In this document: piece after piece, positions 1 through 40,009 of the stretch | Layout of the letters: every line of letters begins with the position of its first letter | Position numbering within the stretch: the first letter of the stretch is position 1 | From: an uncultured Oscillospiraceae bacterium | GTDB lineage: Bacteria; Bacillota; Clostridia; Oscillospirales; Oscillospiraceae | Length of the DNA stretch: 40,009 nt | Reading direction: 5' to 3' | Assembly: GCA_947589545.1 (NCBI GenBank) | Contig: CANQBA010000035.1 | Span: 1 to 40,009 of the forward strand | Program-made: the position numbers and the translations under genes | Notes under the pieces: model-generated | The model's input: only the letters and a program-made list of their open reading frames with translations | Databases searched by the model: none | What the model was told of the DNA's origin: nothing

Positions 1-44
1 ACCGCCAGCAGAACGGCCAGAAGCTTGGTTATATGTCCTTTCAT
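1..44 (-). CDS. 5' end of a second secreted surface-type protein (partial)
   Basis: Only the first 14 codons and part of the next are inside the window. The ATG is at 44-42 on the minus strand, preceded by an AGGAGG ribosome binding site at 56-51. The visible peptide, MKGHITKLLAVLLA, is nearly the same as the start of the S-layer-domain protein on the other strand (MKGRISKLLAVLLA), which is a lysine-positive signal-peptide start. The two genes are therefore probably divergent paralogues exporting related surface proteins. Nothing can be said about the mature protein. The similarity of both leaders, including the ribosome binding sites, points to a recent inverted duplication. Confidence 0.75.
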   Translation of the reverse strand, partial: MKGHITKLLAVLLA

Positions 45-57
45 TTGTAAACCTCCT

Positions 58-198
58 GTTTGAAAATGTGTACTTTTCCAAAGTCGATTTTCCATGATTT
101 TTTACGTATTTTTTTCTTGCAAAAATAGTTGCATCGGTATATAATGAATGTGTTTTCAAATTCAGTGTATGACTTTGAAAAAGTACACATTTTCAAAC
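58..198. promoter_or_regulatory. Divergent promoter region flanked by two inverted palindromic operators
   Basis: Two 28-bp copies of one sequence lie in opposite orientation at 58-85 and 171-198. They differ at one position when one is reverse-complemented. Each is itself a dyad: TTTGAAAA and TTTTCAAA arms around a GTACAC centre. Between them is a rightward sigma-70-type promoter: -35 TTGCAA at 117-122, a 17-bp spacer and -10 TATAAT at 140-145. The right-hand operator ends just before the ribosome binding site of the gene at 212, so it is also in the mRNA leader, where its arms could form a hairpin. The symmetry suggests a dimeric regulator controlling both divergent genes. The regulator is not identified. 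Confidence 0.7.
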
Positions 199-211
199 TG
201 GAGGTTAGCAC

Positions 212-3200
212 ATGAAAGGACGAATTTCTAAGCTCCTTGCCGTCCTGCTGGCGCTGGTCATGGTCGCGGCGCTTGTGCCGGGAACGGCTTTGGCGGAGGA
301 GGAGACGGACACCTGGGACGGCAAGACTGCCGACACCAAGTGGTACGATGAACATACCGGTGAGGACACGTTCACCATTAAAACCGCCGAGGAGCTGGCC
401 GGACTGGCGCAGCTGGTGAATAACGGCAACGGCTTCCACGGCAAGACTATAAACCTCGACATAAACATTGACCTTGACAACCACGAATGGACGCCGATCG
501 GGATTGTCGAAACATCATCCTTCCGAGGCACCTTCGACGGTCAAAAACATACCATCAGCAACCTTACTATCACAAATGGCGCTGATCGTAATGGTTTTGG
601 CCTGGGCCTTTTTGGTGACTTGGGCGCAAGTTATAGTGATACGGAACCCTCTGTGGGAACTATTCAGAATCTGAAGATTCACAATGCGAATATTACCGGT
701 CGTGGATATATCGGTGCCTTTGTTGGCGGCGGCTATGTACAATATGGCCGTCAAAATGGCGGCAACATAAAGAATTGCGAGTTGACAGGTAATGTTCACC
801 TCGTTGCCAGTATGGGTAGTGTCGGTGGTATCGCCGGCTACATACCGGGCGAGAATAATGAAAATGGCGCTAACATTGAGAACTGCATAGTCAGTGCCAA
901 TCCGGGCAGCGTAATTGACGGAAACGGTAACACACGTGTGGGAGGCATACTGGGGTATACTGGATACAGCCCTTCCTCCATAAAGGGATGCAAGGTTTCC
1001 GGCGTTACTATTTCCGGCAGTACAGGCGTGGGTGGTATTGTCGGTGTCCTGAATCAAAAAAATGCAATTCAGGACTGTTCTGTGAGTGATATCACTGTTA
1101 ATTCCACGCTCAACGACGGCACCGCCGGTCTGATTGTCGGTCAGAATGCGGGCGGATCTACCGCAAATACGCTCCCGAGGATGTATGACTGCACGGCGGA
1201 CACTGATTCGACGGTCACCGCCGCAGGCGCCGAGCTTGAGAATAAGCCCTTAGTGGGTCAGAACGGCAAGGCCGTCCTTGTCGGCACGGGCGTCGAGCTT
1301 GATGACAACGGCAAGATCACAAAGGGCGAGATCGAACTCCAGGGAACCTTCTCCGGCACAATCAATAAGGGCGATCTGATTGCCGACGGCAAGGACGGCG
1401 ACGTGACCGTCAAGAACGGCGGGTTCGACGACGAGGGCAAGCTGATCTCCTACGCGGTTATGGTAGACGATAAGGGCTATGAGTCCTTCGAGAGTGCCCT
1501 GTCTGCTATCGATGGGGACGGCAAGACCATCACCCTCCTCAAGAACGTCACCCTGACCGGCGCTGCCGACATCAATAACACCGTGACCATCAAGGCCGAG
1601 CCGGGCGTCACCGTCACCCGTGGCAAAGATTACACCGGCACCTTCTTCACCGTCGCCGACGGCAAGACCCTGACCCTGAACGGCGTGACCATCGACGCGG
1701 GCGGCAAGTGGAGCATCGACGAGGAGAAGTGGCAGCAGGACGTAGACCTCTCACTCTCCGATCAGCCCGTAACTAACCGGAATACGTTCCTTGATAATGC
1801 GGCTGATCCCATCGTTCCGGGGAGCGGCAACGTCACGACAACCGCCGACCTGATTGTGCTCAAAGGATCAAGCGATTTGACCCTGACCGGCGGCACGGTT
1901 ATCCAAAACATTTATGCCACAATTAATTCCATCGACGTGATCGAGGCCAGCAGCGGCAAGCATTCGATTACGATGGAAGACGCGACGATCAAGCATTTTG
2001 CCGGCTCCGGCGGATCGCTCATTGTCTCCACCACCACCGGAGAGACGACCGTAGCGCTGAAAAGCGGAGCGCTGTTGACCGATAACTATAACCTTGACGG
2101 CAACGGCGGACTCTTCTGCCTGAACACCGCAAATTCAACCCTGACTATGAGCGCCGGCGCGAAGGTCATCGATAACCGCGCCGTCAACTGCAACGGCTCG
2201 GTTATTATGACCGAAAACGGCGCGACCTTTATCATGGAGGACGGCGAGATCAGCGGCAACGTAGGCGTGCAGGGCAGCCAGAACCATTACTGCCAGCCCG
2301 TTTATCCCCATGTGAATGGCAACTTCACCATGAACGGCGGCAGCATCACAGGCAACACCGGCAGCAACGTGGGCGCGGTCTATCAGCGCATTATCACCGG
2401 CGGCACCAGCACCGGCAAGGTGGAGCTGAACGGCGGCACCATCAAAGACAACCGCTATATCGGTTCTGATGAAGGCAAGCTGGACGAAAACAGTCTCGGA
2501 CAGGTATTCCTGACCGATGATTCCAAGATCGGCTCAGGCATGTCCATCACCGGCGACGTGAGCTTCTACGGCCAGGCGAAGGCCACCGTTGAGGGCACCA
2601 TCACCGGAAACGTCCACATCTTCGCAGAGCAGTATCGCGCGGACGTGACCGACAACTATGTAGAGCTCAAGGGTACCATCACCGGCGACGTCATCGTCGA
2701 GAACGGCGCGAAGGCCACCAACTCCGGCGCCATCCAGGGCAACGTTACCGTGGAGACGCGGGACGAAACTAACCCTAACAACTCTAACGGCACCTTTACC
2801 AACACCGGCACCATCGACGGCGTCATCACCCTGGAGAAGGGCTGCTCCATGACGGATCATGGAACCGAGTATACTGTAGGCGAAGGCGAAAACGATCCCT
2901 CCCAGCTCCAGTTCAAGCTGGATAAGGACGGCGGGCGCGTCCCTGTCCTGCCCGAGGCCGGCCTGTATTACACTCCCGTCAAGGACACGGGCATCGTGAT
3001 CGACTGCGCCGACAAGACCATGTGGGTGCAGTTCGCGGAGCCTCTGCCCGCCAACACCTGGCTCTGGTTCGAGATCACGGACGAAGCCGGTCACACTTGG
3101 GGCATCGCCGGCCAGGCCGAAGAGGGAACCACCAAGATGGCCTGGAGCTTCCTGAACAAGGAGCAGTTCGAGCGTTGGCCCGAGAACGTCGAATTTGGGA

Positions 3201-4741
3201 ACGGCGAATATACCGTGAAATGCTGCGTCTTGGGCGAGGCTGTGGAAGAAGGACCGGTCGCCGGCACGCCGGAAGACAGCTATCTGGCCTGGACGAAGAC
3301 TGTGACAGTCCAGAGCGAGCTGGTACCTCAGATCACCGAACCGGATGTGAACATTGCTCCTGGCATCGACGCGGATGCTTTGGAAGGCGCAGTGGAAAAC
3401 ACCGGTATAGATATCTCCGACATGGCCGGCCTGTCCCAGGAGGCCGTTCAGGAGGTCACATCCGACGAGCCCACTGTTGTCGAAGACGCTGAACAGGCGC
3501 TTAAAGACGGTGGCGTTCAGGTGAGTAAGCCCGAAGATATCACCGTGGTCGTTCAGACCTACGTAGAAATTGATGTGACTGCTTTCACCCCCGGGGAATC
3601 CCTGACCTATGCCATTACTCCCATGTACCGCGTGGTAGCCACCACGGCGGATGACGTGAACAAAATCCATGTGAAGGGTGAGGACGGCTCGAGCGATGTA
3701 AACGCGGTGGTCATCGGCCAGCCGCAAAAGCTTGAGGTCACTGATCCCGTCACCCTGACCCTGGGCCTGCCCAGCGGTTTTGCCAACGATGGTGACCAAA
3801 TCTACATCCAGCACGACAACAAGTATGAGTACATGGGTACCGCAGTTAGCAATACGGTCACCTTTGAAAACCCCCACGGCTTCAGCACGTTCGCCATCAG
3901 CCTGACCCGTCAGGCGGCGGCGGAGATCGGCGGAACCTCCTACATGACCCTCCAGGACGCCGTGAACGCGGTGAAGGACGGCGAGGAGATCACGGTTCTG
4001 GCCAGCGGTCATCAGACCGCCACGGCCCCGGCGAAGAACGTTACCTTCACGGTGACGGGCAACACCGACGTCGAGATCACCGATAACGGCAATTACCACG
4101 TCTCCAAGGGCGCTGAGGGCAAATACACCGTGACCTACGTTGCGCCTCCCGTGCCCACCACCCCGACCCCGTCCAATCCCGACACGCCCGACACCGATCC
4201 GGTCGACGCGTTCGTGGACGTGCCCGCCGGCGTGTGGTACCGCGACGCGCTCAACTACGTGCTCGAGAACACCACCGGCGTTATCAACGGCACCGACGCG
4301 ACGCATTTCTCCCCCAACGAGAAGCTGACCAGGGCCGCGTTCGCCAAGATCCTCTGGGCTATCGAGGGCAGTAAGCCCACCACCGCAGAGAATCCCTTCA
4401 CCGACGTGAAGTCCGGCGACTGGTTCTACGACGCGGTGATCTGGGCCAACGCTCAGGGCATCATGCTGGGCAAGGGGGAGAACCTGTGCGCCCCCAACGA
4501 CAACATCACCCGTGAGGAAATGGCCCTGATGATCCAGCGCTGGAAGGCCGGCAAGGCCGCCGGCGGGGTCGCCTTCCCCGACGCGAAGGATGTCCACGAC
4601 TGGGCCGCCGACGCGGTAGCCTGGGCCGCCGAACAGAGCTATATCAAGGGCAAGGACGACGGCAGATTCGCCCCGCTGGACTCCCTGACCCGGGCCGAAA
4701 TGATCACGGTCGTGGCCCGCACCCTGGGCTTCGAGGGCTGA
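212..4741 (+). CDS. Secreted beta-helix/GLUG-type protein with three C-terminal SLH domains
   Basis: This 1509-residue protein starts with a signal peptide (residues 1 to about 28, cleavage near TALAEEE) and is likely exported. Residues about 160-310 contain glycine-rich repeats of the GLUG type (GGIAGYIPG, VGGILGYTG, VGGIVGVLN). Residues about 450-870 are a repetitive asparagine/glycine/threonine-rich beta-solenoid resembling pectin-lyase-like folds. A Thr/Pro linker (PTTPTPSNPDTPDTDP) leads to three S-layer homology domains at about 1331-1385, 1392-1445 and 1452-1509, each with the FxDV..W/ALTRAE-like pattern. SLH triplets normally bind pyruvylated secondary cell-wall polymer, so the protein is probably displayed on the surface. 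No catalytic residues were recognised; an adhesin or structural role is inference. The ATG at 212 has a GGAGG site 6-7 bases upstream. Expression is probably governed by the palindromic operators in the leader. Confidence 0.9.
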   Translation: MKGRISKLLAVLLALVMVAALVPGTALAEEETDTWDGKTADTKWYDEHTGEDTFTIKTAEELAGLAQLVNNGNGFHGKTINLDINIDLDNHEWTPIGIVETSSFRGTFDGQKHTISNLTITNGADRNGFGLGLFGDLGASYSDTEPSVGTIQNLKIHNANITGRGYIGAFVGGGYVQYGRQNGGNIKNCELTGNVHLVASMGSVGGIAGYIPGENNENGANIENCIVSANPGSVIDGNGNTRVGGILGYTGYSPSSIKGCKVSGVTISGSTGVGGIVGVLNQKNAIQDCSVSDITVNSTLNDGTAGLIVGQNAGGSTANTLPRMYDCTADTDSTVTAAGAELENKPLVGQNGKAVLVGTGVELDDNGKITKGEIELQGTFSGTINKGDLIADGKDGDVTVKNGGFDDEGKLISYAVMVDDKGYESFESALSAIDGDGKTITLLKNVTLTGAADINNTVTIKAEPGVTVTRGKDYTGTFFTVADGKTLTLNGVTIDAGGKWSIDEEKWQQDVDLSLSDQPVTNRNTFLDNAADPIVPGSGNVTTTADLIVLKGSSDLTLTGGTVIQNIYATINSIDVIEASSGKHSITMEDATIKHFAGSGGSLIVSTTTGETTVALKSGALLTDNYNLDGNGGLFCLNTANSTLTMSAGAKVIDNRAVNCNGSVIMTENGATFIMEDGEISGNVGVQGSQNHYCQPVYPHVNGNFTMNGGSITGNTGSNVGAVYQRIITGGTSTGKVELNGGTIKDNRYIGSDEGKLDENSLGQVFLTDDSKIGSGMSITGDVSFYGQAKATVEGTITGNVHIFAEQYRADVTDNYVELKGTITGDVIVENGAKATNSGAIQGNVTVETRDETNPNNSNGTFTNTGTIDGVITLEKGCSMTDHGTEYTVGEGENDPSQLQFKLDKDGGRVPVLPEAGLYYTPVKDTGIVIDCADKTMWVQFAEPLPANTWLWFEITDEAGHTWGIAGQAEEGTTKMAWSFLNKEQFERWPENVEFGNGEYTVKCCVLGEAVEEGPVAGTPEDSYLAWTKTVTVQSELVPQITEPDVNIAPGIDADALEGAVENTGIDISDMAGLSQEAVQEVTSDEPTVVEDAEQALKDGGVQVSKPEDITVVVQTYVEIDVTAFTPGESLTYAITPMYRVVATTADDVNKIHVKGEDGSSDVNAVVIGQPQKLEVTDPVTLTLGLPSGFANDGDQIYIQHDNKYEYMGTAVSNTVTFENPHGFSTFAISLTRQAAAEIGGTSYMTLQDAVNAVKDGEEITVLASGHQTATAPAKNVTFTVTGNTDVEITDNGNYHVSKGAEGKYTVTYVAPPVPTTPTPSNPDTPDTDPVDAFVDVPAGVWYRDALNYVLENTTGVINGTDATHFSPNEKLTRAAFAKILWAIEGSKPTTAENPFTDVKSGDWFYDAVIWANAQGIMLGKGENLCAPNDNITREEMALMIQRWKAGKAAGGVAFPDAKDVHDWAADAVAWAAEQSYIKGKDDGRFAPLDSLTRAEMITVVARTLGFEG

Positions 4742-4774
4742 GAAAGCGAAAAAACCCGAGCATACAACGCAAAT

Positions 4775-4805
4775 AAGGGAGCTCCCCTGGCGGGGGAGCT
4801 CCCTT
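4775..4805 (+). terminator. Stem-loop after the SLH-domain gene
   Basis: A perfect stem (AAGGGAGCTCCCC with GGGGGAGCTCCCTT) lies 33 bases after the stop codon. The following T-run is weak, so it may act partly as an mRNA-stabilising 3' end. Confidence 0.6.
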
Positions 4806-4837
4806 GCTGTAGTATAAGGAAAAAACGCGGAAAAATT

Positions 4838-4978
4838 GTTTGAAAAGGTGTACTTTTTCAAACTGAAAATTCAAAGAAAAAAGTTGTATTTTTTTCTTGC
4901 AAAAGCATGGAAAGTGGTATATACTAAAGCTGATTTCAAACCCTGTATGGGACTTTGGAAAAGTACACCTTTTCAAAC
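4838..4978. promoter_or_regulatory. Second inverted operator pair around an orphan promoter
   Basis: The 28-bp palindromic element seen at the window start recurs in inverted orientation at 4838-4865 and 4951-4978. Again it flanks a roughly 85-bp core. The core shares the TATTTTTTTCTTGCAAAA stretch with the first locus and carries a rightward promoter: -35 TTGCAA at 4897-4902, 17-bp spacer, -10 TATACT at 4920-4925. Unlike the first locus, no clear gene with a ribosome binding site follows; a strong terminator does. It is either a duplicated promoter that lost its gene, a small mobile promoter-like repeat, or the control region of a small RNA. Confidence 0.65.
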
Positions 4979-5019
4979 AGAAAAACCCGCGCTTTTCGCC
5001 ACGAAAAGCGCGGGTTTTT
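4932..5019 (+). ncRNA. Candidate short transcript (about 88 nt) sharing the surface-gene leader
   Basis: The orphan promoter at 4897-4925 would start RNA near 4932, and a very strong rho-independent terminator ends at 5019. The RNA would consist of a leader-like segment (same sense as the 5' leader of the gene at 212, including the operator palindrome) followed by the terminator hairpin. A reading frame beginning at 4947 has no ribosome binding site and runs through the terminator, so coding is unlikely. A regulatory role is speculative. Confidence 0.35.
4981..5019 (+). terminator. Strong, potentially bidirectional rho-independent terminator
   Basis: An 18-bp perfect stem (AAAAACCCGCGCTTTTCG and its complement) with a tiny loop ends in five T residues. 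It is symmetric, with an A-run on the other side, so it could stop transcription in both directions. Confidence 0.85.
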
Positions 5020-5163
5020 GGCGTGAACGGCGGGGAAATGGTCAAAAAACTGATGTGGGCGCTCCCGGCGTCCATTCCCGGAAAACGAAAAATGCAAAAA
5101 ACGGCCGGGAAAAGTATCTCGGGGATCCGGCGTTTCAGGGCCGGGAGAGCCGACGAAAGCCTA

Positions 5164-5192
5164 TTGAACCGGAGGGCGGGATGTGATATACT
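5164..5192 (+). promoter_or_regulatory. Promoter of the YitT-family gene
   Basis: TTGAAC at 5164-5169, a 17-bp spacer and TATACT at 5187-5192. The leader contains a small hairpin (TCCCGGC/GCCGGGA, 5202-5219) before the ribosome binding site. The 5020-5160 stretch shows no gene or other signal. Confidence 0.6.
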
Positions 5193-5251
5193 TCAGGGTA
5201 TCCCGGCGGAGGCCGGGAACCGGAGGACGCGAAGGAAGGAGAGGTATCCCC

Positions 5252-6160
5252 ATGAAACACCGCCGTCATTCTCATTGGCCCGCCCTCAGAAAAGAGCTGC
5301 GGGAGCTGCGGCCTGTCAATTTTCTCGTTCTGACGGCCGCCGGCGTCATCAACGCCTTTGGCGTGTCCATGTTCCTCTACCCGGTGAAGCTCTACGACAG
5401 CGGCATATCGGGGCTGTCCATGCTGTTGGATCAGGTCACGCCGGCGTGGCTTTCGCTGTCCGTGTTTTTGATCTTACTCAACTTCCCCATTTTTCTTTTC
5501 GGCCTCAGACGCCAGGGACTCCCCTTCACGGTCTATTCCCTCTATGCCATCGCGGTCTATTCGCTGGTGTCATACCTCATTATGTACGTACTTCCCGTGG
5601 ACGTAAACTTCGTCTCTCCCCTGGCGGGCCGCGATCTTCTGCTGTGCGCGGTCTTTGGCGGGGTCATCTCCGGCACCGGCAGCGGACTGACCATCCGCTT
5701 CGGCGGGGCCATCGACGGGGTGGACGTGCTGTCGGTGATCTTCGCCAGGGAGATCGGCATCTCCATCGGCACCTTTGTGATGATCTTCAACACCCTGCTC
5801 TACATCGTCTGCGGCATTGTGATCCACAGCTGGATCCTGCCCCTGTACTCCATCGTCACCTATTTTGTCGGCTCCAAAACCGTTGATTTCCTGGTGGAGG
5901 GCTTCGACCGATCCATGTGCGCCATGATCGTGACCACGAAATCCAAACAGATCTCGGCGGCGCTCAACGAGCAGTTCAAGGCCGGCGGCACCATCGTCAA
6001 CGCCACCGGCGGCTACTCCAAAAACGAGAAGCAGATCATTTATTTCATCGTCAACCACTTTCAGATCAACAAGCTCAAAAAGCTGGTGACGGATATCGAT
6101 AAGAACGCCTTCATCTCCCTGCAAAACGTGGCCGGGATCGTCCGAAGGCCGAGAGCGTGA
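5252..6160 (+). CDS. YitT-family integral membrane protein with C-terminal DUF2179 domain
   Basis: The 302-residue protein matches the YitT/DUF161 plus DUF2179 architecture by pattern. About five to six hydrophobic helices occupy residues 25-200, including the opening segment with glycines (AGVINAFGVSMFLYP) and the family-typical DSGISGLSMLL stretch. A soluble C-terminal domain of about 80 residues (residues 215-300, ending QNVAGIVRR) follows. Members are of unproven function; membrane transport or sensing has been proposed. The start at 5252 is chosen because GGAAGGAGAGG lies just upstream and the conserved N-terminal pattern begins there; the frame is open further upstream, to 5183, but without a binding site. 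The last 100 bases overlap the antisense tail of the next gene, which is probably an artefact of that gene's truncation. Confidence 0.85.
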   Translation: MKHRRHSHWPALRKELRELRPVNFLVLTAAGVINAFGVSMFLYPVKLYDSGISGLSMLLDQVTPAWLSLSVFLILLNFPIFLFGLRRQGLPFTVYSLYAIAVYSLVSYLIMYVLPVDVNFVSPLAGRDLLLCAVFGGVISGTGSGLTIRFGGAIDGVDVLSVIFAREIGISIGTFVMIFNTLLYIVCGIVIHSWILPLYSIVTYFVGSKTVDFLVEGFDRSMCAMIVTTKSKQISAALNEQFKAGGTIVNATGGYSKNEKQIIYFIVNHFQINKLKKLVTDIDKNAFISLQNVAGIVRRPRA

Positions 6161-7008
6161 TCACTTTTCGACGTCAAAAAACGGGAGTAGCAGGAGTGGG
6201 CCTTCTCCCCGTGGACGATGAGCACCGCGCTGCGGATCTCGTTGGCGTATTGCAGGATGGGCTGGTTGAGAAAGCTCATGCACCCGGTGACGTTCCAGCC
6301 GCCGTTGGAGTTGAGGGAGCGGGGATGGCAGCCCCGGGGCGTTTTATAGTAATCGTAGTAATCCTTTACAAAGAAGGGAGCGTCCTCCGGCAACGGATCC
6401 ACCACGCCCCCGCCCAGAGCGTAGGAGCCGGATTTGAAATCCGCGATCCGCTGGGCGTTCAGGGCCTTTTTCTTCTCATAACGGGCCGTCTCGGAGTCCT
6501 CCGCGTCAAAATAGCCCTTGGCGTTGACTCTCGCCATATCGTACATGGTCATGGCCGCCGTGGCGCGGATCCGGGTGTCCAGCGCGGCGGCGTTCAGCGC
6601 CAGGCCGCCCCAGCCGCAGATGCCGATGATACCGATCCTGTCGGGATCCACATTTTCCTGAACAGAGAGGAAGTCCACCGCCGCCTGGAAATCCTCGGTG
6701 TTGATGTCCGGGGAGGCCATATAGCGGGGCGTGCCGCCGCTCTCGCCGGTAAAGGAGGGGTCGAAGGCGACGGTCAAAAAGCCCCGCTCCGCCATGGTCT
6801 GGGCGTACAGGCCCGCCGCCTGCTCCTTAACCGCGCCAAAGGGGCCGCACACGGCGATGGCCGCCAGCCTCCCGCCGGCGCCCTTCGGGGTATACACATC
6901 AGCCGTCAGGGTGATGCCGTACCGGTTGGGGAAGGTCGCCTTTTTGTGATCCACTTGCTGGCTTTTGGGGAAGGTCTTGTCCCAGGTGTCCGTAAGCATC
7001 CTATCCAT
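6061..7008 (-). pseudogene. Alpha/beta hydrolase, C-terminally truncated
   Basis: The 315-codon frame begins as a typical alpha/beta-hydrolase of the dienelactone-hydrolase/FrsA-like type. It has an oxyanion region (AAIAVCGPFGAVKEQ), a nucleophile elbow GICGWGG (a Cys at the nucleophile position) and a beta-strand VLIVHGEKAHS before the expected acid-His end. After HGEKAHS, at about position 6185, the sequence stops resembling the family. The last 40 or so residues are simply the antisense of the YitT 3' end, so the catalytic His region is missing. A deletion joining this gene to the YitT end explains it. The promoter side is intact: AAAGGAGCGG lies upstream of the ATG, and the gene is divergent from the LysR regulator, a layout common for regulated target genes. 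It could still be expressed but is probably inactive. Confidence 0.65.
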
Positions 7009-7029
7009 TTTAGCCGCTCCTTTTGACTT

Positions 7030-7059
7030 GGTGACCGCTCAAGGCGGTCACCGTTTTTT
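7030..7059 (+). terminator. Stem-loop in the hydrolase/LysR intergenic region
   Basis: GGTGACCGC pairs with GCGGTCACC around a short loop, followed by G and a run of T. It reads as a rightward terminator, but its position between divergent genes suggests it may also serve as a regulator-binding palindrome or sit in the hydrolase leader. Confidence 0.5.
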
Positions 7060-7075
7060 ATTATATTATACCGAA

Positions 7076-7104
7076 TTGACAGGCCCGGCGCTAATGGTTA
7101 TAAT
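7076..7104 (+). promoter_or_regulatory. Consensus promoter of the LysR gene
   Basis: TTGACA at 7076-7081, exactly 17 bp, then TATAAT at 7099-7104. Both hexamers are full sigma-70 consensus, so basal expression of the regulator should be high unless repressed. Confidence 0.8.
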
Positions 7105-7147
7105 TTATATCATATCATTCGATTTCGGCATATCAGGAGGCGTCCCT

Positions 7148-8023
7148 ATGGAGATACGCACACTGCGCTACTTCCTGGCGGCGGCACGGGAGGAGAACAT
7201 GACGCGGGCGGCTGAGTACCTGCACGTCTCCCAGCCCACGCTGTCCAAGCAGATCCAGGCGCTGGAGGAGGAGCTGGGGAAGAAGCTGTTTATCCGCCAC
7301 AGCTTTCGCATCGAGCTTACGGAGGAAGGGATCCTGCTCCGCAAGAGGGCGGAGGATCTTGTGACCATGGCGGACAAAATCGCCGGAGAATTCGCAGGGC
7401 TCAACGATGTGACCGGCGGGGACGTTTACTTCGGTCTGGCGGAGTCGTACCAGATCCGGTATCTGGCGCGGGAGATCCGGCGCTTCAAGGAGGTCTGCCC
7501 CGGGCTCCGCTATCACATCACCAGCGGGGACACGGAGCAGGTCACCGAAAAGCTTGATCGGGGCGTGCTGGATTTTACCGTGCTGGCGGAGGCACCGGAC
7601 ACGGGAAAATACAATTTTCTGCGCTTTCCCGAGGCGGACGTCTGGGGGCTGGTGATCCCCGCAGATCACCCTCTGGCGGAAAAGGCGGGCGTCACCGCCG
7701 ACGATTTGATGGGCCTGCCGCTTTTCTGCTCCGAGCAGGGCTGGCGCAGGGATCTCCCCGGCTGGTGCGGGGAAAAGATGGACAGGCTCCGTCTGGAGGG
7801 CTCCTTCCGCCTGTCCTGCAACGCCTCGCTCTTTGTGAGGGAGGGGCTGGGGGTTCTGCTCACCCTGGACAGGCTCATCGGCACAAGCCCGGAGAGCGGA
7901 CTGGTGTTCCGCCCCCTGACGCCCAAGTTGGAGGAGAATATTTACCTCATATGGAGAAAGTATCAGGTCTTTACCCCGATCGCCCAGCGGCTCCTGACGG
8001 CGCTGAAGGAGGGGCTGGGTTAA
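7148..8023 (+). CDS. LysR-family transcriptional regulator
   Basis: The 291-residue protein has the classical LysR layout. Residues 1-60 form the winged helix-turn-helix (MEIRTLRYFLAAAREENMT, then AAEYLHVSQPTLSKQIQALE), followed by a linker helix and a substrate-binding-like effector domain from about residue 90 (GDVYFGLAESYQ to the end). The start at 7148 is selected because AGGAGG lies 8 bases upstream; the open frame extends upstream through the promoter and cannot be coding there. It is divergent from the hydrolase frame, which is therefore its most likely target, although that target is broken. The effector is unknown. The gene ends just before the convergent HxlR gene, with 15 bases between the stop codons. 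Confidence 0.9.
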   Translation: MEIRTLRYFLAAAREENMTRAAEYLHVSQPTLSKQIQALEEELGKKLFIRHSFRIELTEEGILLRKRAEDLVTMADKIAGEFAGLNDVTGGDVYFGLAESYQIRYLAREIRRFKEVCPGLRYHITSGDTEQVTEKLDRGVLDFTVLAEAPDTGKYNFLRFPEADVWGLVIPADHPLAEKAGVTADDLMGLPLFCSEQGWRRDLPGWCGEKMDRLRLEGSFRLSCNASLFVREGLGVLLTLDRLIGTSPESGLVFRPLTPKLEENIYLIWRKYQVFTPIAQRLLTALKEGLG

Positions 8024-8038
8024 GGTTTCCACTGACGC

Positions 8039-8398
8039 TTACATCTTTTCGGTTTCTCCAGGATCCGACTGTCCCAGCGACGCTTTGTAGTTCTCGCCCC
8101 AGGCTTTCATAGCGTCAAGGATCGGTTTCAGCGTTCTGCCCAGCTCCGACAGCGCGTATTCCACCCTGGGCGGCACCTCCGGGTAGACGGTGCGGGTGAT
8201 GAGGCCGTCGGCCTCCATAGAGCGGAGGCTGTCGGTCAGCACCTTCTGGCTGATACCCTCCAGATTCTTTTGAAGCTCATTGAAGCGCCAGGGGCGGTCA
8301 AGGAGATTGCGGATGATGAGGAGCTTCCACTTGTTTCCGATCAGTTGAACGGTAGTCGCTACGGGACAGGCAGGCAGAAGCTCGGCTTTTGTTTTCAT
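8039..8398 (-). CDS. HxlR-family transcriptional regulator
   Basis: This is a 119-residue, single-domain winged-helix protein. Family hallmarks are CPVATTVQLIGNKWKLLIIR near the N-terminus (the CPV...IGGKW-type motif), FNELQKNLEGISQKVLT in the recognition region and VPPRVEYALSELGRTL in the wing. Several HxlR proteins sense electrophiles or redox state through the N-terminal Cys, here Cys14 as counted from the chosen start. The ATG at 8398 is preceded by AGGAGGTAC; the longer frame lacks a binding site. It is transcribed divergently from the ACGX-peptide operon and shares a regulatory region with paired direct repeats, so it is the probable regulator of that operon. Redox control would fit the nitroreductase and flavin/ferredoxin genes it faces. 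Confidence 0.9.
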   Translation of the reverse strand: MKTKAELLPACPVATTVQLIGNKWKLLIIRNLLDRPWRFNELQKNLEGISQKVLTDSLRSMEADGLITRTVYPEVPPRVEYALSELGRTLKPILDAMKAWGENYKASLGQSDPGETEKM

Positions 8399-8435
8399 AA
8401 AGTACCTCCTGCATGAAAATCTGATGTTGCATTTA

Positions 8436-8464
8436 ATTTTAATGTACTGTATGTCTCCCGTCAA
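8436..8464 (-). promoter_or_regulatory. Promoter of the HxlR gene
   Basis: Reading leftward: TTGACG (8464-8459), a 17-bp spacer, TAAAAT (8441-8436). Confidence 0.65.
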
Positions 8465-8470
8465 GTAGTT

Positions 8471-8504
8471 ACAAAAAGGTGCGTATCCCACAAAAAAGTG
8501 CGTA
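8471..8504. repeat. Paired 15-bp direct repeats, candidate HxlR operator
   Basis: ACAAAAAGGTGCGTA at 8471-8485 and ACAAAAAAGTGCGTA at 8490-8504 differ by one base and are spaced 19 bp apart, start to start. They sit exactly between the two divergent promoters and nearly touch the -35 box of the peptide operon. Nothing else in the gap explains them. Confidence 0.6.
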
Positions 8505-8505
8505 C

Positions 8506-8534
8506 TTGCGCCTCCTGCATAGCTCAATTAGAAT
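8506..8534 (+). promoter_or_regulatory. Promoter of the ACGX-peptide operon
   Basis: TTGCGC at 8506-8511, 17-bp spacer, TAGAAT at 8529-8534, immediately after the direct repeats. Confidence 0.6.
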
Positions 8535-8580
8535 GGCAATTACAGGGGAATCCCCTGATCACATCAAGGAGGCAAACATC

Positions 8581-8754
8581 ATGGCACTTTCCAACCTCTA
8601 TTCCTGGTTCGAGGACGTCAATCCCTCCGCCTGCGGAGCCGCTTGCGGCGCCGCGGACAAGCCCGCCGAGGCCCCCGCCGCGTGCGGAGCCGCGGACAAG
8701 CCGGAGGAGAAGCCCGCCGCCTGTGGGACTGCCTGCGGAGCCGGGGACAAATGA
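8581..8754 (+). CDS. ACGX-repeat Cys-rich peptide, probable radical SAM substrate
   Basis: This 57-residue peptide has a leader-like N-terminus (MALSNLYSWFEDVNPS) and then five ACG-X units with cysteines at 18, 22, 35, 48 and 52. The units are separated by two copies of an ADKP.E.PA spacer. I recall this as the ACGX-repeat peptide type described by protein-family curators next to a radical SAM/SPASM maturase; the match is by eye. The ATG at 8581 has AAGGAGG 8 bases upstream; the longer frame from 8479 crosses the promoter and is not credible. It is first in a six-gene operon with the maturase next. The mature product and its function are unknown. It may be modified at Cys or the alpha-carbons, or bind metal. 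Confidence 0.8.
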   Translation: MALSNLYSWFEDVNPSACGAACGAADKPAEAPAACGAADKPEEKPAACGTACGAGDK

Positions 8755-8759
8755 AAAAT

Positions 8760-8775
8760 GGCCCCGACCGGGGCC
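8760..8775 (+). promoter_or_regulatory. GC-rich hairpin between peptide and maturase genes
   Basis: GGCCCC, a four-base loop GACC, then GGGGCC, placed 5 bases after the peptide stop. It has no T-run. It may stabilise the short upstream mRNA or partly attenuate, giving more peptide than enzyme. Confidence 0.5.
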
Positions 8776-8821
8776 ACGGTCATTCATCGTTTACGATTTT
8801 ACATAGATTTGGGGGACGCTT

Positions 8822-9853
8822 ATGCAATACTTCTCATTTCAATGGCATATCACGGACGAGTGCGACCAGCGGTGCAAGCACTGCTATATCTTCTCCGGGG
8901 ACAAGTGCCATGAGCTTAAAAGCATGACCTGGTCACAGATGGAGGACACCTTCTATAACTGTCTGGATTTTTGCGAGGTGTATGACCGCAGGCCCTACTT
9001 CTACCTCACCGGCGGCGACCCTATCCTGCACCCGGATTTCTGGCGGCTGTTGGCGCTTTTCCATGAAAACAGCGTCCCTTTCACCATCATGGGCAACCCC
9101 TTTCATTTGAACGACCAGGTTTGCCGGGAGATGAAATACTTCGGCTGTGAGAAATACCAGCTTTCCCTTGACGGCCTGCGTGAAACCCACGACTGGTTCC
9201 GCAAGTCCGGCTCCTTTGATTGCACCATGGAGAAGATCGGGTGCATCAACCGTGCGGGAATCAGGAGCGTGGTGATGACCACTGTCTCCAAAACAAACCG
9301 CATGGAGGTTCCCGGCATCATTGACGCGGTGGTGGCTGCGGGGACCAACGTATTCGCCTTCTCTCGCTACGTCCCCAGCGGCGGCGATCTGGACGCCTCC
9401 ATGACGCCGGGGGAATACCGGGAGCTGCTGGCCATCTGCGATAAGAAATTCAAGGAGTATGAGGCGGAGGGCTGCCAGACTTATTTCAACAAAAAAGACC
9501 ATCTTTGGACGCTCTACGAGTACGAGACGGGGATATTCAAGATCCCCGCAGACGCTAGGGAGGGCATGATCTACGGCGGGTGCAACTGCGGCAACTGCCA
9601 CATCACGATTTTACCCACCGGCGACGTGTACGCCTGCCGCCGTGTGGCGGAGAGCAAAGTTGGCAACGTGTTCACCGACCGGCTGGCGGATGTGTGGGTA
9701 TGCGAGATGGAGCGGTACCGGGATTATGATAAATTTGTCAAGTGCAGTAAGTGTGAATTAAAGGCGTGGTGCCGGGGCTGCCCCGCCGTGGCAAAGGGGA
9801 CAAACGGGGACTTCTATGAAGCCGACCCGCAGTGCTGGAAGGAGGTGGGCTGA
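8822..9853 (+). CDS. Radical SAM/SPASM peptide maturase (ACGX type)
   Basis: The 343-residue enzyme has the radical SAM cluster motif CX3CX2C at Cys14, Cys18 and Cys21 (ECDQRCKHCYIFSG), followed by the SAM-binding GGDP stretch (YLTGGDPILHPDF, about residue 60). A C-terminal Cys-rich SPASM region follows (CNCGNC at about 257, YACRR at about 272, then CSKCELKAWCRGCPA), able to hold auxiliary [4Fe-4S] clusters. Such enzymes make thioether or carbon-carbon crosslinks, or epimerise residues, in ribosomal peptides. The preceding Cys-rich peptide is the expected substrate. A GGGGGA ribosome binding site precedes the ATG. Its stop overlaps the start of the next gene (TGATG), so the two are translationally coupled. 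Confidence 0.9.
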   Translation: MQYFSFQWHITDECDQRCKHCYIFSGDKCHELKSMTWSQMEDTFYNCLDFCEVYDRRPYFYLTGGDPILHPDFWRLLALFHENSVPFTIMGNPFHLNDQVCREMKYFGCEKYQLSLDGLRETHDWFRKSGSFDCTMEKIGCINRAGIRSVVMTTVSKTNRMEVPGIIDAVVAAGTNVFAFSRYVPSGGDLDASMTPGEYRELLAICDKKFKEYEAEGCQTYFNKKDHLWTLYEYETGIFKIPADAREGMIYGGCNCGNCHITILPTGDVYACRRVAESKVGNVFTDRLADVWVCEMERYRDYDKFVKCSKCELKAWCRGCPAVAKGTNGDFYEADPQCWKEVG

Positions 9854-10431
9854 TGGAGCTTTTAGAGCTTATGAAAACCCGCCGTTCTATCCGAAAATAT
9901 CAGGACAGGCAGATTACCCGTAAGGATTTGGAAACGATCATCGAGGCGGGGACCTGGGCGCCCAACGCCGGAGGCGGCCAGCGCAGGTTCATTGTGGGCA
10001 TCCGAAACGCCGAGCTTGCGGAAAGAATCGGCAGGCTGAACGTCGCCCGGTTTGACCGCTCTAAGCTCTCCGGCGGTTACGTCTCCGCCGACCAGCCCAG
10101 CATCATTGACGACCCGGCCATGAAAAGCGGGTTCTATGGCGCTCCCGCCGTCTGCGTGGTTTTTGCCATGAAGAATTTTCTTTACAGCATCCCGGACGCC
10201 TTTTGCTGTGCCGAAAACATGGTGCTGATGGCGGTGGAGCTGGGCATTTCCTCCTGCATCGTCGCCAGGGGCGAGGAGACATTTGAAAGTGACATCGGCG
10301 CGGCCTTTCTCCGGGAGTGGGACATCCCCGAAAACTATATTGCCCGCTGCTTTGTCCTTTTGGGCTATTGCGAGGGAGAATATCCCCAACCAAAGCCGAG
10401 AAAAGCCGGGCGAAGCAAAATCATCGAATGA
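9853..10431 (+). CDS. Nitroreductase-family FMN oxidoreductase
   Basis: This 192-residue protein starts MELLELMKTRRSIRKYQDR, the standard nitroreductase opening whose RRSIR arginines bind FMN phosphate. The APNAGGGQRRF stretch at about 36-46 replaces the usual APSAxNxQPW. The C-terminal GYCEGEYP region matches the family's final FMN-binding loop. Members use NAD(P)H to reduce nitro or quinone groups, or act as dehydrogenases. The start at 9853 overlaps the maturase stop codon, with AAGGAGGTGGGC just upstream. Its place in the operon suggests it oxidises or reduces the peptide product or recycles electrons for the radical SAM enzyme, but that is inference. Confidence 0.88.
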   Translation: MELLELMKTRRSIRKYQDRQITRKDLETIIEAGTWAPNAGGGQRRFIVGIRNAELAERIGRLNVARFDRSKLSGGYVSADQPSIIDDPAMKSGFYGAPAVCVVFAMKNFLYSIPDAFCCAENMVLMAVELGISSCIVARGEETFESDIGAAFLREWDIPENYIARCFVLLGYCEGEYPQPKPRKAGRSKIIE

Positions 10432-10441
10432 GGTGTTTTTC

Positions 10442-11059
10442 ATGGACGCGCAAACTTGTCTCAAAAAATTAGAATATGTCGGCGTACTGGCCTTTGCCAC
10501 GGTGGACAAGAACGGCGGGCCGCAGATACGTAATATCTCCGCCATCCACTATGAGCCGGACAGAATGATTTTCTTCACCGCAAGGGGTAAAGCCTTCTGT
10601 GAGGAGCTTCTGACCGATGGGCGCGTACAGGTGCTGGGCTACACCAGATATAAAGAAATGATCCGCCTGTCCGCGAGGGCAGTTCCCGTCCCGGAGGACG
10701 AGCAGGAGAAGTGGATCGACACGATTTTTGCGGAACAGCCCTATCTTGCCAACGTATACCCCGGTGACACCCGAAAGCTGGCGGGGATCGTTTTTGAAAT
10801 CAGGGATGCGGAAATCGAGTATTTCAATCTCGGTGTCAACCCGATTTCCCGTGAGAGCTGCACCATCGGCGCGGGAAACCTCACCCAAAAAGGGTATGTC
10901 ATTCTGGATAAATGCATCGGCTGCGGCAAGTGCCTGAAAAACTGTCCCCAGCGGTGCATTGAGCCGGGAAAGCCCTATCGTATTCAGCAAAACCATTGTC
11001 TCCACTGTGGAAATTGCTTTGCGGTTTGCCCGGTAAAGGCGGTAGAAAAGCGAGGATAA
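10442..11059 (+). CDS. PNPOx-like flavin domain fused to 2x[4Fe-4S] ferredoxin
   Basis: The 205-residue protein has an N-terminal split-barrel flavin-binding domain of the pyridoxamine-phosphate-oxidase type (residues 1 to about 135; VGVLAFATVDKNGGPQIRNI is the usual first strand pair). A C-terminal ferredoxin domain carries two CX2CX2CX3CP motifs (CIGCGKCLKNCP and CLHCGNCFAVCP). The fusion can pass electrons between flavin and iron-sulphur clusters. It lies 10 bases after the nitroreductase and 1 base before the macrodomain gene, so it belongs to the same transcript. A plausible job is to supply low-potential electrons to the radical SAM maturase; this is not shown by sequence. Confidence 0.88.
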   Translation: MDAQTCLKKLEYVGVLAFATVDKNGGPQIRNISAIHYEPDRMIFFTARGKAFCEELLTDGRVQVLGYTRYKEMIRLSARAVPVPEDEQEKWIDTIFAEQPYLANVYPGDTRKLAGIVFEIRDAEIEYFNLGVNPISRESCTIGAGNLTQKGYVILDKCIGCGKCLKNCPQRCIEPGKPYRIQQNHCLHCGNCFAVCPVKAVEKRG

Positions 11060-11060
11060 T

Positions 11061-11822
11061 ATGACACAGGCTGAAAGAAGAACTTTTCTTATTCAGAAGC
11101 TGATGGATGAACAGCCCCGGTATCGGGGGCTGCGGATCCCTTCCGGGGAGGCGGAGCAGAGACAACTGCTGCGCTCCCTGATGAATGTCCGCCCGCCGCG
11201 TCCGATGGGGGATGATTTTCTGACAGTGCAGGACGCGTATCTGCGGGAGGAGACTGTCAGGCGTGGCGTCACGGATAGTGCTGATTTGACGCCGGTGGAG
11301 CCGGGAATCTATCTCTGGCAGGGCGACATCACCACCCTCAAATGCGGCGCTATTGTAAACGCCGCAAATGCCGGTATGACCGGCTGTTATGTCCCCTGTC
11401 ACGGGTGCATCGACAACGCCATCCACACCTGGGCCGGGGTGCAGCTCCGGCTGGCCTGCGAGGAACTTATGGAGAAGCAAGGGCATGAGGAACCGACTGG
11501 GCAGGCCAAGCTCACGCCTGCCTACAATCTGCCCTGCGAGTATGTTCTGCATACTGTCGGCCCTATCATATACGGCAGAGTGACTGAAAAAGATCGGGAA
11601 CTGCTTGCCTCCTGCTATCGTTCCTGTCTGGAGCTGGCGCGGCGGAACGGAATCGGGAGCGTGGCGTTCTGCTGTATCTCCACGGGGGAATTTCATTTTC
11701 CCAATGAAGAGGCCGCCAGGATCGCCGTGGACACGGTGCGGCAATACAGGGAAGGTACGGAGGTGATCTTTAATGTTTTCAAGGACGTCGATTACGAGAT
11801 CTACCGGAGACTACTGGGATAA
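11061..11822 (+). CDS. Zinc-containing macrodomain, protein-ADP-ribose hydrolase type
   Basis: This 253-residue protein has a helical N-terminal lead-in (about 80 residues) and a macrodomain. The ADP-ribose-binding signs are QGDIT (residues 87-91), IVNAANAGM (98-106) and the diphosphate loop CCISTGEFHFP. The insertion GCYVPCHGCIDNAIH (108-122) supplies the Cys/His zinc ligands that mark the Zn-macro subclass. From memory of published work, Zn-macros sit next to SirTM sirtuins and reverse the mono-ADP-ribosylation they install; here a SirTM gene overlaps the 3' end by 50 bases. It probably removes ADP-ribose from a protein target, unknown in this case. Confidence 0.88.
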   Translation: MTQAERRTFLIQKLMDEQPRYRGLRIPSGEAEQRQLLRSLMNVRPPRPMGDDFLTVQDAYLREETVRRGVTDSADLTPVEPGIYLWQGDITTLKCGAIVNAANAGMTGCYVPCHGCIDNAIHTWAGVQLRLACEELMEKQGHEEPTGQAKLTPAYNLPCEYVLHTVGPIIYGRVTEKDRELLASCYRSCLELARRNGIGSVAFCCISTGEFHFPNEEAARIAVDTVRQYREGTEVIFNVFKDVDYEIYRRLLG

Positions 11823-12663
11823 TATTGAACGGCTCCGGGAGGCGCTGGACAGGGCGGAGGCGGTCGTCATCGGCGCGGGCGCGGGACTGTCCACGGCGGC
11901 AGGGTTCACCTATGCCGGGGAGCGGTTTGAGCGGTATTTCTCCGATTTTGCCGCCAAATACGGCTTTTCCGACATGTACGCCGGCGGATTCTACCCCTAC
12001 CCCGCGCCGGAGGAGTTCTGGGCCTATTGGAGCCGGTATATTTTCATCAACCGCTATTCTGACGCGCCGAGGCCGGTCTATGACGATCTGTTGGCGCTGG
12101 TGCGGGAGAAGGACTATTTTGTGATCACCACAAATGTGGATCACTGCTTTCAAAAGGCTGGGTTTGATAAGGAACGGCTTTTCTATACCCAGGGCGACTA
12201 CGGCCTTTTCCAATGCTCCGAGCCGTGCCGGCAGGAGACATTTGACAACGAGAGCACGATTCGGCAGATGATGGAACAGCAAAAGGATATGCGTATCCCG
12301 TCCGCGCTCCTCCCTGTCTGCCCCCATTGCGGAAAGCCACTGACCATGAATTTGCGTTCCGATGATAAGTTTGTTGAGGACGAGGGCTGGCGCCGGGCGG
12401 CGGAGCGGTATGAAAGCTTCCTGCGGACGCGGGGAGACGGGCGGATCCTCTTTCTGGAGCTGGGCGTCGGGTACAACACGCCTGGGATCATCAAATATCC
12501 CTTCTGGCGCATGACGGCGCGAAACAAGACGGCGGCTTATGCGTGTATCAATTATGGCGAGGCCGTCTGCCCCAGGGAGATTGCGGGGCGGTCGATCCTG
12601 CTGGACGCGGATACGGCCCGCGTGCTGGGGGATCTGTTGCGGTCAGGAGGAACGGAAGTATAG
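11773..12663 (+). CDS. SirTM-type (macrodomain-linked) sirtuin ADP-ribosyltransferase
   Basis: The 296-residue protein has the sirtuin NAD fold: GAGAGLSTAAGF (residues 34-45), TTNVDHCFQKAG (119-130) and a four-Cys zinc site (Cys148, 152, 183, 186). The usual catalytic His is replaced by Gln140 in TQGDYG, and Asn121 is kept. From memory, these are the residues described as important in streptococcal SirTM, where they have the same 19-residue spacing. SirTM proteins mono-ADP-ribosylate lipoylated GcvH-like carrier proteins. No GcvH-L or lipoate ligase gene is in this window, so the target may differ. The start overlaps the macrodomain gene and has a GGAGG about 10 bases upstream. It is the last gene of the operon. 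Confidence 0.87.
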   Translation: MFSRTSITRSTGDYWDNIERLREALDRAEAVVIGAGAGLSTAAGFTYAGERFERYFSDFAAKYGFSDMYAGGFYPYPAPEEFWAYWSRYIFINRYSDAPRPVYDDLLALVREKDYFVITTNVDHCFQKAGFDKERLFYTQGDYGLFQCSEPCRQETFDNESTIRQMMEQQKDMRIPSALLPVCPHCGKPLTMNLRSDDKFVEDEGWRRAAERYESFLRTRGDGRILFLELGVGYNTPGIIKYPFWRMTARNKTAAYACINYGEAVCPREIAGRSILLDADTARVLGDLLRSGGTEV

Positions 12664-12721
12664 AACGAGATCAGATTGCGGCTATGATTTTACCAGCGTG
12701 TATCTCCTCCGATAATCTCAA

Positions 12722-12753
12722 AAATGCCGGACAGGCGACTCTGTCCGGCATTT
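12722..12753. terminator. Bidirectional terminator between convergent operons
   Basis: AAATGCCGGACAG pairs with CTGTCCGGCATTT. It lies between the sirtuin gene and the oppositely oriented GH51 gene, which ends at 12766, and can serve both. The rest of the 12664-12765 gap is featureless. Confidence 0.8.
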
Positions 12754-12765
12754 GGCATTTTACAG

Positions 12766-15528
12766 TCACCTGGTCTTGAGACGCAGGACGGTGACGGAGT
12801 AGGCGGGGACGGTGTAATTGAAGCTGTCTGTGACGCCGGAGACTTGGGAGGAGATCAGCGTCACCACCGGGTCGCGGCCCAGGGTGTTGTCGTTTTGGAG
12901 GCTTGTTCCCGCCACTGTGTCCACCGGCGCGGTTTCCCCGATGTTGGGGGCGTTTTTGACGTCGACGGCGAAGGTGCGGGCCTGGCCAGTGATGTTCACC
13001 AGCTTCACGATGATGTCCCCCGTCTCGTCGGTGCTGACCACCTGATAGGCCTCGGACTTGGCGACGGGGGCGGGGGTGTAGTCCACGTAGAGCTCACCGT
13101 CCACGTAGCATTTGACGTTCTCCGGCGTCACCACCACCTTGAGGTGGTATGTCTGGCCTGTCTTGATGCTGACGGGCCGGGAGGTGGCGCCGATCTGGTC
13201 GGATTTGGCTCCGCCGGAGACACGCTGGAGGGCGGAAACGGTGTTGTTCCAGCCGCCCAGATTCCAGAAAAAGCAGTTGTCCCGGTCCCGGACGGCGAAG
13301 GGGATCAGAAAGCCCTCCGCGCCGCCGGTCTTGGCGGCGTCCAGGGTCAGGGTGTAATCCGTCCAGTCCGCGTCCCCGAAGTAGAGGGCGGAGCCGGTGT
13401 TGCCGAAGGCGCCGGTATTGGTGGCGGTGCTTTTCTGAAAAAGCGCCCCGTTTTCCACGCTCCATACACCGTCGGAGACATGCTCCCACTCCCCTGCTGT
13501 GTCCTTCTCAAAGTCCTGGAGGCCCAGGGTCTTGCCGGTTTTGTTGTCCACGATCTTCACGTTGTCGAATTTGGCGGAGGTGTTCCACGTCCCCACGCCG
13601 ATCTTCCCCGAAAGGCCGGTATCGTCGGTCAGCTCCGCGCCGGTGAGCTCAGAGCGAAGGAGGGCCGTTCCGGCGTTTTTGGCAAAGATCTGCTGGACGT
13701 AGTAATTCACCGAGGGGGTGACCTGGTGATTGTTGAACCAGATGAGATCCGGTGACCAGTGCGTGGCCGTCAGGTTCCCGAACAGCGGCGCGTAGGCGGC
13801 CATTATCACGATGTCGCCGTTGCGCTCCAGGCCGGTCATGTAGGCCGCCTCCGCCAGCGCCGCGTTCAGGGTGTTGGACTGGGCGGCGTACTCCCCCAAA
13901 AATACCGGCATCCCGCCGCCGTAGGGGGTGGAGGCGAAATCGGCGGTATCGCGGGTGTAGTTATCTTCGTCGTAGTAGTCCGCGTGGCTCAAAAACCAGT
14001 CGGGAGTGTTGTAGTAGTGGTAGTCGATGGCTCCGGTGTAGTCGGCGAGGGTCTTGCCGGGGTTATCCGAGAGCCACTCCTCCACGTGGCGGTAGGCGTC
14101 GATGGTCATACCGTAACCGCTGTCGCCGTCGTCGGTGCCGGCGGAGAACATCAGCTCCACGCCGTCAAAAAGCTCCGGCCGCTCTGCCCGTGCCCGGGCA
14201 AACGCCTCCAAAAACGCCTCGTAGTGGCGGAAGTAGTTGCTGCCCCACTGCTCGTTGCCGATGCCGATATATTTGAGGGCGAAGGGCTCCGGGTGGCCCA
14301 TATCGGCCCGCACCGCGCCCCATTTGGTGCTCTCATCCCCCCGGCAGAATTCCACCAGATCCAGGGTGTCCTGAATGTACCCCGCCATCTCATCGGAGTT
14401 CAGCGGAACCGCCTGATTGCCGCGCACCATGCAGGACATGCCGCAGTTCAGCACCGGCACGCCCACGGCGCCGATGTCCTCCGCCAGCAGGAAATACTCG
14501 TAAAACCCCAGGCCGTAGGACATAAAGCTGGGGTACGGGTCGGAGCTGGTGTTGGTGTTCGTCCAGATGTCCGTCCCCTGGCGGCGGGCGGCCACATCTC
14601 CGTAATGGCCGTTGAAAAGGAGGGGGTCGCCCTTTTCGTCCACGCCGATGGAGTCCTTCCAGTCATAGGCCGTCTCCAGGGTCAGCCCCTCGATGACGCA
14701 CCCGCCGGGGAAGCGCAGGAACCTGGACTCCAACGCCTCCAGCTTCTCCGCCAGATCGCGCCGGAGGCCGTTTTCCCGGCCCTTGAAGGTGTCCTTGGGA
14801 AAGAGGGACACCATGTCCAGGGCCGCCTTGCCCCGGCCCATGGTGACCTCCAGCTTCACGCCGGTATGGGCGGTGGCGGCGGAGGTGAGCTCCAGCTCAT
14901 ATTGGGCCCATGTGTCCGTGAGGGCGGGGATCTCCCCGTGGGCCGCGCTCTGGCCGTTTACGGTGATATCCACGTAGAGGGGGCCCGTGAAGCCCTCCAG
15001 GCCCCTGGCCCAGAGGGAGAAGGTATAGGCCGCGCCCTCCGCCACCGCCATGCCGTCCAAAAAGCCCCGGTTGGCGATGCCGGCGGGGGTGCCGGAGGCG
15101 TTGGTCAGCACCAGGTAATTTGTGTTATTGCTGTTGAGGCCGCCCTCCGGGTCGTCCACGGCGACCCGGGCGTCGATCTCCCCCACGTCCGACCAGCCGT
15201 GCTTCTCGTCCCCCTGGGCCAGCTTCGTAAACTCAAAGGAGCGGTTTTGCACCATCTCCGCGTAGAGTCCCCCGTCGGCGGCGAAGTTGATGTCCTCGAT
15301 GAAGATGCCAAAGAGCATATCGCTGATCTGGTGGACGCGATCCCCGGCGTCGATGGAGAGGGCGTAGTCGCTGTTTTCCGGATCGTAGGCGGAGATCTCC
15401 CCCGGCGTGCCGAAGGGGCCCTCCTTCTTCTCTGTCTGCCCGTCTCCCCGGCCGCAGGCGGCCAGCGCGGACAGCAGAAGCGCCGCGCTCAGGAGCAGGC
15501 TGAAGGCTCTTCCAAAATGGCGTCTCAT
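12766..15528 (-). CDS. GH51 alpha-L-arabinofuranosidase, lipoprotein
   Basis: This 920-residue enzyme has a lipoprotein signal (lipobox LAAC, Cys25), so it is anchored outside the membrane. Residues about 55-240 hold the early part (FGIFIEDI at 73-80) and a carbohydrate-binding-like insert. The catalytic barrel follows, with the acid/base Glu426 in GNEQWG and the nucleophile Glu546 in VFLGEYAA. A LamG/DUF1080-like jelly roll at about 620-770 (DRDNCFFWNLGGWNN) and a C-terminal beta-sandwich complete it. GH51 enzymes release L-arabinofuranose from arabinan and arabinoxylan. The ATG at 15528 is preferred over the one 21 bases upstream because the AGGAGGG site lies between them. It follows the MerR gene by 17 bases and is probably in one transcript with it. 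Confidence 0.92.
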   Translation of the reverse strand: MRRHFGRAFSLLLSAALLLSALAACGRGDGQTEKKEGPFGTPGEISAYDPENSDYALSIDAGDRVHQISDMLFGIFIEDINFAADGGLYAEMVQNRSFEFTKLAQGDEKHGWSDVGEIDARVAVDDPEGGLNSNNTNYLVLTNASGTPAGIANRGFLDGMAVAEGAAYTFSLWARGLEGFTGPLYVDITVNGQSAAHGEIPALTDTWAQYELELTSAATAHTGVKLEVTMGRGKAALDMVSLFPKDTFKGRENGLRRDLAEKLEALESRFLRFPGGCVIEGLTLETAYDWKDSIGVDEKGDPLLFNGHYGDVAARRQGTDIWTNTNTSSDPYPSFMSYGLGFYEYFLLAEDIGAVGVPVLNCGMSCMVRGNQAVPLNSDEMAGYIQDTLDLVEFCRGDESTKWGAVRADMGHPEPFALKYIGIGNEQWGSNYFRHYEAFLEAFARARAERPELFDGVELMFSAGTDDGDSGYGMTIDAYRHVEEWLSDNPGKTLADYTGAIDYHYYNTPDWFLSHADYYDEDNYTRDTADFASTPYGGGMPVFLGEYAAQSNTLNAALAEAAYMTGLERNGDIVIMAAYAPLFGNLTATHWSPDLIWFNNHQVTPSVNYYVQQIFAKNAGTALLRSELTGAELTDDTGLSGKIGVGTWNTSAKFDNVKIVDNKTGKTLGLQDFEKDTAGEWEHVSDGVWSVENGALFQKSTATNTGAFGNTGSALYFGDADWTDYTLTLDAAKTGGAEGFLIPFAVRDRDNCFFWNLGGWNNTVSALQRVSGGAKSDQIGATSRPVSIKTGQTYHLKVVVTPENVKCYVDGELYVDYTPAPVAKSEAYQVVSTDETGDIIVKLVNITGQARTFAVDVKNAPNIGETAPVDTVAGTSLQNDNTLGRDPVVTLISSQVSGVTDSFNYTVPAYSVTVLRLKTR

Positions 15529-15545
15529 TTTTTGTACCCTCCTGT

Positions 15546-16343
15546 TCATTCCTCCACCGGCACCACCAGCCGGGAGACGTAGTTCTCCGCGTCGATGTCC
15601 CTCCCGGTGTAGGAGGCGACCAGGCCCAGGACGCGGACGTAACCCGTGGGCTTCAAGCCCCGTTCCCGGATCTCCCTGCCGAACTCGTTGAAGGTATAGG
15701 GCCTGTGGGAGTAGTCGCCGTAGCCCAGGCAGGAGAAGCCCCGGCAGGCGGGGAGCGTCACCGCTTCCTCCGGCGCATTGTCCGGCTCCAGCGGGACACA
15801 GCAGATAAAGTCCATCTCTTTATCCTCAAAGGCGCCGTCCAGATAATCGGTGCGCTTGTTGATGATAAACAGCGGCTCGGACGCCAGCAGCCGGCAGCCC
15901 TTCTCCACCGCCTCGTGGTAGAGGTTGTACATGGCCCAATAGCGATCCTCTACAGTCGTTCCCTGAAATTCCCGGCAATAGCAGACATACTCCGGCAGAT
16001 CCACGAACTCAAAGCTCAGATGATCCTTTTTATCCACCCGGAGCTTTACCTCCTCATAGGCCCGTTTGAACAGCAGAAACCGCTCCTCCATCCGCTCCAG
16101 AAGCTCCCGCGACGACCCGTTGGCGCGGTAGTAGAGGGCGGCGTCGTCATAGGTCATGCCCATTTGCAAAAAGTGCAGGATCTGCATGACCTGACTGACG
16201 TTGTGGTTGTCATACCAGCGGTAGCCTGTTTCGCTGTCCACCTTGGCCGGGGTGAGCAGACCGCGGTCTTCCAGACGCAGGAGCGTGGAGCGGGACACCC
16301 CGCAGCTGCGGCTCACCTGATTGATCGAGAAAAAATTCTCCAA
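15546..16343 (-). CDS. MerR-family regulator with GyrI-like effector domain
   Basis: The 265-residue protein has a MerR winged helix at residues 5-75 (FSINQVSRSCGVSRSTLLRL, then GLLTPAKVDSETGYRWY), a helical linker to about 115 and a C-terminal GyrI-like ligand-binding domain. This resembles BmrR/BltR-type multidrug sensors. Translation starts at TTG (16343), 7 bases after GGGGAGGATT; an ATG start is not available. The GH51 gene follows directly, and a palindrome lies upstream. The pairing suggests it controls the arabinofuranosidase, possibly in response to a small aromatic or sugar ligand, but no ligand can be read from sequence. Confidence 0.88.
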   Translation of the reverse strand: MENFFSINQVSRSCGVSRSTLLRLEDRGLLTPAKVDSETGYRWYDNHNVSQVMQILHFLQMGMTYDDAALYYRANGSSRELLERMEERFLLFKRAYEEVKLRVDKKDHLSFEFVDLPEYVCYCREFQGTTVEDRYWAMYNLYHEAVEKGCRLLASEPLFIINKRTDYLDGAFEDKEMDFICCVPLEPDNAPEEAVTLPACRGFSCLGYGDYSHRPYTFNEFGREIRERGLKPTGYVRVLGLVASYTGRDIDAENYVSRLVVPVEE

Positions 16344-16367
16344 TTTTTTAATCCTCCCCTATCGACT

Positions 16368-16390
16368 TGTTCATGGGTGAACATAGTATA
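16368..16390 (-). promoter_or_regulatory. Palindromic operator and -10 box upstream of the MerR gene
   Basis: TGTTCA-TGGG-TGAACA (16368-16383) is a perfect 6+6 palindrome just downstream of a leftward -10 box TATACT (16390-16385). The -35 box is poor. Autoregulation by the MerR protein is plausible. Confidence 0.5.
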
Positions 16391-16435
16391 ACAGAAATGA
16401 TGATACTTATAAAAGCGGGATTTGTCAAGAAGAAA

Positions 16436-16777
16436 ATGAGAGGAGAATTTTTCACGTCACAGATTTATCAGGAACGCCGCAGGGCCGATACGGCGCCGCC
16501 GGCGCGAACGCTTGAGACGAACGTCCCCGGCCCCTCCATTCAGGAGCTGGCGGCGGGAGCGCGGCCCAGTGACGCCCAGATGGGCCACCGGGTGGACCTG
16601 CCGGAGGCGATCCGGGAGAAGATGGAGAGCTCCTTCGGGGCGGACTTTTCCAATGTGAAGCTCTATGAGTCCCAGACCGTGGCGGACGCGGGAGCGCAGG
16701 AAAGGGAGGGGCGCGAAACTCGAGTAACTAAGGAGACAGGCACAGCCCTCCCTATAACCGTACTGGGAGATGCGTGA
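16436..16777 (+). pseudogene. Truncated DUF4157-domain protein fragment
   Basis: The reading frame contains the start of a DUF4157 domain: VDLPEAIREKMESSFGADFS, then NVKLYESQTVADAGAQ, which matches the family's LPE..R..ME..FG.DFS.V..Y/H pattern. After GAQ the sequence departs from the family and stops within 25 codons. Upstream residues (QIYQERRRADTAPP) look like a normal N-terminal lead. DUF4157 proteins are often metallopeptidase-like or phage-tail/contractile-injection-associated. No convincing ribosome binding site is seen. It is probably a remnant left beside the tRNA-half array. Confidence 0.5.
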
Positions 16778-17030
16778 CTCCATATACTTAGATTGAAAAA
16801 TCAGTTCGGGAAGCAGCTCAAGTTGATCCGTCAGGGGCGGAAAAAAGGACTCGTTCGGAAGGATCGGAATTTCAGATATACTTACACCCGGTCCCAATAG
16901 AAAGCCGTTGACAAATACATGAAGAAGCACGGCTCCGAGCCGAGGGGATAGACTTTTATTTTGACGTCTTCTGATGGATAGAGTCATATAGCCCAGATAT
17001 AGCCCTCAGATAACATGAATATCCGTTGAA
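16778..17030. other. Gene-free stretch with short coding-like remnants
   Basis: No intact gene is visible. Short pieces look protein-like, for example a rightward frame reading KAVDKYMKKHGSEPRG and then a stop at about 16902-16951, but they are broken by stops. It is best read as degraded DNA between the DUF4157 fragment and the first tRNA half. Confidence 0.4.
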
Positions 17031-17078
17031 GGATGGCCCACGGAAACCCGGGCGGGGGCCATCCTCGGTCTGTTTTTT
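17031..17078 (+). terminator. Terminator-like hairpin before the first tRNA-half repeat
   Basis: GGATGGCCC and GGGCCATCC form a 9-bp stem with a 16-base loop. A short spacer and TGTTTTTT follow. A similar placement (hairpin, then TTTTTGAAAC) is seen before the intact tRNA gene. Confidence 0.6.
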
Positions 17079-17355
17079 GAAACGCGAAACGTGCCGGTCC
17101 TTGACGGCAAAATTTCTCTCCCAAAAATCTGATTTCCTCTTGAAATTCACGGTCAAATCTGTTATATGACTACTTGCGCCCCCCAACCGCGCCCGCAGCT
17201 TAAGCTGGATAGAGTGTCAGACTCCGACGTTTCAGGTGAGTTTGGGAGCGATTACGGTCAAAGCCCTTGCGGCGCAAGGGGTTTCGGATTTGCAGAGAAG
17301 AAAAAACAGCGCCGTTGACTACATTTTGACTACTAATTTTTGAGAATCGACTACC
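17072..17355 (+). repeat. tRNA-Arg 5'-half junction repeat, copy 1 (most decayed)
   Basis: Three parts are present. (a) An upstream segment homologous to that of the intact tRNA, with promoter TTGAAA (17140-17145), 17 bp, TATATG (17163-17168; altered -10). (b) A tRNA-Arg 5' half at 17189-17228, ending at the anticodon-loop sequence CTCCGAC; it carries a T-to-C change at tRNA position 8 and a C-to-T change plus an inserted A in the D-stem. (c) A 127-bp block at 17229-17355 starting GTTTCAGG, containing hairpin CCCTTGC-GGC-GCAAGGG, and ending in three GACTAC repeats (17315, 17324 and 17348 regions). Homology to the other copies stops at GACTACC. It is interpreted as an attL-like junction. Confidence 0.85.
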
Positions 17356-17418
17356 GGGGTTTTGAGTCTGATCATTCATATACATAAAAAAGCAGCCAGC
17401 AAAAACTGGCTGCTTTTT
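17175..17418 (+). ncRNA. Predicted half-tRNA transcript 1
   Basis: Transcription from the copied tRNA promoter would begin near 17175, pass through the 5' tRNA half and the 127-bp block, and stop at the terminator ending at 17418, giving about 244 nt. The weakened -10 box (TATATG) suggests low expression. Existence is inferred only. Confidence 0.35.
17391..17418. terminator. Terminator of unit 1 left end (bidirectional)
   Basis: AGCAGCCAG/CTGGCTGCT stem with an A-run before and T-run after. It can end the rightward half-tRNA transcript and the leftward GH3 operon, which stops at 17474. Confidence 0.85.
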
Positions 17419-17473
17419 GTGCTTCTTTTCGATTGAACAGTTGCGGTTCTTCTGTCAGAAAAGCAATTTTCTT

Positions 17474-19826
17474 TCAACCTCTGATCATCATCCCTATCGC
17501 TCGGAAAAAATGTCCGTTTGCTATCTCCACCAGGCCCTTGGCAACTCCGTCGCTCAGTGTGCCGCCGGCATTGATTGCAGAGGCGCGGATGGGACAGTCT
17601 GTGGCACAGATGACCATCATCTTGAATGCGGGATTTGACAAATCTCTTTTTCCACCAAAGCTCTTGGCGATGATGTTCTCGGTGACGGAGTACACGATCT
17701 TCATGATGAGGGAGTGGTCCTTCATTTCCATGCTGCTGTTGTCTAAGGTATAACTGCCTTTTTTCGGCTCTGGCAATGGAGGAACAGCCCGTCCCATGGC
17801 CTTTTCCCAGTCAGTGCGGGATGGCGCACCGTGGGGCTTTTCATACCAGCTCCCCGTCTGCCATGCGGGGGCAGGGATGCGTTCCCCGGCGATTTGTACC
17901 TCGCCGCGCAGCCGCACATCCCGGCTGGATGCGGCAAGCTCGATTTCATAGGTTCCTACAGGCGTTTTCCAGCCGTTGTCCCAAATGGCAAAGCAGCGGT
18001 CGTCCAAAGTGAAGGACACCTCTTTCTGCTCTCCGGGAGCCAGCTCCACGCGGGCAAACCGCTTAAGCTCCCGCAGAGGGCGGTGAGGTCCGTCCTGGGG
18101 CGGGACCACATAGAGCTGCACCACCTCCGCACCGGCCGTTGAGCCGGTGTTCTTGACAGTCGCCGTTACACTGCGCCCGTCGATCTTCAAATCGGTGTAC
18201 TCAAAATTAGTATAGCTGAGGCCGAAGCCGAAGGGGAACCGCACGTCCACCCCGGCCTTGTCGTAATAGCGGTAGCCCACATATATGCTCTCCCGGTACT
18301 CCGGGTGGTACACACCGAAGGTGTCTTTACTGGCAACGAAGTCATACCGCATGGGCCAGCTCTCGGTGAGCTTGCCGGAGGGATTTGCCCTCCCGGTGAG
18401 CAGGTCCGCCGCAGCCTGGCCGCCCGCTTGGCCGGACAGGCCCATGTACAGCACGGCCTTTACCTTGTCGAACCAGGGAAGCTCCATGGGACTGCCCCCC
18501 AATAGCACCACTACGGTATTGGGATTGGCCGCGCAGACGGCCTCGATCATGCGGTTATGGCCCTCCGGCATGGCCATGTCGTCCCGGTCCAGGCCCTCGG
18601 ACTCATAGCGGTCCGGCAAGCCGGCCACCACCACAGCCGTCTTTGCGCTCCCGGCAAGCTTGGCCGCCTCGCGAAGTGATTCCTCAGTCACGTTCCCGTC
18701 CTTATCACAGCAGGGGCAGAAGGGAACGTCCGGGAGAGCGTCGGTGAGGCTTATAAGCTTTGTGGGGTTTATGTGGCTGGAGCCGGCCCCCTGATAGCGA
18801 AACTCTTTGGCCATATGGCCAAAGATAACCATATCTGTCTCTTTGGCCGGCAAGACGTCGTCGTTTTTCAGCAGTACCGCGCCCCCTCCGGGCGATCTCC
18901 AGCGCCAGGGCATGATGAGCCTCAAAGTCAACCTCTCCCCTGCTTTGCCGCTGGGAGGATAACGCTATGGTGAGGATTCGCCGGACGGAGGCGTCAATGT
19001 CCGCCTCGGACAGTGTGCCGTCCTTCACCGCTTTCAGCGCGGCCTTCTCCATGAATTTGGCCCCGCCGGGCATATTGAGATCGCACCCGGCTTTGAAAGC
19101 CGCTATGCGGTCGTTCAAAGCCCCCCAGTCGGTGACCACCATGCCGTCAAAGCCCCACTCCCGGCGAAGCACATCGGTGAGAAGCCACTTGCTGTCGCTG
19201 GAGTGGACGCCGTTTATCTTGTTGTAGGAGCACATGACCGTCCGGGGCTTTCCCTTCTTCACCGCCGTTTCGAAGGGAGCCAGATAGATCTCCCGGATGG
19301 CCCGCTCGTCCGCCTGACAGTCCCCCATCATCCGCTTGTACTCCTGATTGTTCATGGCAAAGTGCTTCAGGGAGGCGGCGGCGCCGGTACTCTGAAGCCC
19401 CCGGATAAATGAGGCAGCCATCTCCCCGGCGTGGGCCGGGTCCTCGGAGAGATACTCGAAGTTCCGCCCGCACAGGGGGTTTCGCTTGATGTTGCAGCCG
19501 GGGCCCAAAACTACCGTTACCCCGGCGGCGTGGGCCTCTTTGCCGATGGCCTCACCCTCTCGCGTGTACAGTTCTGTATCCCAGGTTGCCCCCACCGTCA
19601 CAGCTGTGGGGAAACAGGTGGCGGGCAGCGAGTCGTGGACGCCGATCATATCCGCCTCGGCTTCCTGACACCGCAGGCCATTGGGACCGTCAGACATCTT
19701 AAATGCCGGGATACCGTACTTTGGCATGGACTTGGATTGCCAAATGTCCGCGCCGGTGCAGTAGGCGATCTTGTCCTCCAGCGTCATCCGCCGGATGATC
19801 TCATCCACATTACGTTCAACACTCAT
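17474..19826 (-). pseudogene. GH3 beta-glycosidase, split by a frameshift
   Basis: The N-terminal part (start 19826, GTG-free ATG) is a normal GH3 barrel with the nucleophile Asp233 in VVTDWGA and substrate residues KHFAMNNQE. At about 18885, after EIARR (residue 314), the frame is lost. The usual AAxES residues are missing, and AVLLKND continues in another frame through the second domain, the fibronectin-like domain (GFGLSYTNFEYTDL) and the clostridial C-terminal tail ending IGMMIRG at 17474. A small non-triplet deletion explains this. Unless programmed recoding occurs, only the N-half is made, lacking the domain that carries the acid/base. It is the third gene of the operon, overlapping the end of the GH78 gene by 11 bases. 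The intact tail suggests a recent lesion, or a sequencing error. Confidence 0.8.
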
Positions 19827-22347
19827 AGACGTATTCTCCCTTCGTCACAGTTTTGGGTTCCTGTCCCGGCAGACTGATCTCCGCCGTGGTGTTTACGGGA
19901 ATGCTGATGGTATAGCGAACCTTATCTCCCGCCCTCTCCCAGCGGACGGACACAGCGCCATAGACGCTTTGATAGGCAAAATCCGCAAAGGTGAAGTGCC
20001 CGCCGGGTCGCGGCGCGATTTTGAAATGGTTCTCCCTGTCGGGCTTTATGCCGCACATGACGGAGAACACCCACTCAAGGCTGGCACCCTTGGAGTAGTG
20101 GTCCAGCGAGGCGATGCCACCCTGGGCCTCTGTACCCTCCCAGGATTCCCAGACGGTTGTTGCGCCCGCCTTGGGCATGAAGAGCCAACCGGGCATCTCC
20201 TCGTTTTCCAGGAGCTTATAGGCGTACTCGATATCCATGTTCCCCAGCACATAGAGGATCAGCGGCGTGGAGAGAAATCCGGTGCCTACCCGCCATCCAT
20301 AGTGCTCCATGGCGGCGAGAAGCCGCTTTTTCGCGTATCCGGTCTGGGTCTCGTCCAGCAGATTGAAATACAGCGGGCGAACCAGGCACGCCTGCCGGTC
20401 GGTGTCAAGGGCGTACTCCTTTGTTGCCACAAGCTCTTGATAGGCGCCCCGGCACCCGTCCCGGTACTCCCGGTAGAATGATAAATCGTCCGACTTGCCC
20501 AGCACCTCGGCGATCTCCGCCATGACGGACATGACATAAGCGGTATAGGCGGTGGACACCTCCGGGTGAGGGGCCACCATGTCCGTCCACTTGCCCCGGT
20601 GGATGTCCGCCGGCTCCGCCCACTCGCCGTAGGACTGGCCGGCGTTGACGGCGTATTTCTTATTTGGCCCCTTCAATCCCAGCGGCTTTGCCAGAAGGCC
20701 CAGCTTCCCGCACCGTTTCGCCATGAACCTGGCATAGTGAGCCATAGCGTCGTAATTTTCCGCAAGTATCCTCCCGTCACCGTACATCTTCCACAGCCGG
20801 TAAGGGATCAGCACCCCGGCATCGGCCCAGCCCACGGAGCCGTTCATGGTGTCCATGTAGAAGTCCACGCCTCCCGCCGGGGCGATTTGGGGAAAAGCCC
20901 CATTCTTCCGCTGCCAGTCGGTCATATCACGGACGTGCTTGCGAGCGAAGGGGAAGTAGTTCATCAGGTAGTTTGCCGTGACGCAGAAGATTTGGCTGTC
21001 CCCGGTCCAGCCATGGCGCTCGCGGGTGGGGCAGTCGGTGGGCACGTCGGCGGAGTTATTTTTGGTGCTCCACAGGGTGTTCTCCACGAATTTGTTGAGA
21101 AGCGGGTTGGAGCTGTCGAATTTGGCTGTCACCTCCAAATCGGAGTAGACAGCGATGGCGGTGAAGTCCTCCGGCGTGAACGGCACATCGGTATCCACCA
21201 GCACATACTGAAAGCCAAAGATGGCAAATTTCATCTTGTACTCGTTGAGACCCTCCCGGCAGGTGTAGATGACCTGCTGGAGGGGCGTGGTGATCTTCTT
21301 GTTGGAGCACTGGATGTTCTTCTGGGTGAACTCGCCATCTCTATCCAGCATTTCCCCAAATCGGAGAAACACCCGTTGGCCGCGCTTCGCGGTCAGGGAA
21401 AACGCAATGTACCCCGCGATGTTCTGGCCAAAGTCCAGCACCTTTTTGCCGGAGGGGGTGGTGATGAGGATCGGCTTAAGAGTCTCATGTTCGGTGACGG
21501 GCACATTGTTGGAGGCGGTGGGGACTACCTTATGCCGGGTGACTTTTGCCGTGCCCGAATAGCTGGGTACACGCCCGGCCTCCACGACCTCGCCGTCCTT
21601 GTTGTCGGCAAAGCGGATGGGGCCGTCGTTGGACCAGCGCCAAGCACCGTCCGTACCGATAACGGTCACGGAGTCGTCAGACGCGGTGATCTCCAGCTGG
21701 GCCAGCAGCTTAGTCTCCGTGCCGTATTGGTTGCGGAGCCCCCATGCCCCGCAGCTACCGCGATACCAGCCGTCCGCAAGCTCAAAGGTCAGCTCGTTTA
21801 AGCCATTTTGAAGAAGGCCGGTCACATCGTAGGTCTGATACTGTACCCGTTTGCGGTAGTCGGTGTGGCCGGGGGCCAGCACAAAATTCCCGATCCGCCG
21901 CCCGTTCAGGCAGCCCTCATAGAGCCCACAGGCGGTAACATAGAGCCGGGCCTTCACGGTGCCTTTGACCTCAAATGTCTTTTTAAAGCAGTCCACGGGG
22001 CAGCGTTCCTTTTTGTTGACCTTGTAGTTCCCCGTGATCCACCTTGCCTTCCAGTCCGATGGTTCCAGTAGCCCCATCTCAAAGTGAGCCTCGCTCCATT
22101 CTCCTGGCTCTCCGTTCTCGTCCCAAAGCCGCACCCTCCAACGGACGACCTCACGGCCTTTGAGCGGGATGGGGTACTCGGCGTGCATGGCGGAGCCCTC
22201 CACCCTCCCGGAGTCCCACTCGTCTGTGACGATCTGCCACGCCGTCTGGGTGACGCCGCCCTCGCAGTTCCACATAAGTCGGGGGCGGGGAATATCTATA
22301 CCGATGGGGTCAATAAGGTATTCGCATCTGAGTCTGCCCGCTCTCAT
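19816..22347 (-). CDS. GH78 alpha-L-rhamnosidase (unit 1)
   Basis: This 843-residue enzyme lacks a signal peptide and is therefore cytoplasmic. It has the standard GH78 order: N-terminal beta-sandwich domains (residues 1 to about 270, with [19 protein letters not shown] and [14 protein letters not shown]), an (alpha/alpha)6 barrel, and a C-terminal beta domain. The catalytic acid is Glu443 in [13 protein letters not shown] and the base is the Glu in TTVWESWEG. It releases terminal L-rhamnose from small glycosides. The ATG overlaps the symporter stop (ATGA), so the two are coupled. Its paralogue is in unit 2 (35342-37981), with shared motifs throughout but clearly different sequence. Confidence 0.95.
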
Positions 22348-23801
22348 TTGTGCCCCTTCCTTGCGGCTATCTCCGCCTGCTCACGGGGCAGGTTTTTCTC
22401 GACGTTCAAAAACAGGAGAAGCGCGATCATGATGACGGCTGTGATGATCTCAAGGCCCAGGAAGAAAAAGATAAACACATTCTGCGTAGAGGCGTTTTGG
22501 GTATACGCCACGGTTTGCTGTGTGACCTCATCGAAAATAGGGGCCTTGTAGCCGGCGGAGGACAGGCACATATTAAACAAACCGTTGGCAATTCCAGAGA
22601 AGACGGTGAGAATGATGCTGTAAGCTGACGCGGACATACCGTCACAGCGGAAGCCCGCCTTCCACTCAATGTGATCGAGCACATCGGCAAACAGCGCCAT
22701 AAACACATAAGCGCAGGGCAGTCCGCCGATGTTCTTGATGAACTGGCCGATGAGTACCACAACCATGTTCCGGGGCGCAAGAAGACACACGGCTCCACCG
22801 ATGGCGTAGAGAACAAATCCCGCTGCGGTGACATTGCGCTTACCAAACTTCTTTGCCAGAGGCCACACAGCGAAGATGCCGATACCCATAGGGATGCCCC
22901 CGATAACGGACACCATGGTCTGTGTTATGCCGTCATTGTAGGAGCCCAGCACGTAGCTGCAATAATAGAAAAGGGAAACGTTTTTCAAATTCGTACCCAG
23001 GGTATAGATGAGAAAATAGAGGATTATTACCACCCAGTATCTGTCTGTCAGCAGAGCTTTGAGCTGACGGCCCACGGAGACTGACTCACCGGTTTCCCCG
23101 CCGCTTTCCTCCGTCACACGTTCCTTTGTGTAGTAATACTCCAACAACGTCAAGGGAAGGGCAAGAATGGATATGACGCTCATGGTCACGATCCACGCGG
23201 ATTTGTTGACGCCCATTGCCGGAAGTACAACCATGGGGAACACGAGAGCCACGATGATGCCGGACACCATCACGGAGGCCACGTTATTGAACACCGAAAG
23301 ACTTCCGCGCTCCTTGGAATCGCGGGTCGACAGCGGTACCATCATCGTGTGGCTCATGTTGTAGATGGTGAAAGCAAATGAGTAAAAGAGATTGTAGGAC
23401 AGCATGACCCAGATGACCTGAACCGTCTCAGAACCGGACGGCACCGTGAACAGCAGGATACCTGTCACCGGCACAAGCACTGCTGAAAGCAGAAGCCACG
23501 GTCGGGCCTTACCCTCCTTCGTCCGGGTGCGGTCAATGATCTGCCCCATCAGCACGTTTGTGACTGCGTCTATCACCTTAGAAATGATAGGGAATACCGC
23601 CAGAAACGCTCCTCCCCAAACACCGGTCAGCTTCAAAACATCGGTATAATAGACGTTCAAAAAGCTTGCCAGCACGGCACCTAAAAGGAGCGCGCCGGTG
23701 GGTCCCACAAGATACCCAAGCCACTGTTCCTTTTTCGTCACCGATGCGCCTTGGATGCGCGAGGTCAGCGCGGGGCGCGCGAATAATGTCTTCGAACCCA
23801 T
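22344..23801 (-). CDS. GPH-family sugar:cation symporter (unit 1)
   Basis: The 485-residue membrane protein has 12 predicted helices and the GPH signature set. These are a [12 protein letters not shown] start, [25 protein letters not shown] (the D..MG...DRT..K.GK.RPW loop 2-3 motif, interrupted here only by normal substitutions), and a helix 10-11 region [15 protein letters not shown]-like ([17 protein letters not shown]). GPH proteins import glycosides, pentosides or hexuronides with Na+ or H+. It is first in the leftward operon with GH78 and GH3, so it probably imports a rhamnoside. The start follows GGAGCTGGGGAG. Confidence 0.92.
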
Positions 23802-23824
23802 CTCCCCAGCTCCATTTCGTGAAT

Positions 23825-23910
23825 TTAGGCAAATAGCTGCCCATCTATATATTTATTTTATCACTTTTGCCTAACGCCGTCTTGTATATATGTTGTATTT
23901 GTGATAGAAT
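23825..23910. promoter_or_regulatory. Divergent control region of unit 1: AraC-type half-sites and promoter
   Basis: TTAGGCAAA (23825-23833) and TTTGCCTAA (23866-23874) are perfect inverted 9-mers, centres about 41 bp apart, close to four helical turns. Rightward promoter for the AraC gene: TTGTAT (23882-23887), 17 bp, TAGAAT (23905-23910). The leftward symporter promoter has only A/T-rich -10 candidates, as expected for an activator-dependent start. Confidence 0.5.
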
Positions 23911-23940
23911 TGTTGCAAAATGGCGCAAGGAGGCGTGACC

Positions 23941-25122
23941 GTGACAGGGTTTGATTACGAATATCTTTGTACTACCATAGGGAGGCTTTCAAGCGTCCCC
24001 GCAAGGGTCTATGAGAGGCGAAAAAAGGTGTTCTTTTTTAGTGCAATGCCTCTTAAATACGACCCTATAAAAAAGTATGAGGAAAATATACTCTCACTTC
24101 CATCCCCGGTTGGCTACGTGGTCACGGACGACTTTGATTTTTACGGCACAGTCCGACGCGGCGAAACGCTTCTCGTTTTTGGCCCCACGCGCCAGATCCC
24201 CCGTACCGGACCCGAAACACGCAGACTTGCTTTTGAGCTGGGTGTTCCAAAGGATGAAGTCAAGGAATTTGTGACTTCCATGGAGGCGATCCTGCCCCTG
24301 CCTTTGGATTTTCTTCTGACGATCCTTTGCATGCTCCACTATGTATTCACCGGAGAAAAGCTTGAGCTGCGGGATCTGAAAATAACCGATCTGCAGGAAC
24401 CGAAGCCTGATTCCATGCCACCGGAGGATCTCTCCGACGGCGAACCCGGCAACAACGTGGACATCTATAACGCATACCGGGCCGAGCGGGAGATTCTGGA
24501 CATAGTCCGCTCCGGCGATGTAGAAAAACTGGACGCCTGGGCAAGCTCCGCACCGCCGATCCGCGCGGGCCAAACCTCCGCTGAAACGATGAGACAGGAA
24601 AAAAATATTTTCACAGTCACAGCGACCTTGGTCTCTCGTGCCGCCATTGACGGGGGTATGGAGGTGGACGATGCTCTCCGGCTCAGCGACTCCTTCATAA
24701 GAAAATGCGAGCTCCTCACTTCCCTGGACTCGGTGTCAAAGCTTCAGCTTGACATGGTGCGGCGCTACACCAACGAGGTCTCTTACGTCCGTGAATGCGG
24801 GGCCGTGGGCGACCTTGCGAAAAAAGTAACGGCATATGTCCGCCGTCACCTTTCCGAATCCATCCGCACCGAGGACGTCGCCCGGTCGCTCTATATGAAC
24901 CGCAGCAGCCTATCCACTAAATTCAAAGCCCAGCAGGGTGTCACCCTTACCGACTTTATACGGAATATAAAGATTCAGGAGGCCAAACGCCTTCTCACCC
25001 ACTCCGAAAGAAGTCTCGACAGCATAGCCGACTACCTGGGCTTCTCCTCCCAGAGCCACTTCACCCGCGTCTTCAAAGCACAAACCGGCCTCACTCCGAG
25101 GGAATATCGGGAAGAACGATGA
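23941..25122 (+). CDS. AraC-family transcriptional regulator (unit 1)
   Basis: The 393-residue protein has a long N-terminal sensor-like region (YVVTDDFDFYGTV near residue 60) without a recognisable cupin, and a C-terminal AraC domain of about 100 residues. The AraC domain has two helix-turn-helix units: EDVARSLYMNRSSLSTKFK, and SLDSIADYLGFSSQSHFTRVF then GLTPREYREER. GTG at 23941 is chosen because AAGGAGG lies 7 bases upstream; the in-frame ATG at 23920 has no site. It is divergent from the symporter-GH78-GH3 operon and is probably its activator. Its size and organisation match the AraC protein of unit 2. Confidence 0.9.
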   Translation: MTGFDYEYLCTTIGRLSSVPARVYERRKKVFFFSAMPLKYDPIKKYEENILSLPSPVGYVVTDDFDFYGTVRRGETLLVFGPTRQIPRTGPETRRLAFELGVPKDEVKEFVTSMEAILPLPLDFLLTILCMLHYVFTGEKLELRDLKITDLQEPKPDSMPPEDLSDGEPGNNVDIYNAYRAEREILDIVRSGDVEKLDAWASSAPPIRAGQTSAETMRQEKNIFTVTATLVSRAAIDGGMEVDDALRLSDSFIRKCELLTSLDSVSKLQLDMVRRYTNEVSYVRECGAVGDLAKKVTAYVRRHLSESIRTEDVARSLYMNRSSLSTKFKAQQGVTLTDFIRNIKIQEAKRLLTHSERSLDSIADYLGFSSQSHFTRVFKAQTGLTPREYREER

Positions 25123-25178
25123 AATAATGAAAATCCGTTTTCGAAAATGTATTCCTGACTACTGTTTGGATGCTTCTC

Positions 25179-25457
25179 TTTGAAATGCAACCCACGGAAA
25201 TATAAGACGGCAAAAATTCTCTTCCAAAAATCCGATTTGCTCTTGAAATTTCAGTGCGAATCTGTTATATTACTACTTGCGTCAACCAAATGCGCCCGTA
25301 GCTCAGCTGGATAGAGTGTCAGATTCCGACGTTTCAGGTAATTTTGTGAGGGATTACGGTCAAACCCCTTGCGGCGCAAGGAGTTTCGGATTTGCAGAGA
25401 GTAAAAAACAGCGCCGTTGACTACTGTTCGACTACTAATTTTTGAGAATTGACTACC
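25179..25457 (+). repeat. tRNA-Arg 5'-half junction repeat, copy 2
   Basis: Promoter TTGAAA (25243-25248), 17 bp, TATATT (25266-25271). tRNA half at 25292-25330 with one change in the anticodon loop (C to T before the CCG). Block 25331-25457 begins GTTTCAGG, has the hairpin CCTTGC-GGC-GCAAGG and three arm-like repeats (25417-25424, 25428-25435, 25449-25457). An extra TGACTACTGTT at 25156-25166, just left of the copy, resembles the same repeats. The region 25123-25178 otherwise shows nothing. Confidence 0.88.
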
Positions 25458-25520
25458 AACTCCTTTTTAAAAAATATACAGCTTTAAGGACGCCCCGAAA
25501 TTGGGGCGTCCTGTTTTTTT
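25278..25520 (+). ncRNA. Predicted half-tRNA transcript 2
   Basis: The intact tRNA-type promoter should start RNA near 25278 and the terminator ends it at 25520, giving about 243 nt. It contains the 5' tRNA half (able to form the D arm but not the acceptor stem) and the conserved GC hairpin. No reading frame with a ribosome binding site is seen. Confidence 0.45.
25487..25520 (+). terminator. Terminator of unit 2 left end
   Basis: AGGACGCCCC and GGGGCGTCCT form a 10-bp stem followed by G and seven T. It reads rightward; the leftward T-run is poor. Confidence 0.88.
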
Positions 25521-25537
25521 CTCGAAGAAGAAACCAT

Positions 25538-25563
25538 GGCCGCCGGATTGAGATCCGGCGGCC
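25538..25563 (-). terminator. 3' hairpin of the unit 2 catabolic operon
   Basis: GGCCGCCGGAT/ATCCGGCGGCC, an 11-bp stem with a 4-base loop, 22 bases beyond the uxuB-like stop. A pyrimidine-rich tract follows on the minus strand. Confidence 0.7.
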
Positions 25564-25585
25564 GTAGACTTTTTGCAGATGAAAA

Positions 25586-26431
25586 TCACACGCCGGAGTA
25601 TGCTGCAAAGCCCGCGTCGATGGGCAGGACTACGCCGGTGATGGCGCTGGCTGCCTTGTCGTCGCAGAGGAAGAACACTCCGCCCAACAGCTCCTCGGCG
25701 TCCACGAAGCGGCCCATGGGGGTGCCGTTGAGAATCTTTTCGCTGCGGGCCGTGGGGGTGCCGTCGTCATTGAAGAGCAACTTGCGGTTCTGGTTGCTGA
25801 CCAGGAAGCCGGGGGCGATGGCGTTGCAACGAATGCCGGACTTGGCAAAGTGGGTCGCCAGCCACTGGGTGAAGTTGCTGATGGCGGCCTTGGCACCGCT
25901 GTAAGCCGGAATCTTGGTCAGCGGTATATAAGCGTTCATGGAGCTGACGTTCAAGATGACGCCGCTCCCCCGCTCCACCATGTCCTTTGCGAAAATCTGG
26001 GTGGGCAGGAGCGTACCCTGGAAGTTGAGCTTGAACACGAAATCCACGCCGGAGGGGTCCAGGTCGAAGAAGGTCTTTTGGCCCTCCTTCGCCTCATGCT
26101 GGTACTCGTTGTCCGTTGTTGCCCTGGGATTGTTGCCGCCTGCGCCATTGATGAGGATGTCCACGGGGCCGAGATCGGCCAGGATGGCCTCATGGGCGGC
26201 CCTGATGGAGTCGGGTTCCAGGACGTTGCACTTGTAGTCGTTGAGGACAAAGCCCTCGGCCCGCACCTCATCGGAGAGCTTCTTCACGGCCTCCTCGTTT
26301 AAGTCCAGCGCGGCGACTTTCGCCCCAGCCTGAGCAAATGCCCGCGCCATGACGGAGCACAGCACCCCGCCCGCGCCGGTGACAACGACCACCTTGCCGG
26401 TAAAATCTATGTTTAAAGGAAGATTTAACAT
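25586..26431 (-). CDS. uxuB: D-mannonate oxidoreductase (fructuronate reductase), SDR type
   Basis: The 281-residue short-chain dehydrogenase has the NAD(P)-binding TGAGGVLCSVMARAFA motif (residues about 19-34), INGAGG at about 94, and the catalytic Ser (NVSSMNAY) with YSGAK (Tyr-x-x-x-Lys). The AGGNNPRATTDNE segment and the SDR fold match the YjmF/UxuB-type fructuronate reductases that interconvert D-fructuronate and D-mannonate. It directly follows uxuA in the operon, supporting the call. The ribosome binding site is AAAGGACG. It is last in the unit 2 operon. Confidence 0.85.
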   Translation of the reverse strand: MLNLPLNIDFTGKVVVVTGAGGVLCSVMARAFAQAGAKVAALDLNEEAVKKLSDEVRAEGFVLNDYKCNVLEPDSIRAAHEAILADLGPVDILINGAGGNNPRATTDNEYQHEAKEGQKTFFDLDPSGVDFVFKLNFQGTLLPTQIFAKDMVERGSGVILNVSSMNAYIPLTKIPAYSGAKAAISNFTQWLATHFAKSGIRCNAIAPGFLVSNQNRKLLFNDDGTPTARSEKILNGTPMGRFVDAEELLGGVFFLCDDKAASAITGVVLPIDAGFAAYSGV

Positions 26432-26461
26432 GTTTGTCGTCCTTTCTGTGTTTTGAGGGGC

Positions 26462-26483
26462 GGGCCGCCAAGAGAGGCGGCCC
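26462..26483 (-). promoter_or_regulatory. Intercistronic stem-loop between uxuA and uxuB
   Basis: GGGCCGCC-AAGAGA-GGCGGCCC. It has no T-run and probably stabilises mRNA. A very similar GGGCGGC hairpin recurs at 33755-33777 in the same operon. Confidence 0.5.
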
Positions 26484-26491
26484 CTACAAGG

Positions 26492-27538
26492 TCATTCGAT
26501 GGTGCCGCCGTTGGCCTCGATGAGGCCGTTGAGGTAGGCGGAGCCTAAGGCCCGGTCAAAAAGACCGTAGCCGGGTTTACCCGTCTCGCCCCAGATCATA
26601 CGCCCGTGGTCGGGCCGGAAATACCCGTCGAAGCCCGTTTCCACCAGCGCCTTCACGATGGCGTTCATGTCCAGGGAGCCGTTTTTGGTGAGATGCCCGG
26701 ATTCCTCGAAGGAGGTGTCGGGCAAAATTTTGACATTCCGCAGGTGCGTGAAGCCGATGCGGCGCATGGCGGAGTACTTGCGTACAAGCTTGGGAATATC
26801 GTTAGTAGGCGAGCACCCCAGGGAGCCGGTGCACAGGCACAGCGTATTTGACGGGCTGTCCACGATGGAGAGGTAGCGGTCAATATTCGCCTCATTCGTA
26901 ACGACGCGGGGCAGGCCGAAGATGGGGTACGGGGGATCGTCCGGGTGAAGGGCCATCGCAACGCAACACTCCTCGGCCACGGGGATGACGCGCTTGAGGA
27001 AGTACTCGATATTCGCCCAAAGTCCCTCCTCGCCGAGCTCGCCGTAGGCCCGGATCAGGTCCCGTACCTCGTCCTGGGTGTAGCTGGAGTCCCAGCCGGG
27101 AAGGTGGATGTCGTCTTTGAGGGGGTCGAGGCCGCGCATCTGATCCCAGTACATGACGAGGCTGGTGGAGCCGTCCGCGCCCTCTTTGTCAAGCTGCGTC
27201 CGGGTCCAGTCGAACACGGGCATGAAGTTGTAGGTGACACACTTGACGCCGTACTTGGCGCAGCGTCGAATGTTCTCGCAGTAATTTTCGATGTGCCGGT
27301 CCCGCTCCGGGCGGCCCAGCTTGATCTCCTCCGTGACGGGTATGGACTCCACCACGTCGAAAATCAGCCCGTGGGCGGCGCACTCGTCAGCCAGGTGCTT
27401 GATGGATTCCTCCGGCCAGACCTCTCCTGGCTTCACATCGTAGACGGCGCTGACGATGGAGCGCATACCGGGGATCTGGCGGATCTCCTCCAGTGTCACG
27501 GGGTCACTGTCGCCGTACCAGCGAAATGAGCTTTTCAT
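26492..27538 (-). CDS. uxuA: Mannonate dehydratase
   Basis: The 348-residue UxuA TIM-barrel enzyme converts D-mannonate to 2-keto-3-deoxygluconate. Family features include FRWYGDSDPVTLEEIRQIPG at the N-terminus, CVTYNFMPVFDWTRT near residue 105, the metal-binding MALHPDDPP at about 195-205, CTGSLG, THLRNVK and FRPDHGRMIWGE near the C-terminus. Length is typical. It sits between the GH1 and uxuB genes with an AGGAGG site. Uronate isomerase, KDG kinase and KDPG aldolase are not in the window, so the pathway must be completed elsewhere. Confidence 0.96.
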   Translation of the reverse strand: MKSSFRWYGDSDPVTLEEIRQIPGMRSIVSAVYDVKPGEVWPEESIKHLADECAAHGLIFDVVESIPVTEEIKLGRPERDRHIENYCENIRRCAKYGVKCVTYNFMPVFDWTRTQLDKEGADGSTSLVMYWDQMRGLDPLKDDIHLPGWDSSYTQDEVRDLIRAYGELGEEGLWANIEYFLKRVIPVAEECCVAMALHPDDPPYPIFGLPRVVTNEANIDRYLSIVDSPSNTLCLCTGSLGCSPTNDIPKLVRKYSAMRRIGFTHLRNVKILPDTSFEESGHLTKNGSLDMNAIVKALVETGFDGYFRPDHGRMIWGETGKPGYGLFDRALGSAYLNGLIEANGGTIE

Positions 27539-27553
27539 AGAGACCTCCTGAGC

Positions 27554-28858
27554 TTAGTCCGAATTGCGTTTATATGCCCCAAGGAAATGGAGGCTTGGCT
27601 TGGGATATCGCGTCTGGGTCTTACGGTCCACGGCAATAAGGCCGAACTGCATAGAGAAGCCCTTTTGCCACTCGAAGTTGTCGATCATGCTCCAATAGAA
27701 ATAGCCCTTCACCGGGATGCCGTCAGCAAGGCAGTTTTGTACGCCCCGCAGGGCCGTTTCTATGAACGCCACGCGGCGGGTATCGTCGGCAGTGGCGATG
27801 CCGTTCTCCGTGACCAGGAGGTCGCCCTTGAACTCCTTTGCCACCCGGCGGATCACGTGCTCCAGGGCCTGGGGGTAAAACTCGTAGTTCATCTGGGTCA
27901 GCTCCGCTCCATCCGGAGCGGGCATGGAGCCGTTCCCATCGTAACGGGATCTGGTGTAGTTCTGGACCCCCAGAAAGTCGTCGCCCTCAATGGCGGGAAG
28001 ATAGTGGGTAAACTCGTCGTCCCAGTCCTTTTGCGCGTTTGCCTCCCCTCCGGGAAGGGCCTGGATGTCGTGAAGGCTGAGGGTCAGGCCCACCTTGATG
28101 TGGGGACAGACCTCCCGGATGACGGCCCGCGCGGCCCTGTGGGCCTCCATCACAAGCTCATCGCCGCGGGGCGTCCGGGGGCTTGTGAAGCACTGGGGCT
28201 GGGAGACGCCAAAGGCCTCCAGGCTTTCCAAAGCTACAGCCTTCTGGTTCTCCATCATCTTTTGCATATTGAGGCCCATCTGGACGCCGCTGTCCACGTC
28301 CGCGCCTGACGCCTGGGCCTTTGCCAGCTGCGCCATCATCTGCCGGCGGTAACGCTCCGCGATGGCCGCAACCTGAACGCCCATGTTGGCCTCGTTGATG
28401 GTGCAGACAAAGTGAAGCTCACTCCCCAGCCGCTCCATGATATACCGAACGTATTTCGCGAAATCCACGGGCGTGGTCTCCGCCTCCCAGCCGCCCTTGG
28501 ATATGAGCCACTTGGGGCTGGAGAAGTGGTGGAGGGTCACAACGGGCTCCAGGCCGTTCTCCTTACAGCACCGGATCACGTCACGGTAGTGCTCCGCCTC
28601 CGCCTCATCGAACCACCCCTCCTCCGGCTCTATACGCGCCCACTCGATGGAGAACCGGTAGGCATTGAGGCCGGCCTGCGCCATAAGCCGAATGTCCTCC
28701 GGGTAGCGGTGGTAATGGTCCACCGCGTCCAGGGACGGCTCCACGTAGCTTGTGTGGGTCATCTGCTCCTGGGCCCAGCAGTCGTTATGGACGTTATTGC
28801 CCTCCACCTGATGAGCGGCGGTGGCGGCGCCAACCATAAAACCATTCGGGAAACGCAT
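27554..28858 (-). CDS. GH1 beta-glycosidase
   Basis: The 434-residue enzyme has the GH1 barrel: N-terminal FMVGAATAAHQVEG, acid/base Glu156 in TINEAN, and nucleophile Glu in LLVTENGIA at about residue 345. The aglycone-side SMIDNFEWQKGF and the aromatic C-terminus follow. No phospho-sugar signature (the Ser/Lys/Tyr set of 6-phospho-beta-glucosidases) was recognised, so unphosphorylated beta-glucosides, galactosides or similar are likely substrates. There is no signal peptide. AAAGGAGGAT precedes the ATG. It lies 15 bases after the isomerase-like gene. Confidence 0.93.
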   Translation of the reverse strand: MRFPNGFMVGAATAAHQVEGNNVHNDCWAQEQMTHTSYVEPSLDAVDHYHRYPEDIRLMAQAGLNAYRFSIEWARIEPEEGWFDEAEAEHYRDVIRCCKENGLEPVVTLHHFSSPKWLISKGGWEAETTPVDFAKYVRYIMERLGSELHFVCTINEANMGVQVAAIAERYRRQMMAQLAKAQASGADVDSGVQMGLNMQKMMENQKAVALESLEAFGVSQPQCFTSPRTPRGDELVMEAHRAARAVIREVCPHIKVGLTLSLHDIQALPGGEANAQKDWDDEFTHYLPAIEGDDFLGVQNYTRSRYDGNGSMPAPDGAELTQMNYEFYPQALEHVIRRVAKEFKGDLLVTENGIATADDTRRVAFIETALRGVQNCLADGIPVKGYFYWSMIDNFEWQKGFSMQFGLIAVDRKTQTRYPKPSLHFLGAYKRNSD

Positions 28859-28872
28859 GGGTTATCCTCCTT

Positions 28873-29721
28873 TTAAAATCTCTCGTTCAGCCACTCAGCG
28901 CTTTTTTCCAGGCTCTTCACCGGGGACTTGTCGATCCAGTTGCGGTGGCTCTCCAGTGTGACGGCGTCGATTCCGTTGGCTTTTGCCTTTTCGGCCAGGG
29001 TGTCCAGCGGCATATTGCCTGTCCCCAGTTCAACGCTGTCGGACTTTAAAATCGGCGTCATGGCGGGGCCGGACAATCTCGCTCCCCGGTCTGCGATGTG
29101 CCAGAGCCTCATACGTGTGCCGAGACGCTCCATCCAATACGCGGGGTCGGCGCCGCCCTCGGCGAACCAGTAGCTGTCAAATTCAAAGTTCACAAGGTCC
29201 GGGCTTGTACCGTCGATGAGTATATCGTAGGCCCGCTTTCCGCCGGAGAGGCGCTGCAACTCGCAATTGTGGTTGTGGTAGAGGAGGTGGACGCCCTCCC
29301 TTTCCAGCGCCTCGCCCGCATCGTTGAGACGGGAGGCCAGATTGCGTACCTCCCTCTCGTCCCCGTAGGCGAAGCGGTACATGCCGGTGATGACGATCTT
29401 ATCAGTACCGAAGGATCTTGCCTCTTCCGCCACGGCTTTAGCGTCACGCTCGATGCTTCCCAGGTCATAGTGGAGGCTTACGACCTCAAGACCGCTGTCG
29501 GCAACGAGCCTGTGCCAGTCAAGCTTCCCGCCGTTTCCCGTGGGCATACCGGCGGCCTTTGTCATCATCCGCACCATGAAGCCCGTTGGGTGGATCATAA
29601 AACCGCACAGCTCGATGCCGTCATAGCCCGCCGCCTTGATGGCGGCCAGGGTTTCCCGCGCCTGGGGCTCCTTGCTTGTTACCGTACCCAGCATAAACTG
29701 CTGGACCGCTTTTTTCGCCAT
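28873..29721 (-). CDS. Sugar phosphate isomerase/epimerase-family TIM barrel protein
   Basis: The 282-residue AP-endonuclease-2-like barrel (IolE/xylose-isomerase-like superfamily) has GYDGIELCGF at residues about 32-41, VVSLHYDLGS at about 80, LYHNHNCELQ at about 147 (metal ligands) and FEFDSYWFAEGG at about 175. The final metal-ligand Glu lies in AVTLESHRNW. The exact reaction is not deducible; isomerisation or epimerisation of the released sugar, or a 3-keto-sugar step, are options. Its ATG overlaps the GH43 stop codon by one base (TAATG), so the two are coupled. Confidence 0.85.
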   Translation of the reverse strand: MAKKAVQQFMLGTVTSKEPQARETLAAIKAAGYDGIELCGFMIHPTGFMVRMMTKAAGMPTGNGGKLDWHRLVADSGLEVVSLHYDLGSIERDAKAVAEEARSFGTDKIVITGMYRFAYGDEREVRNLASRLNDAGEALEREGVHLLYHNHNCELQRLSGGKRAYDILIDGTSPDLVNFEFDSYWFAEGGADPAYWMERLGTRMRLWHIADRGARLSGPAMTPILKSDSVELGTGNMPLDTLAEKAKANGIDAVTLESHRNWIDKSPVKSLEKSAEWLNERF

Positions 29722-31529
29722 TATCGATCCTCCATTTCAATGACATCGCCCTCAATGACGCCGTTTTCGTTGAAGCTGTCCACACGGACGTAATATTTTT
29801 GTCCCTTCATGAGCGTGGAGAGCTTCACTTCATTTGCCCCGTATACAAGAAAGCTCAGATAGAGCTTATCCGGGGCAATACCGTATCGCACGTTGCACCC
29901 CTGGGCGCTCTCTATGTGTTCCCAGGAGACAGCGCCATCCAGATCCCCGATCCGCGCGGCCTTCGCTCTTGCCTTTCCCGGTTTTTCACCGTGTCCGATG
30001 CCGAAGACCCGCAGGCCGGAGACGCGAAGCGTCTGGCCGTAGGGAAGTTCACCGCCGGTGACGCGGACATAGCGGGCGCTAATACCGTTGAGGTACTCGA
30101 AGTAAGCGTTTGAGCACTCCCGTGAGACGCTCTCAAGCAGCCTCCACGTCACGCCGTCAGAGCTTATGTGGACGGTGAAGCTTGTGAGGCGCGGTTTCGT
30201 CTCAATATGCCGGGTGTGCCTGTCGTCGCCGTAGGCCTCCGGAGGAAAGTCCACCGCCAGGGCCTCGTCCGCAAGGCTTACCTGAATGGCCCGAATGTCG
30301 CTCTCCCGTTCAAGGTCAACCGTCAGCCATTCGCCGGGATTGGCGTTTCCGGCGCTCCACCAGTCGCGGATATTCTCGTTGACGGCCCTCTCAGGATGCT
30401 CGCCGGAGGAGGCGGTAACGGGTTTATTGTAAGATAGGAGCATCCACTCCGGCTTCACGCTCCACGGGTCAAATTTTCCCTCCGGGACATGAACGGGGTA
30501 GTCGGCAAAATTCTGGTTGCAAAATAGTACCCCGTCCCTGTCAAATCCCGCCGGAAACAGACCCACCCGCCGCTCAAAGTCGTGGTTGACGCTTACGCGC
30601 ATGGTGGCGGCGTGCCACAGGTTGCCGTATTTGTCGAATATAGTGCTTCCGTGGCCCGCGCCGGTGACAAATCCACCGGGAACGGAAGAGAACGGGTTGC
30701 TTACCTGCCGCCGGAAGGGGCCAAGGGGCGTATCGCCCACATAGACCGCATCGGAATAGGTATTGTACTGTGTGCCGGGGGTGGCGTATTGGAGATAGTA
30801 ACGGCCATTCCATTTGGTCATGAACGCCCCCTCTATGTAGGGCTTGCCGATGGCAAGGAACATCTTTGTCATGGCTTCGGAGGTGTAGCCGGAGGCCTTT
30901 TCCAGCTCCGGCGGGATCTCCACCTTCCCGGTGGCGGGGTTGAAGCTGCGCTTCAGCATTTGATAGACCACGCTGTGCTCCCGATCCACAACGCCGTTGT
31001 CTCCGGGGCGCTCGTAACCCAAGTTCTCCACGTCCTCAAAAATCAGCGCTTTCCGCTCTCCCCTGGGCGTCATGGTCTCCGGGTCCATCTCCACACCGTA
31101 AATGGGCTCGGTGTTGGTACAGCCCCAGTAGAGGTACACCCTGCCGTCGTCGTCGCGGAAAAGATCCGGGTCCCAGAAGTCGAAGGGGGCGTTGACCTCC
31201 TCAAAGGGCTCGTGGAGCGGATCCCTTGTGCGGAGGATGGGGCAGTTCACGTTCCTGCGGCTGGCGCAGAAGTAGAGCCAGTCCCCAATCTGCCGCGCGT
31301 CCGGGGCGTAGTCGTAGATCAGAAGGTCGGGATCCGCGTGAAAGCTCCAGTTTACAAGATCCTCGGACCACCAGAAGCCGGCGGACATGGAGACAAAGAG
31401 GTAATACTTATCCTTGAACAGTACCAGGGTGGGGTCGGCGCCCTCCCGGAAGCCGCGGGAGGGGCCGCACTCTTTCACGTGCTGATAGCGGTACCCCAGA
31501 TCAAGGGGATTGCAATATGTCTTCTTCAC
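29721..31529 (-). CDS. GH43-family glycosidase with discoidin-like domain
   Basis: The 602-residue protein has an N-terminal five-bladed GH43 propeller: the base Asp32 in GADPTLV, the structural Asp in DPDLFRDDDG, and the acid Glu in YIEGAFMTKWNGRYYL. It is followed by an F5/8-type C (discoidin-like) domain at about 350-490 and a C-terminal FN3-like segment. GH43 members cleave beta-xylosides, alpha-L-arabinosides or beta-galactosides; the specificity is unknown. GTG at 31529 is chosen because GAGGAGG lies 8 bases upstream; the longer frame runs into the GH2 gene. There is no signal peptide, so it is intracellular. Confidence 0.88.
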   Translation of the reverse strand: MKKTYCNPLDLGYRYQHVKECGPSRGFREGADPTLVLFKDKYYLFVSMSAGFWWSEDLVNWSFHADPDLLIYDYAPDARQIGDWLYFCASRRNVNCPILRTRDPLHEPFEEVNAPFDFWDPDLFRDDDGRVYLYWGCTNTEPIYGVEMDPETMTPRGERKALIFEDVENLGYERPGDNGVVDREHSVVYQMLKRSFNPATGKVEIPPELEKASGYTSEAMTKMFLAIGKPYIEGAFMTKWNGRYYLQYATPGTQYNTYSDAVYVGDTPLGPFRRQVSNPFSSVPGGFVTGAGHGSTIFDKYGNLWHAATMRVSVNHDFERRVGLFPAGFDRDGVLFCNQNFADYPVHVPEGKFDPWSVKPEWMLLSYNKPVTASSGEHPERAVNENIRDWWSAGNANPGEWLTVDLERESDIRAIQVSLADEALAVDFPPEAYGDDRHTRHIETKPRLTSFTVHISSDGVTWRLLESVSRECSNAYFEYLNGISARYVRVTGGELPYGQTLRVSGLRVFGIGHGEKPGKARAKAARIGDLDGAVSWEHIESAQGCNVRYGIAPDKLYLSFLVYGANEVKLSTLMKGQKYYVRVDSFNENGVIEGDVIEMEDR

Positions 31530-31542
31530 GGTATGGACCTCC

Positions 31543-33726
31543 TCACTCCGGTTTTCTGATGGTCTGCAAAACACGGTTCAGCTGCTTGATGCTCTCTTCG
31601 TCCGCGCCGCCCTGTTTTAATAGGCTCAGGAGCGTCATGCGGCCCATCATACGCACAAGGCCGGGGTTGTCCTTCACCGCTGTGGCCACATCGCCCCGGC
31701 TTTCGGCACCCTTTGCCATCATCTGAGCCACAATAGCTCCCGCCTTGGGGTTCGACTGAAGATCAGCGAGCTTGTCGTTGACGGAGAAGTACTCAGGATC
31801 GGAGGTCTCGCTGTCAAACCAGTTTGTCACGGCGGTTCTGCCCGGAAGCGAGTAAGCCGGATTCGGTTCCGATGCCTTGCTTATCTCAATCACGTCCTTG
31901 CTCCCGCCGGCGCGGGCCTCGATGGAGTGGGGGCCAGTGATAGGGACGTTGAATTTAAAGACAATGTGTCCGGTCTGTGTCTCGAAGAGCTTGCCATCCA
32001 CGTAGAGGGTGACTTTCGGTCGGTTGGAGTATGCCTTCACCTCCGTCACGTCCTCGCACCTGTCCACATACCGAGAACCGCACAGGTGGACGAAGGGCTC
32101 TTTTTTGTTCCAGGCGGCCTTGTAGAGATAGAAGGTGTCCTTTTTAAGCTGCCGGTCGAAGGTCACAAGGCCCTTCTGGTTCTGCCCGTTTTTGCCTCCC
32201 TCGTCCCTGCCGTCGGCGGCGAAGTCAAAGAGGTTCCACACGTGGGTTGCCCAGAGCCAGGGGCGCTTTTCAATCATGGCCAGTATGTGCTCATGATATA
32301 CCGCCTGGTAGCTTTCGGTGTAGTCGCCCTTTTCGGGGTGGCTGGACTGATAGGCGGGGTTTGCGTCCGCGCCGTATTCGGAAAATCCGATGCACCTGTC
32401 TGGATATTTGGCGTGATACTCGTCGAAGAACTCGTCGTTCTGCTCAAGCTCCCCCAAATACCAGCCGAAGTACAGGTTGTAGCTGTTCACATCGGGGATC
32501 TCAAGGATCGGGCTGTCGGTCTCCAGCATGAACACGTTGGCAATGGTGGTCTTTCTGGTGGGATCAAGACGGTGGCAGAGGTCATTAAGAAGCCGGTGGT
32601 TTTCCAGCAGATCCTCATTCACCGCGCTGGCGGCAGTGATCTCGTTGGAGAGGCCCCAAACTGCGATGGATGGGTGATTATAATTCTGTACGATCAGCTC
32701 CTCCATTTGGGAAAGGGTGTTTGCCCGCCCGTTTGTCATGTGCATGGTGATGTACGGTATCTCCGCCCAGACCACGATGCCGTTTTCATCGCACAGGTCG
32801 TAAAATTCCTGTGCGTGCTGATAGTGGGCCAGCCGCAGGGTGTTTGCCCCAAGCTCCCGGATGATCTCCATGTCCTCCCGGTGGTCCTCACAGCTCAGGG
32901 CGTTGCCCTTTCCCCAGCGATCCTGGTGGCGGCTGACGCCCCGGAGGGGATATTCGCGCCCGTTGAGGATGAGGCCGCGCTGTGGGTCGAACTCAAACAC
33001 CCGGCAGCCGAAGCGGGCGCTGACCTCGTCGCCGCTCTTGAGCCGCGCCGTGGCGGTGTAGAGATAGGGATCGTCAAGTCCATCCCAGAGGCGGACGTTT
33101 TCAATGGTGAACACGGCGGTCCTCTCTACCCGCTGGGTCCGGCCGTCTACGGTGATCTCCACCGATTTGGCGTTGTGCCAGGTCTCCACAGTGACAGTGG
33201 CAGTCCTCATTGAAAGATCCACCTCCGGCGTGACCTTGATGCCCGGCGTGCCGCAGTACCCAAGCTCAAAGTGCTCTGCCGGAACCACTATCAGCTTCAC
33301 ATCCCGGTATAGGCCGCCGTAGAAGGTGAAGTCCGCCTTTTGCGGATACACTGTGTCGTTGTCGGAGTTATCCACCAGGACGCAAAGCTCGTTCGTGTCG
33401 CGCAGATGATCCGTCAGCTCCACCCGGAAGGCGGAGTAGCCACCCTCATGACGGCAGAGCTTCTCGCCGTTTAAGATAACCTGGGCAGTCATAGCCGCGC
33501 CGTCAAACTCTATAAAGACGCGCTCGTTCTCCCCGTGCGCGGGGCGGTCAAAGGTTTTTGTATATACAGCCGTACCGCGCCAGTAGTCGTTGCCGCCGTC
33601 CTGCCCGTCCACCGAGTTCCAGGTATGGGGGAGGGTGACATTCCGCCAGTCGTAGCACAACGCCGCGTCAGCGCCACTTTGTTTGGCAAAGCGCCAGTTG
33701 TCGTTGAAATTGATGATTCTACGCAT
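31543..33726 (-). CDS. GH2-family glycosidase (beta-galactosidase-like) with helical tail
   Basis: The 727-residue enzyme has the usual sandwich, Ig-like and barrel domains (NWRFAKQSG at the start; YGGLYRDVKLIV at about 136-147). The acid/base is Glu362 in WGLSNEI and the nucleophile Glu450 in CIGFSEYGAD. Residues about 645-727 add a helical tail with small repeated motifs (LQSNPKAGAIVAQMMAKG; RMMGRMTLLSLLKQGG), a type also appended to clostridial GH3 enzymes such as that in unit 1. No signal peptide. The ATG at 33726 has AAAAGGAGCGC upstream; the earlier in-frame start has none. Substrate: a beta-galactoside or beta-glucuronide. The latter would feed uxuA/uxuB, but the active site does not let me decide. 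Confidence 0.92.
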   Translation of the reverse strand: MRRIINFNDNWRFAKQSGADAALCYDWRNVTLPHTWNSVDGQDGGNDYWRGTAVYTKTFDRPAHGENERVFIEFDGAAMTAQVILNGEKLCRHEGGYSAFRVELTDHLRDTNELCVLVDNSDNDTVYPQKADFTFYGGLYRDVKLIVVPAEHFELGYCGTPGIKVTPEVDLSMRTATVTVETWHNAKSVEITVDGRTQRVERTAVFTIENVRLWDGLDDPYLYTATARLKSGDEVSARFGCRVFEFDPQRGLILNGREYPLRGVSRHQDRWGKGNALSCEDHREDMEIIRELGANTLRLAHYQHAQEFYDLCDENGIVVWAEIPYITMHMTNGRANTLSQMEELIVQNYNHPSIAVWGLSNEITAASAVNEDLLENHRLLNDLCHRLDPTRKTTIANVFMLETDSPILEIPDVNSYNLYFGWYLGELEQNDEFFDEYHAKYPDRCIGFSEYGADANPAYQSSHPEKGDYTESYQAVYHEHILAMIEKRPWLWATHVWNLFDFAADGRDEGGKNGQNQKGLVTFDRQLKKDTFYLYKAAWNKKEPFVHLCGSRYVDRCEDVTEVKAYSNRPKVTLYVDGKLFETQTGHIVFKFNVPITGPHSIEARAGGSKDVIEISKASEPNPAYSLPGRTAVTNWFDSETSDPEYFSVNDKLADLQSNPKAGAIVAQMMAKGAESRGDVATAVKDNPGLVRMMGRMTLLSLLKQGGADEESIKQLNRVLQTIRKPE

Positions 33727-33754
33727 AATGCGCTCCTTTTCAAAATAATAGCTG

Positions 33755-33777
33755 TTGGGCGGCGAGGGGCCGCCCAA
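33755..33777 (-). promoter_or_regulatory. Intercistronic stem-loop between symporter and GH2 genes
   Basis: TTGGGCGGC and GCCGCCCAA pair around a short loop. There is no T-run in the transcript direction, so an mRNA stability or processing element is likely. Confidence 0.5.
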
Positions 33778-33803
33778 TCATAAGGAAGGGAAAAAGGAGG
33801 TTA

Positions 33804-35321
33804 TCAGTTTTCCGCTTTCAGCGCGGCCTTCTTCTCGGCGATGCGTTTCTGGACGCTCACCATCTCCTCACGGGACAGCGGGCAGAACTTCATGGCAACA
33901 ATGGTGATGATCCAACCCAAAATCGGGAAACCGAACTTGACGGCCATTGCCACCCAAAAGACGCCGGGGGTAGAGGGATCGCCGGGCTGGGGCATGACAT
34001 CGGTGTAGCCAATGAGAGCCACGGCGCCCGTGGCGATGACGGCGGAGAGAGACGTAATGAGCTTGTCGATGAGGCTGTAGGTACCGGTGACCACGGCAGG
34101 GATATATTTGCCGGAGCGGTCAAGCTCATAGTCGATGGTGTCAGCCATAAAAGAGTTGTTGGCGGTGGTGACGCACATATTGGAGCCGTTCTGCAAAAGT
34201 GTCAGCAGAACATAGATGATCATGGCGGGGCTGAGCATCACGCCGATCTGCCTGGGGTCGATGATCAGGAAGAACGCAAAGGTCACGACTGAAATACCCA
34301 TGCTGACCCAGGTCCAGAACGTGATGCCCTTTTTGCTGCCAAACCGCCCAACGTACTTAGCGCCGAAGGCGGCAAAGAAGATGGAGGGGATCATGCTGAT
34401 CACCATCAGCATGGTGGCAATCTGAAGATTGCCGATGAGGATGCCGTTGATAAGGGTGTTAATGACCGCCTGGGTCATGGTCTGCTGGGCAATCTTGTCC
34501 GAAGCGTTGGAAGCGATATAGCACTGGAGAGGCCGGTTGTGGGCCAGCACGTTCCACATATCCCGGAGCTTCAGGTTCTCATGTTTTTTGGTGGTGCCCT
34601 CCAAATACTCCGGCTTGTCGTATTCGCTGATACCGATGCATACAAGGATTGTACCAATGGCGGCCACAGCCACGGTGGCCCACACGGCGGAAGTCAGGAA
34701 CGCCTGATTGTAGTTGTAGCTCACAACGCCGTCCGCGCCGGTGACGGGGGTACCGAATTTGGGGAGAAGCACCATGTTCAGCACCATGGTCATGATCATA
34801 GGCACCAGGTAATTCATAGCGGTGGTCCACACGCCGATGGTGGGCCGCTGTTTGGGGTCGTTGGTCATGATGGCAGGAAGGGTCTGGGCGGTCATATTGG
34901 TGATGGTATAGCCGATGATGTAGACGATGTAGGTGAGGGTGAACACTACGATGCCCAGCACTCCGGCAATGCCCTTACTGGACAGGAAGCTGAACATACA
35001 AAGGAGTGCCAGGGCCTCCACGGCAAAGCCCACAATCATCAAAATTCTAAGTTTACCCCACTTTGTGTTGACCCGGTCATAGACGAAGGCCAGAAGGGGG
35101 TCTGTGATTCCGTCCAGGATACGGGAAAAAGCCACGATGCTGCCCACGGTCACGGTAGCGATGCCGTAGCCGATGTTGCCGGCGTAGGACGCCAAACCGA
35201 TCAGGGAGTAGACGCTCATGCCGACTAATGCGTTACAGGCCTGCAGGATGATCTGCCAGGTCTTGGCACGGCGGTACTGTACGCCGTCGATCTGGCTTGC
35301 GGATAGCTTTTCTTTTGCCAT
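33804..35321 (-). CDS. GPH-family sugar:cation symporter (unit 2)
   Basis: This 505-residue, 12-helix transporter has the GPH loop motif SRILDGITDPLLAFVYDRVN followed by TKWGKLR, and the helix 10-11 signature ANNSFMADTIDYELDRSGK. The C-terminus is a lysine-rich cytoplasmic tail (VQKRIAEKKAALKAEN). It probably imports the glycoside that the co-transcribed GH78, GH2, GH43 and GH1 enzymes then cleave in the cytoplasm. Sequence motifs differ clearly from the unit 1 symporter, so the substrates may differ. It is second in the operon, 20 bases after the GH78 gene. Confidence 0.93.
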   Translation of the reverse strand: MAKEKLSASQIDGVQYRRAKTWQIILQACNALVGMSVYSLIGLASYAGNIGYGIATVTVGSIVAFSRILDGITDPLLAFVYDRVNTKWGKLRILMIVGFAVEALALLCMFSFLSSKGIAGVLGIVVFTLTYIVYIIGYTITNMTAQTLPAIMTNDPKQRPTIGVWTTAMNYLVPMIMTMVLNMVLLPKFGTPVTGADGVVSYNYNQAFLTSAVWATVAVAAIGTILVCIGISEYDKPEYLEGTTKKHENLKLRDMWNVLAHNRPLQCYIASNASDKIAQQTMTQAVINTLINGILIGNLQIATMLMVISMIPSIFFAAFGAKYVGRFGSKKGITFWTWVSMGISVVTFAFFLIIDPRQIGVMLSPAMIIYVLLTLLQNGSNMCVTTANNSFMADTIDYELDRSGKYIPAVVTGTYSLIDKLITSLSAVIATGAVALIGYTDVMPQPGDPSTPGVFWVAMAVKFGFPILGWIITIVAMKFCPLSREEMVSVQKRIAEKKAALKAEN

Positions 35322-35341
35322 AGTGATTCTCCTTTTAAAAA

Positions 35342-37981
35342 TTATTTTATTACACGCTCTCCCGGGCCCAGGTTGATCTGGCGTCCGTCCGGGAGCGTAA
35401 TGTCCGCGCTTGCGTTGGAGGGGATGCGGAAGGTGTAGGTTATCTCGCCGTTTTCTTCATATTTCCAGCCGCTTACAATCTCGCCCAGGGGAGATAAATA
35501 TCTTGCCTCGGCATAACCTAGGAGCGCGCTGGGTTCCGGCGCAATATGTATTTTACCGTTTTCCACCCGGATGCCGCAGACGCCGGAGAAAAGCCAGCCG
35601 CAGACGGCCCCCTTGGAGTAGTGGTTGAGAGACGCCTTCACCTCGCCCTTCTCATTTATTCCGTCCCAATCCTCCCAAATGGTGGTGGCCCCGTGCCGCA
35701 CCTCATAGAGCCAGCCAGGACACGTGTCCTGAAGCAAAAGCCTGTATGCCGTGTCCGTGTACCCGTACTTCGCCAGCACCGGCAGGAGGGCTGGGGTGGA
35801 GAGGAAGCCGGTGTTCAGGTGGTAACCGCACTTTATGACAAGCTCGTTCAGGTCCGCTGCCGCGCGGCGCTTCTCGTCCTCGCTCAGAAGGTCGAAGTCA
35901 ATGGCCCGAACGTACTCCGCCTGACGGTCCAATTGGATCACTCCGTTTTTCGCGGCGATGAAGTGGAAGGCATTTTTGGCACCCTCGCCTGTTGCGGCGT
36001 ACCGCTGTGCGTTTTCGGATTTCCCAAGTATCTCGGAGATTTCGGCAAGGAGTCTCCCGGAATATGCGTAGTAGGCCGTGGCGACCTTGCTTTGCGGCTT
36101 TCCCATGGCGTCGATGGAGCTTACATCCGGCTCGCACCACTCGCCATAATCCGTACCCGTCTCAATGGCAAAATCGGCGTATGGGTTCTCGTTATCACTC
36201 TTTGGCGGGGCGAATTTCTTCATCATCTCCTGAAGTGCCTCCGGGGGCATGTTCTTCAGCATGGCCCGGTACTGCTCCGGAATGGCGTTCATGTCCATGG
36301 GCGCGGCGCTTTTCTTTTGCCCGGCGCGGCTTTCAAGATACTCATACCAGCGGCTCATCATCTCGTAATTTTCCGCAAGCACCCGCTTGTCGCCGTATCT
36401 GCGATACAGCGCCCACGGGACGATGATGGAGGCATCGCCCCACCCCACGGACCCGGCAAGAAGCTCGGTAGTGAAGGTGGGCCGGTTATTTTTGGGCGCT
36501 ATATTCGCCACCTTCCCGTCCGGGTACTGACATATCCTGCACTCCCCAAGCCACTTGCGGACGACGCTCCCGCAGTCCATAAGATAAAGTCCCGTGTCGA
36601 TAAAAACGCCCATGTCCCCGGTCCAGGCCGCCCGCTCGCGGGTGGGGCAGTCCGTGGGCACGTCGCAGAAGTTGGACTTCATGCTCCAGAGAGTGTTATC
36701 CACTAACTTATTGACATCTTCATTGCCGCAGGTAAAGAAGCCCGTGCGCTCCATGTCGGAATATACGGCGATAGCGGTGAACACAGCGTTTGAAAGGTCA
36801 ATATCCGTCTCCACCTTGGCGTACTGGAAGCCCCAGATGGAGAATTTCGTCTTGTAGTGGTTGATGCCCTCCCTGCAGGTGTAAGTGACCTGCTGGCGGG
36901 TGCCGCCCTCCTTGTGGCGCTTGCGGTCCTGAAAATTCTCCTGGGTAAAATTCCCGTTCTCGTCCAGCGTCTCTCCGCAGGTCAGGGTGATCGTATCTCC
37001 CGCGTGGGCAGTCAGGGTAAACTCTATGTAACCGGCCAGGTTCTGCCCAAAGTCCAGTACACCTTCGCCGTTCGGCGTGGTGATGAGCTTTCCTGGAAAT
37101 CTCTCATGCTCCGTTATAGGGACACAGTTGGAGGCACAGAAGTTCTCCGTCCCATAGTCACGCACCGTCACCGCGTGAAAGCCTGAAAGCTCCTCAAGCC
37201 GCGCGTCCACCACCTCGCCCTGCTGCATATCGTCCATGCGTATGGGCCCGCGCTGAGTCGCCTCCCAGCTCCCGTCTGAGAGGCAGACCGGCTTTCCGCC
37301 CACCTCCAGTTGGAGCCACAGGGCCACATCCTCACCGTAGAGATTCCTGTCCCCATCCACGCCGGAGCAGCTGCGGTACCAGCCGTCGCCGAGGATAACA
37401 AGTATCTCGTTCTCTCCCTCCCGCAGAAGCTCCGCCACGTCGTATGTCTGAACAAAAAGGCGCTGATCATAGCTGGATGCGCCCGGTGCCAGAACAAAAT
37501 CTCCCACCCGCGTCCCGTTGAGCCACACCTCATAAAGCCCGTGGCAGGTCACGTAGAGCCGCCCCGGACCGTTCACAGCGTCCACCTTGAAGGTCTTCCT
37601 CAAATAACTGGCGGGCTTGTGCTCCTCCGGGTCACGCTCAATCTCCGGGTCGATCCATTGGGCTTTATAGTCGCTTTTCTCCAAAAGCCCCATCTCGAAG
37701 ACGGCCTCAACGCTCCAAGGCCCCGCCTTGCCGTTTTCGTCCCACAGCCGCACCTGCCAGCGGATTCGGTCACGACTATGGAGCGGCGCGCCGATGAGCG
37801 CGCGCATTTCATCGCTCTCGACCATGCCGCTGTTCCAAACTTCCTCGCCGTCCAAATATGCCCGAATCTCATAAGCTGTCTGTCTCAAGCCGCCCTCACA
37901 CAGCCATGTAAGGCACGGCGCCTTGATATCTATTCCAACGGGGTTTGTCATGTACTCTGTTTTCAGCGTTTTTGCTGTCAT
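35342..37981 (-). CDS. GH78 alpha-L-rhamnosidase (unit 2)
   Basis: The 879-residue cytoplasmic enzyme has the same domain order as the unit 1 enzyme. The catalytic acid is Glu449 in DCPTRERAAWTGD and the base is the Glu in TTIWEDWDG. Residues about 553-608 hold an insertion rich in Met, Pro, Lys and Glu (AAPMDMNAIPEQYRAMLKN, PPEALQEMMKKFAPP) between two helices of the barrel; the unit 1 enzyme has a shorter, unrelated segment. ATG at 37981 is preferred because GGGGAG lies 8 bases upstream; a GTG three codons earlier is too close to the site. It is first in the eight-gene operon. Confidence 0.94.
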   Translation of the reverse strand: MTAKTLKTEYMTNPVGIDIKAPCLTWLCEGGLRQTAYEIRAYLDGEEVWNSGMVESDEMRALIGAPLHSRDRIRWQVRLWDENGKAGPWSVEAVFEMGLLEKSDYKAQWIDPEIERDPEEHKPASYLRKTFKVDAVNGPGRLYVTCHGLYEVWLNGTRVGDFVLAPGASSYDQRLFVQTYDVAELLREGENEILVILGDGWYRSCSGVDGDRNLYGEDVALWLQLEVGGKPVCLSDGSWEATQRGPIRMDDMQQGEVVDARLEELSGFHAVTVRDYGTENFCASNCVPITEHERFPGKLITTPNGEGVLDFGQNLAGYIEFTLTAHAGDTITLTCGETLDENGNFTQENFQDRKRHKEGGTRQQVTYTCREGINHYKTKFSIWGFQYAKVETDIDLSNAVFTAIAVYSDMERTGFFTCGNEDVNKLVDNTLWSMKSNFCDVPTDCPTRERAAWTGDMGVFIDTGLYLMDCGSVVRKWLGECRICQYPDGKVANIAPKNNRPTFTTELLAGSVGWGDASIIVPWALYRRYGDKRVLAENYEMMSRWYEYLESRAGQKKSAAPMDMNAIPEQYRAMLKNMPPEALQEMMKKFAPPKSDNENPYADFAIETGTDYGEWCEPDVSSIDAMGKPQSKVATAYYAYSGRLLAEISEILGKSENAQRYAATGEGAKNAFHFIAAKNGVIQLDRQAEYVRAIDFDLLSEDEKRRAAADLNELVIKCGYHLNTGFLSTPALLPVLAKYGYTDTAYRLLLQDTCPGWLYEVRHGATTIWEDWDGINEKGEVKASLNHYSKGAVCGWLFSGVCGIRVENGKIHIAPEPSALLGYAEARYLSPLGEIVSGWKYEENGEITYTFRIPSNASADITLPDGRQINLGPGERVIK

Positions 37982-38002
37982 TTGCCACACTCCCCATGTT
38001 GT

Positions 38003-38119
38003 AATTGTGGATTATATACATATTTTAAAGGAAACGTCCCAGGCAGTAAAGTCACAAATTCCCGAAAGATTACACTCATTCAGGAAGTTTCTTGATTTCT
38101 CAAAATATTATGATATAAT
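38003..38119. promoter_or_regulatory. Divergent promoters of unit 2
   Basis: Leftward: -10 TATAAT (38016-38011) with no good -35 at the proper distance, typical for an activator-dependent operon. Rightward for the AraC gene: TTGATT (38092-38097), 16 bp, TATAAT (38114-38119). The 70 bases between contain related GGAAAC/GGAAGTTTC tracts that may include AraC sites; no clean repeat is visible. Confidence 0.55.
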
Positions 38120-38159
38120 TTAAGTATAAGAGTTTGAATGGGAACGGAGGCGCCGGCAA

Positions 38160-39392
38160 ATGGAATATTCCATGACCACAGAGGAGCAAAATCTTCTGTT
38201 ATTAGAGAAAATGATCCCTCCCGGCGAAAAATTCTACGTTTGGTGCTATGACGAGAACGGCCAGTGCATCGCCACCTCCTGTCCAGAGTCAGAACGTGAA
38301 GTCTTAACGAAGGCGTTTCGGATATTTGGCGGTACTGAAAAGGCTATGGATTACGCAGCTTCCAAGGAGATACTGCCCATATTGGTGGGTTCGCCCATTG
38401 GTATGCAGTGGGCCATCACCATTGAGCCGGTGCGCAACCGCGGTCTTATCTTCGTCATGGGGCCCGTGTTCTACTCCATGCCCGTGAAAAATCAAGTCCG
38501 CGAAGCTCTCCGCCCATACCGGGACACCATAGAGGACGCCATCTGGGCAGGAGAGCTTACGGAGCGGCTTGGCTCCATGCCGGTCCTGCCCCACGCCATC
38601 TTTGTCCGCTATGTGACCATGGTTCACAACACCCTGACCGGGCAGAAACTTGATGTTTCGATCCTTTTCAGCGGTCAGGAGGGCGGACAGCCGTCTCCGA
38701 TCCCGGCTCCGGTAAGGCGTGACAGAACGGAAATCTATTTAGCGGAGCGCGCCCTTCTCCAAATGGTCCGAAACGGGGATATTAATTATCAGGATGCTCT
38801 GAATCGCAGCAGCAAGTTGAGCTCCGGCGTCCCGGTAGATGGTGGAGAGCCCCTCCAAAAATACAGGATCAGCATCATCGTCTTTACATCGCTGGTATGC
38901 CGCGCCTCTATGGAAGGAGGGTTGAGTCCGGAGATCGCATACCCCTTGGGCGACTCCTATATTGAGGCCGCCGTACAGGCCCGTGACCTTGGAGAACTCA
39001 ATGCGCTTGCGTTGTCCATGTACCATGATTTTATCTACCGCGTTCATAATCTGAACTCCAACCCTGACTACTCAGCGGTGATTCAAAAGTGTTGTGACTA
39101 TATTGAGCTCAGCGTGGGTCGTAACATTCGGATCGCGGATCTGGCCGCCCTTACGGGGTATACGGAATATTATCTTTCCGAAAAATTCAAAAAAGAGACG
39201 GGAACGCCCCTTTTCCTCTATATCCGCTGTGCCAAGATAGAGCGGGCCAAGCTTCTTTTGGAGTCTACCTCTCTCTCCGTCAGAGAAATTGCCGAGGCCC
39301 TTGCGTTTAATACGCCAAACTACTTTTCCAAGTGCTTTCGGGAGATTGCCGGCTGTACCCCCGCCCAGTATAGAAAAGAACATACCCGTTGA
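38160..39392 (+). CDS. AraC-family transcriptional regulator (unit 2)
   Basis: The 410-residue protein has an N-terminal sensor-like region of about 300 residues (KFYVWCYDENGQCIATSCPE near residue 24) and a C-terminal AraC domain with two helix-turn-helix units: ADLAALTGYTEYYLSEKFK, and REIAEALAFNTPNYFSKCFRE then CTPAQYRKEHTR. GGAGG lies 10 bases upstream of the ATG. It is divergent from the eight-gene operon and is its likely activator. It resembles the unit 1 AraC protein in length, domain layout and position beside the right-hand tRNA half. Confidence 0.92.
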   Translation: MEYSMTTEEQNLLLLEKMIPPGEKFYVWCYDENGQCIATSCPESEREVLTKAFRIFGGTEKAMDYAASKEILPILVGSPIGMQWAITIEPVRNRGLIFVMGPVFYSMPVKNQVREALRPYRDTIEDAIWAGELTERLGSMPVLPHAIFVRYVTMVHNTLTGQKLDVSILFSGQEGGQPSPIPAPVRRDRTEIYLAERALLQMVRNGDINYQDALNRSSKLSSGVPVDGGEPLQKYRISIIVFTSLVCRASMEGGLSPEIAYPLGDSYIEAAVQARDLGELNALALSMYHDFIYRVHNLNSNPDYSAVIQKCCDYIELSVGRNIRIADLAALTGYTEYYLSEKFKKETGTPLFLYIRCAKIERAKLLLESTSLSVREIAEALAFNTPNYFSKCFREIAGCTPAQYRKEHTR

Positions 39393-39419
39393 TCCCGGCA
39401 CGTCAAATAAGCAAAAACC

Positions 39420-39453
39420 GCTGACATATTACCAGACAGGTCAGGATGTCAGC
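39420..39453 (+). terminator. Weak stem-loop after the unit 2 AraC gene
   Basis: GCTGACAT and ATGTCAGC form an 8-bp stem with an 18-base loop. AGTTCTTGTT follows, so termination efficiency is uncertain. Confidence 0.4.
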
Positions 39454-39500
39454 AGTTCTTGTTACAGCTTGAAAAACATAATATATTTTTTCGTTGGGGC

Positions 39501-39716
39501 TTGCAATTTGGTCTGGAATCTGTTATATTACTACTTGCGCCAAGCAAATGCGCCCGTAGCTCAGCTGGATAGAGTGTCAGACTCCGACGTTTCAGGCGAT
39601 TGTATGAGCGATTGCGGTCAAACCCCTTGCGGCGCTAAATGTTTCGGATTTGCAGAGAGTGAAAAAATTGCGCCGTTGACTACTGTTCGACTACTAATTT
39701 CTGAGAATTGACTACC
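39501..39716 (+). repeat. tRNA-Arg 5'-half junction repeat, copy 3
   Basis: Promoter TTGCAA (39501-39506), 17 bp, TATATT (39524-39529). tRNA half at 39550-39588, identical to the intact gene over all 39 bases. Block 39589-39716 begins GTTTCAGG. Its GC hairpin is degraded (CCTTGC-GGC-GCTAAA), but the three arm-like repeats are kept (39676-39683, 39687-39694, 39708-39716). Confidence 0.88.
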
Positions 39717-39778
39717 GCTCGTTTATTCCCTTCTCATAAGGAATTTTTGGCACGTCGGATCAATCGACGTGCCTTTTT
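39536..39778 (+). ncRNA. Predicted half-tRNA transcript 3
   Basis: Start near 39536 and T-run end at 39778 give about 243 nt, the same as the other two copies. Here no leftward operon exists that could need the terminator, so it is best explained as ending this rightward transcript. Confidence 0.45.
39749..39778 (+). terminator. Terminator of unit 3
   Basis: GGCACGTCG and CGACGTGCC form a 9-bp stem followed by five T. On the opposite strand the stem is followed by A residues, so it works rightward only. Confidence 0.88.
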
Positions 39779-39852
39779 AAATCTCCTTTTTGAAACACGA
39801 AACGCGAAAATTCTTGACGGCAAAAAAACTCTCCCAAAAATCTGATTTGCAC

Positions 39853-39881
39853 TTGAAATCCGCAGTCAAATCTGTTATATT
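39853..39881 (+). promoter_or_regulatory. Promoter of the intact tRNA-Arg gene
   Basis: TTGAAA (39853-39858), 17 bp, TATATT (39876-39881). The upstream segment from about 39786 (TTTTTGAAACACGAAACG) matches that of repeat copy 1 at about 17072. Confidence 0.8.
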
Positions 39882-39901
39882 ACTACTTGCGCCAAACAAA
39901 T

Positions 39902-39978
39902 GCGCCCGTAGCTCAGCTGGATAGAGTGTCAGACTCCGACTCTGAAGGTCGTGCGTTCGAATCGCATCGGGCGTACCA
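39902..39978 (+). tRNA. tRNA-Arg (anticodon CCG)
   Basis: A complete 77-nt cloverleaf. Acceptor GCGCCCG pairs with CGGGCGT (one G-U at the end); D arm GCTC/GAGT; anticodon stem TCAGA/TCTGA with loop CTCCGAC and anticodon CCG at 39936-39938, reading CGG. T arm is GTGCG-TTCGAAT-CGCAT. CCA is encoded. This is the only complete copy; its 5' half, up to the end of the anticodon loop (39940), is shared with the three displaced halves. It would be the regenerated target of the last insertion. Confidence 0.97.
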
Positions 39979-39979
39979 A

Positions 39980-40009
39980 AGACCTGCGAAATTGATTTTT
40001 CGCAGGTCT
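39980..40009 (+). terminator. Terminator after tRNA-Arg
   Basis: AGACCTGCGAAA pairs with TTTCGCAGGTCT around a six-base loop. The window ends at the stem, so the T-run cannot be seen. Confidence 0.75.

Follow-up and report, generated by a model that had tools for sequence, protein, structure and literature searches.

Repeated 5' halves of a tRNA-Arg(CCG) gene in an uncultured Oscillospiraceae bacterium as probable left ends of nested integrative and mobilizable elements

Why should a single tRNA gene be preceded by three truncated copies of its own beginning, with operons for sugar utilization in between? This question is raised by a contig of an uncultured Oscillospiraceae bacterium (C35 of its assembly), analyzed here over its entire 40,009 bp and referred to below as the window. 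ARAGORN detects one tRNA in the window, tRNA-Arg(CCG), and sequence comparison confirmed the claim of a preliminary description that its promoter and 5' half recur three times upstream, at junctions spaced by 8.1, 14.3, and 0.35 kb (Table 1). Each displaced half stops at the end of the anticodon loop, which reads TTCCGAC in the second copy and CTCCGAC in the others, and runs directly into a block of ~129 bp, hereafter block B; half and block together are 92% and 86% identical to the third copy in the other two instances. A BLAST search of the window with the 220-bp third copy returned the other copies (E 7e-79 and 5e-62) and the 5' part of the intact gene (1e-31), with no further match below E 0.29; thus, the repeats are not due to chance. 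Block matches at E ≤ 0.001 in the same assembly are confined to this contig, and two other places match the tRNA part alone.

Table 1. Features of the window (1-based positions; relatives are denoted by G numbers)
Feature	Position	Strand	Evidence or remark
Left flank, chromosomal, parts common to relatives, partly rearranged	1..17071		83-89% identity to G014, G018, G030, G033; 79% to G024
Junction 1: promoter and displaced 5' half (from 17189), ends CTCCGAC	17156..17228	+	3 differences vs. intact half
Block B, putative left end of unit 1	17229..17356	+	GACTAC arm-like repeats from 17315
Unit 1 cargo	17474..25122		Pfam: GH3 (two overlapping frames), alpha-L-rhamnosidase, MFS_2, AraC
Junction 2: promoter and displaced 5' half (from 25292)	25259..25330	+	1 difference vs. 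intact half
Block B, putative left end of unit 2	25331..25458	+	arm-like repeats from 25417
Unit 2 cargo	25586..39392		Pfam: SDR, UxuA, GH1, xylose-isomerase-like, GH43, GH2, MFS_2, alpha-L-rhamnosidase, AraC
Junction 3: promoter and displaced 5' half (from 39550)	39517..39588	+	same as intact half
Block B, putative left end of unit 3 (without cargo)	39589..39718	+	arm-like repeats from 39676
Hairpin resembling a terminator, and region upstream of the tRNA, within unit 3	39719..39868	+	sequence; similar 350-bp units in G022
Intact tRNA-Arg(CCG)	39902..39978	+	ARAGORN; loop CTCCGAC at 39934-39940, putative insertion core
Hairpin 3' of tRNA, then contig end	39979..40009	+	in G022 the same hairpin precedes recombinase genes

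The Pfam families of units 1 and 2 bear out the sugar-utilization cargo originally proposed. No match was obtained between a recombinase profile (30 integrases of the same genome) and window ORFs of at least 30 aa. Judged by the cores and block B at their junctions, by this recombinase search, and by a relaxase search (Pfam of the main ORFs), both units keep their attachment sites and are devoid of integration and transfer genes, the makeup of CIMEs. The absence of a recombinase, asserted in the preliminary description, is nevertheless a property of the window and not of the locus, since the contig ends 31 bp past the tRNA: a relative (G022) has, past the tRNA and still on one contig, two tyrosine recombinases, IntA and IntB (their homologues fall in PF00589), and a relaxase, and the recombinase pair lies directly 3' of the tRNA twice in that genome. 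A second contig of the present assembly (C107) encodes IntA, IntB, a relaxase, and an AAA_25 protein and is 88% identical to the G022 stretch over 4.4 kb; in our reading it would continue from the window's end, to which a match of 31 bp, and no bridge, was found in the assembly.

Comparison across the genus (34 genomes including the present one, apparently MAGs of rabbit-gut Oscillospiraceae) addresses the nature of block B. Its GACTAC repeats, 11 and 21 bp apart, make it look like the arm region of an integrase site. This arm pattern occurs in 15 of the 34 genomes, the present one included; a 5' half with the start of block B is additionally seen in G032 and, as a partial copy, in G010. Since 18 of the genomes have no arm match, block B is not the ordinary inherited flank of the tRNA, which was one part of the outcome named as refuting the insertion scenario first proposed; it is likewise missing from the empty relatives G003 and G021. 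A strict block B pattern matched two of 391 genomes drawn from the class, both in the window's genus, a count that misses known variants such as G063 and is thus no prevalence figure. Paired tRNA matches in G121, G139, and G102 proved to be other duplications without block B. That the assembly created the array, or that it goes back to a tandem duplication of sequence upstream of the tRNA passed on vertically, is barely credible: contig ends do often fall at the promoter/half/block repeats, but the same junctions recur in more than 10 separately assembled genomes, different units occupy one junction, G030 holds an intact empty form, and complete elements with recombinase and relaxase genes exist in other genomes (see below).

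Alternative occupancy of the tRNA-Arg locus, proposed as a check in the preliminary description, is indeed observed among relatives. In G030, unit 1 is followed by an intact tRNA exactly where unit 2 starts in the window, with the 3' half directly after the junction; unit 1 is 93.5% identical between the two genomes over 8196 bp, vs. 84.6% for the chromosomal flank. The glycan operons located between block B and the tRNA come in different orders in different species: left context L3 precedes three different units (in G027, G012, and G024), and unit R1 has as its left neighbor the chromosome (G000, G030), L3 (G012), or L4 (G027). These observations bear out the initial proposal of insertion into the anticodon loop by DNA bringing a promoter and 5' half, but that proposal has to be amended in that the canonical element (see below) carries a complete tRNA.

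The entire layout is visible in two other Clostridia, where one contig each reads 5' half-CTCCGAC-B-complete tRNA-Arg(CCG)-IntA-IntB-relaxase-cargo-Lp-CTCCGAC-displaced 3' half (L265 of G208, 18.1 kb; L264 of G206, 13.5 or 16.2 kb). Both loci encode the two recombinases and a MobA/VirD2 relaxase (PF03432; E 1.4e-38 and 2.3e-33, respectively), the gene pair characteristic of integrative and mobilizable elements (IMEs), and no mating-pore genes were recognized among the scanned ORFs (10 of 18 called in L265, 10 of 21 in L264). With a displaced 5' half on the left, a displaced 3' half on the right, and the complete tRNA inside, they depart from the usual layout of tRNA islands (regenerated tRNA at one end, one fragment at the other). 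The one-sided structure initially described thus captures the left side, which is all that the window contains, but misses the opposite end, where the 3' half is displaced. Ordinary 3'-half islands alone are ruled out as an explanation by the upstream copies of promoter and 5' half and by the complete tRNAs inside elements.

Several details favor the interpretation given below. The core-to-core distance between the outer 5' half and the complete tRNA is 158–193 bp in ten loci (nine outside the genus and one, G026, inside). Among 13 outer/inner pairs, 8 have differing 5' halves; of these 8, pairing with the inner 3' half is better for the inner than for the outer 5' half in 5, equal in 3, and worse in none. 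In RGIG3791 (L200), the 77-nt tRNA is identical to one in G210, and the displaced host half shows 8 differences. Next to the core, the six outer bases of Lp mirror those of B as an inverted repeat, with agreement at 6 positions in G026, 5 in G208, 5 in G206, and 4 in G063. Right ends of the form Lp-CTCCGAC-3' half were recovered in 8 of the 25 genus genomes searched for little-decayed 3' halves (out of 34), including the present one (contig C47), which near this end is 99.5–99.8% identical over 16.4 kb to another species (G011). Part of unit 2 (33823-39464) is also found in G009, between two Lp-type junctions. Against it, none of the genus contigs unites left cargo, recombinases, and a right end, and a 36.7-kb stretch of G026 is not a simple single insertion, since the displaced 3' half at its right end fails to pair with the host 5' half.

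Overall, we read the half-tRNAs of the window as three stacked left ends; the array probably represents the left part of IMEs that are nested in one another and partly decayed. A canonical element would comprise B, complete tRNA-Arg(CCG), IntA, IntB, relaxase, cargo, and Lp, with Lp-CTCCGAC-B as its attachment site, and would insert into the host tRNA-Arg(CCG) at its 7-nt anticodon loop (CTCCGAC), leaving the host 5' half outside its left end and the host 3' half outside its right end; the element's own complete tRNA, ~190 bp inside the left end, would substitute for the split gene. As the inner tRNA is a target again, earlier elements can receive later ones, with left ends predicted to accumulate on the 5' side of the intact tRNA and right ends on its 3' side. 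The genus at hand may have gained glycan operons, a promoter copy, and a terminator between B and the tRNA, and frequent loss of the recombinase part would leave cargo units bounded by cores and exchanged between species. IntA and IntB are the presumed enzymes. Of the 15 genus genomes showing the arm pattern, only 5 have full-length IntA (E ≤ 1e-90), and G030 (7 kb), G005 (9 kb), and G202 (9 kb) have B followed by a tRNA but no recombinases, so that repeated loss must be assumed; one or the other recombinase is broken or partial in G021, G026, and G063.

A doubtful, though conceivable, alternative is that each unit of B, cargo, promoter, and 5' half is a non-autonomous circle (5' half-CTCCGAC-B) of its own, docking at a fixed tRNA and moved by IntA/IntB acting in trans from a different element, on which the 3' half resides. 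It gains from the varied neighbors of L3 and R1, from the unit in G030 with no recombinase nearby, and from a clean 192-bp B-5' half insert between Lp-core and 3' half in G202 as compared with G200:C63. It also gains from promoter identities averaging 89.9% in 6 pairs of junctions that share the left neighbor only vs. 68.6% in 14 that share the right one only (0 of 5000 label shuffles as extreme), with labels assigned by us for 18 of 33 junctions and related sequences not independent. However, under the same labels block B follows the right neighbor only weakly (86.4% vs. 84.8% background), a canonical unit of ~190 bp is too short to be plausible as a circle of its own, in the telling cases the inner tRNA brought the 3' half, Lp and B resemble two halves of one site, and nested insertion with loss of right parts yields the same patterns. 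We also consider unlikely a capture platform of tRNA-Arg(CCG) and IntA/IntB, at whose anticodon loop operon-sized cassettes, each bearing promoter, 5' half, and B as tags, would dock successively, the newest nearest the tRNA and each rebuilding it; if true, the tRNA gene would act as the attI of an integron, with whole glycan-utilization operons as cassettes. IntA is not an integron-type integrase: its nearest solved relatives are "Int protein" structures (6emy/6en0/6emz, E 4e-16), and the match to IntI4 (2a3v) is weaker (3e-8).

Cargo might also be shuffled by homologous recombination between the 200–300 bp promoter/half/block repeats, with site-specific insertion confined to the distant past. 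The repeats are of adequate length, their promoter and block copies are 77–98% alike, and the half-tRNA was lost by deletion at several junctions (L070, L084, L074). We nevertheless regard this as very unlikely: in most pairs (G027a/G012a being exceptions) the promoter accompanies the left unit, which places the exchange points near the core, and the near-identity of C47 and G011 points to recent transfer on the right side.

The elements and their remnants are most readily classed as IMEs of the tRNA-targeting kind with a new architecture. IMEs at tRNA genes and CIMEs are described as accreting in tandem, functional and recombinase-less elements alike, with att sites kept (PMC5704250). Shared features are the tyrosine recombinase, relaxase, tRNA insertion, and tandem accretion, and no conjugation genes were recognized among those scanned here; in that account, however, one end of the target, mostly the 3' end, is restored by a direct repeat, whereas the present elements hold a complete tRNA inside and displace host halves to both sides. 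The Islander survey reports anticodon-loop crossover in 2083 of 3919 tRNA-gene islands, a 3' fragment in 3760 and a 5' fragment in 159, and 4 tandems of three or more (PMC4383910); a displaced tRNA fragment marks an end there as here, but the regenerated tRNA marks one end, unlike the fragments at both ends and working tRNA inside found here. Dehalococcoides ssrA islands are similarly tandem, with metabolic cargo, one RNA gene, and several members without a recombinase, but are bounded downstream by a 20-bp direct repeat of ssrA, and the portion of the report available does not describe promoter and 5' half copies or an inner complete gene (PMC3146451). By description only, Prevotella MTnPi also has two distantly related tyrosine recombinases in tandem (PMC5704250), and tycheposons are tRNA-bordered with a tyrosine recombinase and metabolic cargo, though from marine bacteria and with the tRNA at the border (PMC10872708). 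Within the portions seen of the open-licence literature (subscription journals lie mostly outside it), we found no element with a complete inner tRNA and both host halves displaced. If our reading is right, this mobile-element family rebuilds its landing site within the element instead of at an edge; nested growth then follows automatically, and such islands escape tools expecting an edge tRNA and a single fragment. In one genus of gut bacteria of plant-feeding animals, the locus would then gather whole sugar-utilization operons and exchange them between species. The att sites, enzyme pair, and target are known in enough detail to permit a recombination assay with two plasmids.

Joined Lp-CTCCGAC-B sequences are present in G202 and G210 and can be junctions between neighboring elements; neither excision nor a joined circle was observed, 199 genomes searched for the genus joined site yielded chance-like matches only (two of the five were read and are unrelated), and G202:C61 shows no end repeat indicative of circularity. 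Seven viral matches to the Lp pattern are unrelated. Two viral contigs with B (L170, L171) were considered as B-bringing phages and rejected, the L170 phage integrase being only distantly related to IntA (27%); with its own integrase and a separate displaced 3' half, the L170 phage sits inside the tRNA of a B-type remnant.

The window is one entire contig (C35) of a 148-contig assembly, and its sole tRNA is tRNA-Arg(CCG) at 39902-39978. Three displaced copies of the promoter and 5' half of this gene each run into a block (B) of 128-130 bp, and the likeness among these half-plus-B copies is far above chance in a BLAST search of the third copy against the window. Mismatches with the intact half number 3, 1 and 0 in the three displaced halves, read from left to right, as would be expected if the leftmost is the oldest. 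The motif GACTAC occurs three times within B at spacings of 11 and 21 bp, which can be read as helical and as typical of integrase arm sites.

Coordinates of displaced tRNA-Arg(CCG) copies in the window and of genes in the whole element at locus L265
Feature	Coordinates	Remark
Window, promoter + 5' half, copy 1	17156-17228	cut after anticodon loop, then B
Window, promoter + 5' half, copy 2	25259-25330	cut after anticodon loop, then B
Window, promoter + 5' half, copy 3	39517-39588	cut after anticodon loop, then B
L265, complete tRNA-Arg(CCG)	1392-1468	
L265, IntA	5029-6393	
L265, IntB	6315-7481	

A D-arm variant, CTTAAGC, is present in 10 of 21 displaced 5' halves of the genus (including window 17189-17210) and in none of eight intact tRNAs compared; new units may have been exchanged at already displaced halves. 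At four decayed junctions (L070 5344, L084 8471, L074 3592 and L086 274-352), the arm region of B is retained, while the half-tRNA is gone, as is the promoter core wherever it could be read, as if half-tRNAs had been deleted after insertion.

A whole element of 18.1 kb lies on a single contig of an uncultured member of the Clostridia (G208, locus L265), in the order 5' half with core (CTCCGAC, the anticodon loop and proposed insertion site), B, complete tRNA, two tyrosine recombinases (IntA and IntB), relaxase, restriction-modification genes, right end (Lp), core and displaced 3' half; beyond it lie an IntA fragment and an IntB, an arrangement to be expected from nesting or from insertion in tandem. 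The same order is found in a Dysosmobacter genome (G206, L264), with two Lp ends at 13.5 and 16.2 kb, and both ends share one contig in G026 (36.7 kb apart) and G063 (106 kb apart), where the recombinases are broken or repeated. At the left end, the core-to-core distance is 158-193 bp in ten loci, nine of them outside the genus. A joined Lp-CTCCGAC-B, present in G202 and G210, may be the junction of two adjacent elements and does not prove that a circle exists.

The right end is also represented on contig C47 of the window's own genome (G000), where TGACTACTGTTTGACTACTG arms and, beside the core, the bases GGCCTTATAA lead into a displaced tRNA 3' half. Lp-CTCCGAC-3' half was found in eight of 25 genus genomes searched (G000, G004, G005, G009, G011, G018, G019 and G022); in six of these eight, the displaced 3' half precedes another right-hand part, since it is followed by the reading frame also found after the intact tRNAs of G022. 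A 16.4-kb stretch adjoining the Lp end of the window's own genome, shared with G011 at 99.5-99.8% identity, carries GH2, arabinofuranosidase, esterase and transport genes. The outer six bases of Lp and B, read by eye, form an inverted repeat (6/6 in G026, 5/6 in G208 and G206, 4/6 in G063), as expected if the two ends are halves of one site.

The outer 5' half could be compared with the inner tRNA in 13 cases (one 3' half being truncated at a contig end). The halves are identical, hence uninformative, in five; of the eight that differ, the inner 3' half fits the inner 5' half better in five and equally in three. Single-base differences could reflect drift of the displaced half, but drift does not explain RGIG3791, because its outer and inner halves differ at eight positions, the outer half is of an ordinary type, and G210 has a tRNA identical to the inner one over all 77 nt.

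Within the genus, IntA and IntB follow an intact tRNA on the same contig in G022 (L082 8171-10622), together with a relaxase, and on another G022 contig the two recombinase genes flank a two-component pair; recombinase copies are broken in G021 and G026. Outside the genus, G063 has IntA with an IntB fragment. In the window's own genome, IntA and IntB lie with a relaxase and an AAA_25 protein on contig C107, which matches the G022 stretch at 88% identity over 4.4 kb, beginning 38 bp before the IntA stop; its join to the window end is inferred, as the linking 0.6 kb is absent from the assembly. Among solved structures, IntA comes closest to 6emy, 6en0 and 6emz, chains labelled "Int protein", which we take to be the Tn1549 integrase. 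The window's own genome is unusually recombinase-rich (56 Phage_integrase matches in 3.8 Mb), with tandem pairs and a triplet among its integrases (C45, C60, C68, C74, C107).

A tRNA-carrying element that inserts and nests would account for both end stacks, the inner tRNA and the symmetry of the site. Counting against it, the genus yielded no complete element with cargo, B stands without a nearby recombinase in G030, G005 and G202, and a full-length IntA match (E <= 1e-90) occurs in just five of the 15 arm-positive genus genomes. Weighing explanatory reach against these missing elements and recombinases, we consider nested insertion the probable explanation of the window array and independent cassettes moved in trans an unlikely one, although the two may coexist.

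In the genus, the space between B and the tRNA, short elsewhere, contains a terminator and a copy of the promoter, and operons are frequently present as well. Unit 1, the segment after the first junction, recurs in G030, where the 8196 bp that end at the core are 93.5% identical; the tRNA 3' half comes next, so that in G030 the site of units 2 and 3 is empty. The chromosomal flank of this pair, the sole one allowing the comparison, is 84.6% identical over 3.0 kb, and this lower value suggests that unit 1 spread by transfer. Across species, one left context leads to different units and one unit follows different left contexts; in a comparison that covered 18 of 33 junctions, promoter identity tracks the left neighbour strongly and B the right neighbour only weakly. 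Cargo is found on either side, since G009 has part of the unit 2 cargo (81-85% identity) between two Lp-type junctions. The GH3 gene of unit 1 (window 17474-19826) is broken or misassembled, its C-terminal and N-terminal parts being split over two overlapping frames, and a small ORF beside the array (16367-16777) has an eCIS_core match (E 2.9e-5).

The arm pattern TTGACTACTNTTNGACTACTA occurs in 46 stretches of one-per-species bacterial and archaeal genomes, against about 2 expected by our own arithmetic with equal base frequencies. tRNA-Arg(CCG) lies just to the right in seven, and another tRNA is near in nine more, several with an adjoining integrase, so that the motif is part of a wider clostridial integrase set. 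A shorter arm pattern was found in 16 of 149 relatives' genomes, namely 15 of 34 of the genus (own included), mainly known from rabbit-gut MAGs with G026 from goat, and G063 of another genus.

As far as the consulted portions of these sources go, Islander lists a 5' fragment in 159 of 3919 islands and four tandems of three or more (PMC4383910), a review of IMEs describes accretion and CIMEs (PMC5704250), and the Dehalococcoides ssrA islands offer a metabolic parallel to the window array (PMC3146451). Searches of an open-licence library turned up no account of islands that displace both halves of the host gene and contain a complete tRNA. Elsewhere in the window's own genome (contig C62, L094 3062-3338), two displaced 5' halves that break off in the anticodon loop lie upstream of tRNA-Arg(CCT). 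A short block of ~50-60 bp, not the same in the two cases, follows each of them, with an integrase 6 kb downstream and no displaced 3' half found in the 15 kb examined; this may be another element family with the same trick. Loci L170, L171 and L172 correspond to IMG/VR 3300031555_003124 and 3300032167_002946; in the former, a siphovirus-like prophage that encodes an integrase of its own interrupts the tRNA-Arg(CCG) after a B block, which leaves a second displaced 3' half and, ~0.9 kb on, Lp-like arms.
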